Source: Bacteroidales bacterium (lineage in GTDB: Bacteria; Bacteroidota; Bacteroidia; Bacteroidales; VadinHA17). From it: 64,000 nucleotides of DNA. The stretch is from NCBI GenBank assembly GCA_003142255.1, contig PLLO01000006.1, positions 62,001 to 126,000 on the forward strand, given 5' to 3'. The position numbers were made by a program, and so were the translations under genes. Each line of letters opens with the position of its first letter. Within the stretch, counting starts at the first letter, position 1. Under the pieces are notes generated by a model that had not been told where the DNA came from, ran no database searches, and worked only from the letters and a program-made list of their open reading frames with translations. Positions 1-64,000 of this stretch are shown piece by piece.

Positions 1-272
1 CTGAGGATGTGATCAGGATCGTCGGGAAATGGAAGAAGAGCGTGGTTGACCTGGATAACCTTCTCTATGAGGATGCACGGAAGGAATTTACCCTTTCCTC
101 GATGACTGGATTCGGAATTGATGGCAGCGATGAGATCAAAAAGCTTGATTTTGAACAGGTGAGGGGAGAGTTTGAATCAAATAGCGTGGTTGCTGCAATC
201 CGCGATCACATAAAACAGAAAACGGCTCTCGGTGATGAGCTTATCGGCAGGATGAAAATGATAAAGGAGTAG
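1..272 (+). CDS. C-terminal fragment, probable DUF4954-family protein
   Basis: The reading frame is open from the left edge (codons from base 3) to a TAG at 270-272, so only about 89 C-terminal residues are present and the true start lies outside the window. The fragment is hydrophilic and contains YEDARKEF, SSMTGFGIDG and VRGEFESN. From memory these resemble the C-terminus of the large Bacteroidota DUF4954 proteins, which carry left-handed beta-helix acyltransferase-like repeats, but no such repeat is visible in this piece. It ends 4 bases before the end of the convergent rfbB gene. Function cannot be stated from the fragment, and the family assignment is tentative. Confidence 0.55.
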   Translation, partial: EDVIRIVGKWKKSVVDLDNLLYEDARKEFTLSSMTGFGIDGSDEIKKLDFEQVRGEFESNSVVAAIRDHIKQKTALGDELIGRMKMIKE

Positions 273-276
273 TTTC

Positions 277-1338
277 CTATCTGCCTGAATACATTGAATC
301 ATAGTATTTTTCGTAATCGCCCGAAATAACATTGTCGAGCCATTTCTGGTTTGACAAGTACCAGTCAACAGTTTTTTCAAGACCCTCTTCAAACTTCGGG
401 ATCGGCGACCAGTTCATCTCCTTCTGTAGTTTTGAGGAGTCAATGGCATACCTGAGGTCATGACCCGGCCTGTCCTTCACAAATGTTATAAGCTTTTCTG
501 ATGTGCCTGCAGTACGGTTGAGCTTTTTGTCCATAATCCTGCAAAGCATCCTTATGAGATCAATGTTCTTCCATTCATTATTTCCGCCGATATTGTATGT
601 CTCACACGGCTTACCATTATGAAAAATAAGGTCTATGGCCGATACATGATCTTCGACATAAAGCCAGTCGCGGATGTTTTCTCCCTTGCCATATACAGGT
701 ACTGCCTTGTTATTCTTTATATTATTTATTGCCAGCGGTATAAGCTTTTCAGGGAACTGGTTGGGGCCGTAATTATTTGAGCAGTTGGAGATGACGACCG
801 GTAATCCAAATGTATGGTTATATGCCCTTACAAGGTGATCGGAGCTTGCTTTTGAAGCTGAGTAGGGACTTTTTGGATCGTAAGCAGTCTCCTCAGTGAA
901 CATGCCTTCGCTACCGAGCGAACCGTAAACCTCATCGGTGGAAATATGATAGAAAAGCTTCCCGATGAAATCCTTCTGCCAGGATGCAAGTGCTCCGTTT
1001 AAAAGGTTAACAGTACCTACAATATTTGTAAATACGAACTCATCAGGACCGGTTATTGACCTGTCGACATGCGATTCTGCAGCAAGATGTATTACCCCGT
1101 CGAAGTTGTATTTCCTGAAGAGCCCAAGAACTGCCTCTTTATTTACAATATCGATCTTTTCGAAAGAGTAATTCTTTTTGAAATCAATGTCGGCAAGATT
1201 CTCAAGATTCCCTGCATATGTGAGCTTGTCGGCATTTATCACAAGGTAAGAGGGGTACCTGGTAACGAATCTCCTGACTACATGCGAACCTATAAAACCG
1301 GCTCCCCCTGTTATAAGAATTGTCTTTTCCCAGTTCAT
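277..1338 (-). CDS. rfbB: dTDP-glucose 4,6-dehydratase
   Basis: A 353-residue short-chain dehydrogenase/reductase-family protein that converts dTDP-glucose to dTDP-4-keto-6-deoxyglucose, the entry step to rhamnose and other deoxysugars. The N-terminal NAD-binding motif is TGGAGFIGSHVVRRF; the active-site region shows STDEVYGSLG, followed by the YSASKASSDH segment with the catalytic Tyr-x-x-x-Lys. The start was set at the ATG at 1336-1338 because the upstream in-frame codons overlap galE and do not fit the family. It is the last gene of the leftward sugar operon, 5 bases after the galE stop. RfbA, RfbC and RfbD partners are not in the window, so the final sugar is unknown. Confidence 0.93.
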   Translation of the reverse strand: MNWEKTILITGGAGFIGSHVVRRFVTRYPSYLVINADKLTYAGNLENLADIDFKKNYSFEKIDIVNKEAVLGLFRKYNFDGVIHLAAESHVDRSITGPDEFVFTNIVGTVNLLNGALASWQKDFIGKLFYHISTDEVYGSLGSEGMFTEETAYDPKSPYSASKASSDHLVRAYNHTFGLPVVISNCSNNYGPNQFPEKLIPLAINNIKNNKAVPVYGKGENIRDWLYVEDHVSAIDLIFHNGKPCETYNIGGNNEWKNIDLIRMLCRIMDKKLNRTAGTSEKLITFVKDRPGHDLRYAIDSSKLQKEMNWSPIPKFEEGLEKTVDWYLSNQKWLDNVISGDYEKYYDSMYSGR

Positions 1339-1343
1339 ATTGA

Positions 1344-2372
1344 TTAATTTTTCTTCCTGACGGCTTTCTCCCATTCCCAGGCCGTTTTCATTGCTTCATC
1401 CAGTGAACTCAAAGTCTTCCAGCCCAATTCCCTGTTTGCAAATGATGGATCGGCCCATATCTTCTCAATGTCGCCGGCTCTTCTGCCGGTGATTTTGTAT
1501 TTCAGCTTAATTCCCGAAACCCGTTCAAATGATTTAATAGCTTCAAGTACCGACACGCCTTTCCCTGTGCCAAGGTTAAACACCTCATAATCATGTTTGT
1601 TTTTATTTTCCAGCATCCTCTTTACTGCAATGACATGAGCCTTTGCAAGGTCAACAACATGAAGATAATCGCGGATGCATGAACCATCGGGTGTGTTGTA
1701 ATCATCGCCGAAGATTTTCAGTTCATTCCTCAGTCCCAGTGCTGTCTGGGTAATAAATGGAACAAGGTTTTCCGGGACTCCCCTTGGCAGCTCACCTATG
1801 AGCGCTGATTTATGCGCACCTATCGGATTGAAATATCTTAAAGAGATTGCCTTTATGTTTTTGTTTGCAGCTACCGTATCCCTGATGATCTCTTCTCCTA
1901 TCTGCTTTGTATTTCCATAAGGTGATATTGCAGGCTGAATCGGAGCGTCTTCGGTTACAGGCAGTTTTTCAGGTTGTCCATATACAGTGCATGAAGATGA
2001 AAATACGATTGCGGGAACAGCGTAATCATTCATACCCTCAAGTATGTTTATCAGGGAAACCAGGTTATTCCTGTAATATTCGAGCGGTTTGCTCACTGAT
2101 TCTCCAACTGCTTTATATGCTGCAAAATGGATGATTGCTGAGACATCCTTATTTTTTTGGAAGAAGTCATTGAGTTTTTCCCTGTCACAAATATCGAAGA
2201 CCTCAAGACGCGGTTTTGTCCCGGTTATCTTTCCGATCCTGTCGGCAACTTCTGCCTCGGAGTTGTAAAGGTTATCGATAAGGATAACTTCGAATCCATC
2301 CTCAATAAGCTCGACTGCCGTATGAGATCCTATATATCCGGTTCCGCCCGTAACTACAATCTTTTTTTTCAT
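1344..2372 (-). CDS. galE: UDP-glucose 4-epimerase
   Basis: A 342-residue SDR epimerase interconverting UDP-glucose and UDP-galactose (or the N-acetyl forms). It has the GGTGYIGSHTAVEL cofactor-binding motif, the SSSCTVYGQP serine region and the catalytic YGNTK (Tyr-x-x-x-Lys). The length is normal for GalE. The ATG at 2370-2372 overlaps the stop of the preceding dehydrogenase by one base (TGATG), a typical translational-coupling arrangement; an in-frame start four codons upstream is less likely. It sits between the UDP-GlcNAc dehydrogenase and rfbB in the nucleotide-sugar operon, so it probably supplies galactose or GalNAc units for surface glycans. Confidence 0.93.
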   Translation of the reverse strand: MKKKIVVTGGTGYIGSHTAVELIEDGFEVILIDNLYNSEAEVADRIGKITGTKPRLEVFDICDREKLNDFFQKNKDVSAIIHFAAYKAVGESVSKPLEYYRNNLVSLINILEGMNDYAVPAIVFSSSCTVYGQPEKLPVTEDAPIQPAISPYGNTKQIGEEIIRDTVAANKNIKAISLRYFNPIGAHKSALIGELPRGVPENLVPFITQTALGLRNELKIFGDDYNTPDGSCIRDYLHVVDLAKAHVIAVKRMLENKNKHDYEVFNLGTGKGVSVLEAIKSFERVSGIKLKYKITGRRAGDIEKIWADPSFANRELGWKTLSSLDEAMKTAWEWEKAVRKKN

Positions 2373-3661
2373 CAGAGGCTCCAATAGGTATGTTTACTTA
2401 TCCGTCCCCGAAGTATCCCCTTGACATCTACAATTATTCCGTCGTTGTTCAGGAGGGGAGTAAACCATTTTTCATTCAGTGAGAGATACTCCTTATGGCT
2501 GACTGCCAGAATAATGGCATCATATTTCCCGGACGGTTCATTTTTCATTTCCAGCTTGTACTCTTCCCTGACTTCGTCGTGGCTGGCTGCCGGGTCAATT
2601 ACATCAACAGTTACTCCGAAATCGTCCAGTTCAGAAATTATATCTACAACTTTTGAGTTACGAATATCCGTTACATCCTCCTTAAAGGTGATGCCGAGTA
2701 TAAGGACCCTTGAATTATTCGGATTCTTTCCTGCGGCAATGATTTTTTTAACGGTCTGCTTCCCTATGTATCTGCCCATGCTGTCGTTAACAAAACGGCC
2801 TGAATCGATCATCTGGGGATGATATCCGAGAGCTTTTGCCTTATATGAAAGATAGTAGGGATCAACACCGATGCAATGGCCTCCCACAAGCCCGGGATAG
2901 AATTTAAGGAAATTCCATTTTGTCCCTGCAGCTTCAAGAACCTCGAAAGTATTGACTCCAAGACGGTTAAAAATGAGAGAAAGCTCGTTCATGAATGCGA
3001 TGTTGATATCGCGTTGGGTGTTCTCAATGATCTTGGCTGCCTCTGCCACTTTAATTGAGCTTGCCCTGAATACACCGGCCTTTATTATGAGCTCGTATGT
3101 CTTTGCAATGTTTTCGGCAGCCTCAGGGTCACAGCCGCTTGTTACCTTTATAATTTTTGTAAGGGTATGGCTATGGTCGCCGGGATTTATCCTTTCGGGC
3201 GAAAAGCCAACCTTGAAGTCTTTTCCCGCCTTCATTTTTGAAAATTTTTCCAGGACAGGGATGCAATCCTCTTCTGTACAGCCAGGGTAAACTGTTGATT
3301 CGTATACTACGTAATCGCCTTTTTTCAGTATTTTCCCAACCGTCTCCGATGCTTTAAGAACCGGGGAAAGGTCGGGTAGATTATAGATGTTGGTAGGAGT
3401 GGGAACGGCAATGATGTGGAAGGAAGCCTTCTTAAGGTCTTTAGGATCGCTTGTAAAAAGAATACTGGCATTTTTAAAAGAAGCGGGATCGAGTTCATTG
3501 CTCGGATCAATTCCCTTCTTCATCTTGTCGATCCTTCCGGGTTTGATATCAAAGCCAATAACGTCTATCTTTTTGGCGAATTCAAGAGCAATCGGCAGCC
3601 CGACATATCCAAGCCCGATTACTGAAAGTTTTGTTTCCTTATTTTTAAGCTTGTTATACAT
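2372..3661 (-). CDS. wbpA: UDP-N-acetylglucosamine 6-dehydrogenase (WbpA/WecC/TviB family)
   Basis: A 429-residue member of the UDP-glucose/GDP-mannose dehydrogenase family. It starts with a Rossmann motif (VIGLGYVGLP), has a central domain and shows GGHCIGVDPYYL, where Cys263 is the expected thiohemiacetal-forming nucleophile. Family members oxidise the C6 hydroxyl of UDP-GlcNAc (or UDP-ManNAc) to a carboxylate with two NAD+. The immediate neighbours are WbpB-, WbpD- and WbpE-like genes, so the substrate is most likely UDP-GlcNAc and the product UDP-GlcNAcA. The start overlaps the end of wbpB by 8 bases and the stop overlaps galE by 1, consistent with one transcript. The exact sugar epimer cannot be decided from sequence alone. 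Confidence 0.88.
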   Translation of the reverse strand: MYNKLKNKETKLSVIGLGYVGLPIALEFAKKIDVIGFDIKPGRIDKMKKGIDPSNELDPASFKNASILFTSDPKDLKKASFHIIAVPTPTNIYNLPDLSPVLKASETVGKILKKGDYVVYESTVYPGCTEEDCIPVLEKFSKMKAGKDFKVGFSPERINPGDHSHTLTKIIKVTSGCDPEAAENIAKTYELIIKAGVFRASSIKVAEAAKIIENTQRDINIAFMNELSLIFNRLGVNTFEVLEAAGTKWNFLKFYPGLVGGHCIGVDPYYLSYKAKALGYHPQMIDSGRFVNDSMGRYIGKQTVKKIIAAGKNPNNSRVLILGITFKEDVTDIRNSKVVDIISELDDFGVTVDVIDPAASHDEVREEYKLEMKNEPSGKYDAIILAVSHKEYLSLNEKWFTPLLNNDGIIVDVKGILRGRISKHTYWSL

Positions 3662-4616
3662 TCTTTAGTGTTTTTAAGATAGGATGATACTCCCCGGTGA
3701 GACCTTCGGGTTTGGAGTTTCGTATTGTATATGCTATTTCCACCGACTGGCGGGCGTCTTTCAGGCCAAACCCTCTTCCTGCAAGAATTTCTTTATATGT
3801 CAATGTATGGAGATCAGCAAAGCCATCGCTATATTCAATTTCCCCGCCATCGACAACTATTGACCTGTATGTTCTCTGGCCCTTATTGACTGCAGCCGGA
3901 GGAAGGTCACCGGAATCAAGGCTAAGAAACCATCTTACCCTGGCATTCTCAAGCTCAAGGTAGCCGGCAGCCTTGTTCGGAAGTGACAGGTGAACGACAT
4001 TCTTTTTTACACTTCCGAAGATCCAGCTCAGCATATCGAAGAAATGGATCCCGATATTGGTGGCTACTCCTCCTGATTTCTGTACGTCTCCTTTCCATGA
4101 GATATAATACCAGTTTCCGCGGCTGGTAATATATGTCAGATCGATATCGTAAATCTTGTTTTTTGGTCCGCTCCTGATCTTCTCCTTCAGCTCAATGATC
4201 CTCGGATGAAGGCGCGACTGAAGAATAGTGTAAATATTGCGCCCCGTTTCATTTTCTATCTCCTGGAGTGCATCTACGTTCCACGGATTCAGGACAATCG
4301 GTTTTTCACAGATCGCATCAGCTCCATGGCGAAGGGCAAACCGTATATGTGAATCGTGAAGATAATTAGGCGAGCAAATGCTTACGAAATCAATTTTTGT
4401 TCCTGTTCGTTTAAGCTTGTCGAAATGCCTGTCGAATCTTTCAAATTCAACAAAGAAATCGCTCTTCGGAAAATAACTGTCAAGGATTCCGACACTGTCG
4501 AACTTATCGAGACTGGCAAGCAGGTTATTTCCGGTATCTTTTATTGCCTTCAGATGACGAACGGCAATATATCCTGCCACACCAATCAAACCGAAATTTT
4601 TTGGGGAGCTCTCCAT
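3654..4616 (-). CDS. wbpB: UDP-GlcNAcA 3-dehydrogenase, Gfo/Idh/MocA family (WbpB/WlbA)
   Basis: A 320-residue Gfo/Idh/MocA oxidoreductase. The N-terminal GLIGVAGYIAVRHLKAI strand-turn-helix matches WbpB/WlbA proteins, and the family CEKP motif (ICEKPIVLNPWN) carries the conserved lysine. WbpB oxidises C3 of UDP-GlcNAcA to a ketone, the substrate for the aminotransferase WbpE; in Pseudomonas the two reactions are coupled through recycling of bound NAD(H). All partner enzymes are in this operon: wbpE and wbpD just upstream, wbpA downstream with an 8-base overlap. Length is normal and no key residue is missing by eye. Confidence 0.87.
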   Translation of the reverse strand: MESSPKNFGLIGVAGYIAVRHLKAIKDTGNNLLASLDKFDSVGILDSYFPKSDFFVEFERFDRHFDKLKRTGTKIDFVSICSPNYLHDSHIRFALRHGADAICEKPIVLNPWNVDALQEIENETGRNIYTILQSRLHPRIIELKEKIRSGPKNKIYDIDLTYITSRGNWYYISWKGDVQKSGGVATNIGIHFFDMLSWIFGSVKKNVVHLSLPNKAAGYLELENARVRWFLSLDSGDLPPAAVNKGQRTYRSIVVDGGEIEYSDGFADLHTLTYKEILAGRGFGLKDARQSVEIAYTIRNSKPEGLTGEYHPILKTLKNV

Positions 4617-4645
4617 GGACTCTGGTTTTTGAATTGATAAATCTA

Positions 4646-5230
4646 CTAAATTATTTTAGAAACGATTCCCTTATCAAGCCTGTATCTATCTTCGCTTTCG
4701 GGACATACGGCATACCCCTTCTTGTCGAAGCTGAGCTTATGGCCATACTCGCTCATCCAGCCTGTTTGCCGTGCCGGGTTGCCCATCACCAGGGCATACG
4801 GTTTTACATCTTTTGTAACAACTGCACCTGCCCCGACAAAAGCATATCTCCCGATAATGATCCCGCATATGATGGTGGAATTTGCTCCTATTGTCGCACC
4901 TTTTTCCACAATGGTCTCCAGATAGCAGTCCTTCCTGATAATCTCGCTGCGGGGATTGATGATATTTGTAAAGACCATCGAAGGTCCGAGAAATACGTCA
5001 TCATCGCAGATAACTCCGGTATAGACAGAGACATTGTTCTGTACCTTGACATTTATGCCAAGCTTCACTCCCGGAGATACAACTACATTCTGGCCTATGT
5101 TACAGTTCTCTCCGATTTCCGAACCGCTCATGATATGGCTAAAATGCCATATTTTGGTTCCCTTTCCAATATTGCAGCCCTCGTCAATGACTGCTGTTTC
5201 ATGTGCAAAATATTCTTTTATCATGATCAT
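4646..5230 (-). CDS. wbpD: UDP-3-amino-GlcNAcA 3-N-acetyltransferase (WbpD/WlbB)
   Basis: A 194-residue left-handed beta-helix (hexapeptide-repeat) acetyltransferase. The N-terminal half shows isoleucine/valine-spaced hexapeptides ([26 protein letters not shown]) and the KIWHFSHI segment characteristic of WbpD/WlbB, where the His is the likely general base. The expected reaction is acetyl-CoA-dependent acetylation of the 3-amino group made by WbpE, giving UDP-GlcNAc(3NAc)A. The first ATG (5228-5230) overlaps the wbpE stop by one base; a second ATG at 5222-5224 is an equally plausible start. It usually acts as a cytoplasmic homotrimer. Confidence 0.87.
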
Positions 5231-6360
5231 TATTTTTCAAAGAATTTCAAGATATTCATTACTATATAATCCAGCTGTTCCTGTTCAATGTCGGGATGCA
5301 TGGGAAGCGAAAGCACCTCCCTGCACAATTCTGAAGTGACAGGAAAATCACTTTCCTTATACCCGAGGAACCGGTATGCTTCCTGCATATGGAGAGGCCC
5401 CGGGTAATAGATCATTGATGGTATGCCTGCAGCGGCAAGAAAATCACGCAGGGCATTTCTTTTACCGTTTTTTACCTTTATGGTGTACTGGTGAAAAATA
5501 TGGGAGGAATAAGAAACCCTTTCAGGAACAACTATTTGGTTACAGCCTGATAATGACTTGTCATAAAAGTCAGCAGCAGCCCTCCTGGCCTCATTGAAAC
5601 GGTCAAGATATTTAAGCTTCACGTTCAGGATTGCAGCCTGGATGGTATCCAGCCTTGAATTAATGCCGATATCGCTGTAATGATACCTTTCTTTCATTCC
5701 ATGGTTGGCTATGCTGCGGAACCTTTTTGCAAGTACATCATCATCTGTAAAAATTGCTCCTCCGTCGCCATAGCAAGCCAGGTTCTTTGAGGGGAAAAAA
5801 GATGTTGTTCCGATAGTTCCTATGGTTCCTGCTTTTTTGATTCTTCCGTCAGGGAAAATATACCCGGCGCCAGTAGCCTGGGCTGAATCCTCTATTATAT
5901 ATAGGTTATGCTCTGCGGCAAGCTTCATTATTGCGTCCATGTCGGCGCACTGACCAAACAGATGAACAGGAACAATGGCTTTGGTCCTTGGAGTAATTGC
6001 CCTCCTGATTGATTCGGCAGAGATATTGTAAGTATGCGGGTCGGGTTCTGCAAGAACAGGTTTCAGTCCGAGCAGGGCAACAACTTCCACAGTGGCAATG
6101 AAGGTGAAGTTTGTAGTGATCACTTCATCACCCGGCTTCATATCAAGGGCCATCATGGCTATCTGAAGGGCGTCGGTTCCGTTTGCACATGAAACGACAT
6201 TCCTTACACCAAGGTAAGTGCTCAGAGCCTCTTCAAAGTACCTGACATCAGGACCCTTGATAAATGCAGTGGAATTGAGCACTGATTTAATAGCAGCGTC
6301 AACCTCAGCACCGATTTTTTCGTACTGGGCCTTAAGGTCGACCATTTGGATCTCTCTCAT
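5230..6360 (-). CDS. wbpE: PLP-dependent sugar 3-aminotransferase (WbpE/WlbC)
   Basis: A 376-residue DegT/DnrJ/EryC1/StrS-family aminotransferase. Visible landmarks are [13 protein letters not shown] (phosphate-binding loop), EDSAQATGA (the Asp that contacts the PLP pyridine nitrogen) and [16 protein letters not shown] with Lys192 as the Schiff-base lysine. It would transfer an amino group, usually from glutamate, to the 3-keto sugar made by WbpB. It is the first gene of the leftward operon wbpE-wbpD-wbpB-wbpA-galE-rfbB, with a candidate -7 box 22-29 bases upstream. The set covers four consecutive steps from UDP-GlcNAc; the epimerase WbpI is not in the window. Confidence 0.9.
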
Positions 6361-6381
6361 CCGTGTAGATTAATAGAACTG

Positions 6382-6389
6382 CGAAGATA
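6382..6389 (-). promoter_or_regulatory. candidate Bacteroidota -7 box for the wbpE operon
   Basis: On the minus strand this reads TATCTTCG, one base from the TAnnTTTG consensus, 22-29 bases before the wbpE ATG. No clear -33 TTTG was found at the right spacing. Prediction by eye only. Confidence 0.35.
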
Positions 6390-6515
6390 ATGATTTTAGG
6401 CGAAAATCTGCCTGACATGGGGGAAAGAAGAACAGATTCGCAGCACATTTTCAAATTTTCGGGAGATCGCTTTTATGGCTCCACGGTATTTATTTCCGGT
6501 TTAAAGAAATTTGAT

Positions 6516-6523
6516 TATTTTTG
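6516..6523 (+). promoter_or_regulatory. candidate Bacteroidota -7 box for the HU-SPOR gene
   Basis: TATTTTTG matches TAnnTTTG exactly and lies about 21 bases before the ATG at 6545, implying a very short leader. A weak TTTC at 6493-6496 sits at roughly -33 spacing. Confidence 0.5.
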
Positions 6524-6544
6524 TATTGACAGTTTAAAAAAGAG

Positions 6545-7486
6545 ATGGATATTACAGCTTTCATCCGCGAATTATTATTCAGCCACGATTGCGTTATCGT
6601 ACCGGGGTTCGGAGGATTTATTGGAAATTATACTCCTGCCCGCATTGATAAAAGCACATCCACTTTCCATCCTCCCGTTAAACAGATATCATTCAACCGG
6701 AACCTGAATCATAATGACGGCCTCCTGGTTGGAAGAATCTCTGAGTCAGCAAAGATGAATTATGGCGATGCCAGGAATCTTGTTGAGGAATATGTAGCAT
6801 CTGTAAGGAAAAAACTGGAAAAGGGCGAAAAAGTCGTATTTGACAATATCGGAAGCTTCATAAATAACCAGGAAGGCAACATCCAGTTTGAACCCGACAC
6901 CAGCGTTAACTATCATCTCGATTCATTCGGGCTTGAGTCATTTAATTTCCAACCCCTTGAGAATTATGATGTAAGGCACAGGGTTGCCAGACATATTGAT
7001 AAAGATCCTGCAAAACGCTCTTCGATGAGGAAGATACTCTGGAGAGCTGCTATTATCATACCACTGATTGCCGTTATTGTCGCTGTTCCTTTTAAGATGA
7101 ATATCTTTAAATCGAAGGTTGAAGCGACCTCTCTCAACCCTCTTGCTTCCGCTGAATTTGAAAACAATAAATCAGCCGTGGATGAAAAGGCTGCAGCCGC
7201 GAAAGATCTATCTGAAACAGTTCCCGCCAGTCCCGAAGTAGTGATTCCTGCCGTCAGCAGCACTGATAGCTATTGCATTATAACCGGCAGCTTCAGGTCA
7301 AGGAAGAATGCCGAAACCCAGGTTGACATGCTCAGGAAAGAAGGATTTACCCCTGAGATCCTGAATGCACCAAATGGTTTCTTCAGGGTCAGCGCGATGA
7401 AATGCGTCGACATGAACAAAGCTCTTGGCAGCAAGGACAGCGTCGGGAAGAAATTTCCAGGAAGCTGGGTGAAGAAAATAAATTGA
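6545..7486 (+). CDS. HU-like domain, transmembrane and SPOR-domain protein
   Basis: A 313-residue protein with three parts. Residues 1 to about 105 resemble the prokaryotic HU/IHF-like domain related to CCDC81 (VPGFGGFIGN, then KGEKVVFDNIGSF). Residues 164-183 form one hydrophobic segment. Residues 241-313 form a SPOR domain (YCIITGSFRSRKNAETQVDML...), which in other proteins binds denuded septal peptidoglycan. An Ala/Ser/Val-rich linker joins the last two. The likely topology is a cytoplasmic HU domain, one membrane crossing and a periplasmic SPOR domain, which could link nucleoid and division site; that role is inference. It is transcribed divergently from wbpE and ends in a hairpin terminator. 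Confidence 0.82.
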   Translation: MDITAFIRELLFSHDCVIVPGFGGFIGNYTPARIDKSTSTFHPPVKQISFNRNLNHNDGLLVGRISESAKMNYGDARNLVEEYVASVRKKLEKGEKVVFDNIGSFINNQEGNIQFEPDTSVNYHLDSFGLESFNFQPLENYDVRHRVARHIDKDPAKRSSMRKILWRAAIIIPLIAVIVAVPFKMNIFKSKVEATSLNPLASAEFENNKSAVDEKAAAAKDLSETVPASPEVVIPAVSSTDSYCIITGSFRSRKNAETQVDMLRKEGFTPEILNAPNGFFRVSAMKCVDMNKALGSKDSVGKKFPGSWVKKIN

Positions 7487-7508
7487 GTTTAACCCTGAAC
7501 TTTTATAT

Positions 7509-7536
7509 AAGCTGACCTGACGATCAGCTTTTTTAT
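7509..7536 (+). terminator. Rho-independent terminator after the HU-SPOR gene
   Basis: A 7-bp perfect stem AAGCTGA / TCAGCTT (7509-7515, 7524-7530) with an 8-base loop is followed by a T-rich run, 22 bases past the stop codon. It also lies at the 3' end of the convergent metG gene. Confidence 0.8.
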
Positions 7537-9566
7537 TTTATTATGCTCCCGTTGCTCACCTTATCAGAGGGAGCGACAAGTACAAGCTTACCGTCCTTGT
7601 CTTCAGCCATCAGGATCATTCCCTTCGATTCAATGCCTTTTATCTTTCTGGGTTCAAGATTGGCAACGATCGATATCTGTTTGCCGATGATGGCCTGTGG
7701 CTCATAGTATTCTGCAATGCCTGAGACTATTGTCCGGACATCAATGCCGGTATCGATCTTCAGCTTTAGAAGCTTGGTTGTCTTGGGTACTTTTTCAGCT
7801 TCAAGTATGGTTGCTGTCCTGATATCGATCTTTGAAAAATCGTCAAAAGAGACAGGATCTTTTGAAGGTACTGTTACGGCAGATGCTGCCTCATTTGCTT
7901 TCTTTGATGCCATAAGCTTGGCAACCTGCCGGTCTATTTCTTCATCTTCAATTTTATCGAAAAGAAGTTCCGGCTTGTTAACCATGTGGCCTGCGGGAAG
8001 GAGATCTGTCTTCCCTGCTTCGATCCACTGTTTTTTACCTGTATTGAGCCATCCCCTTAGCTTTTCCATTGAGAAGGGAAGGAACGGCTCAAGTATGATT
8101 GTAAGGTTAGCAGTGATCTGCAAAGCGATGTTCATTATTGTTTTAACTCTTTCGGGGTCGGTCTTGACAACCTTCCAGGGCTCTGTATCAGCAAGATACT
8201 TATTGCCCAGCCTGGCAAGGTTCATTGCCTCCTTAAGGGCTTCCCTGAACCTGAACGATTCTATACTCGTCTCCACATTGATCCTTATCTGAAGGATCTC
8301 CTTCAGCACTGATTCATCATATTTATCAGTAACGCCTCTTGCAGGCACTTTACCTTCATAATAGTTGTTTGTAAGAACGAGGGTCCTGTTCACGAAGTTC
8401 CCGAGGATAGCTACGAGCTCGTTATTATTACGAGCCTGGAACTCTTTCCATGTAAAGTCATTATCCTTGGTTTCAGGTGCGCTGGCACATAAGGAATATC
8501 TCAGCACATCCTGCTTGCCCGGGAAATCTTCGAGGTACTCATGAAGCCAAACAGCCCAGTTCCTCGATGTCGATATTTTTTCGCCCTCAAGATTCAGGAA
8601 TTCATTGGCCGGGACATTGTCGGGAAGAATATATGTACCTTCCGCATTCAGCATTGAAGGGAAGATTATACAGTGAAACACAATATTATCCTTGCCGATG
8701 AAATGGATCATCCGGGTATCCTTATCCTTCCAGTATTTCTCCCAGTCGGGAGTAAGCTCCTTCGTTGCTGAAATATATCCGATGGGAGCGTCGAACCAAA
8801 CATATAAAACTTTTCCCTTTGCATTTTTCACAGGTACTGGAACTCCCCAGTCGAGATCGCGGCTGACAGCCCTTGGCTGCAGACCCTGGTCGAGCCAAGA
8901 TTTGCACTGACCGTAAACGTTGGTTTTCCATTCTTTATGCTCTTCGAGGATCCATTTTCTCAGCCACGGCTCATATTTGTCAAGAGGGAGGTACCAGTGA
9001 AGCGTTTCGCGCAGTACGGGCTTGCTTCCGCTTACGGTTGAATGAGGATTGATAAGATCCGAGGGGCTGAGTGATGTGCCACATTTTTCGCATTGGTCGC
9101 CGTACGCATTTTCATTCCCGCAATGAGGGCATGTACCCATAATATATCTGTCGGCAAGAAAGCATTGGGCCTCTTCATCATAATATTGTTCCGAACTCTT
9201 CTCCGTGAATTCTCCTTTTTCATATAGCTTCAGGAAGAACTCGGATGCCGTTTCGTAATGGATTTTATTGGAAGTCCTTGAATATATGTCAAATGCTATT
9301 CCAAAATCGCTGAAGGCTTTTTTATTGATTGCATGATACCTGTCTACAATTTCCTGGGGCGAAACACCTTCTTTACGGGCTTTTAACGTTATGGGAACAC
9401 CATGCTCGTCAGAGCCACAGACTGAAATGACATCTTCACCCTTCATCCTCAGGTACCTGGTATAAATGTCGGAGGGCACATACACGCCTGCAAGATGTCC
9501 GATATGCAGCGGTCCGTTTGCATAAGGCAGGGCAGAGGTCACCAGGTATCTTTTAAATTTCTTCAT
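7533..9566 (-). CDS. metG: methionyl-tRNA synthetase
   Basis: A 677-residue class I aminoacyl-tRNA synthetase charging tRNA-Met. It has the HIGH motif ([10 protein letters not shown], about residue 20), a zinc-binding knuckle ([18 protein letters not shown]), a KMSKS equivalent (EKISTSRN) and a C-terminal tRNA-binding domain of the EMAPII/Trbp111 type (the last 110 or so residues, from [15 protein letters not shown]). The start is the ATG at 9564-9566, giving the typical N-terminus [14 protein letters not shown]. An in-frame hydrophobic extension of 34 codons upstream lies across the predicted promoter and is not part of the protein. It ends next to the convergent HU-SPOR gene. Confidence 0.96.
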
Positions 9567-9604
9567 GATATTGATAATGAACGGATAAGAATTTGTAAAA
9601 CGTC

Positions 9605-9612
9605 CAAAGATA
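9605..9612 (-). promoter_or_regulatory. candidate -7 box for metG
   Basis: The minus strand reads TATCTTTG, a perfect TAnnTTTG match 39-46 bases before the corrected metG ATG. A TTTA at 9634-9637 is near -33 spacing. This supports the downstream start chosen for metG. Confidence 0.55.
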
Positions 9613-9637
9613 ATAAAAAAAGGTATAATGATGTAAA

Positions 9638-9671
9638 GGTACAACAGTACAATGGTACAGAGGTGCAACGG
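9638..9671 (+). repeat. degenerate 8-bp tandem repeat, GGTGCAAC type
   Basis: Four consecutive 8-mers, GGTACAAC, AGTACAAT, GGTACAGA and GGTGCAAC, are followed by GG. Similar arrays with the same 8-base period occur at 24027-24052 and, inverted, at 30003-30020. All three are intergenic. No function is known to me. Confidence 0.6.
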
Positions 9672-9731
9672 CAGATTAAGGGGTTTGTATAATGAAACAA
9701 TTACCGTTACTTTTACAATAAGATATTCAAT

Positions 9732-10646
9732 ATGCCTCTTAAAAAGATACAGCCGCCGTTTCTTATGCAGGGTGATGAAGTTGCAATTATCTCTCCCTCA
9801 TTTGCCATCGATGAAATCAAGATCAGCGATGCCGTGAAAGTGCTGGAAGGGTGGGGATTGAAAGTTCATGTAGGCAGAAATGTTTTTAAGAGATCAGGAC
9901 CATTTGCAGGAACAGATGAGGAAAAATTATCTGATTTCCAGGAGTTTACAGATAACAGGAAGATCAGGGCGGTTATCTGCTCCAGGGGTGGATACGGCAT
10001 GTTAAGGTTTATCGACAGGATTGATTTTTCAGGTATAAGAAGGAACCCAAAATGGTATGTTGGCTTCAGCGACATAACGGTATTGCACCTCTGGCTCAGT
10101 GAAAAATTTAACACTGTTTCAATTCATGGTGAAATGCCCCTGAACTATGCGAATCCTGAAAAATCGGAAGGAACCCTCGAATCGCTGCGCGGCGCTTTGT
10201 TTGGAGAGTGGGAGCCTGTCGAATGGGAAGGCAGATTCTTAAGGCCTGGACCTGTATCCGGAGAGGTTACCGGCGGGAATCTTTCATTGATATGCAGCCT
10301 TTCTGGAACACCTGCTGACATTAAGACAAAGGGCAAGATATTATTTATCGAAGAGGTGGGAGAGTACCTGTATCATCTCGACAGGATGCTTACATCTCTA
10401 AAGATGGCAGGGAAGCTCGATGGCCTCGCTGCGCTTGTGGCAGGAGGCTTCAGCAAAATGGAGGAGACAATAAATCCATGGGGCAAAACTCCTGAAGAGA
10501 TCATTTATGATATAGTGTCCGGATTTGATTACCCGGTATTTTTCAATTTCCCGGCAGGTCACGTCGCTGACAACCATGCCTTTTACATGGGACGGAAAGC
10601 AGAAATAAAAGTAAAGGGAAATAATGCCCGGCTTTCTTACAGTTGA
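9732..10646 (+). CDS. ldcA: LD-carboxypeptidase (muramoyltetrapeptide carboxypeptidase), S66 family
   Basis: A 304-residue serine peptidase of family S66, which removes the terminal D-Ala from tetrapeptides in peptidoglycan recycling. [10 protein letters not shown] near the N-terminus and [13 protein letters not shown] (probable nucleophile Ser113) are typical. The C-terminal half has [16 protein letters not shown], with the probable catalytic Glu, and [12 protein letters not shown], with the probable His. There is no signal peptide, in keeping with a cytoplasmic recycling enzyme. It stands alone on the plus strand and ends 3 bases before the convergent ald stop. Microcin-immunity proteins share the fold, but the context favours recycling. 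Confidence 0.88.
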
Positions 10647-10649
10647 TTT

Positions 10650-11870
10650 TCAAAATGCTGAAAGCAGCAGGTCAAGATCTTTTGAAAGCACGCCGAATTT
10701 CTGCCCCAGGGTTTCATTGGTGAGCATTCCATTATAAAGGTATGCTCCGTCGCGGAGACCGGGATCATTTTTCAGCAGATGGGTAATTCCTCCGGAATCG
10801 GCCAGTTTCTGGAGCATCGGAGCGAATATGTTGCTGAATGCAATTGAAGCAGTTCTTGCTACGCGCGAAGGAAGGTTCCAGGCAGAAAAATGTATTACCC
10901 CGTGTTTTTCATAAACAGGATCCTTCATTGCCCTGCATTCGGTAGTCTCAATGCAGCCTCCCCGATCGATGCTCAGGTCAATTATGACTGACCCTTTTTT
11001 CATCGTGCGCACCATTTCCTCGGTTATATAATACCATGGTTTCAGATCGTCAAGTTCAATTGCCCCGATGACAACATCGGCCGACTTAAGCGCTTTTTTA
11101 AGAACCTGGGGATGAAAGACCGAGGTCTGAAGCCTCTGGCCTGCCATAGATTCAAATTTCCGGAGACGCTGGAGCGAGCTGTCGAATATCTTAACCTGCG
11201 AGCCGAGTCCGAGAGCTGCTTTAGCTGCATATTCGCCTGCAGTATTTGCGCCAAGGATCATGACTTCAGTAGGAGTAACGCCGGTTATTCCTCCGAGCAT
11301 GACTCCTTTTCCGCCATGGTGGTTGCTGAGGTAATCGGATGCCAGCAGAATTGATGTTATTCCGCTTATTTCGCTCATCGATTCGACAACGGGAAGTACA
11401 TAGTTATTATCGCGGATCTTCTCAAAGGCAATGGCAGTCACTTTCTTCCTGATGAGCCTCGAAAGCGTCTCTTCACTCAGCTTAAGAACATTCAGATATG
11501 AAAACACTACCTGGTTTCCCTTCAGGTAATCGGTATCCTTTTCTGTAAACGGGGCAACCTTAATGATTACATCCGATCCGTAAACCCTTGCCGGGGAATC
11601 GGTAATTATAGCGCCATTTTCACTATAGTCCTTATCGGTATAATTTGCGCCAAGCCCGGCACCCTTCTGAAGGATCACCTCATTATCGGATTCAATAAGC
11701 AGGTTGACAGATTCAGGAGTCAGTGCAACTCTTTTTTCGTCATCGCTCGCATCGGAAGGTATTCCGATAGAAATCCTTCTGAACCTTACAGCAGTTTCAA
11801 GATGCTCTTCCTTTGGCATATATGCGCTATTGCCAAATTGTATTTTTCCTCCTTTGCCCTTATCGTTCAT
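10650..11870 (-). CDS. ald: alanine dehydrogenase-family protein with altered active-site His position
   Basis: A 406-residue member of the alanine dehydrogenase/transhydrogenase-alpha family. KRVALTPESV holds the substrate Arg, VIIKVAPF the conserved Lys, VMILGANTAGEYAAK the NAD-binding loop and DLSIDRGGCIETTE the conserved Asp. Canonical enzymes have a catalytic His in a YLHLA-type motif, but here the corresponding stretch is FSYLNVLKLSEE, with Asn-Val instead of His-Leu. It may therefore be a divergent Bacteroidota subgroup with modified activity. The ATG at 11868-11870 is preferred over the GTG one codon upstream. A perfect -7 box lies upstream; tsaE and porX follow upstream on the same strand. 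Confidence 0.85.
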   Translation of the reverse strand: MNDKGKGGKIQFGNSAYMPKEEHLETAVRFRRISIGIPSDASDDEKRVALTPESVNLLIESDNEVILQKGAGLGANYTDKDYSENGAIITDSPARVYGSDVIIKVAPFTEKDTDYLKGNQVVFSYLNVLKLSEETLSRLIRKKVTAIAFEKIRDNNYVLPVVESMSEISGITSILLASDYLSNHHGGKGVMLGGITGVTPTEVMILGANTAGEYAAKAALGLGSQVKIFDSSLQRLRKFESMAGQRLQTSVFHPQVLKKALKSADVVIGAIELDDLKPWYYITEEMVRTMKKGSVIIDLSIDRGGCIETTECRAMKDPVYEKHGVIHFSAWNLPSRVARTASIAFSNIFAPMLQKLADSGGITHLLKNDPGLRDGAYLYNGMLTNETLGQKFGVLSKDLDLLLSAF

Positions 11871-11892
11871 CACGGGGATAATGTTATTTCAC

Positions 11893-11900
11893 CAAAGATA
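11893..11900 (-). promoter_or_regulatory. candidate -7 box for ald
   Basis: The minus strand reads TATCTTTG, an exact TAnnTTTG match, 23-30 bases before the ald ATG and within the short gap after the tsaE stop. It suggests that ald has its own transcript. Confidence 0.55.
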
Positions 11901-11934
11901 AAAAAATTGAAGTACAGGTGCAAAATAAGATTGA

Positions 11935-12348
11935 TCAGGAAACAGAAAGTATACGCTCTTCATTTTCTTCCACCGAAATTCTGACTCTTACAGTTTCTTC
12001 AGGAAGGATATCTTCAACAAGCTCGGGCCATTCCATGAAACAATATTTTTCTCCTGTCAGATACTCCTCTATGCCGAAATCGAAAACCTCATCATGTTTC
12101 TTTATCCGGTAAAAGTCAATGTGATACATCGATTCCCCGCTGGTTGTTCTGTACTCATTTACGAGTGTGAATGTCGGGCTGCTGACAAGGTCTGTGGCAC
12201 CTAGATATTCACAAAGAGCTTTAATGAAAGTAGTTTTACCGGCTCCCATGGCGCCGTAAAATGCATATATCTTTTTTCCCCTTGTCTGATCAAGAAGCTT
12301 TCTGACGGCGGAGCGAAGCTCTCTTTTAGTCTTTATCACTATTTTCAT
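11935..12348 (-). CDS. tsaE: tRNA threonylcarbamoyladenosine biosynthesis ATPase
   Basis: A 137-residue P-loop protein that partners TsaB and TsaD in making t6A37 on ANN-decoding tRNAs. It has the Walker A motif GAMGAGKTTFIKAL, the SSPTFTLVNEY switch segment, YHIDFYRI and the FMEWPELVEDILP motif, all typical of TsaE (YjeE). Length is normal. It lies 15 bases downstream of porX on the same strand and is probably co-transcribed with it. Confidence 0.94.
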   Translation of the reverse strand: MKIVIKTKRELRSAVRKLLDQTRGKKIYAFYGAMGAGKTTFIKALCEYLGATDLVSSPTFTLVNEYRTTSGESMYHIDFYRIKKHDEVFDFGIEEYLTGEKYCFMEWPELVEDILPEETVRVRISVEENEERILSVS

Positions 12349-12363
12349 CAGATCCCGGAATTA

Positions 12364-13920
12364 TTATGAAACAGGTTCAAGGGTAGCAACAGGCAGTAGC
12401 ATCTCCTGAAGAGATATCCCTCCATGCTGGTATGTATTCCTGTAATAACCTGCATAGTGGTTGAAATTATTAGGATAGATAAGAAAATCCTTATTTGTTG
12501 CGAAGATATACTTCGTAGTGATGTTTGTTTTGGGAAGGAGAGCTTTTGCGGGACTTGTAATTTCAAAAACCTTTTCAGGATCATAATCAAGGTTCCGGCC
12601 TGATTTATAACGGAGATTTGATGAAGTTTGTTTATCGCCGATCACTTTCACTGCATTCTGAACCCTAATGGTGCCATGGTCGGTGCTGAAGATAACTCTC
12701 ACCCGGTGTGAAGACAGGATTTTAAGCATTTCAAAAAGCGAGGAATGAATAAACCATGAGTGGATCAGGCTTCTATACGCAGATTCATCTTCGGCTAGGT
12801 CTCTTATAAGGTCAATATCAGTTCGCGCATGTGAAAGGATATCCACAAAATTATAAACGAGGATATTAATATCGTTATCAAGCATTTGATTTATGCGCTC
12901 ATTTGCTTTTTTCCCCTCAGGTCCGCTGCTTATCTTGTAATATGACCATTTGTACTTCAGTCCTTTGCGCGCAAGCTGGTTCCTGAAGAGCTCCTCCTCG
13001 AAATTATTCTTTCCTTCCTCTTCGTCATCGTTAATCCAGTATTGCGGCATGGTCCCGGCTATCTGATCCGGCATCATGCCCGCAAAAACGGCATTACGGC
13101 TATACTGCGTTGCCGTAGGCAGGATGCTGTAATAAATATCCTCCTCGATTATTCTGAAGAGGCCTGACAGTTCAGATGAAATTAATTTCCAGTGGTCGAA
13201 CCGCAAATTATCGATCAGAATAAAAAAGAGAGGACGGTTAGCACTGATCTGCGGAAAGATCTTTTTTGTGAATAATGAAGGAGATAGAATGGGTACATCA
13301 ACGGCTTTTGCATCAAACCAGCCGAGATAATTCCTGCTTATAAATTTCGAAAAGGAATTGTTAGCTTCATTTTCCTGCATTTTAAGTATCTCAACCATCC
13401 CCGGGTCAGTAGATTTTTCAAGCTCCGATTCCCAGAAGACTATTTTACGGTAAAGCTCTGACCACTCCCTGCAGCTGCGGGCTGAGGCAATGAGATCTCC
13501 AATGTGGTTGAACTCCTGACGGTAATCAGTAGTGGTCTTTTCCGTTACAAGCCTTTTCTGGTCGAGTATCTTTTTTATTGCAAGAAGTATCTGTTTTGGC
13601 TTTACAGGCTTAATAAGGTAATCTGCTATTTCAGATCCTATAGCTGTCTCCATCAGCTCTTCCTCCTCGCTTTTTGTTATCATGACAACAGGAATATCGG
13701 TCCGGATTTCCCTGATGAGCCTGAGAGTCTCGATGCCGCTGAGCCCCGGCATGTTTTCATCCAGAAAGATCAGGTCGTAGGAGTTCTGCCTAACAAGGTC
13801 GATGGTATCATTGCCGTTGGAACAGGTATCTATTTCATATCCCTTATCTTCGAGGAAGATTATGTGAGGCTTCAGAGCTTCAATCTCATCATCGGTCCAT
13901 AATATTTTTATTTTTCTCAT
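12364..13920 (-). CDS. porX: PorX-type response regulator with PglZ domain
   Basis: A 518-residue two-domain protein. Residues 1 to about 120 form a CheY-like receiver with the acidic pair DD (10-11), phosphoacceptor Asp54 (LIFLDENMPGLSG), Thr/Lys switch residues (MITKS) and KPVKP. The rest is a PglZ/alkaline-phosphatase-superfamily domain: FILIDNLRFDHW, the nucleophile loop PTATQYSRNAVFAGM, and FSTDHGTIRV with Asp/His metal ligands. This architecture matches PorX, the response regulator that controls type IX secretion in Porphyromonas and Flavobacterium and whose PglZ domain has phosphodiesterase activity. Its partner PorY is not in the window. porW lies immediately upstream in the transcriptional sense. 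Confidence 0.9.
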   Translation of the reverse strand: MRKIKILWTDDEIEALKPHIIFLEDKGYEIDTCSNGNDTIDLVRQNSYDLIFLDENMPGLSGIETLRLIREIRTDIPVVMITKSEEEELMETAIGSEIADYLIKPVKPKQILLAIKKILDQKRLVTEKTTTDYRQEFNHIGDLIASARSCREWSELYRKIVFWESELEKSTDPGMVEILKMQENEANNSFSKFISRNYLGWFDAKAVDVPILSPSLFTKKIFPQISANRPLFFILIDNLRFDHWKLISSELSGLFRIIEEDIYYSILPTATQYSRNAVFAGMMPDQIAGTMPQYWINDDEEEGKNNFEEELFRNQLARKGLKYKWSYYKISSGPEGKKANERINQMLDNDINILVYNFVDILSHARTDIDLIRDLAEDESAYRSLIHSWFIHSSLFEMLKILSSHRVRVIFSTDHGTIRVQNAVKVIGDKQTSSNLRYKSGRNLDYDPEKVFEITSPAKALLPKTNITTKYIFATNKDFLIYPNNFNHYAGYYRNTYQHGGISLQEMLLPVATLEPVS

Positions 13921-13958
13921 TTCCTTTTCAAAACATCATTTCCGCGCATATTCCCCAG

Positions 13959-16625
13959 CTATTTTCCAACATCTTTGAGATAGTGCTCCCTGAAAAACAA
14001 CAGGTACCTGTCGGGATTTTTATCCTTATTGAGCATATCAAGATTACCCCTGGCAATGATAAATGAATACATATTTGATTTGGAGCTGTTCCTTACAAGC
14101 TTTTCAATATTGAAAGAATTATAATATCCAATAGCTTCTGCATAATCCCTGAACCCGGAAACCGTTATGGTAATGTATTTATTATCGACAATTATTCCTT
14201 CGGTCCTGTAGTTTTTATTCGTGTAGTTATCAATATTGTGGCTGATAACATCAAATGAAGCCAGGTTTATATTGAACCCGGGATCGCTTATAACCAGAAT
14301 GAAAACCTGGCTGGAAGTGGTATCCTGCATGTACAATTCGGCTGCTATCTGCTTGTCTTCTTCAACTTTTAGCTCGGGAAGCTTCTGATTAAGATAGGCA
14401 ATTATCTCGCCTGCTTTTGTGCTTTCACTGCTTTCGGGCCACCCCTTGACAACCCTGGAAAGATCTTCCTTGAAACTCCTTTCATCACTGATTCTTGCAA
14501 TGCAATAGGCATGGAGCAGCATGAATTTCGGAGCAAGCGGGTCTTGTTTATAGGTTCTCACGGCATCCTCACAAATTGAGATTGCAGAGGCAAAATTCCC
14601 TGAAGTATAAGAAGCGTATGCCTGCTCATAGAGAGTTTCAGCCATTTTCATGGCATCAAGTTTTTTCCTGTAATACTCAGGATCGGAAAGGATCTTTGCA
14701 AACTCCGTTCCGGGATATTTCGTCAGCAGGCTTTGCCTGAAGGCTTCGGCCCTGGAATTGTTTATATCCTTATTGCATTTATAGAGATTGTAAAGCGTTT
14801 CAGGTACCAGATCGCTTGACGGGTATCGTGAAAGAAGCTTTTCAAATGTTTCCGTTGCCTTCAGCGTGTCTGATAATTTTTCAGAATAGGCTTTTCCCGC
14901 ATTAAAATAGGCATTGGCTATTTTTTCATTTGAAAGTTTAAGCAGTGAATCTGTAAGAGGGAGGTTTTTTAGATAGAATTCAGGACTTTTATAATCGAGT
15001 GCAGCCTTCGTAGTGTCTTTCCCTGCCTGGACAGTTGCTTCAGATCCGTTGCTCTCCTGCGATGTATTGATCCTTGCCTTGTTTGCATTCCTCCAGTTAT
15101 CTTCCAGCTTCCTGTCGCCCCATCTTCTCCTGAATTCAGTCCTTCCGAATGTCAGGGCTGCCTGGTTATAAAAATACCATTTGCCCTCCTGGTCAATGTT
15201 ATTCTGCGAACGCCTCTCGTTTTCATAATACTGGCCGATATTGGACATATCGGAATAGTTTTTTGTCTTGCCCTCGCTTTCATCCTTGACTATTTTCCCA
15301 ATAATTGATGAAATGAGGTTGCTTCTTTCATTTTCCGACATTGCAGCCACCTTCTGCAGCGAATCTTCCTTCTGTATTATCTCAAGCTGGGAAACAAGAA
15401 TATTAAGATTTTGTGATTTTGCTCTTATAAGCTGATAATCCGGATTCTTCTGATCAATAAAGTAGACTGTACTGTCATAATATTTCCCGGCTTTCATAAA
15501 GTCGGTTTTATTAAAATAATAATCGGCCAGTGCCAGGAATGTCCTTCCTTTCTGGTTTGAATTACTCGACCGTGACGAAGCGGATTTCTTGAAAAAACCG
15601 AGAGCCTCTTTTTCATTTCCCTCTTTCATTGAGAGATTTCCGAGAGCATAATATATCTGGTCAAGAAAATCCTTGTTCTTGGAATCCCGAAGCATTTTTT
15701 CAAGAACTTTTCGGATCTCCTTCGGGTTACCGGCATTTACATCAAAGACTCCGGCTATATTTATCTGGGCATTGAATTCCACATCGTAAGGCGGGTTCAT
15801 TTTGGTAACTTCACGATAAAGAACGATAGCCCTCTCTGCATTTCCAGCCCTTTCGTTGAGCTGAGCCAGCAGGTAAGTAAGCCTGTACCTGGCACGTTTT
15901 CCTGATACAAGACTGATAGCCTCACTTAAAGGATCGACAGCTTCAGAGTATTTTTTTTGTTTTATGAATAAATCGGCAAGCGTTGAGTAATACATTGATT
16001 TTAACGACCTGGATGATTCATTTTTAATATCCATTTCATTAAGTGTACGGAACCCTTCAGAATATTTTCCTGTCTCGTTGTAAACTCTTGAAAGCCAGAT
16101 TGCAGCTTCCTTTTTGATTTTAGGATCGTTAGCTTCCTTTATGCAAAAATCAAATACGGCAGTGGCTTCATTGTATTCCTGTTTGTAAAAGCGGGCCTTA
16201 CCAATAAGCAGGTAGCTGTCGTCGACCCATTCATTATATTCTTTCCTGTCAAGAAGCGCCTGATCCTGCGGAGTGATTTTGGACCTGTCCTTTATTTTAG
16301 GTTTGGCAGTCATTGATTTTAAAGAGATCAGCTTTGATGCTTTCTGTATGGCCCTTTCCATATCGGACGAACACCTGGAAGGGGAAGCCGGATCGCTGTA
16401 TTCAAATACCCGAAGCAATTCAGCATAATCTTCGGTATAGCCCTTGTTCACTTTTGCTACTCCGGATTTAAAGCTCTCGTTCCCGTTAAAGTATATGTTG
16501 TACCTGGAAGTCATGCTATGGTAAAACCTGCTTGAAGGGGTGTTCTTTTCAACCGAACAATTTGTCGGAAAGAATAACAGGCCCAAAAGCGCCAGATATT
16601 TATATGATGCTTTAACTGAAGGCAA
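13959..16625 (-). CDS. porW: PorW/SprE-like TPR lipoprotein of type IX secretion and gliding
   Basis: A protein of about 888 residues with many tetratricopeptide-like helix pairs (AAIWLSRVYNETGKYSEGF, DYYFNKTDFMKAGKYY). After a short hydrophobic signal (YLALLGLLFFPTNC) comes a lipobox-like Cys and the segment SSRFYHSMTSRYNIYFNGNE, which resembles the N-terminus of SprE (Flavobacterium) and PorW (Porphyromonas), outer-membrane lipoproteins needed for type IX secretion. No in-frame ATG precedes the lipobox. The frame opens at a TTG at 16676, but that TTG is part of a good -7 promoter box, so I place the start at the in-frame TTG at 16623-16625; this is uncertain. porX follows 38 bases downstream. 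Confidence 0.8.
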   Translation of the reverse strand: MPSVKASYKYLALLGLLFFPTNCSVEKNTPSSRFYHSMTSRYNIYFNGNESFKSGVAKVNKGYTEDYAELLRVFEYSDPASPSRCSSDMERAIQKASKLISLKSMTAKPKIKDRSKITPQDQALLDRKEYNEWVDDSYLLIGKARFYKQEYNEATAVFDFCIKEANDPKIKKEAAIWLSRVYNETGKYSEGFRTLNEMDIKNESSRSLKSMYYSTLADLFIKQKKYSEAVDPLSEAISLVSGKRARYRLTYLLAQLNERAGNAERAIVLYREVTKMNPPYDVEFNAQINIAGVFDVNAGNPKEIRKVLEKMLRDSKNKDFLDQIYYALGNLSMKEGNEKEALGFFKKSASSRSSNSNQKGRTFLALADYYFNKTDFMKAGKYYDSTVYFIDQKNPDYQLIRAKSQNLNILVSQLEIIQKEDSLQKVAAMSENERSNLISSIIGKIVKDESEGKTKNYSDMSNIGQYYENERRSQNNIDQEGKWYFYNQAALTFGRTEFRRRWGDRKLEDNWRNANKARINTSQESNGSEATVQAGKDTTKAALDYKSPEFYLKNLPLTDSLLKLSNEKIANAYFNAGKAYSEKLSDTLKATETFEKLLSRYPSSDLVPETLYNLYKCNKDINNSRAEAFRQSLLTKYPGTEFAKILSDPEYYRKKLDAMKMAETLYEQAYASYTSGNFASAISICEDAVRTYKQDPLAPKFMLLHAYCIARISDERSFKEDLSRVVKGWPESSESTKAGEIIAYLNQKLPELKVEEDKQIAAELYMQDTTSSQVFILVISDPGFNINLASFDVISHNIDNYTNKNYRTEGIIVDNKYITITVSGFRDYAEAIGYYNSFNIEKLVRNSSKSNMYSFIIARGNLDMLNKDKNPDRYLLFFREHYLKDVGK

Positions 16626-16673
16626 TAGATAACATTTAATACTATAAACTGACTTAAGGGGTCTATAGTATTT

Positions 16674-16681
16674 CAAAGGTA
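16674..16681 (-). promoter_or_regulatory. candidate -7 box for porW
   Basis: The minus strand reads TACCTTTG, an exact TAnnTTTG match, 49-56 bases before the proposed TTG start. Transcription would begin around 16667, so codons upstream of that point could not be translated from this promoter. Confidence 0.5.
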
Positions 16682-16706
16682 AATAAATTTGAGAAGCCGG
16701 GCCCTT

Positions 16707-16946
16707 TCAGACTGAAATTACTCTCTTGATTTCAGGAACCTCTTTCATGATGGCCTGTTCAACACCTGCTTTAAGGGTCTGCATGCTATACGGGCAGCCG
16801 TGACAGGCACCGGTTAGCTTTACCTTTACAGACATATCGTCTGCAACTTCAATCAGTTCAATGTCCCCGCCATCAGACTGCAGATAAGGTCTTACCCTTT
16901 CAAGCGCTTTTACAACGCGTTCCTTAATGAATTTTGATTCTGCCAT
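16707..16946 (-). CDS. NifU C-terminal-domain Fe-S scaffold protein
   Basis: A 79-residue stand-alone NifU-like domain. It has LQSDGGDIELIEV and the cluster-binding GACHGCPYSMQTLKAGVEQ with the CxxC pair, and it ends with VPEIKRVISV. Such proteins hold a transient Fe-S cluster for delivery to client proteins. It starts 3 bases after the stop of mrp, so the two are almost certainly co-translated and probably cooperate. The length equals that of NfuA-type domains lacking the A-type N-terminal half. Confidence 0.92.
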   Translation of the reverse strand: MAESKFIKERVVKALERVRPYLQSDGGDIELIEVADDMSVKVKLTGACHGCPYSMQTLKAGVEQAIMKEVPEIKRVISV

Positions 16947-16949
16947 ATT

Positions 16950-18053
16950 TTATTTGTTTAATCCTACTTTTATTGTGGGCCTCAGATCCCTGTTCCTGAG
17001 GTTTACCTTTTCAATCACAACATCCGCAATCGTCATGAAGGCTTCGCCAGCAGGAGAATTCCCCAAAGCAACCGGTTCTCCCTTGTCGCTGCTTTCGCAA
17101 ATGCTCTGAATAAGCGGTATCTGCCCAAGAAGCGGAACATCCGCTTTTTCTGCAAGCTTCCTGCCTCCTTCTTTCCCGAATATGAAATATTTATTGTTTG
17201 GCAATTCGGTCGGCGTAAACCACGACATGTTCTCAATAAGGCCGAGAACCGGGACATTGATCTTTTCGCTCCTGAACATGGCAATCCCCTTTACTGCATC
17301 GGCAAGCGCTACTTCCTGCGGAGTGCTCACGATTATTGCTCCGGTGACGGCTGTTTCCTGAACGAGTGTAAGATGGATATCGCTTGTTCCAGGAGGAAGA
17401 TCGACAAGCAGGAAATCGAGTTCCCCCCATTCTCCCTGGACCATCAGCTGCTTTAGAAAACTTGAAGCCATAGGTCCTCTCCAGACAACTGCCTCGGCCG
17501 GGTCAACAAAAAATCCTGTTGAGAGAACCTTAACGCCATATTTTGTAAGCGGTACAATTATATCAGTGTCATTCACCCTTTTTACCTCAGGCCTGTATTT
17601 TTCGGCGTCGAACATAATCGGAACCGAGGGACCGAACACGTCGGCATCAAGGAGCCCGACCCTGTATTTTTTTCTTGCGAGCGCAATTGCCAGGTTAACG
17701 GCTACGGTTGTTTTGCCGACACCACCCTTACCGGATGAGATTGCTATGATATTCCGGATCCCGTGCAACGGATCGTCAGGTTTTGTATCGTGTTTCCCTA
17801 CTATCTCCTTCGGCCTAATATCGATATTGGTTATTACAACATCCGGCCCCAAAGCTTCTTTAAGCGTTCGTACTATTGTACTTTTTATTGAAGAGATAAA
17901 TGGATCATTTGATTTATCAGGGGTTATAGTCAATGATATACCGCTATCATTAAATGAGATTTCCGAAACCATTCCAAGGGAGACAATGTCTGTTCCTTTT
18001 TCGGGATGGATCACCTTTTTAAGAGCATTTATAACCTGATCTTTTGTAAACAT
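16950..18053 (-). CDS. mrp: Mrp/ApbC-family P-loop ATPase, Fe-S carrier
   Basis: A 367-residue protein with an N-terminal MIP18/DUF59-like domain (residues 1 to about 85) and a deviant Walker A MinD/Mrp ATPase domain (AISSGKGGVGKTTVAVNLA, DADVFGPSVP, LVDLPPGTSD). Mrp proteins carry [4Fe-4S] clusters to apoproteins. The CxxC pair that many family members use to bridge a cluster between two subunits is absent: after ENMSWFTPTELPNNKYFIFG there is only one Cys, in SICESSD. The NifU-domain gene 3 bases downstream does have a CxxC. No TAnnTTTG box was seen upstream. Confidence 0.9.
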   Translation of the reverse strand: MFTKDQVINALKKVIHPEKGTDIVSLGMVSEISFNDSGISLTITPDKSNDPFISSIKSTIVRTLKEALGPDVVITNIDIRPKEIVGKHDTKPDDPLHGIRNIIAISSGKGGVGKTTVAVNLAIALARKKYRVGLLDADVFGPSVPIMFDAEKYRPEVKRVNDTDIIVPLTKYGVKVLSTGFFVDPAEAVVWRGPMASSFLKQLMVQGEWGELDFLLVDLPPGTSDIHLTLVQETAVTGAIIVSTPQEVALADAVKGIAMFRSEKINVPVLGLIENMSWFTPTELPNNKYFIFGKEGGRKLAEKADVPLLGQIPLIQSICESSDKGEPVALGNSPAGEAFMTIADVVIEKVNLRNRDLRPTIKVGLNK

Positions 18054-18139
18054 AGAATTATTTTCCGGGTGTTATTTTTATTTAAATTAATTATAAACAA
18101 CCTGCAATTTTACCACTTTTTTTTATTCCGGCAAAATGT

Positions 18140-18490
18140 TCATTTCAGTTCTTTCAGGGGATCCCAGAATTTTTCATCGAAGTCAGTAACCTGATCATCC
18201 TCGACGCTAAAGCCTTCATTTTCGAGAAGCTGCTGCATAGTAGTTGAATTGCCGAAATGGCGCTTCCCTGTGAGCAATCCTTTCCTGTTAACGACCCGGT
18301 GGGCCGGGATGAATTCAGGTCTCGAGTGGCATGAGTTGAGTGCCCAGCCTACCAAGCGGGCTGACCGGCCAGAGCCCAGGTATCGGGCAACTGCCCCATA
18401 CGAAGTTATCCTGCCATACGGGATTAGTTTTGTCACTTCATAAACGCGTGAAAAAAAATCCCTGTTCTCAATTGATTTTTGTCGTGCCAT
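18140..18490 (-). CDS. alkyltransferase-like (ATL) DNA repair protein, MGMT fold
   Basis: A 116-residue protein with the MGMT DNA-binding fold: helix-turn-helix region IPYGRITSYGAVARYLG, arginine-finger region SARLVGWAL and active-site loop IPAHRVVNRKGLL. True O6-alkylguanine methyltransferases have PCHRV; here Ala63 replaces the acceptor Cys, so it cannot transfer the alkyl group. Alkyltransferase-like proteins bind O6-alkylguanine and hand the lesion to nucleotide excision repair. The ATG at 18488-18490 is preferred, overlapping the end of trmB by 23 bases; an upstream in-frame start would lengthen the overlap to 59 bases. Confidence 0.85.
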   Translation of the reverse strand: MARQKSIENRDFFSRVYEVTKLIPYGRITSYGAVARYLGSGRSARLVGWALNSCHSRPEFIPAHRVVNRKGLLTGKRHFGNSTTMQQLLENEGFSVEDDQVTDFDEKFWDPLKELK

Positions 18491-19175
18491 CTTCGATGAT
18501 CCTGTTTTTATCGAGCCTGAAGGCAAGATAGCATATTTTATGCCCCTCCTTCAGAAAGATGCTTTCATAATATGTCCTGATCGAAAGGATATCGTCACCA
18601 GGTTTTTCGCAATACAGATCACATGTAGCCGTGACAATTTCCAAACCGTTCTTTTCGACAAGCGATTTTGTATAATTGTAAAGGTCCGGATTATCTGTTT
18701 TAAGGTGAATTATTCCGTTGTTTTTAAGAAAAGTACGGTATTTGTTAAGGAACCACGGACAAGTGAGCCTTTTATTCGAATTTCGATTTTCAAGCTGGGG
18801 ATCAGGAAAGGTCAGCCAGATCTCATCCACTTCATCCTCAGCGAAGAAAGAGTTTATAAATTCGATCCTGGTTCTGAGGAATGCCGTGTTCAGAAGCTTA
18901 TTATCATCAGCCGTTCTTGCTCCCCGCCACATCCTGGAACCCTTGATGTCAACGCCGACATAATTATTTTTTGGAAAGCTTTTCGCAAGGCCGACTGTGT
19001 ACTCCCCTTTGCCGCATCCAAGTTCAAGAATAACCGGATTGCCATTTCCGAACATCTCTTTATTCCATTTGCCTTTGATGTGGTGCTCCTTATCCAGGGG
19101 TGCTCCTGCTTCGGGTTGGATTACATTTATGAATGTTCCAAGTTCCGTCCACCTGGCCAGTTTATGCTTTGCCAC
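18468..19175 (-). CDS. trmB: tRNA (guanine-N7-)-methyltransferase
   Basis: A 235-residue SAM-dependent methyltransferase forming m7G46 in tRNA. The SAM-binding motif is ILELGCGKGEYTVGLAKSFP, followed by YVGVDIKGSRMWRGA and the family signature IWLTFPDPQLENRNSNKRLTCPWFL. The only sensible start is a GTG at 19173-19175. It lies between gldH and the alkyltransferase-like gene on one strand, 10 bases from the gldH stop, and its 3' end overlaps the next gene. Confidence 0.93.
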   Translation of the reverse strand: MAKHKLARWTELGTFINVIQPEAGAPLDKEHHIKGKWNKEMFGNGNPVILELGCGKGEYTVGLAKSFPKNNYVGVDIKGSRMWRGARTADDNKLLNTAFLRTRIEFINSFFAEDEVDEIWLTFPDPQLENRNSNKRLTCPWFLNKYRTFLKNNGIIHLKTDNPDLYNYTKSLVEKNGLEIVTATCDLYCEKPGDDILSIRTYYESIFLKEGHKICYLAFRLDKNRIIEDGTTKIN

Positions 19176-19185
19176 CTGTCAAGAT

Positions 19186-19674
19186 TTACCTTCCGGTTTT
19201 TTCAACCCTTATTCCAATATCATAAACGCCTGTAAGATCTTCAGCACGCATGCCATGCTGAATCTTGAAATGATAAGTGCCTTTAGCAGGGAAGAATACA
19301 TTCTGCCTGTAAGGGAGCTTAAGTTCATGGATATCTCCGAAGCCTTCTCCGTACCAGCTTCCTTTTTCATCGGCAAGGTCATACTGAAGCGTGTCAGTGA
19401 TACTTGTTTTCCCGTTCGGAGAAGTGGCTGTAACAAAGAGCCAGATATTGCGAAACGGATACTTTGAACCGGTCCGGATATTGAAAAAAATGTTAGTCCT
19501 GGTTGTCGAGTCATTGACAATTATCCTGAAGTCGGGGTTGTCGGAGAGACTCCAGGTTGCATTTGGCATTACTGCAGAATCAGTGAATATGACATTTTTG
19601 CTGCGCGTGCAGTTTAATGCAAGAATTGCCAGAACGGAAATAAAAAAGATGCTATTTGTTGTTTTTCTTCTCAT
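19186..19674 (-). CDS. gldH: gliding motility lipoprotein GldH
   Basis: A 162-residue lipoprotein with a signal peptide ending near LAILALNC. The mature part shows TWSLSDNPDFRIIVNDST, RTNIFFNIRTGSKYPFRNIWLFVT and a C-terminal GVYDIGIRVEK, matching GldH of Flavobacterium and its homologues in non-gliding Bacteroidota. GldH is required for gliding in Flavobacterium; its biochemical role is unknown. The start at the ATG at 19672-19674 overlaps the 3' end of ricT by 23 bases; a longer frame running into ricT was rejected. Length and order (holB, ricT, gldH) look typical for the phylum. Confidence 0.87.
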   Translation of the reverse strand: MRRKTTNSIFFISVLAILALNCTRSKNVIFTDSAVMPNATWSLSDNPDFRIIVNDSTTRTNIFFNIRTGSKYPFRNIWLFVTATSPNGKTSITDTLQYDLADEKGSWYGEGFGDIHELKLPYRQNVFFPAKGTYHFKIQHGMRAEDLTGVYDIGIRVEKTGR

Positions 19675-20806
19675 TGAACCGCCTGTTTTTCCTTCGGTGT
19701 GAATGTTTATGCTGGTTATTGCCTGAGGGAGCAGGATCAAACCTTGTGAGGCTGTTATTCTCCAGAAGATCTTCCGAAACAGGAGCCATGTCCCATGATT
19801 CATCATGTTCCAGAAGCCTGTCTGCCTTGATCCCCTTTTTGTTCATGGCCTGTATTTCCCGTACTCTCTGCACAGGGATCGCAATCATGTTTGCCGTTGA
19901 GTGCGGGTCAGTGGTATACCAGTAAAGTGCTTTATGTACCTCCATTTTAAGGAAATATGCCGTAGCGTCGGTTGTCTCCAGGGGAATATCTCTGGGAGGA
20001 AATGATCTTTGCGCGTCAACGTAGCAATCTACCTCAAAATTGAGGCAGCATTTCAGCTTTCCGCATTGTCCGGCAAGCTTCTGCGGGTTGAGCGAGAGCT
20101 CCTGATATTTTGCATGAGTTGTTGTAACTGAGATGAAGTTAGTGATGTATGTCGAGCAGCAGAGTTCCCTTCCGCATGATCCTATTCCGCCTATTCTGCC
20201 TGCCTCCTGGCGTGCGCCGATCTGACGCATCTCTATCCTGACCTTGAATTCATCGGCAAGAACCTTTATCAGCTGCCTGAAATCTACCCTCTCGTCAGCG
20301 ATATAATAGAAGATGGCTTTTGTTCTATCGCCCTGGTACTCAACATCGCCGATCTTCATGTTCAGCTTCAACTCTTCGGATATCTTTCTTGACCTGAGCA
20401 TGGTAGTCGTCTCAAGTTTCTTTGCCTCTTCCCATTTCTGAATATCGACAGCCTTTGCTTTGCGATATACTTTCTTAATGTCATCAGGAGAAGGCTGGGT
20501 TTTGAGCTCCCTGAACTGTTCCCTGACAAGGTTTCCAACCATCGAAACCCTTCCGATATCATGACCGGGTGAAGCCTCAACAGCAACAACATCACCGATC
20601 TCGAGCCGCAGGCCGTTAACATTCCTGTAAAAGCCCTTTCTGGTGTTTTTAAAGCGGATCTCAACGATATCAAGACCGTCGGCAGCTTCCGGGATGTCGC
20701 TAAGCCAGTTGAAAGAATCAAGTTTATTGTACCCGGGCTTATATGTTATATCAGGCATGCGGATATCTTCACCCGTCTGCCCTTGTAATTCTTCATTCTC
20801 TGTCAT
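19652..20806 (-). CDS. ricT: RicT/YaaT-like PSP1-domain protein
   Basis: A 384-residue protein with a PSP1 C-terminal-type domain. The cysteine-rich core includes GGIGSCGRELCCSTYI and GQCGKLKCCLNFE, the motifs that in Bacillus RicT help bind [4Fe-4S] clusters within the RicA-RicF-RicT (Y-complex) regulator of RNase Y. It has a basic His/Lys/Arg-rich C-terminal tail. RicA and RicF are not in the window, so the complex and target in this phylum are unclear. A TACTTTTG -7 box lies upstream, and gldH overlaps its 3' end. Confidence 0.87.
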   Translation of the reverse strand: MTENEELQGQTGEDIRMPDITYKPGYNKLDSFNWLSDIPEAADGLDIVEIRFKNTRKGFYRNVNGLRLEIGDVVAVEASPGHDIGRVSMVGNLVREQFRELKTQPSPDDIKKVYRKAKAVDIQKWEEAKKLETTTMLRSRKISEELKLNMKIGDVEYQGDRTKAIFYYIADERVDFRQLIKVLADEFKVRIEMRQIGARQEAGRIGGIGSCGRELCCSTYITNFISVTTTHAKYQELSLNPQKLAGQCGKLKCCLNFEVDCYVDAQRSFPPRDIPLETTDATAYFLKMEVHKALYWYTTDPHSTANMIAIPVQRVREIQAMNKKGIKADRLLEHDESWDMAPVSEDLLENNSLTRFDPAPSGNNQHKHSHRRKNRRFNEKKNNK

Positions 20807-20833
20807 AGAAGTAAATCAGTAACAATTACCGCG

Positions 20834-20841
20834 CAAAAGTA
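20834..20841 (-). promoter_or_regulatory. candidate -7 box for ricT-gldH-trmB
   Basis: The minus strand reads TACTTTTG, an exact TAnnTTTG match, 28-35 bases before the ricT ATG. A TTTG at 20856-20859 is somewhat too close for an ideal -33 element. Confidence 0.5.
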
Positions 20842-20878
20842 ATGAATAATTGCATCAAATTCAATAATTCCGGTACAT

Positions 20879-22006
20879 TCAGCGGATTAGCTTTGTCACT
20901 TTCAGTCCCAGGTCAAGGAAGATTATTTTTGCATTGCCGTTAGCTTCGACATGTGAATATGCAATGTTGAATTCATCGGTAAGCTGGCCGATGTTTTCCT
21001 GGTTTATAAATGGATGAAAATTTTTTGAAAAAGAGGCTTCTTCACCGGAAAGGAACACCAAGTCATTTTTAAGCTGGTCGAGTGAAAGCATCAGGTTCTC
21101 GCGCAGCAGCCTCAGGGAATATGAGATAAAATTTTTCTGTGCTTCCCTGCCTGTTCCGGCTATCTCTTCCGACCAGCTGATGACTGAGATGATATCCCTT
21201 TTCCAGGCAAAACGCATCAGCTTCTTGAATTTCTCAAGATTCTGAAGCGACGAGTCTTCGTGCTCGTGCAGCTCGGAAGCTCTGATTATATTACCGTTGG
21301 CTACCTTTGATATTTCCTGTGCTTTCTCCTTGCTGCAGTTATAAGTCTTTATAAGATAAGCGTCGATTTCACTGTCTGTGAACACGGGGATCCTTATCAA
21401 CTGGCATCTCGAAACGAGAGTAGGAATTACCTTGTCGGGCTCGTCCGATACAAGCAGGAAAAGGGTCTTTTCCGGCGGCTCCTCGATCAGCTTCAAAAGC
21501 TTGTTGGCTGTCGCCAGATGCATTTTCTCGGGAAGCCAGATGACCATTATCTTGAAATCCGATTCGAAAGACTTGAGGTTGAGCTTTTTAATTATCTCGC
21601 CAGCCTCTGAGGCGAATATAAGCCCCTGGGCGTTGCCCACTTCTATTGAGTCGAGCCAGTTATTGATGGTAAAATAAGGAGAGCATTTTACAAATTCCCG
21701 CCACTCCTCAATATACGAATCGCTGACAGGCTCTGATTCCTTCTTGTTCTTAGTTACCGGGAACACGAAATGAAGATCGGGATGGATCATCTTTTCATAT
21801 TTCACGCACGACTTGCAGGTACCGCAGGAATCGGTTTCACTCCTGTTCTCGCAGCTTACATATTTTGCATAAGCCAGGGCAAGCGCCAGGGAGCCGCACC
21901 CTTCAGGTCCGGTCAGAAGCTGGGCATGACTTACCCTTCCTTCCTTAACAGAACGGATAAGGTGGTCGATAGTCTCCTTATGCCCCGGTATATGCGAAAA
22001 ATCCAT
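20879..22006 (-). CDS. holB: DNA polymerase III clamp-loader delta' subunit
   Basis: A 375-residue AAA+ protein of the clamp loader. It has HIPGHKETIDHLI at the N-terminus, a degenerate Walker A (LTGPEGCGSLALALAYAKY, lacking the Lys), a zinc module (CGTCKSC) and a clear KLIEEPPEKTLFLLVSDEPDKVIPTLVSRCQLIRI segment (sensor 1 and SRC motif). The missing Walker lysine is normal for delta', which does not hydrolyse ATP. It lies between ricT and tpx on the minus strand. Confidence 0.9.
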   Translation of the reverse strand: MDFSHIPGHKETIDHLIRSVKEGRVSHAQLLTGPEGCGSLALALAYAKYVSCENRSETDSCGTCKSCVKYEKMIHPDLHFVFPVTKNKKESEPVSDSYIEEWREFVKCSPYFTINNWLDSIEVGNAQGLIFASEAGEIIKKLNLKSFESDFKIMVIWLPEKMHLATANKLLKLIEEPPEKTLFLLVSDEPDKVIPTLVSRCQLIRIPVFTDSEIDAYLIKTYNCSKEKAQEISKVANGNIIRASELHEHEDSSLQNLEKFKKLMRFAWKRDIISVISWSEEIAGTGREAQKNFISYSLRLLRENLMLSLDQLKNDLVFLSGEEASFSKNFHPFINQENIGQLTDEFNIAYSHVEANGNAKIIFLDLGLKVTKLIR

Positions 22007-22040
22007 TATCGAACTTTAAATACAATTACGGATTTGAAGA

Positions 22041-22541
22041 TTATTCGATTGCTTTCATTGCACTGTCATAATCCGGCTCCTGGGTGATATCCGGAACAAG
22101 TTGGGTGTGAATCACCTTACCGGCCTCATCTATTACCACAATGCTTCTTGCATAAAGTCCTGCCAGTGGGCCATCTTTCATAAGCACGCCATATTTCTTG
22201 CCGAATTTCTCATCGCGGAATCCCGAAAGAGTGACAATATTGGTAATTCCTTCAGTAGTGCAGAATCGTCCGTGAGCAAATGGGAGGTCTTTTGAAATTG
22301 CCAGCACTTTTACGTTTTCTTTACCTGCAGCAAGCTGGTTAAATTTTCTGACCGAGGTTGCGCAGACTGAGGTGTCGAGGCTTGGGAAAATATTCAGGAT
22401 AAGCTTTTTGCCCTTAAGTTCTGAAAGAGTAAGTGTTCCGAGATCTGATTTCACAAGTGAAAACTCAGGAGCTTTGCTCCCTTTTGACGGAAGGTTTCCG
22501 GATGTATTTACCGGGCTACCTTTAAACGCTGTCTTTGCCAT
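22041..22541 (-). CDS. tpx: thiol peroxidase (atypical 2-Cys peroxiredoxin)
   Basis: A 166-residue Tpx that reduces peroxides using a peroxidatic Cys60 (PSLDTSVCATSVRKFN) and a resolving Cys94 (HGRFCTTEGI), positions equivalent to the canonical Cys61/Cys95 pair. The N-terminus GSKAPEFSLV is typical. It has a good candidate -7 box very close to the ATG, so the transcript leader is short. It lies divergent to pgk. Confidence 0.95.
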   Translation of the reverse strand: MAKTAFKGSPVNTSGNLPSKGSKAPEFSLVKSDLGTLTLSELKGKKLILNIFPSLDTSVCATSVRKFNQLAAGKENVKVLAISKDLPFAHGRFCTTEGITNIVTLSGFRDEKFGKKYGVLMKDGPLAGLYARSIVVIDEAGKVIHTQLVPDITQEPDYDSAMKAIE

Positions 22542-22551
22542 AGTTTTTTTT

Positions 22552-22559
22552 CAAAATTA
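22552..22559 (-). promoter_or_regulatory. candidate -7 box for tpx
   Basis: The minus strand reads TAATTTTG, matching TAnnTTTG, 11-18 bases before the tpx ATG. The closeness implies an almost leaderless message. Confidence 0.4.
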
Positions 22560-22680
22560 GTTAATCTTTTCAGTTCAGGAAACAAACGGTTCCTCTTTAA
22601 GGTTCAAACAGGATTGAATTGGAAGATTGCTGATCCTTAAATGCCGGATTAAAAATTTATTATGCCACTCAGTCATCCTG

Positions 22681-22710
22681 TTTGCATGAATTATTAAATA
22701 ATTATCTTTG
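22681..22710 (+). promoter_or_regulatory. complete Bacteroidota promoter (-33/-7) for pgk
   Basis: TTTG at 22681-22684 and TATCTTTG at 22703-22710 are separated by 18 bases, the best match in the window to the housekeeping sigma promoter of this phylum. The pgk ATG follows about 48 bases after the -7 box. Confidence 0.7.
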
Positions 22711-22758
22711 TCACTTTCCCTGTTTGGACAAAATACAAATAACCAAAAACCACTTTAT

Positions 22759-24021
22759 ATGAAAATGATCCAGGACTTCAATTTTAAAGGAATTAAAACA
22801 ATTGTAAGGGTTGATTTCAATGTCCCGCTCGATAAGAAGACTTTCGTTGTTACTGACGATACCCGCATAAGGGGAGCATTGCCGACAATCAATAAGATAA
22901 TAAAGGATGGCGGTTCAGTCATTCTCATGTCGCATCTTGGCAGACCCGAGGGAAAGATGGAGAAATATTCACTTAAACCTGTTCTTCCCGTTCTGGAAAA
23001 ATATCTCGGGCAGAAAGTTCTTTTTGCCGACGACTGTCTTGGTGAATCAGCGGTTAAAATGTCTGCAGCACTGAAACCGGGCGAGGTTTTGCTTCTCGAG
23101 AATGTCCGGTTCTATCCTGAGGAGGAAGGCAAACCGATACTTCCGGAGACAGCAACTGAGGAGGAGAAGAAAGCTGCCAAGGCTGAGATGAAGCTGAAGC
23201 AGAAAGAGTTTGCAAAGAAACTGGCCAGCTATGCTGACGTTTATGTAAACGATGCATTCGGTACGGCCCACAGGGCTCACGGAACGACAGCAGTAATTGT
23301 CGATTATTTTCCAAAGGACAAAATCATGTTCGGTTTCCTTATCAACAGCGAGCTTGCTGCAATGGACAAGGTCCTGAATAATCCTCAGCATCCGTTCACC
23401 GCAATCATGGGAGGCGCAAAAGTTTCAGACAAGATCATGCTTATCGAGAACCTTCTCAACAAGGTCGATAATCTTATTATAGGCGGAGGCATGACCTATA
23501 CATTCATCAAGGCTCAGGGAGGAAAGATCGGGAAATCACTCTGCGAGGAAGATAAGCTTGACCTGGCTCTTAAGATCATTGAAAAGGCAAAGGAGAAGAA
23601 AGTCAACATTTACCTGCCCGTCGACAGTCTGAATGCCGATAAGTTTGATAATGAAGCAAACACAAATGTGACTGCAGTTGATGCCGTACCTGACGAATGG
23701 CTCGGGCTCGACATTGCTGACAAGACTATAAAGGAGTTCTCCGAAGTAATTGGAAAATCGAAGACTATCCTCTGGAACGGACCTATGGGCGTTTTTGAAA
23801 TGGAGAAATTTTCAAAAGGAACCACTGCTATTGCAAAAGCTATTGCAGCAGCTACCGAAAAAGGTGCATACAGCCTTATCGGAGGCGGCGATTCTGTTGC
23901 AGCCATCAACAAGAACGGGCTTGCCGACAAGGTCAGCTATGTCTCCACCGGCGGCGGCGCAATGCTCGAATATATGGAAGGGAAAAAGCTTCCGGGGATC
24001 ACTGCCATAAGAGGGGAATAA
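22759..24021 (+). CDS. pgk: phosphoglycerate kinase
   Basis: A 420-residue glycolytic enzyme converting 1,3-bisphosphoglycerate plus ADP to 3-phosphoglycerate plus ATP. Signatures are [10 protein letters not shown] near the N-terminus, MSHLGRPEG, a lid region with [34 protein letters not shown] and a C-terminal GGGDSVAAI. The ATG at 22759 is used because the in-frame start 17 codons upstream lies at the -7 box of the promoter. No clear terminator follows; the gene runs into the repeat-filled gap. Confidence 0.96.
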
Positions 24022-24026
24022 AAAAA

Positions 24027-24052
24027 GGTACAATGGCACAACGGTGCAACGG
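24027..24052 (+). repeat. degenerate 8-bp tandem repeat, GGTGCAAC type
   Basis: Three 8-mers, GGTACAAT, GGCACAAC and GGTGCAAC, are followed by GG, 6 bases after the pgk stop. This is the same family as 9638-9671 and 30003-30020. Confidence 0.6.
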
Positions 24053-24126
24053 CGACAAAACTCCCCTTTTGAAGGGGGGCTACCCTTTATACCCATCTTT
24101 TTTAATCATTTTGTTTTTTGTCAGGA

Positions 24127-24273
24127 GAGATTCCTCATTCCGCTGCGCTCCATTCGGAATGACAGCTAATTTTAGTATTAAAGGGAAAGGAAAGGCGATT
24201 CGCTCTGGCGAATCGCCTTTCCTTTCCCCCATACCCAGAAGAGTCCTGTCATTCCGAGCGTCAGCGAGGAATC
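24127..24273. repeat. composite inverted repeat with 21-bp-arm hairpin (copy A)
   Basis: The left arm at 24127-24164 begins GAGATTCCTC and ends GGAATGACA. The right arm at 24247-24273 begins TGTCATTCCGAGCG and ends GAGGAATC. Between them, 18 bases from each, sits a perfect 21-bp-arm hairpin (24183-24203 and 24208-24228, loop TCTG; arms start GGGAAAGG and end GATTCGC). The same layout recurs at 35021-35174 and 59261-59420. It fills most of the gene-free gap 24022-24395; the rest holds a small CCCCTT/AAGGGG hairpin near 24063-24077 and the promoter of the next gene. Confidence 0.8.
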
Positions 24274-24379
24274 ACCATTTTCAACTCCAGAATATTTTTA
24301 AGGGGGTACATACAAATATGACCTCCTTAATTTTATAATTCCATTGATATTTACGGAAATAAGACTTCTTAAAATGCGT

Positions 24380-24387
24380 TATCTTTG
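24380..24387 (+). promoter_or_regulatory. candidate -7 box for the lipoprotein/LuxE-like pair
   Basis: TATCTTTG, an exact TAnnTTTG match, lies 9-16 bases before the ATG at 24396, implying a very short leader. Confidence 0.5.
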
Positions 24388-24395
24388 CAGAGGTT

Positions 24396-24929
24396 ATGAA
24401 GAGATACATCCTGATATTGTTCATTGCATTGTTTTTCCTGCCATCATGCAAGAAAACGGTTGATAATCCTACCTCAGGAACTGCTACAATTAATAATGTC
24501 CTGAAAATGGATCCGGTAATTCAGGACTATTATTCTTATGGATTTTTGTTCTCTGCAGGGAAGCTGGTTACATCGCATGGCACTCCTCCTCCGGATATTA
24601 ATATTATCAACGACGGATCCCTGGGTAATCTGATATTTGAAGCAAATAACCTTGAAAATTCTTTTTATAGAGTTGGTCAATTTTCCAGTGCTGCTACAGC
24701 AAAAAGTGTTTTTGACAACCTGACAGCCCCTGCTGTAATGCAATGGGTTGCATCGGCCGACTCTCTAAAGGAAAACCAGATATGGCTCTACAAATCCGGG
24801 AATGATCATTATTCAAAGCTGAGGATTATATCGACCGTTTCCGAAGTAAGGGAAAGCAGGAATTATGCCGAGTGTACCTTTGAATGGGTATACCAGCCCG
24901 ATGGCTCTTTAACCTTTCCCGGCAAATGA
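24396..24929 (+). CDS. putative lipoprotein of unknown function
   Basis: A 177-residue protein with a clear lipoprotein signal: MKRYILILFIALFFLPSC, with the predicted lipidated Cys at residue 18 followed by KK. The mature part is Ser/Thr-rich with alternating beta-like segments (NIINDGSLGNLIFEA, LKENQIWLYKSGNDHYSKLRII). I recognise no family. Its stop overlaps the start codon of the next gene in an ATGA arrangement, so the two products are probably made together; an envelope protein paired with a cytoplasmic adenylate-forming enzyme is an odd combination. Confidence 0.75.
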   Translation: MKRYILILFIALFFLPSCKKTVDNPTSGTATINNVLKMDPVIQDYYSYGFLFSAGKLVTSHGTPPPDINIINDGSLGNLIFEANNLENSFYRVGQFSSAATAKSVFDNLTAPAVMQWVASADSLKENQIWLYKSGNDHYSKLRIISTVSEVRESRNYAECTFEWVYQPDGSLTFPGK

Positions 24930-25915
24930 AACCGGGAATCAAAGACATGATATTCGATATTACTGATCAGGAGTCCTTCCATGATACAGCCATGAAGATT
25001 TTTGAATACCAGGCTGATAATAACATGGTGTATTCGGAATTTTTAAATGGGTTAAAGATCACTAAAGGGGATGTTAAAAAGATAGAAGAGATACCATTTT
25101 TCCCTGTCGAGCTTTTCAAAAACCACATGATCATTACCGGGAATCAATCACCTGCAAAAATATTCGAGAGCAGTGGCACAACGGGGGATTCCGTTAGCAG
25201 GCACTTTGTTACCGATACTAGCTTGTATGAAGAGAGCTTCTCAAAGGCGTTCAGGCTCTTTTACGGGGAACCCTCTGATTATGTAATTGCTGCATTGCTG
25301 CCATCATATTCGGAGCGAGAGAACTCATCGCTGGTTTACATGATGGACGGACTGATCAGGCAAAGCGGAAATCCCGCAGGCGGATTCTTTATTAATAATA
25401 CTGATGATTTGATGGCCGGAATCAGGAAATGGAAGGTAGCGAAACAGAAAATTCTGCTTATGGGGGTAAGCTTTGCGCTTCTCGACCTGGCGGAACAGGA
25501 ATCACCCGACCTATCAGGGGTCATCGTTATGGAGACGGGCGGGATGAAAGGACGGAGAAAAGAGATCACCCGTGCTGAGATGCATTCAATCCTTAAAGAA
25601 AAATTCAATATCACTGAAGTCCATTCCGAATATGGGATGACGGAGCTTCTGAGCCAGGCTTATTCAAAAGGGGAGGGGCTGTTCTATTCTCCACCCTGGA
25701 TGAAAATACTGATCCGGGACCCTCAGGACCCTCTGTCGCTTCTCGATGAACCTTATAAGACAGGAGGTATTAATATCATCGACCTGGCAAATATCAACTC
25801 ATGCTCCTTTATCTCGACGGGCGATCTTGGAAAGATGCATGAGGATGGCGGGTTCGAAGTTCTCGGAAGGTTTGACAACAGTGACATACGGGGCTGCAAT
25901 CTGCTTATTGAATAA
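24926..25915 (+). CDS. LuxE-like acyl-protein synthetase / adenylate-forming enzyme
   Basis: A 329-residue protein related to LuxE-type acyl-protein synthetases of the adenylate-forming superfamily. Features are the phosphate-binding loop IFESSGTTGDSVSRH, the later EVHSEYGMTELLSQAYS segment (equivalent to the YGxTE motif) and STGDLGKM near the C-terminus (the GDL/GD motif). LuxE activates a fatty acid as acyl-AMP and passes it to a cysteine; the substrate here is unknown and no luxC or luxD neighbour exists. The ATG at 24926-24928 shares ATGA with the upstream stop. It is convergent with the peptidase gene, separated by a GC-rich inverted repeat. Confidence 0.8.
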   Translation: MKPGIKDMIFDITDQESFHDTAMKIFEYQADNNMVYSEFLNGLKITKGDVKKIEEIPFFPVELFKNHMIITGNQSPAKIFESSGTTGDSVSRHFVTDTSLYEESFSKAFRLFYGEPSDYVIAALLPSYSERENSSLVYMMDGLIRQSGNPAGGFFINNTDDLMAGIRKWKVAKQKILLMGVSFALLDLAEQESPDLSGVIVMETGGMKGRRKEITRAEMHSILKEKFNITEVHSEYGMTELLSQAYSKGEGLFYSPPWMKILIRDPQDPLSLLDEPYKTGGINIIDLANINSCSFISTGDLGKMHEDGGFEVLGRFDNSDIRGCNLLIE

Positions 25916-25961
25916 TGCACAGCGGTTCATGGGCGTAAAATCTTAAAGGCAGATATTAAAA

Positions 25962-26037
25962 ATCCCCTCCTCGGAGGGGGCGGGGGTGGGTTAAAAATAT
26001 CTTAAAAACCCACCCCTTTCCCCTCCCAAGAGGGGAT
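25962..26037. repeat. 31-bp imperfect inverted repeat between convergent genes
   Basis: The left arm (25962-25992, starting ATCCCCTCC and ending GGGGTGGGTT) and right arm (26007-26037, starting AACCCACCCC) pair over 31 bases with about four mismatches and a 14-base AT-rich loop. It lies between two gene ends (25915 and 26065), so it could act as a bidirectional terminator or be a dispersed repeat. Confidence 0.75.
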
Positions 26038-26064
26038 CAGAGTAGCGCATGACATTAAAGAAAA

Positions 26065-27282
26065 CTACAACCCTAATTTTGTCTTTATAGCAGGTGGAAT
26101 GCCCTTCTTATTCACCATAATAAAAATGGTCTTTGCCCTCACGTACTGCTCCGACATATACCAGTACCCGTTATAGGTACTTCTTTCGGTGCCCCACGAA
26201 TTTTTTGTCTTATAATATTTTGTCCCGTTCTGGTCTTTTGAGATCCCTGTAAGGTGCATCAGATGATCGTCGGTTGTAGTGAAGTTTTCATAGCCTGCCT
26301 GCCTGATCTCCTGCGTGATGTTCATTTCAGGACCAGGTCCGGCTGGAGACTGAGGTGCTCCAAATGATGTACCCTGAGCCGGATCCCTGTCAGGTCTTGG
26401 CCTGTTTGACATTGGTCCCCTGTCGGGGGTTTGGTTCAGGGGCATGATTGCATATCCGTTCTGGCGCGAAAAGCCGCTCTCGCTTTCATCGCCGTCCCAG
26501 TTAACTGTATATCCATTATTGAATGAAAAATCCATAATTTGAATCAGCTCATCCAGCGGTACATTGTAAAACCTTGCCATTGTCCAGTTATCAGGCACTT
26601 CCAGGATACCCTGGGTATAGAAAGGGAAATGCGTGAATGATGTAATTTCGACATAATCATCAGGATTGATACCAAGGCTTGCTGCAAAACTTTTTGGAGT
26701 ATAGGTCACGCCTTTATATGTAAAGCTCTCAGGAACTTTTCCCAGATAGGTATCAAGAACATCATTTACGATCTGGAAATACTGGGGGCTCTCTTTTTTA
26801 AGCTCAACAGGAACTGCGGCGACAGCATTGATAAACTCCTGCAATTCAGTATGATTATGAGTAGGTGATCCATAATTGAGGCCGGTATAAAATTCATCAG
26901 GTACTATTCCATACTCTGAAAAAATTCTAAACCAGTCATGTGAAAGACCCCCGGGACCTGTGTTTCCTTTTCCCCTTCTAAGGTAGTTGTCTTTAAGCCT
27001 GTCGATGTAATTATTCCTTATAATAAACATCTCCGAAAGGTCATAATCTCCTTTTCCCATGCGAAGCAGTTCAGATTCGATAAATGATGTGGTTGCAAAG
27101 CACCAGCATGTTCCTGTTGCCGACTGGTTCTTAACCGAAGTAGCCTTCAGGTCGACAACCGGAGTAAACTTGTACCCCTCTTCGACTTTTGCAGGCTGTG
27201 CAGGCTGAACCGGCTTTTCCTGTGCCAGTGACGGGAGGATTACAAATATCAGGGAAACAATTAAAGAAATCAGTTTTTTCAT
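26065..27282 (-). CDS. secreted C1B-family cysteine peptidase (bleomycin hydrolase/PepC type)
   Basis: A 405-residue protein with a signal peptide (about residues 1-21, ending SLAQ) and a papain-fold peptidase domain. KNQSATGTCWCFATTSFIESEL contains the oxyanion Gln53 and catalytic Cys59, TTDDHLMHLTGI the catalytic His, and YKTKNSWGTE the catalytic Asn. Bleomycin hydrolase/PepC relatives are aminopeptidases and are usually cytoplasmic in other phyla; this one is exported. A Pro/Gly/Arg-rich stretch of roughly 45 residues (from QTPDRGPMSN to AGPGPE) interrupts the domain before the His. A MITE-like element lies 77 bases upstream. No TAnnTTTG promoter was seen. Confidence 0.85.
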   Translation of the reverse strand: MKKLISLIVSLIFVILPSLAQEKPVQPAQPAKVEEGYKFTPVVDLKATSVKNQSATGTCWCFATTSFIESELLRMGKGDYDLSEMFIIRNNYIDRLKDNYLRRGKGNTGPGGLSHDWFRIFSEYGIVPDEFYTGLNYGSPTHNHTELQEFINAVAAVPVELKKESPQYFQIVNDVLDTYLGKVPESFTYKGVTYTPKSFAASLGINPDDYVEITSFTHFPFYTQGILEVPDNWTMARFYNVPLDELIQIMDFSFNNGYTVNWDGDESESGFSRQNGYAIMPLNQTPDRGPMSNRPRPDRDPAQGTSFGAPQSPAGPGPEMNITQEIRQAGYENFTTTDDHLMHLTGISKDQNGTKYYKTKNSWGTERSTYNGYWYMSEQYVRAKTIFIMVNKKGIPPAIKTKLGL

Positions 27283-27358
27283 GGTGAAGAGATTAAAAGG
27301 GTTTCAATTTAAAAGGGAGAACATTTTAAAAACAGGATGCCAAGCTAATAAATTATTA

Positions 27359-27517
27359 TATGAGTATCGGTAATCAATAACATGCTTTTGTTGATTTTCT
27401 TCGTTTGCCCCTTACCCTAAAGGGTGCGAAGAAAATCAATTACTCCCTTTAGGGCTGGGGCAAATAATTGATTTTCAAGCATAATATTTGTTTTATTATT
27501 GATACCAGATAGTCATA
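27359..27517. mobile_element. MITE-like element, copy 1 (159 bp, 8-bp target duplication)
   Basis: The left end reads TATGAGTATCGGTAATCA and the right end, read inwards, TATGACTATCTGGTATCA: imperfect terminal inverted repeats. AATTATTA lies directly outside both ends (27351-27358 and 27518-27525), an exact 8-bp direct repeat. The interior has a strong hairpin: TTTGCCCC (27404-27411) and CCCTAAAGGG (27415-27424) pair with CCCTTTAGGG (27445-27454) and GGGGCAAA (27457-27464). A competing stem of TTGATTTTCTTCG (27391-27403) pairs with 27427-27439. There is no coding potential. The sequence is nearly identical, inverted, to 52444-52634. It fills most of the gap 27283-27565. Confidence 0.8.
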
Positions 27518-27565
27518 AATTATTATATGATAATTAATGACGGAATTCATCATTTAACATTCATG

Positions 27566-27892
27566 TTAAATCTTTTTGCGCATTTTGACAATATCATAGG
27601 AATGATCAATCCATTTGAGAACCTCGGTGTCGGGGACAGATCCATCAATCATAACGGTGTTCCAGTGTTTTTTGTTCATGTGATAGCCCGGAACCACCGA
27701 GCTGTATCTTTCCCTTAATTCGAGGGCCAGTGCCGGGTCGCATTTAAGATTCAGGGAGAGTTCGCCATCAAGATTTGCAAGGAGAAAGATCTTGCCCGAT
27801 CTCTTGAATACAAGAGTGTCCTCGCCAAACGGAAAACTTTCTGTCACATCTTTCTTTGAAATACAATAATCACGGATTGTCTCAATATTCAT
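27566..27892 (-). CDS. MmcQ/YjbR-family protein
   Basis: A 108-residue protein of the MmcQ/YjbR (DUF419) family, with a CyaY-like fold and suspected DNA binding. Recognisable segments are IETIRDYCISKKDVTESFPFGEDTLVFKR, LNLKCDPALALELRERY and the C-terminal PGYHMNKKHWNTVMIDG. The true function is not established for the family. Its start codon overlaps the stop of yraN by 4 bases (ATGA), so it belongs to the leftward unit histidine kinase - response regulator - yraN - yjbR. Confidence 0.85.
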   Translation of the reverse strand: MNIETIRDYCISKKDVTESFPFGEDTLVFKRSGKIFLLANLDGELSLNLKCDPALALELRERYSSVVPGYHMNKKHWNTVMIDGSVPDTEVLKWIDHSYDIVKMRKKI

Positions 27893-28254
27893 CTGAGAGT
27901 CGGGTAAAAGGCATTCTCGATATGTTCGACCTTGAATGATTCTCCGTCTGAAATGACAGTGATGAGATCAAAACGGCACTCCTTTTGAACGCCATACCGT
28001 TGGACGTACCTGTCGGCGCAAAATACCAGAGACCGTTGTTTTTCCTTTGTAACCGCAGATGCCGGAGACATAATGAAATCCTCCGACCTGGTTTTTACTT
28101 CGACAAACACGGTATAATCTTTATTCTCGGCAATGATGTCAACTTCAAGCTTGCCTGCCTTCCAATTGCGTTTCAGTATCTTGTAGCCGGCCTTCTCGAG
28201 GTGAGCGGCAGCTTTATCCTCGCCCTGGCGGCCGAGATCATGGGATTCAGCCAT
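27889..28254 (-). CDS. YraN-family (UPF0102) nuclease-fold protein
   Basis: A 121-residue protein of the UPF0102/YraN family with a PD-(D/E)XK-like fold. N-terminal LGRQGEDKAAAHLEKAGYKILKRNW is typical, followed by LEVDIIAENKDYTVFVEVKTR, where Asp, Glu and Lys form the nuclease-like site. The start is set at the ATG at 28252-28254; a longer frame into the response-regulator gene lacks family similarity. Activity has not been shown for most members. It is coupled to yjbR through an ATGA overlap. Confidence 0.88.
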   Translation of the reverse strand: MAESHDLGRQGEDKAAAHLEKAGYKILKRNWKAGKLEVDIIAENKDYTVFVEVKTRSEDFIMSPASAVTKEKQRSLVFCADRYVQRYGVQKECRFDLITVISDGESFKVEHIENAFYPTLR

Positions 28255-28255
28255 A

Positions 28256-28897
28256 TTATATCTCGATAAGTTTGTTTCGGATGGCAAACAGGATAAGACT
28301 GGCTGTGTTCTTCGAATTGGTTTTTCCAAGAAGGTTTGCCCGGTGCTTATCTACTGTACGCTTGCTTATAAAGAGGGCCTCTGCAATTTCCTGGTTTGAC
28401 AGTCCTTCGCATATTTTAAGAAGTATCTCCTTTTCGCGCTTTGAAAGATTTGCAGATTTTGTCTCATGCTCGCGGTGTTTTATCTTCTGGATTACATGAT
28501 AAAGCAATTCCTGCGAGAAATAGCTTCCTCCCTTAACAACAGTCAGGATTGCATCCCTGACTTCGGAGATATCGGAATCCTTCAGAAGAAATCCCTTAGC
28601 ACCGGCATCAACCATCTTGTAGTAATATTCTTCTTCACCATACATGGAGAGTGCTATTATACTTATGTCGGGACACATCTTGATTCCCTTCCTCGTAGCT
28701 TCGATCCCATCCATTTCCGGCATACTTATGTCCATCAATGCAATATCGGCCTTAACTGATTTCAGCAATTTCAGGAATTCCTCGCCATTGGATGCCTCGC
28801 CGGCAACTTCAAAATCAGGGAATGAATTTAGCAGGATTTTTAATCCGTTTCTAAAGAGCTGATGATCGTCAGCAATTATGATCCTTATCTTGTTCAT
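28256..28897 (-). CDS. NarL/LuxR-type response regulator
   Basis: A 213-residue response regulator. The receiver domain has the acidic pair DD at residues 10-11, phosphoacceptor Asp56 (DIALMDISMPEMDG), the switch Ser in ALSMYG and Lys104 in GFLLKDSD. The C-terminal LuxR-type helix-turn-helix reads LSKREKEILLKICEGLSNQEIAEALFISKRTVDKH. It lies 24 bases downstream of its probable histidine kinase and 1 base before yraN. The target genes and the signal are unknown. Confidence 0.94.
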   Translation of the reverse strand: MNKIRIIIADDHQLFRNGLKILLNSFPDFEVAGEASNGEEFLKLLKSVKADIALMDISMPEMDGIEATRKGIKMCPDISIIALSMYGEEEYYYKMVDAGAKGFLLKDSDISEVRDAILTVVKGGSYFSQELLYHVIQKIKHREHETKSANLSKREKEILLKICEGLSNQEIAEALFISKRTVDKHRANLLGKTNSKNTASLILFAIRNKLIEI

Positions 28898-28921
28898 TTA
28901 ATCTATTGTCAGAAATCTTTA

Positions 28922-29869
28922 TCACTCAATAACTTTTATCAGCGCACTTGTTCCTTTCCCCGGAGTGCTTTCAAGAATGAAAACTCCCTCGACTGTTTTT
29001 ACGCGCGTTTCAATGTTTGACAGGCCCATTCCCTTGTTATCTTCAAGGCTGAGGCTTGATGTGTCAAACCCTCTTCCATTATCATAAAACTGCAAGGTAA
29101 CAATTTTTTCATTTTTGTTTAATTCGATTTCTATCCTTGATGCGCCGGAATGGCGTATGGAATTGTTAATTAATTCACAGGCGGCTCTGTATATGACTAC
29201 CTCTTTGTCATTCTCGAGCCGAACATCTTCCATATTCGATTTGAAGTCGATCTCTATGGCTTTTGTCTGGTTGATCTTGGATGTAAAAGCGCTGATGGCA
29301 CTGGCAAGACCGAAATTGGTAAGGACATGAGGGCTCAGATTATTGGAAATATCCTTAATAGTGCTGATAGCCTCATTTATGAGGTAATTGGTATTATTCA
29401 GGATAACCACACCCGAAGAATCACTTATCCGGGGACTAAGAGACGACAGCGACATCTTGACTGTCGAGAGTATTGGCCCGAGACCGTCATGAAGATCTTT
29501 TGCAAATCTTCTTCTTTCATTTTCCTCAGTGCTTATTATGGCATTCAGCACTCTCTTTTCCGTACGTGTGCGGTCTGTTTCAGCTCGTTTCAAAGAAAAA
29601 AATATTTCCCTGATCAGGATTACTCCAAAAATAATAAGGAAAGAGATCAGAACTCCTATCCACTCATCTATCATCTGCCAGGTCACCGAAGGTGTGCCTC
29701 TGAAGAACTCAAAGAACTGAATTATTTTGCGCACAGCCATGAATACAAATGCAAGGGATAAAAGTATCCAGGACAGCCTGTATTTTGTCAGCTTCATGAA
29801 ACTCAGAGCAACTGAAGCTGCAATTATCTGCAGTACGATTGATATCACCAGGGCGATAAGTCTTATCAT
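28922..29869 (-). CDS. membrane sensor histidine kinase, HisKA_3 (NarX/DesK) type
   Basis: A 315-residue kinase with three hydrophobic segments (about residues 4-24, 33-52 and 68-92), a short coiled linker and the HisKA_3 dimerisation/phosphoacceptor motif EENERRRFAKDLHDGLGPILS, with His127 as phosphorylation site. The HATPase_c domain contains ELINNSIRHSGAS (N box), DNGRGFD (G1) and GMGLSNIETRV (G2). There is no extracellular sensor domain, so it probably senses the membrane or an intramembrane signal. It is paired with the downstream NarL-type regulator. Confidence 0.92.
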   Translation of the reverse strand: MIRLIALVISIVLQIIAASVALSFMKLTKYRLSWILLSLAFVFMAVRKIIQFFEFFRGTPSVTWQMIDEWIGVLISFLIIFGVILIREIFFSLKRAETDRTRTEKRVLNAIISTEENERRRFAKDLHDGLGPILSTVKMSLSSLSPRISDSSGVVILNNTNYLINEAISTIKDISNNLSPHVLTNFGLASAISAFTSKINQTKAIEIDFKSNMEDVRLENDKEVVIYRAACELINNSIRHSGASRIEIELNKNEKIVTLQFYDNGRGFDTSSLSLEDNKGMGLSNIETRVKTVEGVFILESTPGKGTSALIKVIE

Positions 29870-29886
29870 AATATCAGCGATTTTTA

Positions 29887-29894
29887 CAAAAATA
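29887..29894 (-). promoter_or_regulatory. candidate -7 box for the histidine kinase operon
   Basis: The minus strand reads TATTTTTG, an exact TAnnTTTG match, 18-25 bases before the kinase ATG. It would drive the kinase, regulator, yraN and yjbR. Confidence 0.5.
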
Positions 29895-29923
29895 GGAGTT
29901 ATTTAATTAATGGAGTAAAGATT

Positions 29924-29950
29924 GTCTTGCAAGTCTTGCAAGTCTTGCAG
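29924..29950 (+). repeat. 9-bp tandem repeat, GTCTTGCAA x3
   Basis: Three contiguous copies of GTCTTGCAA (the last ending in G) lie in the gap between the divergent kinase and waaA genes. A related TTGCAGGTT follows at 29961-29969. Confidence 0.8.
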
Positions 29951-30002
29951 GTCCGGGTGGTTGCAGGTTGCCCTCGTCCCTTTATACCTTCATGCCTTCT
30001 CA

Positions 30003-30040
30003 CCATTGCACCGTTACGCCTTCGCTGAAGCTTCGGCGTA
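30003..30040. repeat. 8-bp GGTGCAAC-type repeat (inverted) and adjoining palindrome
   Basis: On the minus strand 30003-30020 reads GGCGTAAC, GGTGCAAT, GG, the same 8-base-period family as 9638-9671 and 24027-24052. It runs into an imperfect palindrome TACGCC...GGCGTA at 30015-30040 with GAAGCTTC inside, just upstream of the waaA -7 box. Confidence 0.5.
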
Positions 30041-30059
30041 CAAAGTGTACCATATTTAT

Positions 30060-30067
30060 TACCTTTG
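30060..30067 (+). promoter_or_regulatory. candidate -7 box for waaA
   Basis: TACCTTTG matches TAnnTTTG exactly and lies 20-27 bases before the waaA ATG. Confidence 0.5.
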
Positions 30068-30086
30068 AAACTTCATTTTAAAAGCT

Positions 30087-31310
30087 ATGCGGTTAATATA
30101 CAACGCCGGAATTTTTTTTTACAGCGCCATTGCATGGATCATTGCTCCGTTTAATCAAAAAGCGCATGCGTGGGTAGATGGACGAAAAAACTGGTTTAAT
30201 TCATTGAAGCAGAAAGTCATTCCGGGAGAAAAATATATATGGATACACTGTGCATCCCTTGGAGAATTTGAACAGGGAAGGCCGGTGATTGAATCGCTGA
30301 AAAAAGAGAAACCTGCCTGCCATATACTGCTAACTTTTTTCTCGCCGTCAGGTTATGAAATAAGGAAGGATTATCCACTCGCAGATATTATATGTTACCT
30401 GCCTTACGATACACTCCGGAATGCTGAAAAGTTCATCTCTCTTGTGAATCCTTCCATTGCCATTCTTGTGAAGTATGAATTCTGGGACAATTTTATTTCT
30501 GCCATTTACAGGAAGCACATTCCGCTCTATCTGATCTCCGGGATATTCAGAAAGGAGCAGCATTTTTTTAAATGGTATGGCGGCTTCTTCCGGAAGATGC
30601 TCAGGAAATTTACCAGGATCTTTGTCCAGGACAAGGAATCATCCGATCTCCTTGGATTAATAGGTATAACTAATGTAGTTGTCGCAGGCGATACGAGGTT
30701 CGACAGGGTTGCCGAGATCGCAGCAAGGGCAAAAGAGATACCGCAGATTGAATTGTTCAGGGGAGATCAGAAGCTTTTTCTCGCCGGTAGCAGCTGGAAG
30801 CAGGATGAAGAGATCATTGCAAGGTATATTAATTTGCATCCTGAAACTATGAAGTGGGTTTTTGCCCCTCATGAAATTGACAGGGAAAATATTGAGAGGC
30901 TGGAAAAATTATTTACCGTAAAATGTGTCAGGTTCTCTGGTTTCAGTGATGAATCAAAAGATGCCAGAGTAATGATCATGGATAATATAGGGATGCTTTC
31001 CTCGGCTTACCGGTATGCAGGTATAGCTGCCGTTGGAGGCGGTTTCGGAAAGGGGATACACAATATTCTGGAACCCGCATGCTGGAGCATCCCGGTTTTG
31101 TTTGGGCCCAACTACGGAAAATTTCGCGAAGCTGTTGATCTGATAAACCTGGAAGGTGCAAAATCTTTTAATGATTATCCGGGCTTTGAAGAGATCCTTG
31201 ACAGATGGATCTCTGATGCAGCACTTTACCAGAAAGCTGCAGCGCTGGCAGGCGAATATATTAATAAAAACATGGGAGCCACCAGCCTTATCATGAAAGA
31301 AATCGTGTGA
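30087..31310 (+). CDS. waaA: 3-deoxy-D-manno-octulosonic acid (KDO) transferase
   Basis: A 407-residue GT30 glycosyltransferase that adds KDO to lipid IV-A in lipopolysaccharide assembly. The N-terminal hydrophobic segment (YNAGIFFYSAIAWIIAPF) anchors it to the inner membrane. Diagnostic stretches are IWIHCASLGEFEQGRPVIESL (Glu of the GE motif), ILLTFFSPSGYEI, KYEFWDNFI, AGSSWKQDEEI, FAPHEID and the donor-site GGGFGKGIHNILEPACWSIPVLFGP. Length is normal. It is a single-gene unit with its own -7 box. Confidence 0.94.
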   Translation: MRLIYNAGIFFYSAIAWIIAPFNQKAHAWVDGRKNWFNSLKQKVIPGEKYIWIHCASLGEFEQGRPVIESLKKEKPACHILLTFFSPSGYEIRKDYPLADIICYLPYDTLRNAEKFISLVNPSIAILVKYEFWDNFISAIYRKHIPLYLISGIFRKEQHFFKWYGGFFRKMLRKFTRIFVQDKESSDLLGLIGITNVVVAGDTRFDRVAEIAARAKEIPQIELFRGDQKLFLAGSSWKQDEEIIARYINLHPETMKWVFAPHEIDRENIERLEKLFTVKCVRFSGFSDESKDARVMIMDNIGMLSSAYRYAGIAAVGGGFGKGIHNILEPACWSIPVLFGPNYGKFREAVDLINLEGAKSFNDYPGFEEILDRWISDAALYQKAAALAGEYINKNMGATSLIMKEIV

Positions 31311-31316
31311 AATATA

Positions 31317-31344
31317 TTAACAAGAGATATTCATAACTTGTTAA
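31317..31344 (+). repeat. 8-bp inverted repeat after waaA
   Basis: TTAACAAG (31317-31324) and CTTGTTAA (31337-31344) form a perfect 8-bp stem 7 bases after the waaA stop. The downstream sequence is not a clean T run, so a terminator role is only possible. The gap to the receptor gene holds nothing else recognisable. Confidence 0.45.
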
Positions 31345-31493
31345 TAACTAATCTTTTGAAATTCAAAAGGATCATTCAAAGAGATGTAAATTAATCCGCC
31401 CGGAATCGACAGAAATATAGTTTTCTTTTAATCGGATAATCAATTAATTATGATAATCAAGTCAAAAAAATTATTAATCCTAATCCTAATTTT

Positions 31494-34400
31494 ATGATGA
31501 AACATTACAAGTTTTTATTAACGATGTTGTTATTGCTGGTCGTCCCGTTCATTATGTATGGCCAGGGAGCAACAACGTCTTCAATGAGCGGAAAGGTGCT
31601 TGACAGCAAGGGAGAAGCTCTTACTGGTGCAAGTATCGTTGCAATCCACGTACCTTCAGGGACTCAGTATGCTACCAATACTGATAATTCCGGAAACTAT
31701 CGCATTCAGAATATGCGTATTGGCGGGCCTTATACAGTGAAAGTCTCCTTTATCGGATATGCTGCAAGCAGTTATACCGATATTATATTGAAACTTGGTG
31801 AAACTTATATCCAGGATGCAAAGCTGGGAGAGGCAACAACGACCTTGCAGGAGGTTGTTGTAACAGCCGGCTTTAAAAATTCCATCTTAAGTTCAGCGCG
31901 GTCAGGCCCGCAGACAAACGTGAGCAACCGTGACCTGACTACTCTTCCTTCGATAAGCAGGAGTCTTACCGATTTCACAAAGTTCACTCCCCAGGCACAA
32001 GGAAATTCATTCGGCGGACGTGACGGACGTTTCAATACCATAACCGTCGACGGTGCTGCATTTAACAATAACTTTGGATTAAGCAGCAATCCTCTTCCCG
32101 GTGGAGAAGCACAGCCCATCTCTCTTGATGCAATTGAAGAAGTATCTGTGAACGTTGCGCCATACGACATTCGCATGTCTAATTTCACCGGTGCAAGCGT
32201 CAATGCTGTTACCAAAAGCGGCGACAACACATTTAAAGCATCGGTTTATACGTATCAGCGTCCGAAATCATTTACGGGCAACAAAGTTGATACATTTATC
32301 GTTGCAGGTGCCCATACCAGGAGCCAGCAAACATATGGCGGTCGCGTTGGCGGCCCCATTATTAAAGACAAACTCTTTTTCTTCCTGAGCGGAGAATATG
32401 AAAAAGTTTCTGTGCCGGGTGTAGACTGGAAACCAAGCACCGATGGTGTTGCCAATGCTAACCAGATGATCTCGCGCACAACCGAGGCCGACATGCTTGC
32501 TGTCAAGAATTACCTCATGACGACATACAATTATGATCCGGGTAAATACAAGGATTTTGATCCGTTCCATAATCAGAACCATAAGGTTCTTGCAAGGATC
32601 GACTGGAATATCTCACAGAATCACAAGTTCACTTTAAGATACAATGATGTTGTTGGTACTTCTGACCAGCAGACTAACTTCAACAGTGGTCCGCCGAACA
32701 ACGCTAAAAACTCCGGTCGTATCAGCAGCCAGTCTCTGGCCTTTTCAGGTGCCTTTTATGGATTCCAAAACACAGTGCGTTCAATAACAGGTGAGTTAAA
32801 CAGCACTTTCGCTAAAAAATTCGCGAATAAGCTGCTTGCCAGCTACACACATATACAGGATACCCGGACAAGCCCTTCATCTCCTTTCCCGTTTGTTGAT
32901 ATATGGCAGGGTGGTGACCAGTACATGTCGTTCGGATATGAGCTTTTCAGCTATAACAATAATGTGGTCAATAATACATTAAGTTTTACAGATAACTTAA
33001 CCATTAACCTTAACAGGCATACGATTACTGCAGGAGCTTCATTTGACCGTCTTTTCTTCCTTAACTCATACATCCGCGAAGGAACGTCATACTATCGTTA
33101 CGCTTCAGTCAACGATTTTCTCACAGGTGCAAATCCTACCGGATTCGGTATTACTTATGGATATAACGGAAATGATGCACCGGGTTCTGAGCTTACTTTT
33201 GGCGTCGGAGCTCTTTATGCACAGGATGAATGGAATGTTCTTCCCAATTTAAAAGTAACCTATGGAGTGCGTCTTGAAAAAACCTTCTATTTTGATAAGA
33301 TGCAGAACAATCCGGCAATTTCAGCTCTTACATTTGCCGATAACCAGAAAATTGATGTCAGTTCATGGCCAAAATCTACACTGCTGGCATCTCCCCGCCT
33401 TGGTTTCAACTGGGATGTTAAGGGTGACCGTTCACTGCAGGTTCGCGGAGGATCAGGTCTCTTTACCGGATTATTACCATTTGTATGGTTTACAAACCAG
33501 CCGACTGCTTCTGGTCTGATACAGATTCCTGAAATAGGATGGAGCACAACCAGTGGCGCGGCTAACCTTGTCGGACTGGCATTCAATCCTGATTTTAAAG
33601 CACTTATTGCCAGCAAACCTGCCTTGTTCCCGCAAAGCCCAAGCACACTGCCCAGTGGATCATCATTGGCACAGGTGGGTAAAAATTTCAAAATGCCAAG
33701 AGTATGGCGTTCAAACATAAGCTTTGACGTTGAATTACCATGGAATATGGTATTCACGGGAGAAGCTATGTATTCCAAGGACATAAATGCTGTTAAACAG
33801 GTCAATATCAACGAAGGAGCTCCGGCAGGATATATGACTGGTCCTGACAACCGTCCCTACTGGACAACAGCAGGAAGAACAGTTGTAAGCACTGTATCCT
33901 ATGCCATGCAGCTTGAGAACACAAAAGAAGGGTATCAGTATTCATTCACTGCCCAGCTGACCAAAAATTTCAGCAAAGGACTTTCAGGGATGTTTGCCTA
34001 TACTTATACCATGGCCAAGGATATTACCTCAAATCCTGGCTCTTCGGCATCTTCCGCTTTCTCTTCAAACACTGCAGTTGGCAGTCTGAACGATCCGGGG
34101 TTAAGCTATTCAGGTTTTGCCACACCTCATAGGCTTATTGGCAATATCTCCTACAGGATCGAATATGCCAAATTCTTTGCAACAACTATTTCAGTGGTTT
34201 ACCAGGGATATCAGACAGGCCGCTGGTCCTATACCTACTCCAATGACCTCAATAACGACAATATGTCATCTGATCTGATGTATATCCCCAAAACTGCTGA
34301 TGAAATTAATTTTGCTGCTGCCAGTGGTATGACTGCTCTTGATCAGCAGACTGCTTTCTGGAATTATGTCAATAGTAATAAGTACCTGAGCAGTCGGAAA

Positions 34401-34766
34401 GGTCAGTATGCTGAACGTTTCGGACAGCTTCAGCCATGGCTGCACAGGTTTGATGCAAAATTTGTTGAGGATGTTTTCTCAAACTTCGGAACCAGTCGTA
34501 AATATACTCTCCAGTTTACAGTCGACATATTGAATATAGGTAACCTTCTTAATAATAAATGGGGCGCATATACCTATAATCCGTTGGCAAGTTATGATAA
34601 CGTTCGCCCGCTGGCTGTTGTTACAAAAGGTACCAATACAACGGCTCCGGTTTACAAGCTTAATGCAACATCGTTAGATAATTTTACGGCTCTGACGACT
34701 CTCAGTAAGAGCATAAGCACATCAAGCACCTGGGGTTGCCTTCTTGGCTTCCGCCTGATTTTCTAG
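31494..34766 (+). CDS. Oar-like TonB-dependent outer-membrane receptor
   Basis: A 1090-residue protein. Residues 1 to about 23 form a signal peptide (LLTMLLLLVVPFIMYGQG). Residues 27 to about 108 form a carboxypeptidase-regulatory/CNA-B-like beta domain (MSGKVLDSKGEALTGASIVAI, DNSGNYRIQNMRIGGPYTVKVSFIGY). EVVVTAG introduces a plug domain, with FGGRDGRFNTITVDGAAFNN and SLDAIEEVSVNVAPYD, followed by a long beta-barrel ending in Phe (CLLGFRLIF). This is the Oar-type receptor layout rather than the SusC/RagA type, and no SusD gene is adjacent. The transported substrate is unknown. A strong terminator follows. A second start codon lies at 31497. Confidence 0.9.
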   Translation: MMKHYKFLLTMLLLLVVPFIMYGQGATTSSMSGKVLDSKGEALTGASIVAIHVPSGTQYATNTDNSGNYRIQNMRIGGPYTVKVSFIGYAASSYTDIILKLGETYIQDAKLGEATTTLQEVVVTAGFKNSILSSARSGPQTNVSNRDLTTLPSISRSLTDFTKFTPQAQGNSFGGRDGRFNTITVDGAAFNNNFGLSSNPLPGGEAQPISLDAIEEVSVNVAPYDIRMSNFTGASVNAVTKSGDNTFKASVYTYQRPKSFTGNKVDTFIVAGAHTRSQQTYGGRVGGPIIKDKLFFFLSGEYEKVSVPGVDWKPSTDGVANANQMISRTTEADMLAVKNYLMTTYNYDPGKYKDFDPFHNQNHKVLARIDWNISQNHKFTLRYNDVVGTSDQQTNFNSGPPNNAKNSGRISSQSLAFSGAFYGFQNTVRSITGELNSTFAKKFANKLLASYTHIQDTRTSPSSPFPFVDIWQGGDQYMSFGYELFSYNNNVVNNTLSFTDNLTINLNRHTITAGASFDRLFFLNSYIREGTSYYRYASVNDFLTGANPTGFGITYGYNGNDAPGSELTFGVGALYAQDEWNVLPNLKVTYGVRLEKTFYFDKMQNNPAISALTFADNQKIDVSSWPKSTLLASPRLGFNWDVKGDRSLQVRGGSGLFTGLLPFVWFTNQPTASGLIQIPEIGWSTTSGAANLVGLAFNPDFKALIASKPALFPQSPSTLPSGSSLAQVGKNFKMPRVWRSNISFDVELPWNMVFTGEAMYSKDINAVKQVNINEGAPAGYMTGPDNRPYWTTAGRTVVSTVSYAMQLENTKEGYQYSFTAQLTKNFSKGLSGMFAYTYTMAKDITSNPGSSASSAFSSNTAVGSLNDPGLSYSGFATPHRLIGNISYRIEYAKFFATTISVVYQGYQTGRWSYTYSNDLNNDNMSSDLMYIPKTADEINFAAASGMTALDQQTAFWNYVNSNKYLSSRKGQYAERFGQLQPWLHRFDAKFVEDVFSNFGTSRKYTLQFTVDILNIGNLLNNKWGAYTYNPLASYDNVRPLAVVTKGTNTTAPVYKLNATSLDNFTALTTLSKSISTSSTWGCLLGFRLIF

Positions 34767-34788
34767 AAAAAGATGCTTAATTTTTTAA

Positions 34789-34818
34789 GGGGTTATCTTT
34801 CAGATGACCCCTTTTTTT
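34789..34818 (+). terminator. Rho-independent terminator after the TonB-dependent receptor
   Basis: The 9-bp stem GGGGTTATC / GATGACCCC (34789-34797, 34803-34811, one G-T pair) with a short loop is followed by TTTTTTTA, 23 bases past the stop codon. Confidence 0.85.
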
Positions 34819-34848
34819 ATTTTCAATAAACTACTGACTAAAACTGTA

Positions 34849-35265
34849 AGATTCTTCGCTTCGCTCAGAATGACAAGAGTCTCGTGTGTGGAGAGTTGAA
34901 GGGGGAGGTTGGAGGCAATGCCTCCAACCTCCCCCTTCTTCAGGAAAGTACTCTTTATACACCTATATTTTGAAATCCTTTAGCCACAAGGTAACACAGA
35001 GTAAATGTTTAATTGATAAAGAGATTCCTAACGCTCGGAATTACAGTGTTGTTTTAGGTAATAGGGAAGCATAGGCGTTTCGCCAAGGCGAAACGCCTAT
35101 GCTTCCCTTCCTTTATAACAAATGAATTGTCATTCCGAATGAATCCGCCTGCAGGCGGAGGAATGAGGAATCTCCCCTGACATAAATGGAATGATTAAAA
35201 TGATGTGTATAAAGTGTTGCTTCAGGAACACAGGTATCTGTCATTCTGAGCGAAGCGAAGAATCT
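34849..35265. repeat. 27-bp perfect inverted repeat flanking nested hairpins (copy B, outer)
   Basis: The outer arms 34849-34875 (AGATTCTTCGCTTCGCTC...) and 35239-35265 are perfect inverted 27-mers. After the left arm comes a 20-bp-arm hairpin (34898-34917 and 34919-34938, one-base loop, arms starting GAAGGGGGAGG). A CTTTATACAC / GTGTATAAAG pair (34953-34962, 35205-35214) lies further in. The interior holds a full second composite at 35021-35174. This reads as one composite element with another inserted in its middle. It occupies most of the 808-base gene-free gap 34767-35574. Confidence 0.75.
35021..35174. repeat. composite inverted repeat with 21-bp-arm hairpin (copy B, inner)
   Basis: The left arm 35021-35045 (GAGATTCCTAACGCTCGG...) and right arm 35129-35174 (TGTCATTCCG... 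ending GAGGAATCTC) flank a perfect 21-bp-arm hairpin (35064-35084 and 35087-35107, loop AA; arms begin GGGAAGCATAGG and end TTTCGCC). Spacing is 18 bases on the left and 21 on the right. The right arm carries an inserted palindrome, CCGCCTGCAGGCGG. Same architecture as 24127-24273 and 59261-59420. Confidence 0.8.
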
Positions 35266-35574
35266 CCTTCCTTTTCACATATTGTAATGTTAGTAGTGTT
35301 TCCAACAAACAAAATTCTTAGCACCCATTAATTCGCAGATTATTAATGACTTTATATTTACTGTTAAACAACTGGGAATGTGCGAAGCTCATAATATGCA
35401 GAAATACAGGCACTAACGGACGGTTCATAACTATATCTGCAAATGTTAATAAACTTAAAAATATTGTCTTGCATCAAGAATAATGCTTAACTAATTTAGC
35501 AATTACCCGCTTTAAAAATCAGTGGCCGCTTAATCTCATTAGAATCAGAGAATAACAGAATTATATTTTAATAT
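35266..35574. other. gene-free AT-rich leader region of nrdJ
   Basis: I see no open frame of interest, no tRNA and no clear TAnnTTTG promoter here. I looked for a cobalamin riboswitch, which would be natural upstream of a B12-dependent reductase, and found neither the B12 box nor the conserved core by eye. Confidence 0.5.
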
Positions 35575-38178
35575 ATGGGAGAACTTTTTGTCCAGGAATC
35601 AACTATTGCATCTGAGAAAGCAAAAGATGAACAGCACCCCTCCGGTTCTCAGAAAATAGTTGGTGGGAAGGCTAATACCAAAACTTATTCTCACGACGAG
35701 GCGGTTGAAGCAAGTATTGAATATTTCAGAGGCGATGAACTTGCTGCAAGAGTATGGGCAAACAAATATGCGCTGAAAGACTCATATGGAAATCTATTTG
35801 AAAAGAGTCCGGACGATATGCATCATCGTATTGCACGAGAGATTCACAGAATCGAGCTTAAATACAAGAACCCACTTACGGAGGAGCTTATTTACAGAGT
35901 ACTTAAGGATTTCAGGTACATTGTACCTCAGGGAGGGCCAATGACTGGTATTGGCAATGATTATCAGATCGCTTCACTGTCAAATTGTTTTGTTATCGGC
36001 AATGAAGGAACATCCGACTCTTACGGTGGCATAATGAAGATCGACCAGGAACAGGTTCAGCTGATGAAAAGACGCGGCGGCGTAGGCCACGACCTGTCTC
36101 ATATCCGGCCAAAAGGAACGCCGGTGCTCAACAGTGCCTTAACATCTACCGGTGTGGTTCCTTTCATGGAGAGATATTCGAACTCAACCCGCGAAGTTGC
36201 TCAGGACGGCAGGCGGGGGGCACTGATGCTTTCAATATCGATCAAGCATCCCGATTCAGGAAAATTTATCGATGCCAAGCTTGAAAGCGGCAAAGTGACG
36301 GGTGCAAACGTGTCGGTCAAGATGACAGATGAATTTATGAAGGCTGTAGAGGGAAAGACGATCTTCAGACAGCAGTACCCGATAGTCTCTGATAATCCGA
36401 AGTTCGTTAACGACATTGACGCCAGCAGTCTCTGGGATAAGATAATCCATAATGCATGGAAATCGGCCGAACCAGGAGTCCTCTTCTGGGATACAATTAT
36501 CCGGGAAAGCGTTCCTGATTGTTATGCCGACCTTGGATTTGCCACCATCTCAACAAACCCCTGCGGCGAAATACCATTATGTCCGTACGACAGCTGCCGT
36601 CTTCTCGCAATCAATCTTTTCAGCTATGTAAAGAATCCTTTTACTGAAACTGCCGAATTTGATTTCGAACTCTATAAGGAACATGTCGGCCTCGCTCAGC
36701 GAATGATGGATGATATCATCGATCTTGAACTTGAAAAAATAGACGTCATAATCAATAAGATAAACGGCGATCCTGAAAATGACGAGCTGAAAAGAGTCGA
36801 ACGGAACCTCTGGAAAAACATAAGGAAAAAATCAGAAGAGGGAAGAAGAACAGGTATTGGGATAACAGCTGAGGGAGATATGCTTGCCGCACTCGGATTA
36901 AGATACGGGGCACTCGAAGCAACGGACTTCTCTGTTGAAGTGCATAAAACGCTTGCTCTTGAAGCATATAAATCATCAACCTACCTTGCAAAGGAAAGGG
37001 GATCATTTACAATTTATGACGCCGAAAGGGAGAAGAATAACCCATTCATCCTGAGGATGAAAGAGGCAGACCCGGTAATGTATAACAACATGGTTAAGTT
37101 TGGCAGAAGGAATATTGCACTGCTTACCATCGCCCCGACCGGAACCACAAGCCTGATGACCCAAACCACCTCCGGCATTGAACCAATCTTTTCCGTATTC
37201 TATAAGCGCAGAAGAAAAGTAAATCCCAACGACCAGGATGTCAAAGTCACATTCAGAGATGAAATCGGCGATTCATGGGAAGAATTTAATGTATTCCATC
37301 ATAAGTTTGTCGATTGGCTGAAGCTCAATGGCTATGATCCGAATGATATCACAAGGATGAATGATGATGAAATTGAAAAGATAATTGCAAAATCACCATA
37401 TTACAAAGCAACAGCAAATGATGTCGACTGGGTCGCAAAGGTCAGGATGCAGGGCGCAATCCAGAAATGGGTAGACCATTCAATAAGCAGCACAATAAAC
37501 TTGCCTGCCGATGTTAAGGAAGAACTGGTCAGCGAACTATACATGACTGCCTGGAAATCGGGATGCAAGGGAGCGACTGTATACCGCGACGGATCAAGGG
37601 ACGGAGTTCTTATCACCGGGAAGCCGGAAGCCAGGGCAGAAAGACCAAAACGCCCGAAAATCCTCGATTGCGACGTGATCAGGTTCAACATAAGTGAGGA
37701 AAAATGGGTCGCCTTCGTAGGGCTGAAAGACAGCAGGCCATACGAAATATTTACAGGTCTTGCCGATGAAGAGATTTTCCCAATCCCAAAAAGCATCACG
37801 AAAGGGCAGATCATCAAAATGAAGAATGATGACGGAAAAACACGGTACGATTTTCAGTATACAGACAGATATGGCTATAAAAAAACCATCGGAGGCTTAT
37901 CCCATATGTTCAAGCCTGAGTTCTGGAACTATGCCAAGCTTATCTCCGGGGTGCTAAGGCACGAGATGCCAATTGCTGATGTCGTAACACTCATTCAGTC
38001 ACTGAATCTCGACAGTGAATCAATCAATAACTGGAAGAATGGCGTGGAAAGAGCTCTCAAAAAATACATTCCGAACGGAACAAAAGCAAAGGGGAAATGC
38101 GAATGCGGTTCTGACAACCTGGTTTACGAGGAAGGTTGCCTGATATGCAAAGACTGTGGTTCCTCCAAGTGCGGATAA
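35575..38178 (+). CDS. nrdJ: adenosylcobalamin-dependent (class II) ribonucleotide reductase
   Basis: An 867-residue enzyme reducing ribonucleotides to deoxyribonucleotides. The redox Cys pair is Cys138 (ASLSNCFV) and a later partner; the radical site is NPCGEIPLCPYDS, with Asn328, Cys330 and Glu332. TIAPTGTTSLMTQTTSGIEPIFS is the conserved phosphate-binding region. The C-terminus has a Cys-rich tail (CECGSDNLVYEEGCLICKDCGSSKCG), like the zinc ribbon/redox tail of NrdJ. There is no ATP-cone at the N-terminus and no nrdB partner nearby, both supporting class II. It is convergent with the FkbM gene, 5 bases apart. A long repeat-rich gap precedes it. Confidence 0.92.
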   Translation: MGELFVQESTIASEKAKDEQHPSGSQKIVGGKANTKTYSHDEAVEASIEYFRGDELAARVWANKYALKDSYGNLFEKSPDDMHHRIAREIHRIELKYKNPLTEELIYRVLKDFRYIVPQGGPMTGIGNDYQIASLSNCFVIGNEGTSDSYGGIMKIDQEQVQLMKRRGGVGHDLSHIRPKGTPVLNSALTSTGVVPFMERYSNSTREVAQDGRRGALMLSISIKHPDSGKFIDAKLESGKVTGANVSVKMTDEFMKAVEGKTIFRQQYPIVSDNPKFVNDIDASSLWDKIIHNAWKSAEPGVLFWDTIIRESVPDCYADLGFATISTNPCGEIPLCPYDSCRLLAINLFSYVKNPFTETAEFDFELYKEHVGLAQRMMDDIIDLELEKIDVIINKINGDPENDELKRVERNLWKNIRKKSEEGRRTGIGITAEGDMLAALGLRYGALEATDFSVEVHKTLALEAYKSSTYLAKERGSFTIYDAEREKNNPFILRMKEADPVMYNNMVKFGRRNIALLTIAPTGTTSLMTQTTSGIEPIFSVFYKRRRKVNPNDQDVKVTFRDEIGDSWEEFNVFHHKFVDWLKLNGYDPNDITRMNDDEIEKIIAKSPYYKATANDVDWVAKVRMQGAIQKWVDHSISSTINLPADVKEELVSELYMTAWKSGCKGATVYRDGSRDGVLITGKPEARAERPKRPKILDCDVIRFNISEEKWVAFVGLKDSRPYEIFTGLADEEIFPIPKSITKGQIIKMKNDDGKTRYDFQYTDRYGYKKTIGGLSHMFKPEFWNYAKLISGVLRHEMPIADVVTLIQSLNLDSESINNWKNGVERALKKYIPNGTKAKGKCECGSDNLVYEEGCLICKDCGSSKCG

Positions 38179-38183
38179 TAATA

Positions 38184-39074
38184 TTATTTTTTCCGGGCTG
38201 CTCTGACGACCACACGCCTCAGCCATGGTTTCTTTATTTTCTTGTCAAACAAAGGGATCATGTAACCATGTGAAAATTTTATATCAAACCCGTACTTCTC
38301 AAGAAGCGGGGTAAAGATCTCTTCATCACTATGCTTATGATAGGTACATAATGCTATCTTCAACGGCATGTTCCCCGACAGGAATTCTTTAGCACCATTC
38401 AGCACTTTCTGCTCAAAGCCCTCAACATCTATTTTCAGGAAGGTGATATCGTTCTTCAGGGCAAGGAGGGTATTGAGGCAGATATTCCTGCCACCATCGG
38501 CATCAGATACATATTTTGTTATGATCTCAACTTTATCCTTCCATGGCGCGAATGTGGCTTCAAGTGCTTTTATCCACTCCCTGTCATAATCAATCAGATA
38601 GATTTTTTTGACTTTCTCAATCTGTGATAACGAGAAGTTGCCTTCCGAGGCTCCAATGTCAGCAATCACATCATCTTCTCCAATCGGAAAATCATCAGAC
38701 AGATAGCAGTGCGGGCAGGCCGGATCCTGTTCTTTCGACAGAGCCGCAAAAGCCCTTCTGACTTTTGCACTGCCCCATCCCTTTTTAAAATATAATCTCT
38801 TGCCGTCCTGGAGCACATAACGCATCCCGTTTGATTTATCAAGGAACACTTCAACATTTTCAGGCGGATAGCCTGAATCAAACGGGTACGGGAAAAGTGA
38901 AACGGGATTATTTCCAAGGTAATCAAGTATCTCCCTGTGTTCATCATTGATCTTGTCGGGCGGGAGGCTTGAAAAATGACTTAATATTTTTTTCCGCACT
39001 TTCCTTTTAAGAAGAATGGTCCTTACGGGCTTTGGAACCAGTACGCGGTAAGCAAGGAATATATATTTATTCAT
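38184..39074 (-). CDS. FkbM-family methyltransferase
   Basis: A 296-residue SAM-dependent methyltransferase of the FkbM family. The SAM motif is VIADIGASEGNFSLSQIEKVKKIYLIDYD, and ITFLKIDVEGFEQKVLNGA is the family's hallmark. FkbM enzymes O-methylate sugars or polyketides; here a glycan or small molecule is possible. It starts within the last codons of kbl (4-base overlap), so it seems to be co-translated with threonine catabolism genes, a functional link I cannot explain. Confidence 0.88.
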   Translation of the reverse strand: MNKYIFLAYRVLVPKPVRTILLKRKVRKKILSHFSSLPPDKINDEHREILDYLGNNPVSLFPYPFDSGYPPENVEVFLDKSNGMRYVLQDGKRLYFKKGWGSAKVRRAFAALSKEQDPACPHCYLSDDFPIGEDDVIADIGASEGNFSLSQIEKVKKIYLIDYDREWIKALEATFAPWKDKVEIITKYVSDADGGRNICLNTLLALKNDITFLKIDVEGFEQKVLNGAKEFLSGNMPLKIALCTYHKHSDEEIFTPLLEKYGFDIKFSHGYMIPLFDKKIKKPWLRRVVVRAARKK

Positions 39075-40264
39075 TTTTTCAGGATGCCAAGCTCCCTTCC
39101 GATCTTCTCAAAGGAGCTGATTGCTTTATCGAGATGCTCCTTTTCGTGGGCTGCCGAAAGCTGAACCCTTATCCTGGCCTGTCCCTTTGGAACAACAGGA
39201 TAATAGAATCCTGTAACATAAATACCCTCCTTAAGGAGCTTTGCGGCAAAATCCTGTGACAATTTCGCATCATACAGCATTACAGCACATATCGCAGATT
39301 TCGTGGGCTTAATGTCAAAGCCGAGATTGGTCATCCTGCTTATAAAGTATTCAGAGTTTGCGTGGAGCTTGTCCTGGAGCTCATTCGTCTCAGTCATCAT
39401 TTCAATCATTTTGATGCCGGCAGCTGCAACAAGCGGCGGAATAGAATTTGAGAAGAGATAGGGACGCGATCGCTGGCGCAGGAGTTCAATGATCTCCTTC
39501 TTTCCGGTGGTGAATCCGCCAATGGCTCCGCCAAATGCTTTTCCAAGGGTCCCGGTAATAATTTCGACCTGCCCGGGAATATTATAAAGTTCAGTTACGC
39601 CTCTTCCGGTTTCTCCAACCACCCCGGCAGAATGAGATTCATCTACCATTACCATTGCGTTGTAGATGTTAGCCAGCTCTACAATCTTCTTCAGCGGAGC
39701 TACATTACCGTCCATTGAAAATACGCCATCAGTGACAATAAGCCTGAAACGCTGAGCCTGTGCAAGCTTAAGCTGTTTTTCAAGGTCGTTCATGTCGGCA
39801 TTTTCATAACGGTATCTCTGGGCTTTGCAGAGCCTGACGCCGTCAATTATTGATGCATGGTTAAGCGAATCAGAAATAATTGCATCTTCTTCGGTAAGAA
39901 GGGGTTCAAATACGCCGCCATTGGCATCAAAGCAGGCTGCATATAAAATGGTATCTTCAGTATTGAAGAATTTCGCAATCTTCTTTTCCAGTTCCTTGTG
40001 AAGATCAGTGGTACCGCAGATAAACCGCACCGATGACATCCCGTATCCATGATCGTCGAGAGCTGATTTAGCTGCATCGATAAGCTGGCGGTTATCGGAA
40101 AGGCCAAGGTAATTGTTTGCACAGAAGTTAAGGACCTTCTGCCCGCTGTCGAGGGTTATCTCAGCCCCCTGGGGAGAAACAATTACTCTTTCATTCTTGT
40201 ATAAACCGTTTTCCTTTATCTCGTTAATAATGTTAACCAGATGTTTTTGATAATTAATGTACAT
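39071..40264 (-). CDS. kbl: glycine C-acetyltransferase (2-amino-3-ketobutyrate CoA ligase)
   Basis: A 397-residue PLP enzyme of the alpha-oxoamine synthase family, cleaving 2-amino-3-ketobutyrate with CoA to glycine and acetyl-CoA. VMVDESHSAGVVGETGRG holds the PLP Asp/His and GTLGKAFGGAIGG the Schiff-base Lys242. Length is identical to typical Kbl. It is paired with tdh 83 bases upstream on the same strand; together they form the two-step threonine-to-glycine route. Related 8-amino-7-oxononanoate synthase (BioF) is less likely given this partner. Confidence 0.94.
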   Translation of the reverse strand: MYINYQKHLVNIINEIKENGLYKNERVIVSPQGAEITLDSGQKVLNFCANNYLGLSDNRQLIDAAKSALDDHGYGMSSVRFICGTTDLHKELEKKIAKFFNTEDTILYAACFDANGGVFEPLLTEEDAIISDSLNHASIIDGVRLCKAQRYRYENADMNDLEKQLKLAQAQRFRLIVTDGVFSMDGNVAPLKKIVELANIYNAMVMVDESHSAGVVGETGRGVTELYNIPGQVEIITGTLGKAFGGAIGGFTTGKKEIIELLRQRSRPYLFSNSIPPLVAAAGIKMIEMMTETNELQDKLHANSEYFISRMTNLGFDIKPTKSAICAVMLYDAKLSQDFAAKLLKEGIYVTGFYYPVVPKGQARIRVQLSAAHEKEHLDKAISSFEKIGRELGILKK

Positions 40265-40284
40265 AGTATATTATTTAATATCTC

Positions 40285-40335
40285 CCTTTGTGCGCCTTTG
40301 TGGTTAATATTTTTTACCACTAAGGGACACAAAGG
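40285..40335. repeat. 20-bp imperfect inverted repeat between tdh and kbl
   Basis: CCTTTGTGCGCCTTTGTGGT (40285-40304) pairs with 40316-40335 (ACCACTAAGGG...) with about three mismatches and an 11-base AT loop. It may modulate expression of kbl relative to tdh; a dispersed repeat is equally possible. Confidence 0.65.
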
Positions 40336-40346
40336 ATTAAAATAAA

Positions 40347-41381
40347 TTAATCCCAATTCAGGATAACTTTGCCGCAGTTTCCCTCTTCCATTGCATCGAA
40401 TCCCTTCTGGAAATCGTCAATAGGAAATCTGTGAGTGATGATTGGCTCGAGGTTGATTCCACCGATGATCATCTGTTCCATTTTGTACCAGGTCTCCCAC
40501 ATCTCCCTTCCATAAATACCTTTCATAGTTATTGCCTTGAATATAATATCGCTCCATGGCACTTCAAAATTAGAGGGGAGAAGCCCAAGCAGTGAGATGC
40601 TTGACCCGTTGTACATGTTGCTGATCATTTCTATAAAAGCCTTTGGTGATCCTGACATTTCGAAACCTATATCAAACCCTCTCATCCCCAGTTTCTTAAC
40701 CGCATCAGATATCTTTTCACCCTTTGACGGGTTGACAGTGAGCGTTGCTCCCATTTTCCTTGCAATATCAAGCCTGTAATCGCTCAGGTCGCTGGCGACG
40801 ATGAAGCGGGCGCCTGCAAATCTTGCGATTGCAATAGCCATGCTGCCTATTAATCCCGAACCTGTGACTAAAACATCTTCACCAAGAAGCGGGAAGGATA
40901 GTGCTGTATGAGTGGCATTTCCGAACGGATCCATTATAGAAGCCCACTCATCAGATATCCTATGATCGAGAAGGATCACATTTGAAGCAGGGACTTTTAC
41001 ATACTCGGCAAATGATCCGTCAATATTAACACCTATACCTACCGTGTTCTCACAGACATGTTCTTTTCCGCGCCGGCAGTTGCGGCAATGGCCGCATGCA
41101 ATATGCCCTTCGCCGGTAACCCTGTCGCCGATGTGGAGATTTGCTACGCCAGCCCCCATTTTTTCTACATAACCCATATATTCATGGCCTATCACCATTG
41201 GCGTCTTTATGGTTTTCTGCGACCATGCGTCCCACATGTAAATATGAAGGTCAGTGCCGCATATTGCCGATTTCTTAACCTTTATTATCACGTCGTTGAG
41301 TCCGGGTTCAGGAACAGGAACCTCCTGCATCCATAACCCTTTTTCCGGACGGGCTTTTACCAGTGCTTTCATCTTTTTCAT
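40347..41381 (-). CDS. tdh: L-threonine 3-dehydrogenase (zinc-dependent)
   Basis: A 344-residue medium-chain dehydrogenase oxidising threonine to 2-amino-3-ketobutyrate with NAD+. Catalytic zinc ligands are in [13 protein letters not shown] and GHEYMGYVE; the structural zinc lobe is [15 protein letters not shown]; the Rossmann motif is [17 protein letters not shown]. The length and the neighbouring kbl gene support the assignment over other alcohol dehydrogenases. Two start codons (41381 and 41372) are possible. A promoter with -33 and -7 elements lies upstream. Confidence 0.94.
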
Positions 41382-41422
41382 ACCAGGAAATTTTTAAACG
41401 GAAACGTGTTTTAGCATTACCA

Positions 41423-41450
41423 CAAATTTAATACAAATCTGCTGTCCAAA
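41423..41450 (-). promoter_or_regulatory. candidate promoter (-33/-7) for tdh-kbl-fkbM
   Basis: On the minus strand TTTG (41447-41450) and TAAATTTG (41423-41430) are 16 bases apart, ahead of tdh. It is arranged back-to-back with the gltX promoter. Confidence 0.5.
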
Positions 41451-41492
41451 ACCTGATTAATGCCATATCTGTTATTTATATGAGCGTTTGCC

Positions 41493-41500
41493 TATCTTTG
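41493..41500 (+). promoter_or_regulatory. candidate -7 box for gltX
   Basis: TATCTTTG, an exact TAnnTTTG match, lies 27-34 bases before the gltX ATG. No clear -33 TTTG. Confidence 0.55.
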
Positions 41501-41526
41501 CATTTATTAAAAAAGACTATTGAATT

Positions 41527-43041
41527 ATGCAGCAAGTACGAGTACGTTTTGCCCCAAGCCCGACGGGTCCTCTGCATATCGGAGGCGTAAGGACAGCTCT
41601 TTATAACTACCTTTTTGCCAGGAAGAACAATGGAACATTTATTTTAAGGATCGAGGATACTGACCAGACCAGGTTCGTCGATGGTGCAGAGGAGTATATA
41701 ATGGAATCCCTGAAGTGGTGCGGAATAACCGTGGATGAAGGGATAAATGAGGGAGGAAAATATGGTCCTTACCGTCAGAGTGACAAAAAGGATATTTTCA
41801 GGCAATATGCAGATCTTCTGATTGATAAAAATGATGCCTATTATGCCTTTGATTCACGGGATCAGCTCGATAAGCTGAGAAAGGATGCAGATAAAGAGGG
41901 GAAGACCTTCATCTACAATGCATCGGCAAGAAATAGCCGTCAGAATTCCCTTTCGTTGCCTGAGGCTGAATGGAAGCAGCGTCTGAAAGATGGCGCACCT
42001 TATGTCATACGTTACAGGATGCCATTGAATGAGGATATTCATTTCGACGATTTAATACGAGGCCATATTGTTGTGAACACAAGTACCCTGGACGATAAGG
42101 TGCTGTTTAAATCGGACGGTATGCCCACCTATCACCTGGCTAATATAGTTGATGACCACCTTATGGAGATTAGTCATGTTATCCGAGGTGAAGAATGGCT
42201 TCCTTCACTGCCTCTTCACATAATGCTTTACCGGTCGTTTGGATGGGATGCCCCGCTGTTCGCACACCTTCCGCTTCTCCTTAAACCCGACGGGGAAGGG
42301 AAGCTTAGCAAACGGGACGGCGATAAGATGGGATTTCCTGTTTTCCCGCTCTACTGGCCCTATGGAGAAACTGCCAAAGGATACCGCGAGGAAGGATATT
42401 ACCCTGAGGCATTTATAAACATGCTTGCCTTGCTGGGATGGAACCCGGGAACAGAAAAGGAGATATTCAGCATGAGCGAGCTAATTGATGCATTTTCAAT
42501 TGACAGGGTACATAAATCAGGCTCAAGGTTTAATCCTGAAAAGGCAAAATGGTTCAACCACCAATACCTAATGCAAAGAACCAATAAACAGCTGGCGATC
42601 GAATTCAGGGAATTCCTGAGGATCCAGGGTTTTCATCATGATATAGGTCAGATTGAGACTCTGGTCGGACTCGTAAAGGACAGGGTGAGCTTTGTCAGTG
42701 AGATATGGAACGAGACTGACTTCTTCTTTAAAAGCCCGGAGACATATGACAAGGATGCAATTAAGAAAAGATGGAAACCGGAGACTCCGGCCCAGTTACT
42801 TGAGCTGAAGGAGGTACTCGCAGGGATCGAAGATTTTAAGCCTGATGCAATGGAAAGCAAGGTAAAATCATGGATTGAGGCGAAAGGATATAATACCGGG
42901 GCCATTATGAATGCATTCAGGATTGTGATTGTCGGGGCATCCAGAGGACCTCATATGTTTGATATAATTTCATGGTTAGGGAAGGAAGAGACGCTTAAGA
43001 GGATCGATAAGGGTGTTTCCGTTATTGGCAAGTCATTATAA
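41527..43041 (+). CDS. gltX: glutamyl-tRNA synthetase
   Basis: A 504-residue class I synthetase charging tRNA-Glu. VRFAPSPTGPLHIGGVRTALYNYLFAR contains the HIGH-equivalent motif and GEGKLSKRDGDKMG the KMSKS-equivalent. The catalytic domain is followed by an all-helical anticodon-binding domain. Length is normal. The stop codon overlaps the ATG of the following tatD-family gene by one base (TAATG). Confidence 0.95.
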   Translation: MQQVRVRFAPSPTGPLHIGGVRTALYNYLFARKNNGTFILRIEDTDQTRFVDGAEEYIMESLKWCGITVDEGINEGGKYGPYRQSDKKDIFRQYADLLIDKNDAYYAFDSRDQLDKLRKDADKEGKTFIYNASARNSRQNSLSLPEAEWKQRLKDGAPYVIRYRMPLNEDIHFDDLIRGHIVVNTSTLDDKVLFKSDGMPTYHLANIVDDHLMEISHVIRGEEWLPSLPLHIMLYRSFGWDAPLFAHLPLLLKPDGEGKLSKRDGDKMGFPVFPLYWPYGETAKGYREEGYYPEAFINMLALLGWNPGTEKEIFSMSELIDAFSIDRVHKSGSRFNPEKAKWFNHQYLMQRTNKQLAIEFREFLRIQGFHHDIGQIETLVGLVKDRVSFVSEIWNETDFFFKSPETYDKDAIKKRWKPETPAQLLELKEVLAGIEDFKPDAMESKVKSWIEAKGYNTGAIMNAFRIVIVGASRGPHMFDIISWLGKEETLKRIDKGVSVIGKSL

Positions 43042-43724
43042 TGAGCTTCCCGAAGCAAAACGATTTTATAGATATTCATACCCACGGTGCAGTGCCATCT
43101 CCCGGGATTTTTTCCGTCGAAACGCTAATGGCGCATGAAGAGAAGATTCCTGTGGAAACAGCAGGCCTCGCATATACTTCAGGCATTCACCCATGGAATC
43201 TCAATGATGAAAATCATGACAGGTTATTGTTGTACGTCGAAAAAATCGCCTCATATGAAAGTGTCATCGCCATTGGTGAGGCCGGGTTTGACAAAATAAA
43301 GGGTCCGGCTATGGATCTGCAGCAAAGGACATTTGAAGAACAGGTTTATATTGCAGGGAAGTTAAGGAAACCTGTAGTAATACATTGTGTAAGGGCCTGG
43401 GAGGAGCTTATCTCGGCGCATAAGAAGCTTAAACCGGCAACACCCTGGCTTATACATGGTTTCAGGGGGAAGAAGGAGCTGGGTATGCAGTTGATTTCAA
43501 AAGGCATGTACCTCTCTTTCTGGTTCGATTTTATAACCAGGAGAGAGGCAACTCCGTTGATTCAAAGCCTTCCTGTCGATCGTATTTTTCTTGAGACAGA
43601 TGGTTCAGGCGCTGATATTAGGAATATATATAAAAAGGTATCAGGAGATCTTGGTATCGGGGTTGATGAATTAAAAATACAGATGTTAAAGAATTATACG
43701 GTTTTCTTTAATCGGAACAATTAA
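43041..43724 (+). CDS. TatD-family metal-dependent hydrolase
   Basis: A 227-residue TIM-barrel hydrolase of the TatD family. FIDIHTHG is the first metal-binding motif, GIHPWNL the second, AIGEAGFDKIKG the Glu ligand, PVVIHCVRAWEEL a His ligand and FLETDGS the final Asp. TatD proteins are metal-dependent deoxyribonucleases; this shorter Bacteroidota type has no established substrate. Translationally coupled to gltX by a one-base overlap. Confidence 0.85.
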   Translation: MSFPKQNDFIDIHTHGAVPSPGIFSVETLMAHEEKIPVETAGLAYTSGIHPWNLNDENHDRLLLYVEKIASYESVIAIGEAGFDKIKGPAMDLQQRTFEEQVYIAGKLRKPVVIHCVRAWEELISAHKKLKPATPWLIHGFRGKKELGMQLISKGMYLSFWFDFITRREATPLIQSLPVDRIFLETDGSGADIRNIYKKVSGDLGIGVDELKIQMLKNYTVFFNRNN

Positions 43725-43737
43725 TAATTACGGTATA

Positions 43738-43823
43738 GGTGTAGAGACAGGTCTCAGACCCGTCTCTACACCGTTAAAAACAGACCCGTCTCTACACCGT
43801 TAAAAACAGACCCGTCTCTACAC
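43738..43823 (+). repeat. 26-bp tandem repeat with inverted first unit
   Basis: CAGACCCGTCTCTACACC plus GTTAAAAA (26 bases) occurs at 43755-43780 and 43781-43806, with a partial third copy at 43807-43823. The preceding GGTGTAGAGACAGGTCT (43738-43754) is the inverted complement of the start of the first unit with one mismatch, so a 17-bp stem can form. It fills the gap between the tatD-family gene and tcdA. Confidence 0.85.
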
Positions 43824-43841
43824 CTACACCGATATAACACT

Positions 43842-44564
43842 ATGACAGACTGGCTTTCGCGAACAGAAATGATCCTTGGGACAGAAGGTCTGAACAGGCT
43901 TAAATCAGCCAGGGTTCTTGTTGTCGGACTTGGCGGCGTGGGTGCCTATGCTGCAGAGCTGATATGCAGGGCAGGAGTGGGTTCAATGACCATTGTCGAT
44001 GGCGACAAAATCAATTCATCGAACCGCAACAGGCAGCTTCTGGCCCTTACAAGCACACAGGGCAAGGCAAAGGCTGAATTAATGGGAGCCAGGCTTCTCG
44101 ATATAAATCCCGAACTTCATCTTACCGTTGTCAATGAGTACATTAAAGACGACAGGATGATTGAAATTCTGGATGCCGGATTTGATTATGTGGTTGACGC
44201 CATAGATACTTTGTCGCCAAAGATATTCCTGATCTTTCACTCTCTTCAGAAAAAATACAAGCTGGTAAGCTCAATGGGCGCCGGCGGAAAGTTTGATCCT
44301 CTTAAAATCGCTGTTTCAGATATCTCCGGAACAACGGATTGCAACCTGGCGCGGATATTGCGCAAAAGACTCCACAGGCTTGGAATTCGTGAAGGTTTTA
44401 CAGCAGTTTATTCTCCAGAAACAATTGATAAGTCCAAAGTTCTTCCTTCTCCTGGCGAGCAGAACAAAGCATCAGTCGTTGGTACTGTTTCCTATATGCC
44501 TGCCGCTTTCGGAATTGCCTGTGCCTCGGTCGTTATACGCGATCTGGCAGGGATTCAGAGATAG
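43842..44564 (+). CDS. tcdA: tRNA threonylcarbamoyladenosine dehydratase
   Basis: A 240-residue ThiF/MoeB/HesA-family ATP-dependent enzyme that cyclises t6A37 to ct6A in tRNA. N-terminal SRTEMILGTEGLNRLKSARVLVVGLGGVGAYAAELICRAG holds the nucleotide-binding loop; DGDKINSSNRNRQLLAL and VVDAIDTLSPK are typical of TcdA (YgdL/CsdL). The E1-like fold is shared with ThiF and MoeB, but length and motifs favour TcdA. The window also holds tsaE, from the t6A pathway. Confidence 0.9.
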   Translation: MTDWLSRTEMILGTEGLNRLKSARVLVVGLGGVGAYAAELICRAGVGSMTIVDGDKINSSNRNRQLLALTSTQGKAKAELMGARLLDINPELHLTVVNEYIKDDRMIEILDAGFDYVVDAIDTLSPKIFLIFHSLQKKYKLVSSMGAGGKFDPLKIAVSDISGTTDCNLARILRKRLHRLGIREGFTAVYSPETIDKSKVLPSPGEQNKASVVGTVSYMPAAFGIACASVVIRDLAGIQR

Positions 44565-44613
44565 AACGTGAAAGCAGACCCTTTTCGCAATTACCGGATA
44601 CTTCAAAGGTGTT

Positions 44614-45942
44614 TTATTTAATGTCATGCATACCTTTCATCCCCTGCATGCTACCCTGATCATGATTCCCGGTATCAATTCCAACGGAAGTGTTCATCAT
44701 GCTTGGCTTTCCCTCAAGTTGTGCTGCTGCATCCACACTGAAAGTACCGCTTGTTACAATCTCTTCACCCTCTTTCAGGCCATCAGTAACGACATAACTT
44801 TCGCCAAGCATAGGTCCAAGCCCAATTTCGCGCATTTTAAATACTGGTTCATCTGAACCCGGCTGCTTTACATAAACAATGGAGCGCTTGCCAGTCCACA
44901 AAACTGCTGAACGCGGAATAACTATATTGTTGCGATATTCATCAAGAGTTGAGGAGACAATTCCTGTAGCAAACATTTCAGGTTTAAGCCTGGCTGATTG
45001 ATTCCCTGTTTCAACCCGTACTTTTGCCACCCTCGTAACAGGGTCAATTACAGGGTCTATAAATACTATATTGCCGGAATATTCTGTACCAGGTAATGCC
45101 TGAAGGGTGAAAGAAATTTTTTCACCTTTGCGAAGGAACTGGAGATCACTTTCATAGGCGTCGAACATGACCCATACATTCGAAAGGTCTGCAATTTTAA
45201 ATAATTCTGTCCCTTGTGAGACATAATCGCCTGTGTTTACAAGGCGAGCTGTTACAATTCCACTGGTACTTGATACGACATCAACAGCTGTCTGAGCAAT
45301 TCCCGAACTTTCAATTGTTTCAATCTGATTATCAGTTAGTTTCCATTGACGCAGTTTCTCTTTTGCTGCTTCATAGATTGCAGGCTGTGATTGTTTGGTT
45401 TTAGCTGCTTCCAGTAACTCCTCCTGCGATGTAATCAGTTCGGGAGAATAAATTTGTGCAAGTGCCTGACCTTTAATAACAGATTCACCGGTAAAGTTTA
45501 CTGCCAGGCGTTCTATTCGTCCAGGGACATGCGCTACCTGACTTTGCAATAATCTCTCATCAGCCTGAACTTTGCCGTATAAACGTACCTCTTTTACAGG
45601 TATCTGTTTCGAAACGAATGAAGTCAGGACATTGGCCAGTTGAGCAGCCTCTTTGGTCAGATGAACTGCACTGGGATCGATGGAGGAATTGCCGGTTTGA
45701 ACAAGAGGAATCAAATCCATTCCGCAGATCGGACATTTACCAGGCTCCGGCATTCGTATCTGAGGGTGCATTGCACATGTCCAGATAGTACTTTTAACCA
45801 CTTCTGTAAGTTGATCAGGCTTCTTTTCTTTTTTTCGTGAAGAATGAAAGAAAAGCCATCCGATAAAGATACCGAGCAGCAGTAAAAGACTATAATTCAT
45901 GTATTTATCCGAGAATATTTTATATAGTTTTAGCTTTTTCAT
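44614..45942 (-). CDS. cusB: CusB-like RND efflux adaptor with heavy-metal-binding domain
   Basis: A 442-residue membrane-fusion protein. One N-terminal membrane segment (NYSLLLLLGIFIGWLFFHS) is followed by a short metal-binding domain (WTCAMHPQIRMPEPGKCPICGMDLIPL) with Cys, His and Met ligands, then barrel-sandwich and beta-barrel domains (GQALAQIYSPELITSQEELLEA, LFKIADLSNVWVMFDAYESD). The C-terminus is His/Met-rich (NHDQGSMQGMKGMHDIK). These features match CusB/CzcB-type adaptors for Cu(I)/Ag(I) efflux. It is the last gene of the leftward metal operon, 12 bases after the channel gene. Confidence 0.9.
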   Translation of the reverse strand: MKKLKLYKIFSDKYMNYSLLLLLGIFIGWLFFHSSRKKEKKPDQLTEVVKSTIWTCAMHPQIRMPEPGKCPICGMDLIPLVQTGNSSIDPSAVHLTKEAAQLANVLTSFVSKQIPVKEVRLYGKVQADERLLQSQVAHVPGRIERLAVNFTGESVIKGQALAQIYSPELITSQEELLEAAKTKQSQPAIYEAAKEKLRQWKLTDNQIETIESSGIAQTAVDVVSSTSGIVTARLVNTGDYVSQGTELFKIADLSNVWVMFDAYESDLQFLRKGEKISFTLQALPGTEYSGNIVFIDPVIDPVTRVAKVRVETGNQSARLKPEMFATGIVSSTLDEYRNNIVIPRSAVLWTGKRSIVYVKQPGSDEPVFKMREIGLGPMLGESYVVTDGLKEGEEIVTSGTFSVDAAAQLEGKPSMMNTSVGIDTGNHDQGSMQGMKGMHDIK

Positions 45943-45954
45943 TGTACTTCAGAT

Positions 45955-47412
45955 TTATTGTATTTGAGAAAATGCCATCAATCGTTTAAGCCATGCAACA
46001 GCCGTATTGAAGTCAGCGACAGCTTCTACTTGCTTAAGTTCATAGTCGAGTGTCTGCTGACGGACGCGCAGGACATCAGTTAGTCCTGATGAAGATGTTG
46101 AGAAGCTTTTTAGTAAAATATCAAAAGATTTAGATGCAAGTTGATATTGATTTCCGTATAGTTTTACCCTGCGTTGTGCATCCTGATACAGCTGAATTGC
46201 CTGATAATATTCTGTCTGCAATGAGTTGGCAGTTGCCTGATAATTTTCAGAAGCGGCTATTTTCATGAGTTCAGCTTCGTTTTGCATTGCAGTATACTTT
46301 TTCCTGTAGATAGGCAAAGTAAAAACTACCATTGGCATTATCATATCCTTGCCATTCATAGACGGCATTCCCATGGGGAATTGAGTTTTGCTGATAATAG
46401 AATAATTTAAACCTACTCCCATCATCGGATATCCCATATGGCTAACCATTTTTTTTCTGGCTTCCAGTGATTGCTTCTCATAATCAAGCATAGTCAGCAT
46501 AGGATTATTTGCCAGTATACTGTCGGAAACAACTATTAGTGATAGTCCCAGTGAATCAGCGGCTAAAGCTTCACTTGTGAAAACCGGAGCAACGGGTGAC
46601 CTGTTTAGGTAACTGTTAAACCTGGCAGTTATGCTTTGTTCCTGATTTTTCAGTAGCGCAATATTGTTTTCAAGTTCGCCGGTTTCTATCTGAATTCTGT
46701 ACAAATCGACAAGTCCCGAACTGCCAGATGATGAACCCATTGAAGCGGTTTGCATTGATGCTGCAGGCTGATTTGATGATGATGAACCAGAGTTTCCCTG
46801 ACCGGCGCCCATGGTCTGCATTCCTGAGGAACCTGCGCTGCCAGCTTGATTGGAAGCGGAGGACATGCCTGTGTTGGAAGACGTTGTTCCGGCGTTACTT
46901 GATGGAGCTGACTTAAATCTTACCAGTGCAAGACGTTCGATTACTTTCAGGATTTCAATGTTCTTTTCAGAAATATTGATATCCTTCTGAACTTTATATA
47001 AATCGTACCAGGTGCGCTGCACGTCATAAGAAACCTGCAATTTGGTGTCCCGAAAAAGTTCAAACCTGGCGTTTGCCATAAGACTCATTTCGTCTTTGGC
47101 ATTCCTGAGAACTCCAAACCATGGAAACATTTGCATCAGTTTTATATCAGCAATCTGATTTCCACTAACCAGTTCCATTGGCTTTAGAAAGAACCCCATG
47201 CTTAATTCAGGATCTGACAAGCTGCCGACCTGTGGGATCTTCTGAAGAGCAGCCTGGTACTCACTGAATTTTTGCCGTACCGCCGGATTATTTTTCGCAG
47301 CAATTTCGAGATACTTAATAAGCGAATCAGGGTACTGCTGGCAGTGAATGACAAGCCAGCTGCTCAAAGCAACAAATGTGATCAGTAATTTTTTATATGC
47401 TGTTGTTTTCAT
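45955..47412 (-). CDS. TolC-family outer-membrane efflux channel with Ser/Gly/Met-rich insert
   Basis: A 485-residue outer-membrane factor with an N-terminal signal and two long helical repeats (NPAVRQKFSEYQAALQKI..., then NPMLTMLDYEKQSLEARKK...). Between them, residues 168 to about 233 are a low-complexity stretch of Ser, Gly, Asn, Ala and Gln that includes five Met (183, 198, 201, 220, 225); standard TolC/CusC proteins lack this. It should form the outer-membrane exit duct for the CusA/CusB pump. Its start lies inside the 3' end of cusA (20-base overlap). Confidence 0.87.
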   Translation of the reverse strand: MKTTAYKKLLITFVALSSWLVIHCQQYPDSLIKYLEIAAKNNPAVRQKFSEYQAALQKIPQVGSLSDPELSMGFFLKPMELVSGNQIADIKLMQMFPWFGVLRNAKDEMSLMANARFELFRDTKLQVSYDVQRTWYDLYKVQKDINISEKNIEILKVIERLALVRFKSAPSSNAGTTSSNTGMSSASNQAGSAGSSGMQTMGAGQGNSGSSSSNQPAASMQTASMGSSSGSSGLVDLYRIQIETGELENNIALLKNQEQSITARFNSYLNRSPVAPVFTSEALAADSLGLSLIVVSDSILANNPMLTMLDYEKQSLEARKKMVSHMGYPMMGVGLNYSIISKTQFPMGMPSMNGKDMIMPMVVFTLPIYRKKYTAMQNEAELMKIAASENYQATANSLQTEYYQAIQLYQDAQRRVKLYGNQYQLASKSFDILLKSFSTSSSGLTDVLRVRQQTLDYELKQVEAVADFNTAVAWLKRLMAFSQIQ

Positions 47413-50400
47413 CTGCCAATTGATTATTAATAGTTTGAACAGCTATTTTATTTTTATGAATTACGGCTCCCTCTCGCCACATTGACTGAAACAGGGGGAC
47501 AACAAAAACTGTCATCACCTGTATTACCATTCCACCGAACATTGGAATTGCCATCGGAACCATAATATCAGCACCTTTTCCAGTTGATGAAAGAACCGGC
47601 AGCAGGGCAATAACTGCGACAGCTGTTGTCATCATTGCAGGACGTACGCGCTTTTTCCCGGCCATGACAACTGCTTCACGTACATCATGAACTGTTCCCG
47701 GCTTCTTATCTTCGAAGACCTGGTGAATGTAGGTACCCATTATTACTCCATCGTTGGTCGCAATCCCGAACAGGGCAATAAATCCCACCCATACTGCCAC
47801 ACTAAGGTTAATTGTGTGCATCTGGAATATATCGCGAAGATTTAATCCGGCAACGGAAAAATTCATGAACCAATCCTGCCCGTATAACCATAGCATTAGG
47901 AATCCACCGGAGAAAGCAACAAAAACACCGGAGAAGTGAATAAATGAAGCAGTAATTGTGCGAAATTGAAAAAACAATAAAAGAAAAATCAATATCAGGC
48001 TTATTGGGATAACTATAGCCAGTCTTTTTGTAGCTCTTATCTGATTTTCGTAATTACCTGCAAATTTGTAAGTAACTCCGGGAGGCATCATTATTTCTCC
48101 CGAATCAATTTTACCCTTTAAAATCTTTGTGGCTTCTTCTATCACATCCACTTCTGCTTTTCCTTCAAGTTTATCGAAAATGACAAAGCCGACAAGAAAA
48201 GTGTTTTCGCTCCTGATCATTTGAGCACCCCGTGTATAATCAATATCAGCAATTTCACCCAGCGGAATCTGAACTCCATTCATAGCCGGAACAAGAATAC
48301 GTTTTAAATCCTCCGGATTATCGCGTAATTCACGGGCATATCTGACTCTCAACGGGAATCGTTCACGACCTTCAACAGAGGTTGAAAGTGTCATTCCTCC
48401 GACTGCCACCTGCAAAATTTCCTGCACATCATTCACTGTCATTCCGTAGCGGGCCATTGCTTCACGATTAAGCTTTATCTCAAGATAAGGTGCGCCAACG
48501 GCACGGTCATAGAAAACTGTTGAGGCTTTAACAGAAGGTACATCTTTTAAAGCTTTCTCAAACATCATCCCAGCTTCTTCAATAGTATTAAGATCCGGCC
48601 CATAAACTTTAAGACCCATCGGAGCGCGCATCCCTGTCGAAAGCATTACAAGCCGGGTTTCAATTGGCTGCAATTTGGGAGCAGAGGTCAGACCCGGAAT
48701 ATCGGTTACCTTAACGATCTCATTCCAGATATCCTGAGGCTTTTTGATCTGCGGTCGCCACTGACGGAAATATTCCCCTTTCCTGGCAGGGATCAGGCTA
48801 TCGGCAGGAATAACTCTGAATGATTCTTTTTCGGGGTTGTATAATGAATTGTCCTTTAAAATATAACTACCGTCCTTATTAACTTTAAACTGCATTCTGT
48901 AGCCGTTTTCATCGAGTATATATTCAGGCCTGTAGTTAATAGTGTTCTCAAACATCTGGATTGGTGCCGGATCAAGAGCTGAATTTACTCTGCCCCATTT
49001 ACCGACTGCTACTTCAACTTCAGGTATTGTCGAAAGGCGTTTATCGAGAATCTCTATATATCCAAGATTTTTTTCAATGCTCGAATGAGGCATACTTGTC
49101 GGCATAAGCAGGAATGAACCCTCATTCAGCGATGGCATAAATTCCTTTCCGGTACCGGGGAATGTTTTGACTGCGCTCTGCCATGCCGAAGTCTGCCGGA
49201 AACTTTTCCATCCTGCTTTTTCAGCTCCTGTTGCTATAAATCCAAAAATTTTATCAAATCCCTGCCAGACTAATAGTCCAAAAAACAGGGTAAAAGCAGG
49301 GATCATGAGAAATTTCCATTTATTGAGTAATACCCAGCGAAGTATCTTTTCGTAAAAATGTACCATCGACATCAGGGCAAGAAGAATTATCGATACAATT
49401 CCGACTACAAATAAAAAGTTGACAAGCTCGCTGTTATGCGCTCCGAGTGGCAGCCATTCGCCGGAAAGATACCATGTTGCGACCAGTACAGTTATACCTA
49501 TATTAATATAGTTTGGAAACTCTTTACGTTTTTCAGACCATCTGTAATCAAGCAGGTTATTTATCCCCACAGCAGTCAATGCGAGTACAGGCAATGAATG
49601 CCAGAAAATTGCAAAGAATATGCCGGCTAATATAAGTGCACCGTTCCATATCTTCCTGATTTTCTTTGTGTCGAAACAGATGTCAAAGAAAATATGTACC
49701 AGTGTCGGCAGTACTACTATACCAAGAATAAATGCCGAAAGCAGGGCAAAGGTCTTTGTCCAGGCCAGAGGGTGAAACATTTTTCCTTCCTGAGCCTGCA
49801 TTGCAAACACGGGAAGAAAACTTACAATTGTTGTAGCAACTGACGTCACAACTGCAGCTCTTACTTCTGTAGTAGCATTATAAATAACCTGCATTAATTT
49901 TTTGCCGCGTATCCCATTATTTTCAGGCATTTCGAGATGCCGGAGAATGTTCTCCACATCAACAATGCCTATATCAACCATAACTCCAATAGCAATAGCA
50001 ATCCCTGACAGAGCGACAATATTGGCATCTATGCCGAAAAACCGCATTAGGATAAATGTAAGTAAAACACCTAATGGCAATAATCCGGCAACAATGAGAG
50101 AAGCCCTGAGGTTCATTACCAGGACAATAATCACAATTATACTTATAAGAATTTCATGGGAAAGAGCAGATTGTAGTGTTCCGATTGTTTCTTTGATAAG
50201 TCCTGTTCTGTCGTAGAATGGTACTACAGTTACCTTTGAAACAGTTCCGTCAGGCAAAGTTTTTTGTGGTAATCCCGCTTCGATTTCCTTAATCTTGTCT
50301 TTTACATTATTAATTACTTCCATGGGGTTTGAGCCATATCGTGCGACAACCACTGCACCAACAGCTTCTGAACCTCCTTTATCCAGGCCACCACGCCTTG

Positions 50401-51265
50401 TTGCCGGACCAAAAGTGACCTGCGCCACATCTTTAATCCGCACAGGGACATTGTTACGGACAGCAACAACTGACAATTCAAGATCATTCAGACTCTTTAC
50501 ATAGCCCAGTCCACGAATGATATACTCAACATTATTAAGTTCAATGGTTTCTGCACCAATGTCAAGATTGCTTTTCTTAACAGCATTCATAACATCCATA
50601 ACAGACACATTGTAAGCCTTAAGAGCATTTGGATTAAGATCGACCTGGTACTCTTTTATAAATCCTCCTACTGATGCAACTTCTGAAACACCTTCAGCTG
50701 TGGAAAGGCTGTATTTGACATAAAAATCCTGAATCGTTTTGAGTTCTGAAAGATCCCATCCGCCATTTGGCTTTCCTGTTTTCGGATCGCGCCCCTCAAG
50801 GGTGTACCAAAAGATCTGACCAAGAGCTGTTGCATCAGGTCCAAGAGTAGGCTGGACTCCATCGGGCAACGTTCCTGAAGGCAAAGAATTAAGTTTTTCA
50901 AGGATCCTTGATCGGCTCCAGTAAAACTCCACATTATCCTTGAAGATGATATAGATAAATGACATTCCAAACATCGAGGTACTCCTTATTGCCTGAACTC
51001 CAGGAATGCCAAGTAATGCTGATGTTAACGGATAAGTAACCTGATCCTGAATATCTTTGGGCGACCGTCCCATCCATTCAGTCGCAACAATCTGTTGATT
51101 TTCACCAATATCAGGAATTGCATCAACAGGGACCGGATCTCTGGGAAGGATTGATGTTTTAAGATTAAACGGCATGGTAACCAGTCCCATAACAATGAAT
51201 GAAATGAGGAAGATGAAGGTTATCAGCCGGTTCTCAAGGAAATATTTTACAAGTCGGTTAAACAT
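47393..51265 (-). CDS. cusA: CusA/CzcA-family heavy-metal RND transporter, enlarged
   Basis: A 1290-residue inner-membrane pump, about 250 residues longer than E. coli CusA. Typical RND parts include RLITFIFLISFIVMG (first membrane helix), PDIGENQQIVATEWMGRSPKDIQDQVTYPL, and IAIAIGVMVDIGIVDVENILRHLE with the proton-relay acidic residues. STGMRAPMGLKVYGPD carries the CusA-type Met motif. The extra length lies in the middle: additional hydrophobic helices around residues 540-670 (GALILAGIFFAIFW, YINIGITVLVATWYL, LFVVGIVSIILLALM) and a hydrophilic insert before the Met motif. Substrates are probably Cu(I)/Ag(I). It overlaps the TolC-like gene. Confidence 0.9.
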   Translation of the reverse strand: MFNRLVKYFLENRLITFIFLISFIVMGLVTMPFNLKTSILPRDPVPVDAIPDIGENQQIVATEWMGRSPKDIQDQVTYPLTSALLGIPGVQAIRSTSMFGMSFIYIIFKDNVEFYWSRSRILEKLNSLPSGTLPDGVQPTLGPDATALGQIFWYTLEGRDPKTGKPNGGWDLSELKTIQDFYVKYSLSTAEGVSEVASVGGFIKEYQVDLNPNALKAYNVSVMDVMNAVKKSNLDIGAETIELNNVEYIIRGLGYVKSLNDLELSVVAVRNNVPVRIKDVAQVTFGPATRRGGLDKGGSEAVGAVVVARYGSNPMEVINNVKDKIKEIEAGLPQKTLPDGTVSKVTVVPFYDRTGLIKETIGTLQSALSHEILISIIVIIVLVMNLRASLIVAGLLPLGVLLTFILMRFFGIDANIVALSGIAIAIGVMVDIGIVDVENILRHLEMPENNGIRGKKLMQVIYNATTEVRAAVVTSVATTIVSFLPVFAMQAQEGKMFHPLAWTKTFALLSAFILGIVVLPTLVHIFFDICFDTKKIRKIWNGALILAGIFFAIFWHSLPVLALTAVGINNLLDYRWSEKRKEFPNYINIGITVLVATWYLSGEWLPLGAHNSELVNFLFVVGIVSIILLALMSMVHFYEKILRWVLLNKWKFLMIPAFTLFFGLLVWQGFDKIFGFIATGAEKAGWKSFRQTSAWQSAVKTFPGTGKEFMPSLNEGSFLLMPTSMPHSSIEKNLGYIEILDKRLSTIPEVEVAVGKWGRVNSALDPAPIQMFENTINYRPEYILDENGYRMQFKVNKDGSYILKDNSLYNPEKESFRVIPADSLIPARKGEYFRQWRPQIKKPQDIWNEIVKVTDIPGLTSAPKLQPIETRLVMLSTGMRAPMGLKVYGPDLNTIEEAGMMFEKALKDVPSVKASTVFYDRAVGAPYLEIKLNREAMARYGMTVNDVQEILQVAVGGMTLSTSVEGRERFPLRVRYARELRDNPEDLKRILVPAMNGVQIPLGEIADIDYTRGAQMIRSENTFLVGFVIFDKLEGKAEVDVIEEATKILKGKIDSGEIMMPPGVTYKFAGNYENQIRATKRLAIVIPISLILIFLLLFFQFRTITASFIHFSGVFVAFSGGFLMLWLYGQDWFMNFSVAGLNLRDIFQMHTINLSVAVWVGFIALFGIATNDGVIMGTYIHQVFEDKKPGTVHDVREAVVMAGKKRVRPAMMTTAVAVIALLPVLSSTGKGADIMVPMAIPMFGGMVIQVMTVFVVPLFQSMWREGAVIHKNKIAVQTINNQLADENNSI

Positions 51266-51384
51266 TTGATGGATGTTCTTTGATGAATGAAATTATAAAG
51301 AGGCCACCAGATTTGGATTTTGTTAATGTTCAGATCCGGTGGCCTTCCGGATTAAGGCAGAATTATAACCTGCCTCTCTGGACT

Positions 51385-51753
51385 TTATTTACTTCTTTCA
51401 TAATGGCAGCAACCGGGAAGCTTTGCATAAACATCATCAGGCGCTTTATACTTTTCTGTGTCATGACCGACAGCAGCAAGTTTTTTACTTAGATCGTCCC
51501 TGTTCGTTTTTGAAGGATCATAAGTCACAGTAAGCATTTGCGTTTTTTCATTCCAGGCAGCACTGGTGGCACCCTCAGCTTTAACAGTCTTTTCGATACG
51601 TGCTTTGCACATGCCGCATTTGCCCCAGACTTTAAATGATTCAGTCTTCGCCGAAGTCATCTTCACGTTACTCTGATCATTAGTCTGTGCAGAAGAAGAA
51701 ACACTGAGCCCTAAGGCAAATAATACCGTTAGAAAAAGATTTAAAGTTTTCAT
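51385..51753 (-). CDS. secreted HMA-domain metal-binding protein
   Basis: A 122-residue protein with a signal peptide (MKTLNLFLTVLFALGLSVSSSAQ) and one heavy-metal-associated domain. The metal site KCGMCKARIEK (CxxC) is followed by the ferredoxin-like fold segments TSAAWNEKTQMLTVTYDP and RDDLSKKLAAVGHD. A second cysteine cluster, LPGCCHYE, ends the protein. The start is the ATG at 51751-51753 because it gives a proper signal peptide. It probably acts as a periplasmic copper carrier for the efflux pump encoded 119 bases downstream. Confidence 0.87.
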   Translation of the reverse strand: MKTLNLFLTVLFALGLSVSSSAQTNDQSNVKMTSAKTESFKVWGKCGMCKARIEKTVKAEGATSAAWNEKTQMLTVTYDPSKTNRDDLSKKLAAVGHDTEKYKAPDDVYAKLPGCCHYERSK

Positions 51754-51873
51754 AATGAATGAATTATTAAAGTGAATAAATATCAAAACAGGTCAATCCT
51801 GAAAGTCCAGCTATTATCCATTTCGGATAATCTGTAACCATGATAAGAATTGAGAAAGTATAATAAAGTGAAT

Positions 51874-52287
51874 TTAAATGCGAAAAACGCAGATTTCAGA
51901 TTGTGTGAACCTGGATTTAAAATTGTCTCCGGGAGGGAAGACCCAGTTAATTAAATCAGGATTATATGAATTATCAGAAATAAGATTACCTGTGTGCAGG
52001 TGAATTGTACCTCTTTCCGAAGTCGGATACGTTAATTTGAAGTATTCGGGATAATAATTGCTGCTGATACTGAAATAAGAGACCCGATCTTCGCAGCATT
52101 TTTTATCAATAACAGGATGCCCCGGACAACTGGATTCAGATTCTTCCATTCCGCATGAAGCCAGCTTTCCTGTTATGGAAATCCTGGTACCAGCAAGGCT
52201 GCCACCACAATAATGACGATCTAAGGTTACTTGCATTCCAGAGGCAAGTAAAATAGTCGCAATTAATATGGTCAGGACCTTTCTCAT
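51874..52287 (-). CDS. HYC_CC_PP-family protein
   Basis: A protein of about 137 residues with a signal peptide (VLTILIATILLASGMQ) and the three landmarks that name this Bacteroidota family: DRHYCGG, KKCCED and VFPPGD. Further cysteines (ASCGMEESESSCPGH) and histidines suggest metal binding, and the position at the head of a copper-type efflux operon supports that; no function has been shown to my knowledge. The start is placed at the ATG at 52285-52287; ATG 52294-52296 is possible, while a TTG at 52305 falls in the likely promoter. Confidence 0.82.
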   Translation of the reverse strand: MRKVLTILIATILLASGMQVTLDRHYCGGSLAGTRISITGKLASCGMEESESSCPGHPVIDKKCCEDRVSYFSISSNYYPEYFKLTYPTSERGTIHLHTGNLISDNSYNPDLINWVFPPGDNFKSRFTQSEICVFRI

Positions 52288-52302
52288 CTTAAGCATGAAC
52301 AA

Positions 52303-52310
52303 CAAAGGAA
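52303..52310 (-). promoter_or_regulatory. weak -7 box candidate for the metal efflux operon
   Basis: The minus strand reads TTCCTTTG, one base off TAnnTTTG, 16-23 bases before the preferred start. No metal-regulator operator was recognised. The gap 52306-52443 otherwise holds AT-rich sequence without recognisable features. Confidence 0.3.
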
Positions 52311-52443
52311 CGAAAAAGTTGTATAGAATATCATATTTAAGTACTATTTAACATTTTAGCCCTAATTAACAAAGCCTGCTGCAAGGCAATAATATAAAAG
52401 TTCATCACGACGCAACTCATTTCATTTCTTTCATTTAACTTTA

Positions 52444-52634
52444 TATGACTATCGGGTATCAATAATAAAACAAATATTGTGCTTGAAAATCAATTATTTG
52501 CCCCAGCCCTAAAGGGAGTAATTGATTTTGACTGCGTCGAGCTCGCACTACATGCTCGGTTCTTCGCACCCTTTAGGGTAAGGGGCAAACGAAGAAAATC
52601 AACAAAAGTATGTTATTGATTACCGATACTCATA
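52444..52634. mobile_element. MITE-like element, copy 2 (191 bp, inverted, 32-base insert)
   Basis: Read on the minus strand it begins TATGAGTATCGGTAATCA and follows copy 1 (27359-27517) almost base for base, with both nested stems. It differs mainly by 32 extra bases at 52530-52561 in the hairpin loop, including the palindrome CGAGCTCG (52538-52545). No matching 8-bp direct repeat flanks this copy. It ends 18 bases before the start codon of the next gene and could supply or disturb its leader. Confidence 0.8.
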
Positions 52635-52652
52635 AAATTAAATATTACAACT

Positions 52653-53711
52653 ATGAAGATCATTAAAAAGATCCTTAAGGCGATTCTGGCAGTGATACTG
52701 CTTTTAGTTCTTGTATTTGCAGGTATTATAGTTTATGCAGTCATTTCCGACTATAAGCCTGAAGAAAAAACTATTATTTTTCATTCAAACAAGCCTGACA
52801 CCCTGAATGATTCACTTGAAATTTCCTTTATGACCTGGAATATAGGATATTGCGGGCTTGACAAAGAGATGGATTTCTTCTATGACGGCGGAACGAAAGT
52901 GATGACCCCAAAGAAAAAATGCCTTGAAAACCTTGAGGCAGTAAAGAATCTTCTCCGGGAGAATGATTCAATTGATTTTTTTCTTCTGCAGGAAGTTGAC
53001 AGGAACAGCAAGAGGAGCTATCATTTCGATGAATACGATACCATAACAAAAGTTCTTGAGGATTATCATCCGTTTTTTGCCACGAATTATAAAGTCTTTT
53101 TTGTCCCCGTACCACTGGCATCTCCAATGGGAAAGGTGCTTTCGGGAATTGCGCTGTTCAGCAGGCATCAGCCGTCATCGTCGGTAAGGTATGCCTTCCC
53201 CGGGCAGTATGGTTTTCCAAAGCAGCTTTTCATGCTCGACAGGTGTTTTCTGGTTAACAGGTATCCATTGCACAACGGCAAGGAGCTGCTGGTGATAAAT
53301 ACGCATAATGAAGCATTTGACCCCGGAGAGATCCGCAAAGCCCAGATGGCATACCTTAAGGAATTCCTTCTGTCAGAATATGCAAAGGGCAATTACATTA
53401 TCGCCGGCGGAGACTGGAACCAGTCGCCTCCTGATTTTAAGCCTGTCTTCAGCGGAAACGTAGTTAATAAAGATCAGATGATGATGACCTCCGATTACCT
53501 GCCCCCTGACTGGAAATGGGTTTATGACAATAATAATCCTTCCAACAGAACAGTTATTGCTGCTTATGATCCGTCAACTACTACCACAACAGTCATAGAT
53601 ATTTTCCTGTTGTCGCCGAATGTCAGGGGAATATCAGTCAACTGCATAAACCTTAATTTCGAGAATTCCGATCACAACCCGGTAAGGGTGAAAGTCAGGC
53701 TGGCAGAATAA
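52653..53711 (+). CDS. membrane-anchored endonuclease/exonuclease/phosphatase-family protein
   Basis: A 352-residue protein. An N-terminal membrane anchor (ILKAILAVILLLVLVFAGIIVYAVI) is followed by an EEP-fold domain: ISFMTWNIGYCGLD (Asn metal ligand), FLLQEVDRNSKRSY (Glu ligand), IAGGDWNQSP (Asp/Asn pair) and NSDHNPVRVKV (catalytic Asp/His). The family includes DNases, sphingomyelinases and inositol phosphatases; the substrate cannot be inferred. The active domain would face the periplasm. Upstream is the MITE-like copy 2, with no recognisable promoter between. Confidence 0.82.
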   Translation: MKIIKKILKAILAVILLLVLVFAGIIVYAVISDYKPEEKTIIFHSNKPDTLNDSLEISFMTWNIGYCGLDKEMDFFYDGGTKVMTPKKKCLENLEAVKNLLRENDSIDFFLLQEVDRNSKRSYHFDEYDTITKVLEDYHPFFATNYKVFFVPVPLASPMGKVLSGIALFSRHQPSSSVRYAFPGQYGFPKQLFMLDRCFLVNRYPLHNGKELLVINTHNEAFDPGEIRKAQMAYLKEFLLSEYAKGNYIIAGGDWNQSPPDFKPVFSGNVVNKDQMMMTSDYLPPDWKWVYDNNNPSNRTVIAAYDPSTTTTTVIDIFLLSPNVRGISVNCINLNFENSDHNPVRVKVRLAE

Positions 53712-53898
53712 AGGTCTTTTATTGACAATGAAGGCAGGATAAGTAGGAAGAAAAGTACCCAAGTTGTCTGAGTTACCTGCAGATCATAATAAAAGTAATT
53801 AAGTCAGTGTTTTATTTTGATTTAATTACCCTCCGTTTTATAAATATTTACTAACTTTTCAGAATATATACCTGGTCAGTAACTTAACAAATATTGAA

Positions 53899-54411
53899 AT
53901 GAGAATCTTAATTACCGGGACCATAGTGTTTGTGATCTGGTGCTTTTTCTCATCATGGCTTTACAACGACATTTTGCTGCCTGTCATGAGGAAGCCCGTT
54001 CCTGCACTGGCAACTCCCGTAAGTCAAACTAATGAGGCTGATTCTTTAATGAAACTTAAAGCAATGATGCCTAAGAATCTATCGATCTACTTTGAATTTA
54101 ATGATTCCAAATTCAAACCTGATCCGCAATATGACAACAGCATAGCTGCATTCAAAGCCTGGCTTGATAAATATCCCGGATCAATGCTTTCCGTGGAGGG
54201 ATATACCGATCTTGTCGGTACAACCGAATTTAACCAGGCTCTGGGGCTGAAAAGAGCCTATATCGTTGGTAAATACCTCGAGGGGCATGGGATAACCACC
54301 GACAAGATAATGGCAAAATCGAAAGGTGAAGATACCCATGCAGTAGATTATATTACCGCGGACGGCAGAGCAAAAAGCAGAAGAACAGATATTTCAATTA
54401 AAATGCAATAA
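53899..54411 (+). CDS. OmpA-family protein with N-terminal membrane anchor
   Basis: A 170-residue protein with an N-terminal hydrophobic anchor (ILITGTIVFVIWCFFSSWLY) and a C-terminal OmpA peptidoglycan-binding domain: LSIYFEFNDSKFKPDPQYDNSI, SVEGYTDLVGTTEFNQALGLKRAYIVGKYL, ending RAKSRRTDISI with the conserved Arg. It probably tethers the inner membrane to peptidoglycan. The next gene starts 1 base after the stop, so the two form a unit. The 187-base gap upstream shows nothing recognisable. Confidence 0.87.
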   Translation: MRILITGTIVFVIWCFFSSWLYNDILLPVMRKPVPALATPVSQTNEADSLMKLKAMMPKNLSIYFEFNDSKFKPDPQYDNSIAAFKAWLDKYPGSMLSVEGYTDLVGTTEFNQALGLKRAYIVGKYLEGHGITTDKIMAKSKGEDTHAVDYITADGRAKSRRTDISIKMQ

Positions 54412-54412
54412 T

Positions 54413-54727
54413 ATGACACCACTATTCATACAACTGGCACAGTCTGTCACAGGAGCAGTAATAACCATTGTGGCATTGCTTCTCGTCGCAGCACTCATCG
54501 GATATTTAACTGCATGGTATTATGCCAAGTCAATTTATACTCCGATAATCAAAGGTCTTGAAGCCGAAAAGGCTGATCTCCAGAAGCAGGTCGCAGATCT
54601 GAAGGAAAACGTCAGCAAGCTTAATAATAAAGTTGACGAGCTAAATTCAAAAATAGGGAAGCTGGAAGAGGAAGCAGGGAATAAGGAGAAGGAGATTGCT
54701 GAACTTAAAAAGAAAATTAAGGAATAA
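54413..54727 (+). CDS. small membrane protein with C-terminal coiled coil
   Basis: A 104-residue protein with one membrane helix (VTGAVITIVALLLVAALIGYLTAWYYAKSI, about residues 13-40). It is followed by a heptad-rich coiled coil of about 60 residues (LEAEKADLQKQVADLKENVSKL... to the end), rich in Lys, Glu and Leu. No family is recognised. It is 1 base downstream of the OmpA gene; together they suggest a small envelope complex or a spacer between membrane and wall. Confidence 0.8.
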   Translation: MTPLFIQLAQSVTGAVITIVALLLVAALIGYLTAWYYAKSIYTPIIKGLEAEKADLQKQVADLKENVSKLNNKVDELNSKIGKLEEEAGNKEKEIAELKKKIKE

Positions 54728-54805
54728 TTTTCCGGTCATTCAGTATTAAATTTATTTTAACTTTATTTTTCCGAAGTAAATCTATTCGTCGGGTCTATAT
54801 TTTTT

Positions 54806-56530
54806 ATGTATATGGATAAACCCAGAAATTTTAAAAGCATTTTTCCACCACTGCAATGGCTCCCGGGCTACAATACTAAATTTTTAAGCTCTGATGCCAT
54901 CGCCGGCCTTACACTCACTGCTTATGCTATTCCGGTATCTCTTGCTTATGCTACCCTGGCCGGGTTGCCGCCTCAATACGGTATCTTCGGATACCTCCTT
55001 GGCGGGCTTTTTTACGCAATGCTTGGGACCGGCAAGCAACTGGCAATAGGACCGACATCAGCCATTTCCATGGTTGTGGGAATAACACTGGCAAAGCTTT
55101 CAGGAGGCGACCCCCAGCGATGGCTCGACCTTGCCTCATTAACTGCCCTGATACTGGCCTCAATGAGCTTCCTGGCTTATATCCTGCATCTCGATAGTAT
55201 TATTAATTTCATAAGCGAGACCGTGCTTACAGGGTTCAAGGCCGGAGCGGCACTTACAATCATGCTTACCCAGCTGCCAAAGATGTTTGGAGTTCCAGGA
55301 GGGGGAACTAATTTTTTCTCGAGGCTTGGTGAAATTGTACACCAGCTTCCTAACACCAATTTTTATGTGCTGGTCTTTGGAATTATTGCTTTTCTACTGA
55401 TCCTCTTCGGGGAAAAATTCTTCCATGGGAAACCCGTAGCGATATATATCGTCATCCTTTCAGTACTGATCATCTCTTTCACTCCGCTTGCACAACACGG
55501 GTTTAAAACAGTCGGGTTGATTCCGGCAGGGCTACCCAAATTTCATATTCCATCTCTGAAATGGGATGATATCCAGAGCGTTATATCTCTTTCATTTGCC
55601 TGTTTCCTGCTTGCGTACATAGAATCAGTATCGGCTGCCAGGACTTTAGCACAAAAGAATGAATATGAGATAAATGCTCACCAGGAGTTGCTGGCTCTGG
55701 GTTTAGCCAACCTGGCAACATCCTTTGGTAACGGTTACCCGGTAAGCGGCGGATTATCTCAATCAGCAGTAAACGACGAAGCCGGGGCCAAGACACCAAT
55801 GTCACTTGTGTTTGCTTCCTTCTTTATAGGGCTGTGCCTTCTGTTCCTGACAGGCTTGCTGAAGAACCTGCCCACGGTTATTCTTGCAGCTATTGTATTT
55901 GTAGCTGTCGAAAAGCTGATCAATATCAAGGAATTCAGGAGGATGTGGAAAGTAAATAAATTTGACTTTGTAATTGCCATGCTTGCTGCCGTATGTGTTA
56001 TCTGTTTTGGCATTTTGCAGGGAGTCCTCATAGGCGCTCTTGCTTCACTTATCCTGATCATTAAGTTTGTTTCAAGTCCGCATGTGGCAATTCTTGGAAG
56101 GATCCCGGGAACGGAAAGATATACTGATATTAAAAGGCACCCTGATAACCAGACTACTCCCGGCATTCTCCTTTTCAGGGTCGAATCGCCGCTGGTCTAT
56201 TTTAACGTCAATTTTGTTTACAGCCATATCTGGCCCATAATTTCAGAGAATGCCGCAACAGTGAAAATCGTTATCCTTGATCTTAGCACCTCTGCATATA
56301 TTGATTCAAGCGGTGCAAGACTGATAAAGAAACTTTATCTGAACATGGAATCAAAAGGGATCATATTCAAAGTTGCGGAAGCACATTCAGAGGTTCGCGA
56401 CATCCTGAGGTTTGAAGATATCGAGCATCTTCTCGGACACGTAAGCAGGAGAGATTCAGTGCATGATGTAATCACTCATACACTTTCAGAGACCGAAATG
56501 CGCGACAAAATCAGGGAAGAATCTGTCTGA
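54806..56530 (+). CDS. SulP-family anion transporter with STAS domain
   Basis: A 574-residue inner-membrane protein of the SLC26/SulP family. The transport domain has SDAIAGLTLTAYAIPVSLAYATLAGLPPQYGIFGYLLGGLFYAMLGTGKQLAIGPTSAISM (the Tyr/Pro-rich signature) and several later helices. The C-terminal STAS domain, from about residue 445, contains VKIVILDLSTSAYIDSSGARLIKKL with the conserved Asp-Ser-Ser-Gly. Substrates in the family include sulfate, bicarbonate and dicarboxylates, and cannot be chosen here. No sulfur-assimilation genes are close. It is convergent with a small membrane protein gene, 30 bases apart. Confidence 0.93.
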   Translation: MYMDKPRNFKSIFPPLQWLPGYNTKFLSSDAIAGLTLTAYAIPVSLAYATLAGLPPQYGIFGYLLGGLFYAMLGTGKQLAIGPTSAISMVVGITLAKLSGGDPQRWLDLASLTALILASMSFLAYILHLDSIINFISETVLTGFKAGAALTIMLTQLPKMFGVPGGGTNFFSRLGEIVHQLPNTNFYVLVFGIIAFLLILFGEKFFHGKPVAIYIVILSVLIISFTPLAQHGFKTVGLIPAGLPKFHIPSLKWDDIQSVISLSFACFLLAYIESVSAARTLAQKNEYEINAHQELLALGLANLATSFGNGYPVSGGLSQSAVNDEAGAKTPMSLVFASFFIGLCLLFLTGLLKNLPTVILAAIVFVAVEKLINIKEFRRMWKVNKFDFVIAMLAAVCVICFGILQGVLIGALASLILIIKFVSSPHVAILGRIPGTERYTDIKRHPDNQTTPGILLFRVESPLVYFNVNFVYSHIWPIISENAATVKIVILDLSTSAYIDSSGARLIKKLYLNMESKGIIFKVAEAHSEVRDILRFEDIEHLLGHVSRRDSVHDVITHTLSETEMRDKIREESV

Positions 56531-56560
56531 CGCTCTTGTTAAGAAGTGTCCCTGGTATAT

Positions 56561-56968
56561 TTATTCGGCAGGGATATTATTCCCCTCCGCGAGATTCTTT
56601 TCTTTCAGGTAATGGCTGATAATGAATAATACACCAGACAGGATAAAAGGAAACGCTAATGCCATAACAGGATAGAAAACATTCCAGAAATTTCCATGAT
56701 GCATGTAATTGGTCCTGATAAGAAAAAGTCCCATAGCCAGACCAACTATAGAAAGTATTATCCCACCAATCTTTTCCCATTTCCAGGCAACAATAAGCAG
56801 AATAATCAGGATGAATGATGGAATCATATGGATAATAAAAGCCAGAAGCTGATGCCAGACCGTCTGTCCCGGTCCAAAAGCATCTAATGCAAACACACTT
56901 ATCAGAAGGATTGCGAGCATGCAAAGGATTCGCGGAGTCCAGTGAGTGATCTTAGTCAGTTTGTTCAT
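56561..56968 (-). CDS. four-helix small membrane protein of unknown function
   Basis: A 135-residue protein, started at the ATG at 56966-56968, with four predicted membrane segments: ILCMLAILLISVFALDAFG, LLAFIIHMIPSFILIILLIVAW, IILSIVGLAMGLFLI and VFYPVMALAFPFILSGVLFIIS. The order and the conserved FGPGQTVWHQL and HGNFWNV stretches look like a Bacteroidota family I know only as hypothetical. A longer frame to 57046 was rejected. Its role is unknown. Confidence 0.75.
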   Translation of the reverse strand: MNKLTKITHWTPRILCMLAILLISVFALDAFGPGQTVWHQLLAFIIHMIPSFILIILLIVAWKWEKIGGIILSIVGLAMGLFLIRTNYMHHGNFWNVFYPVMALAFPFILSGVLFIISHYLKEKNLAEGNNIPAE

Positions 56969-57056
56969 AATTCTTTGGTAATAAAACAATAAGCTAAAAC
57001 TTAACTGCGATAAATATAGCATATTTTTTGCTGGTTGAAAAAACACGGGAATATGT

Positions 57057-57064
57057 TACTTTTG
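57057..57064 (+). promoter_or_regulatory. candidate -7 box for the CotH gene
   Basis: TACTTTTG matches TAnnTTTG exactly, 23-30 bases before the ATG at 57087. GTTG at 57034-57037 is close to -33 spacing. Confidence 0.5.
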
Positions 57065-57086
57065 ATGACTTGAATCGAGCGTTGTG

Positions 57087-59114
57087 ATGCGATATATTTT
57101 CACTTTTGTACTATTTACGATTTCTCTTGCCTGGCAGGCATCAGCTCAAATCCTTAACAACAGCAACCTGCCGATCGTAATCATTAACACTGATGGTAAT
57201 GTACCGATATTAGATAACCCCAGGGTTCTGGCAAACATGAAAATTATTTATAGGGGGCAGGGGATAAGAAATTATGTTTCGGACCAGAATATCGCCGGCT
57301 ACTTAAATTATAACGGAAGAATAGATATTGAAATACGAGGTTCATCATCCCAGGTGACTGATAAAAAGCAGTATGGCTTTACAACCAGGATGGCTGATAA
57401 CATCACAAATAATAATGTAAGCCTGCTTGGAATGCCCTCGGAAAATGACTGGATACTGAACGGGATGGTTTTTGACCCGGCACGCATGCGTGATTACCTC
57501 TGCTATAACCTGTCGAGGCAGATCGGGGAATATGCCTCCCGCACTGCTTATTGTGAAGTAATTATCAATGGCGACTACAGGGGCCTTTACCTTCTGCAGG
57601 AAAAGATAAAGGCTGATAAGGACAGGGTGAATGTAATTAAGATAGGCACGGGGGATATTTATACTCCTGAAGTCACAGGAGGGTATATAACCAAGGCCGA
57701 TAAGCTAACGGGAGGCGACATTCCTGCCTGGACAATGTCTCAATGGTACGGAGGAAGTGTAGATTATATTCATGAGCTTCCCAAGCCCGAAAACGTGACT
57801 CCGGAGCAAAACGACTACATAAAAAGTCAGTTTGATAACCTTGCAAATGCGGCAATTTATCATAATGTTTCTCTTATTGATGGCATTTCCTCTGTAATTG
57901 ATGTCCCCTCTTTTATCGATCACATGATAATAAGTGAACTCAGCTCAAATGCAGACGCATACCAGTTCAGTACTTATTTTCATAAGGACAGGAACGGGAA
58001 GCTAAGAGCAGGGCCTATCTGGGACAATGACCTGACCTATGGGAATGATCTGTTTTTCTGGGGTCTTGACCGGAGTAAGACAAATATTTGGCAGTTTTCA
58101 AATGGCGATAATGATGGTTCACGATTCTGGCGCGACCTTTTTAATACTTCGAAATTCCAATGCTACCTTTCAAAGAGATGGAATAAGCTCATTTCCCCGG
58201 GTCAGCCGTTAAACCTGAACAGCCTGAACAACTTCATTGATCAGACAGCAGCAACTATCACTGAAGCGGTTGGAAGGGAATATGCAATATGGGGCATAAC
58301 TGGAAATTTTACTTCCCAGATTGCATCAATAAAATCATTTCTGAATTCCAGGATTGCCTGGATGACTTCAACACTGGGCTCATATTCGTCATGCAGCAAT
58401 GTTGTCATGCCCTCCCTGGTGATTACAAAAATCAACTATAACCCAAAAGCATCGATTGATTTTCCTGAAAGTGATGCCCTGGAGTTTATCGAGATCAGCA
58501 ATACGGGTACAGTTACTGTCGATCTGACAGGTATCTATTTTGCCGGGACAGGTCTTGTATATCAGTTTCCTCCTAATTCTACGCTCCCTCCTGACTCGTC
58601 TGTTTTTCTTTCGGGCAATACAGCTGTTTTCCAGGTAAAGTATGGATTCTCTCCTTTTGGCAAGTTTACACGCGACCTTTCAAACAAAAGTCAGAATATT
58701 GTTCTTGCCGATGGTTTCGGAAACGTAATAGACAATGTTTATTATTATGATTCTTCTCCCTGGCCGGATGCTGATGGCAATGGATATTATCTTCAGCTGA
58801 CAGACCCGGCTCTTGACAATAATGTGGCAGAAAGCTGGACAGCATCAAATGAAGCCGACATCAAGCGAGATAGTTTCCAAAGCGAAGAGTTTGTTAAGAT
58901 CTATCCCAACCCCGTCGACGATTTCTTGAAAATAAGTTCAGATAAGGCAATAGGCCAGTTAAGAATATATGATATGCAGGGGAGGCTGCTTGTATCTGAA
59001 AGCATCAGCTCCGATACTTACGAGCTGAATGTCAGCCGATTCCCGAAAGGAGCTTATATAATCAGAGTGGTAAGCGCAGGCAAGGCATATACAAAAGGAA
59101 TTATCAAACGATAA
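57087..59114 (+). CDS. secreted CotH-kinase-like protein with lamin-tail and T9SS sorting domains
   Basis: A 675-residue exported protein. After a signal peptide (FTFVLFTISLAWQASAQ) comes a CotH-type kinase domain, roughly residues 25-400: GRIDIEIRGSSSQ, KKQYGFTTR, LLGMPSENDWILNG, YRGLYLLQEKIK and GPIWDNDLTYGND. Then follow a lamin-tail-like domain (LVITKINYNPKAS, ALEFIEISNTGTVTVDLTG) and a type A T9SS C-terminal sorting domain (VKIYPNPVDDFLKI, LRIYDMQGRLL, FPKGAYIIRVVS). CotH proteins in spore formers are protein kinases; in Bacteroidota the substrate is unknown. The ATG directly after a GTG is used. Ends in a hairpin terminator. Confidence 0.9.
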   Translation: MRYIFTFVLFTISLAWQASAQILNNSNLPIVIINTDGNVPILDNPRVLANMKIIYRGQGIRNYVSDQNIAGYLNYNGRIDIEIRGSSSQVTDKKQYGFTTRMADNITNNNVSLLGMPSENDWILNGMVFDPARMRDYLCYNLSRQIGEYASRTAYCEVIINGDYRGLYLLQEKIKADKDRVNVIKIGTGDIYTPEVTGGYITKADKLTGGDIPAWTMSQWYGGSVDYIHELPKPENVTPEQNDYIKSQFDNLANAAIYHNVSLIDGISSVIDVPSFIDHMIISELSSNADAYQFSTYFHKDRNGKLRAGPIWDNDLTYGNDLFFWGLDRSKTNIWQFSNGDNDGSRFWRDLFNTSKFQCYLSKRWNKLISPGQPLNLNSLNNFIDQTAATITEAVGREYAIWGITGNFTSQIASIKSFLNSRIAWMTSTLGSYSSCSNVVMPSLVITKINYNPKASIDFPESDALEFIEISNTGTVTVDLTGIYFAGTGLVYQFPPNSTLPPDSSVFLSGNTAVFQVKYGFSPFGKFTRDLSNKSQNIVLADGFGNVIDNVYYYDSSPWPDADGNGYYLQLTDPALDNNVAESWTASNEADIKRDSFQSEEFVKIYPNPVDDFLKISSDKAIGQLRIYDMQGRLLVSESISSDTYELNVSRFPKGAYIIRVVSAGKAYTKGIIKR

Positions 59115-59158
59115 GTATTTCCAGGGATTTACTGATCAGGACCATTTAATAAAAAAAG

Positions 59159-59187
59159 GGATAATCATTTTTGATCATCCCTTTTTT
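59159..59187 (+). terminator. Rho-independent terminator after the CotH gene
   Basis: Stem GGGATAATCA (59159-59168) with TGATCATCCC (59172-59181), one mismatch, short T-rich loop, then TTTTTT. It starts 44 bases after the stop codon. The neighbouring MITE-like element begins just past the T tract. Confidence 0.8.
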
Positions 59188-59191
59188 CTTA

Positions 59192-59464
59192 AATGAGTAT
59201 CGGGAATCATGCATATAATACGTATTTCTTTTTGAGCCAGGATACAGTTTCTCTTAATTGGAGATTCCTCACTTCTCCGCCTGATGGCGGATTCGTTCGG
59301 AATGACAACATCAATTGGTGAAGTGTGATGGGGAAGCAGTGGAGATTCGCTCAGCGAATCTCCACTGCTTCCCTTATGCCACATAAAATCCTGTCATTCC
59401 GAGCGTTAGCGAGGAATCTCATAATCAATTGTTTTGAGATTATTATTGATAACTGATATTCATA
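59192..59464. mobile_element. MITE-like element, copy 3 (273 bp, different cargo, 8-bp target duplication)
   Basis: The left end AATGAGTATCGGGAATCA and right end (read inwards TATGAATATCAGTTATCA) match the terminal inverted repeats of the other two elements. TTTTCTTA lies directly outside both ends (59184-59191 and 59465-59472), an exact 8-bp direct repeat like that of copy 1. The interior is not the TTTGCCCC hairpin type but the composite hairpin repeat at 59261-59420. No coding potential. The element and terminator fill the 372-base gap 59115-59486. Confidence 0.75.
59261..59420. repeat. composite inverted repeat with 21-bp-arm hairpin (copy C)
   Basis: The left arm 59261-59307 (GAGATTCCTC ... 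GGAATGACA) and right arm 59392-59420 (TGTCATTCCGAGCG ... GAGGAATCTC) flank a perfect 21-bp-arm hairpin (59331-59351 and 59353-59373, one-base loop; arms begin GGGAAGCAGTGG and end GATTCGCT). It is 23 bases from the left arm and 18 from the right. It lies inside the MITE-like copy 3. Confidence 0.8.
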
Positions 59465-59486
59465 TTTTCTTATTTCTATGCTTCAA

Positions 59487-61742
59487 TTATTCTATAACAA
59501 ATTCTCCATGCAGTCCTTCGTCAGAATTTGTACTTACCCATACATCAAATTTACCTGGTTCGGTTGCGGTTATCTTACCGTTAAAGAAAGCAAGATCTTC
59601 TCCCTTCAGAGTAAATTCAACATCTGCCGACTCACCTTTTTTAATGTGAATGCGCTTAAATCCTTTAAGCTCCTTTATTGGCCTGGTAATACTTCCTACG
59701 CGATCCCGGATATAAAGCTGAACGATCTCATCTCCGTCCATATTCCCGGTATTGGCCACTTTTGCCTTTACAACAATCGACCCGTCAGTCTTCATTGATA
59801 AAGCAGAGAGAGACAGATCGCTGTAAGCAAAGGTAGTATAGCTTAACCCATAGCCGAATGGAAGCAGTGGCGTAAAGCCGTAGTCAAGCTGGAATGATTT
59901 GTAACCAAGTGAAGTCTGAGGGTTCTCAACAGGGATGCTGTCAATGGGAGTCCAGGATTGCTGGGTGCCTGGCCGGCCGGTATTATTCCTGTAATAATAG
60001 AATGGAATCTGTCCGGATCCTTTTACAAAAGTAATCGGGAGCTTCCCTGAGGGTGACTCCTTGCCGAAAAGCAGGTCGGCAATTGCAGGTCCGGCCATTG
60101 TTCCTCCATGCCATGCATAGAGAACAGCACCAGTTTCGTCAATTTCATTTCCGATTGCAAGCGGGCGTCCTGCCATTATTACGAGAATAACAGGCTTTCC
60201 TGTTTTTACGAGCTCTGCTATAAGTTCACTTTGAGCGCCGGGAAGATTTATTTCACCTCTGCACTGGCCTTCACCTGTCAGGATCCATTCTTCTCCACCA
60301 AAAAAGATAACTGCATCTGATTTTTTTGCAGCAGCTACCGCTTTGCTGAACTGGTCAGTCTTTTTATCACGGCTGTAGGTCAGCCCTGCTACAAAAATAA
60401 CCTTCTTATCTCCAAGGACTTCTCTCAGGGCTTTCAGTGGGGTGACTGAATTTTCGGCATTGCCGTCAAAGCACCATGTTCCAAGCTGATCGCGGGGAGA
60501 ATCGGCCAGAGGGCCGATTACTGCGACTGATGAAATTCCGGTTGAAAGCGGAAGTGTATTTTTTACATTTTTTAATAAAACGATGCTTTCCCTTGCAACT
60601 TTTCGTGCATGTTCAAGTGAAGCAGGTTCAAGAATTGATTTCTGGGCTTCAGGGTTTACGAATGGGTTATCGAAAAGCCCAAGCTTGAATTTTACCCTGA
60701 GGATATTCCGTACGGAATTATCAATTTCCTCCTGGGTTATTTTTTTCTCTTCGAGAAGGCTCTTGATGTTATCAAAGTAAGTTGTGGTTGCCATTTCTAT
60801 GTCGACCCCTGCATTTATTGCTTTTGAGGCAGCATCTTTTGCGTCAGTTGCATAACCGTGTACAACCATTTCGGGTACAGAGCCCCAATCACTGACGACA
60901 AGTCCGTCAAATTTCCATTCCTTGCGCAGTATCTGTTTCAGGGTGAATTCATTTCCTGAGGCAGGAACGCCGTCAAGATCATTAAACGCTGACATGAAAG
61001 AAAGAGCACCTGCATCTTTTGCTGCCTTGAATGGTTTAAGGACTACATTTCGTAGAACCGGTTCAGTAATATAGGTTGTATTATAATCGCGTCCTCCTTC
61101 GGGGAAGCCATATCCGCAATAGTGCTTGGCGCAGGCTGCAATTGATGTTGGATCCGTAAGCGAGTCTCCCTGGAAACCCTCAACCATTGCTTTTGCCAAT
61201 GCTGATGCAAGGTAAGGATCTTCACCGCATCCCTCGGCAACTCTTCCCCAGCGAGGATCCCAGGTAATGTCGATCATGGGAGCAAAGGCCCACTTGATTC
61301 CCTGTGATGAAGCCTCAGTAGCTGCGATACGGAAAGCTTTTTTGACTATTTCCGGATCCCAGGAGGCTGCCATTCCAAGAGGAATAGGGAATATTGTACG
61401 ATAGCCATGGATAACATCTCTTCCGATGATCAGCGGTATTCCCAGCCGGCTCTCCTTAACTGCAACTCTCTGTAATTCATTGACTCTTTCGACACCCCAG
61501 CAATTCAGCAAGGAACCGCATCTTCCATCTCTCACGGCTTTCTTGAGGTTTTCCTCAGTGCCAACCATCCCGACCTCGAGCTGGGACATCTGACCTATTT
61601 TTTCATCAAGTGTCATTTGTGCAAGGAGCTTCTCAACCCTGCCCTCCACGTCATTTTTGCCTGCCTGGTTACGGCTGCAGGAGCCTGCCAGGATCATCAA
61701 AAGGGCAAATAGAGCGGTTGATAATCGTTTAATTGAATTCAT
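59487..61742 (-). CDS. bglX: GH3 beta-glucosidase, lipoprotein
   Basis: A 751-residue glycoside hydrolase family 3 enzyme. A lipoprotein signal (FALLMILAGSC, lipid Cys22) is followed by the (alpha/beta) barrel with IPLIIGRDVIHGY, AFAPMIDITWDPRWGR and KHYCGYG. The nucleophile Asp285 lies in FDGLVVSDWGS. Next are the alpha/beta sandwich and a fibronectin III-like C-terminal domain (LPFGYGLSYTTFAYSDL onward). It removes terminal beta-linked glucose from oligosaccharides at the cell surface or in the periplasm. It is the third gene of a leftward GH16-GH30-GH3 set, 31 bases after the GH30 gene. Confidence 0.92.
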   Translation of the reverse strand: MNSIKRLSTALFALLMILAGSCSRNQAGKNDVEGRVEKLLAQMTLDEKIGQMSQLEVGMVGTEENLKKAVRDGRCGSLLNCWGVERVNELQRVAVKESRLGIPLIIGRDVIHGYRTIFPIPLGMAASWDPEIVKKAFRIAATEASSQGIKWAFAPMIDITWDPRWGRVAEGCGEDPYLASALAKAMVEGFQGDSLTDPTSIAACAKHYCGYGFPEGGRDYNTTYITEPVLRNVVLKPFKAAKDAGALSFMSAFNDLDGVPASGNEFTLKQILRKEWKFDGLVVSDWGSVPEMVVHGYATDAKDAASKAINAGVDIEMATTTYFDNIKSLLEEKKITQEEIDNSVRNILRVKFKLGLFDNPFVNPEAQKSILEPASLEHARKVARESIVLLKNVKNTLPLSTGISSVAVIGPLADSPRDQLGTWCFDGNAENSVTPLKALREVLGDKKVIFVAGLTYSRDKKTDQFSKAVAAAKKSDAVIFFGGEEWILTGEGQCRGEINLPGAQSELIAELVKTGKPVILVIMAGRPLAIGNEIDETGAVLYAWHGGTMAGPAIADLLFGKESPSGKLPITFVKGSGQIPFYYYRNNTGRPGTQQSWTPIDSIPVENPQTSLGYKSFQLDYGFTPLLPFGYGLSYTTFAYSDLSLSALSMKTDGSIVVKAKVANTGNMDGDEIVQLYIRDRVGSITRPIKELKGFKRIHIKKGESADVEFTLKGEDLAFFNGKITATEPGKFDVWVSTNSDEGLHGEFVIE

Positions 61743-61773
61743 GATTTATAATAAAAATAAGTTTTAAAAAGTA

Positions 61774-63246
61774 TTACCAGACATAAGTTGCCACAGAACC
61801 TCCATCAAGGGATGATGTCACATATTTATCGCCAGACTTTATGTTGAATGACTGGGTTGAGCTTCCTTCATTCAATACTATCAGCACTTTCCTGCCTTCA
61901 GGTGTCTTATAAGCAACGTTAGGCAAGCCGGCAACAACTGATGATCCTATTCTGACCGATCCCGATTTGACAAATTTGGCGGCATGTGCAATAATATAGT
62001 AGGAAACATTCCGGCTAATGGATGTTCCTATAGTAAGCGCTCCAAGGCAGGTAGAACATCCTCCCTGTGTATGTGGCTGATAATGAGGATCAGATGCCAG
62101 GTTCCATTCAATCACGTTCTTGCTCCAATTCAGCGGAGCCCCGATGATAAGGTTCTTTACATGCCATTTTAGATCAGGAGCAAAATTGTTGCTCGAGCTG
62201 CCGCCAACCCATTCCTCAGTAAAATAGACATTTTTGTCAGGGTAAGCATTATGGACCGTTGACAGGGCCGATATGTCTCCTCCATACAAATGGAAAGCAG
62301 ATCCATCAATATATTGACGGGCGTCAGCATCGCTGAGGACAGTGATAGGATAATCTGGATGATCGCAGTTATGATCAAAAATAAGGATCTTGGTTGCTAA
62401 ATTCGCAGCCCTGAAAGCGGGGCCAAGGTTATTTTTTACAAAATCAGCCTCTTCTGCAGCCGACATCACCATACTTGGGTTATTCCCTCCATACTCAGGC
62501 TCATTCTGAACGGTAATGGCATCAAGCGTTATACCATTTGCTTTCATGGCCTGCAGATATTTCACAAAATAGTTGGCATATACTTTATAATATTCAGGCT
62601 TCAGAGAACCGCCAACTGAACTTTTATTTGTTTTCATCCAGGTTGGTGCAGACCAGGGAGATCCCAGTATTTTTATGTTTGGATTAATTGCTACGATGGA
62701 TTGCAGCAAAGGTATCAGATCATAAGTATCCGGTGACATGTCAAAATTTTTGAGAGCAGTATCGGTAAGATTCGCATCGATATTGTCGTACGAGAAGACA
62801 CTGGAATTCAGGTCCGAAGAGCCTATGCTGATTCGCAGGTAGCTTATGCCAATAAAGGTGCTGTCAGAAGCGAATAATTCATGTAGAATGTTATTCCGGT
62901 CGGTTGCCGGAAGCCTGTTTATAAGGTAAGCGCTTCCTCCAGTCAATGCAAATCCGAAACCGTCAATGGTTTGATAGGTCTGGGTTGAATCTAAAACTAT
63001 TGAGTTAGTGACAGTGCCTGAGCTGGCAAAATTCAATGCAACATTTTGTCTTTTAAACCGGATAGTTGAATCTGATTTTGTCAGCCAGAACATAACATCC
63101 GTTTTAACAAACTTTTCCGGAGTAGTTGTTGTAGTATCGGTTGAAGAGGAAGCCTCTTTCCTGTTCTTTGAACACCCGCTCACACATATCAAAAACAAGA
63201 TAATGAATATCCCCGCTAACGAATTGAAATATGCTTTAGAACTCAT
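61774..63246 (-). CDS. GH30-family beta-glycosidase, lipoprotein
   Basis: A 490-residue glycoside hydrolase family 30 enzyme. A lipoprotein signal (IFIILFLICVSGC, lipid Cys25) and a Thr/Ser linker precede the barrel, with YQTIDGFGFALTGGSA, ISYLRISIGSSDL, LGSPWSAPTWMKT, AITVQNEPEYGG (acid/base Glu249) and VYFTEEWVGG (nucleophile Glu344 or 345). The C-terminal beta domain ends KYVTSSLDGGSVATYVW. GH30 members of this type act on beta-1,6-glucan or glucosylceramide; with GH16 and GH3 neighbours a beta-1,6-branched glucan such as laminarin is likely. Spacing to the GH16 gene is 22 bases. Confidence 0.9.
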   Translation of the reverse strand: MSSKAYFNSLAGIFIILFLICVSGCSKNRKEASSSTDTTTTTPEKFVKTDVMFWLTKSDSTIRFKRQNVALNFASSGTVTNSIVLDSTQTYQTIDGFGFALTGGSAYLINRLPATDRNNILHELFASDSTFIGISYLRISIGSSDLNSSVFSYDNIDANLTDTALKNFDMSPDTYDLIPLLQSIVAINPNIKILGSPWSAPTWMKTNKSSVGGSLKPEYYKVYANYFVKYLQAMKANGITLDAITVQNEPEYGGNNPSMVMSAAEEADFVKNNLGPAFRAANLATKILIFDHNCDHPDYPITVLSDADARQYIDGSAFHLYGGDISALSTVHNAYPDKNVYFTEEWVGGSSSNNFAPDLKWHVKNLIIGAPLNWSKNVIEWNLASDPHYQPHTQGGCSTCLGALTIGTSISRNVSYYIIAHAAKFVKSGSVRIGSSVVAGLPNVAYKTPEGRKVLIVLNEGSSTQSFNIKSGDKYVTSSLDGGSVATYVW

Positions 63247-63268
63247 TGCTGCACTTTTAAATAATAAA

Positions 63269-64000
63269 TTATAAAACCTGAAAAACCCTCACATAATCGA
63301 CGATCATCCGCTGGGGAAATGGAGTGGATGAATTCGGATTGCCCGGCCAGGCTCCTCCTACGGCGACATTGAAGATGAAGAAGAAAGGCTTGTCGAACGG
63401 ATAAGTGCCTGTTGTCATATCACTTTTATTAACCGTAAAAATGGTATAGTCATCTATAAGAAATACCATCTTACTCGTATCCCATTGCATACTGAATACA
63501 TGGAATGTATCATAGAAGTTGCCGCTAGTAAGAGTATAATTGCCACCTTTGGAATCATGAAAACTGGAGTTTGCCTGGCCCCAGTGAACAGTTGAATAAA
63601 CTCTTTGATAATCCTGGCCTAACAGTTCCATAATGTCTATTTCACCACAGGCCGGCCAGGCGTAGCCTGACTGGCTTATGTTATTGCCAAGCATCCAGAG
63701 TGCCGGCCATAATCCCTGCCCTTTTGGTAATTTAGCACGTATGTCAATTCTCCCATAGGTAAAAGTCTTTTTATCCTCTGTTTTAAGCCGGGCTGAAGTA
63801 TAATTATTTGTACCGATCGTTTCCTGACGGGCTTCAATAACCAGATATCCGCCAGTTAAAAAAGTATTCTTAACGCTATTGGTATAATACTCAAGCTCAT
63901 TGTTACCCCAGCCGTTGCCTCCGGTCTCGTAAGTCCAGCTGGATGTATTAAGGGTTTTACCATTGAATTCATCGCTCCATGCCAAAGTCATGCCTGAATA
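63269..64000 (-). CDS. GH16-family endo-beta-glucanase (laminarinase type), 5' end outside window
   Basis: At least 243 residues of a glycoside hydrolase family 16 protein; the frame stays open to the right edge, so the N-terminus (probably a signal sequence) is missing. LAWSDEFNGKTLNTSSWTYETGGNGWGNNELEYYT, GRIDIRAKLPKGQGLWPALWML and the catalytic EIDIMELLG (Glu nucleophile, Asp, Glu acid/base) are typical of beta-1,3-glucanases of the laminarinase group. It would start the breakdown of beta-1,3-glucan, feeding GH30 and GH3. The first gene of the set visible here; transporters or a SusCD pair may lie beyond the edge. Confidence 0.92.
   Translation of the reverse strand, partial: YSGMTLAWSDEFNGKTLNTSSWTYETGGNGWGNNELEYYTNSVKNTFLTGGYLVIEARQETIGTNNYTSARLKTEDKKTFTYGRIDIRAKLPKGQGLWPALWMLGNNISQSGYAWPACGEIDIMELLGQDYQRVYSTVHWGQANSSFHDSKGGNYTLTSGNFYDTFHVFSMQWDTSKMVFLIDDYTIFTVNKSDMTTGTYPFDKPFFFIFNVAVGGAWPGNPNSSTPFPQRMIVDYVRVFQVL

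Follow-up and report, generated by a model that had tools for sequence, protein, structure and literature searches.

Three short noncoding elements, here called E1, E2, and E3, lie in a 64,000-nucleotide stretch of a Bacteroidales genome (the window, taken whole), and they raise the question of what kind of element they are and which enzyme moved them. An earlier sequence-only reading regarded them as a nonautonomous family moved by one enzyme, a view now supported by fixed ends, 8-bp target duplications, and an IS1595-family transposase found between such ends. Collectively, these data make it very probable that E1, E2, and E3 are miniature inverted-repeat transposable elements (MITEs) of an IS1595-family insertion sequence (IS). 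The element family is new and its kind already known, an IS1595-derived MITE being in print; a literature search, with subscription journals mostly outside it, returned no description of this WATGA-ended family.

Results

Three Elements with Common Ends

Read directly from the sequence, the ends are TATGAGTATCGG and TATGACTATCTG in E1, TATGACTATCGG and TATGAGTATCGG in E2, and AATGAGTATCGG and TATGAATATCAG in E3, with WATGASTATCRG common to all three (Table 1). The common imperfect terminal inverted repeats claimed earlier are thus present, and a pattern control agrees: a 22-base end pattern allowing up to two mismatches has 11 matches in the 3.73-Mb home genome, and the reversed control pattern has none. 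Alignment shows E1 and E2 to be one sequence in two orientations, while the likeness of E3 to them is confined to the ends. The exact 8-bp direct repeats said to lie outside two elements are indeed found at E1 and E3; the flanks of E2 (TAACTTTA and AAATTAAA) differ at four of eight positions and form no duplication. All three elements lie between predicted genes, none contains an ORF of 80 or more amino acids, and a search of the window against Rfam gave nothing at gathering scores. E1 and E3, the two that were folded, fold strongly (z −6.4 and −9.7, respectively).

Table 1. Elements in the window, with their flanking duplications and internal modules
Feature	Position	Strand	Description
E1	27359-27517	+	159 bp, noncoding; imperfect inverted repeats in the terminal 24 bases of each end
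E1 left 8-bp target duplication	27351-27358	.	AATTATTA
E1 right 8-bp target duplication	27518-27525	.	AATTATTA; exact vs. left
P1, palindromic module of E1	27390-27466	+	Approximate alignment bounds; missing from 82-bp counterpart L318
E2	52444-52634	-	191 bp; E1 type in opposite orientation; without target duplication
E2 32-bp small insert	52530-52561	-	Inside E2 palindrome; also in C18 copy, not in E1
E3	59192-59464	+	273 bp; ends as in E1 and E2, with a palindromic interior unrelated to theirs
E3 left 8-bp target duplication	59184-59191	.	TTTTCTTA
E3 right 8-bp target duplication	59465-59472	.	TTTTCTTA; exact vs. left
P2, palindromic module of E3	59260-59430	+	GAGATTCCTC ... GGAATGACA ... 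GAGGAATCTC

Copies in the Home Genome and the Genus

Six copies in the home genome have both ends, and the duplication is exact in three, matches at 7/8 positions in one, and is absent from two. Outside the window, these comprise C7:808280-808552, a sister of E3 that is 96% identical to it and has the exact duplication TTATTTAT; C18:5779-5969, with flanks TTTAATAG and TTTAATAT (7/8); and C11:314631-314825, which has no duplication. Across the genus, exact 18-bp ends are present in 38 of 62 genomes, with 0 for the reversed-pattern control.

A nonredundant set of 61 elements was selected by ends alone, and under this selection the family ranges from 82 to 552 bp. The 8-bp duplication is exact in 29 of the 61 and has at most one mismatch in 42, where the count includes two rows of locus L132 with one common right end, five elements with N runs (L136, L140, L201, L299, and L358), and an IS deletion copy (L449). 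Permuted flanks gave a mean of 0.72 exact matches and a maximum of 5 in 2,000 shuffles, and each other flank length between 5 and 12 bp matches exactly in only 0–2 elements. The end consensus extends over roughly 18–24 bp (WATGASTATCRGNNATCA); in 40/61 copies one end has GAG and the other GAC. The targets are AT-rich. Loss of duplications or ends that shift from copy to copy would have spoken against transposition; further copies in genome and genus instead keep fixed ends and 8-bp duplications, though E2 and the C11 copy, two of the six at home, have no duplication. A candidate empty site was found for one of the 61 elements tried, a 122-bp element with an N run and flanks differing at 2/8 positions, for which the site alignment is loose. 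Several near-identical copies stand at contig ends in G004 and G046, which suggests recent multiplication in those genomes.

In viral contigs, neither the long end pattern nor the HGW-Bacteroidetes-4 subterminal sequence had a match; a shorter end pattern hit 13 stretches, with no good partner end plus matching flank among the partners listed. Three candidates for long elements were rejected: the 1072-bp L207, which contains nested inserts and a fragment of 59 aa that we take to resemble a Y1-type transposase; L336, in which two MITEs flank two genes, presumably sulfatase-like and oxidoreductase-like; and L175, a decayed copy adjoining a gene that we assume to be secD.

Palindromic Interiors

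The interiors framed by these ends hold palindromes of four or more unrelated types (P1 to P4). By short motifs, the 61 elements divide into P1 (21), P2 (10), P3 (7), P4 (5), mixed (2), and none (16), the last class including L003, the copy on C18, which alignment assigns to P1. One palindrome, P1, is there or missing at short direct repeats, and P1-related forms are flanked by direct repeats of (A)ATTGATTTTC. P2 is a repeat widespread in the home genome, mostly without these ends. Elements of 82–84 bp have no palindrome, and 5 of 12 carry exact duplications. The palindromic interior is read as passenger DNA; because it varies and can be absent, as in these short forms, it is probably not needed for movement.

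A Transposase Gene between the Same Ends

The window was said to be without a transposase, and the statement extends to the IS1595 partner type in the whole home assembly, which has 0 matches to a four-sequence transposase profile and 0 to PF12762, the latter a weak test in that PF12762 also missed an N-terminal piece in G045. Of 16 genus genomes, only two (G041 and G042) gave PF12762 matches; the proteins share ~24% identity with the partner, fall in another subgroup, have no such ends, and were set aside. No such end pair with duplication was found at L287, L288, or L448 (G019), which encode other-subgroup IS1595 proteins in the genus.

The route to the transposase partner was not the PF12762 search but the collapsed contig ends of HGW-Bacteroidetes-4. 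In this assembly one terminus holds the ends of three contigs and the other those of four, and the transposase start, DVNLIKFI, is encoded in the second terminus. By their 8-bp flanks, C12 pairs with C24 (TAAAATAA) and C9 with C27 (TAAAAAAT), such that two of three left flanks match one of four right flanks; this makes two hits among the 12 pairings that these AT-rich octamers allow, where ~0.14 is expected at the permuted rate.

Elements of ~1.0 kb with these ends, each with one IS1595-family transposase gene, were found in other families of the order (L417, L418, and L423), so that the transposase gene bounded by such ends that the sequence-only reading proposed looking for does exist. L418 and L423 emerged when 393 genomes of the order were searched with the two HGW-Bacteroidetes-4 ends; 86 genomes match at E 0.01, the best E is below 1e-6 in only 11, and most of the others look like chance. 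The L418 element (565-1570, 1006 bp) has TTAAAGAT on both sides and the L423 element (213-1227, 1015 bp) has TTTTATAA on both sides, each an exact 8-bp duplication; L417 has none, its flanks differing at 5/8 positions.

The transposase, ~315 aa, combines an N-terminal zinc ribbon with a DDE_Tnp_IS1595 domain. The three proteins match PF12762 (E 4e-22 to 4e-26), the PF12760 zinc ribbon (E 1e-7 to 9e-6), and NF033547 (E 2e-55 to 9e-61). All three, together with L419 from a sister clade, are above cut-off for PF12762 and NF033547 and also for PF12760, where L417 is marginal (26.0 vs. 25.4 bits). In an alignment of six sequences D133 and D219 are invariant, and H252 falls at the third catalytic position, where L287, an other-subgroup protein 26% identical, has E. 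No sequence relative of the transposase was found in the PDB at E 0.1.

Within the same genus, the motif TATGA(G/A)TGTCGG(G/T)AATGA lies just upstream of the transposase start in L445, L447, and L470, TATGACTATCGGTAATG directly follows the transposase end in L449 and L455, and the motif is not clear in L446 and L469, two of the five same-genus start-side ends read. L449 also holds a 360-bp internally deleted copy (1374-1733) with both ends and no duplication (4/8 flank positions differ). Stop-side ends read GAC in 6/6 copies and start-side ends GAG in 7/10, the exceptions being GAC in L423 and HGW-Bacteroidetes-4 and GAA in L470, a pattern that resembles the two ends of most MITEs. MITE ends and the ends of transposase-bearing copies agree over ~12–18 bp, not throughout. 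The same-genus transposase copies observed are broken or fragmentary; in G030:C165 the frame is open and reaches the contig end, and the upstream end is without the motif. Tblastn at 47% identity or more found pieces of this transposase clade in at least 10 of 60 genomes (G006, G007, G013, G016, G022, G028, G029, G030, G045, and G053). The four-sequence profile matched in 30 of 60, many of the matches spanning only residues ~10–123 of ~150–165-aa ORFs that resemble other zinc-ribbon proteins.

Many genus genomes, at least 46 of 60 among the matches listed, have PF01609 transposases. At the 70 PF01609 loci read, from a longer list, a duplication was nowhere combined with a close end pair, defined as two 12-base ends with two mismatches at most. 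The loose end pairs at L250, L251, and L262, with 7/8 flanks, were rejected as chance-like, having 4–5 mismatches and no inverted repeat beyond.

Discussion

Fixed ends, 8-bp duplications, ~1-kb transposase elements, and same-genus remnants with such ends are evident at the level of sequence, and the most likely link between them is that the enzyme of an IS1595-type insertion sequence moved the elements in trans. Because MITEs carry only the ends they need a transposase made elsewhere, and because searches of the home assembly detected none of this type we infer mobilization in trans, from an element that relatives may carry or that may now be missing from the genome or from its assembly. The transposase would bind the ~18–24-bp ends and excise or copy the element, and joining to AT-rich target DNA at a cut staggered by 8 nt would account for the 8-bp duplication; this cutting chemistry is putative.

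That E1–E3 might instead be structural repeats, such as palindromic terminators or REP-like sequences spread by recombination, with flanking repeats that arose by chance in AT-rich DNA, is suggested by their intergenic positions, the strong folding of E1 and E3, and the frequency of P2 without these ends. For the family as a whole, however, this reading is already refuted by the duplication statistics (29/61 against a permuted mean of 0.72); the palindrome-free 82–84-bp elements with exact duplications and the candidate empty site also argue against it, leaving it barely credible. The mover could also be a different DDE transposase that gives 8-bp duplications, for example of the IS4/IS5 type (PF01609), given how frequent PF01609 is in the genus and that IS4 elements of the ISPepr1 type give 7–8-bp duplications, according to PMC2266710. 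The same source gives ISPepr1 ends as YT-AA-YTT, unlike WATGASTATC; no PF01609 locus read has a convincing end pair with a duplication, and the IS1595 copies bearing such ends further weaken this reading, which we consider improbable.

A third reading is compatible with an IS1595 MITE: the home copies could be old fossils of a family extinct in this lineage, their duplications recording past movement only. The lack of a detected transposase at home, the two of six home copies without a duplication, and the broken same-genus transposases favor it, but the perfect duplications at three home copies, the closeness of E3 to its C7 sister, and the near-identical contig-end copies in G004 and G046 weigh against it, and we give it slightly less than even credence.

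Among known systems, PMC3852290 lists a Haloquadratum walsbyi MITE derived from IS1595 (putative parent ISHwa6), 165 bp long and present in 7 copies, with inverted repeats of 25 bp and duplications of 8 bp. It is alike in its IS1595-family parent and in duplication length; its host is an archaeon, and it is likened here by its tabulated features. The IS1595 family, as described in PMC12561309 and PMC8101967, includes ISApl4 (IS1016 group), has 8-bp A/T-rich duplications, and carries an N-terminal zinc finger in all groups except IS1016. The partner elements share the transposase domain, the A/T-rich duplications, and the zinc finger. By these sources ISApl4 ends begin GGGGCTGT, whereas those here begin WATGA, and IS1016 has no zinc finger, whereas the partner transposase has a zinc ribbon and a third catalytic position aligned as H. 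Ends beginning GG and lack of a zinc ribbon, which mark the IS1016 group and Merlin, are not found here. The ISPepr1 subgroup of IS4 resembles the present elements in duplication length and AT-rich targets and differs in its ends (PMC2266710). BrickBuilt and other MITEs of Porphyromonas gingivalis are also Bacteroidales elements with similar terminal repeats around unrelated repetitive interiors; they differ (PMC4596501) in that their ends are of the IS5 type, their duplications vary in length or are missing, and their interiors are tandem repeats instead of palindromes.

What was an unrecognized repeat is now an element family whose transposase type has a name and whose ends can be tested, and a WATGA-ended IS1595-type insertion sequence most likely seeded nonautonomous elements across a Bacteroidales genus known here from metagenome assemblies. 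Tentatively, the IS1595-type ends might serve as a frame for interchangeable long palindromes, with P1 moving in and out cleanly at short direct repeats and smaller palindromes nested inside; palindrome gain and loss would then be a repeated process rather than a series of accidents, and the frame would spread structured DNA with possible effects on transcript ends or replication. Unrelated palindromes, in any case, travel within one transposon frame.

Window Elements and Their Copies Across the Genus

Direct reading of the window bore out the three noncoding elements, E1 to E3, that the sequence-only reading had described, and the exact 8-bp duplications that it had placed outside two of them (Table). 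On alignment, E1 and E2 are a single sequence in opposite orientations, and E3 resembles them only at its ends. All three are intergenic, between predicted ORFs, and nearby genes include papain-type peptidase, endonuclease/phosphatase-type, CotH-type, and family-3 glycosidase genes. The further copies for which that reading had proposed searching exist: both-ended copies lie also on contigs C18, C11, and C7 of the home assembly (3.73 Mb, 19 contigs), in which the window is C1:62001-126000, and among the six copies with both ends the duplication is exact in three, matches at 7 of 8 bases in one, and is absent from two. Contig C17 holds an interior-only fragment, C7:439774 a solitary end, and C16:227925-228125 a probable decayed E3-type copy. 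Half of the complete home copies (3/6) fall inside a single 32-kb part of the window (27359-59464), in a genome of 3.73 Mb.

Table. MITEs of the window and transposase-bearing elements from other families of the order
Element	Window position	Length	Flanks
E1	27359-27517		exact 8-bp repeats
E2	52444-52634		no 8-bp repeat
E3	59192-59464		exact 8-bp repeats
L418 element, complete		1006 bp	TTAAAGAT on either side
L423 element		1015 bp	TTTTATAA on either side
L417 element, ends present		1012 bp	duplication absent

The exact end pattern WATGANTATCDGNNATCA is present in 38 of 62 genus genomes, and its reversed control gave zero matches in the same 62. Taking all inverted end pairs of 60-600 bp in the collected loci, with at most two mismatches per end and three summed and with flanks ignored in choosing, yielded 61 nonredundant elements. 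An 8-bp duplication is exact in 29 of these and has at most one mismatch in 42; permuted flanks (2000 shuffles) gave means of 0.72 (maximum 5) and 3.3 (maximum 11), respectively, and lengths of 5-7 and 9-12 bp gave only 0-2 exact matches each. In the 29 exact cases, 227/232 duplicated bases are A or T. Position 6 is G at one end and C at the other in 40/61 elements. For one element of the 61 there is a candidate empty site: L140 9602-9723, 122 bp long and including a run of N, is flanked by TTATTTTA/ATATTTTT, and the orthologous site of a second genome, L333, which aligns loosely, has a single ATATTTTA and no element. Many contigs of G004 (L177-L188) and G046 (L189-L196) break within near-identical copies, which suggests recent multiplication there. 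At L201 1098-1452 an element is split by a second inverted-repeat insert starting GGGGCTGTTGAAAAAGTCC.

A Transposase With Matching Ends

The ends were not seen at PF01609 transposases of the genus in 70 loci read, and were absent from its other-subgroup IS1595 proteins. When 84,980 species genomes were scanned with a longer end form, 76 stretches matched; the titles of 74 name Bacteroidetes, Bacteroidales, or Bacteroidia. In HGW-Bacteroidetes-4 (HGW-4), three contigs break off inside one terminus, after 74-76 bases, and four inside the other, after 74-77 bases; these 74-77-base stretches contain no palindrome, and their flanking 8-mers match between C12 and C24 and between C9 and C27, leaving one left and two right flanks partnerless. 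The pattern looks like that of a collapsed multicopy transposon, and one terminus codes for DVNLIKFI, the conserved start of the transposase. Searched as one joined query against 393 genomes of the order, the termini gave matches in 86 at E 0.01; in 11 of these E fell below 1e-6. The elements L417, L418, and L423 (Table) each contain one gene, 314-316 codons long across the aligned stretch; the L417 and L423 proteins are 61-62% identical to that of L418, with a short unread stretch in L423, and all three exceed curated cut-offs for an IS1595-type catalytic domain and a zinc ribbon. The third catalytic position aligns as H, versus E in an other-subgroup protein, in an alignment at 26% identity. 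A sister clade (L416, L419, L422, and L425) has TTATGCCAG upstream in place of these ends; L416 and L419 are 42-47% identical to L418.

A profile of four proteins (L417, L418, L423, and the sister-clade L419, with its different ends) detected this clade in at least 10 of the 60 genomes of the genus, as pieces that are broken, partial, or at contig ends; the window's own assembly had no match to this transposase type. The start-side motif TATGA(G/A)TGTCGG(G/T)AATGA occurs in G045, G029, and G007 and is not clear in G030 and G053; the stop-side TATGACTATCGGTAATG occurs in G028 and G022. In transposase-bearing copies, position 6 is C at 6/6 stop-side ends and G at 7/10 start-side ends, with C in L423 and HGW-4 and A in L470. 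The G028 copy, 360 bp and internally deleted, still has its two ends and a decayed remnant of the gene's C-terminal part but no duplication; judged by its sequence, it is the type of step that would lead from insertion sequence to MITE.

Proposed Mechanism and Precedents

Collectively, these observations make it very probable that an IS1595-family insertion sequence with matching ends moved the MITEs in trans. Most likely, its transposase would bind the ends and place the element, with an 8-nt stagger, at a target rich in A and T. The MITEs would contribute their ends alone, and the mode may be cut-and-paste or copying. The interior is probably dispensable for movement, since palindrome-free elements of 82-84 bp carry duplications (exact in 5/12, with one mismatch in 4 more).

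In the literature, 8-bp duplications are usual in the IS1595 family and a zinc finger is present in all but IS1016 (PMC8101967); a Haloquadratum MITE listed with an IS1595-type parent has 25-bp repeats and 8-bp duplications (PMC3852290); and Porphyromonas MITE types likewise enclose unrelated interiors within common ends (PMC4596501). We found no description of the present family in the literature searched. Given these precedents, the family is new and its kind already known.

Palindromic Interiors

Of the family's features, the mixing of palindromes within a single mobile frame is the least explained. Four types were separated by short motifs. P1, the E1/E2 type, is present in some elements and absent from others: L318 3876-3957 (82 bp) is the palindrome-free counterpart of E1/E2 (reference, window 27359-27517), as L137 2937-3019 is of L132 2853-3013. 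The two forms differ by ~77 bp between direct repeats of (A)ATTGATTTTC. Insertion of P1 may account for this; however, the simplest reading is loss by slippage between the direct repeats, because the palindrome contains a third, inverted copy of the repeat.

P2, the E3 type, is a separate genome-wide repeat: BLAST gave 66 matches across the home genome, of which several are fragments or reverse-strand hits of a single copy. These ends enclose it in two complete copies and in the decayed C16 copy. The P2 palindrome (GAGATTCCTC ... GGAATGACA) lies without close transposon ends at window ~24183-24273 and 35011-35175 (home C1:86183-86273 and C1:97011-97175). In several home copies the left flank is conserved and resembles TATACATATCTTTTTAATCATTTTGTTTATGTCAGG, which raises the possibility that P2 is an independent repeat family. 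Small inserts of 32 and 36 bp (GAGCTCGACG / CGGTTCTTCG type) are nested in the palindrome of E2 (window 52530-52561) and of the C11 copy in L004, at sites that differ between copies. At L207 3080-4151, a 1072-bp composite with the same ends contains nested repeats and a 59-aa ORF, which we take to resemble the C-terminus of a Y1 (REP-type) transposase.
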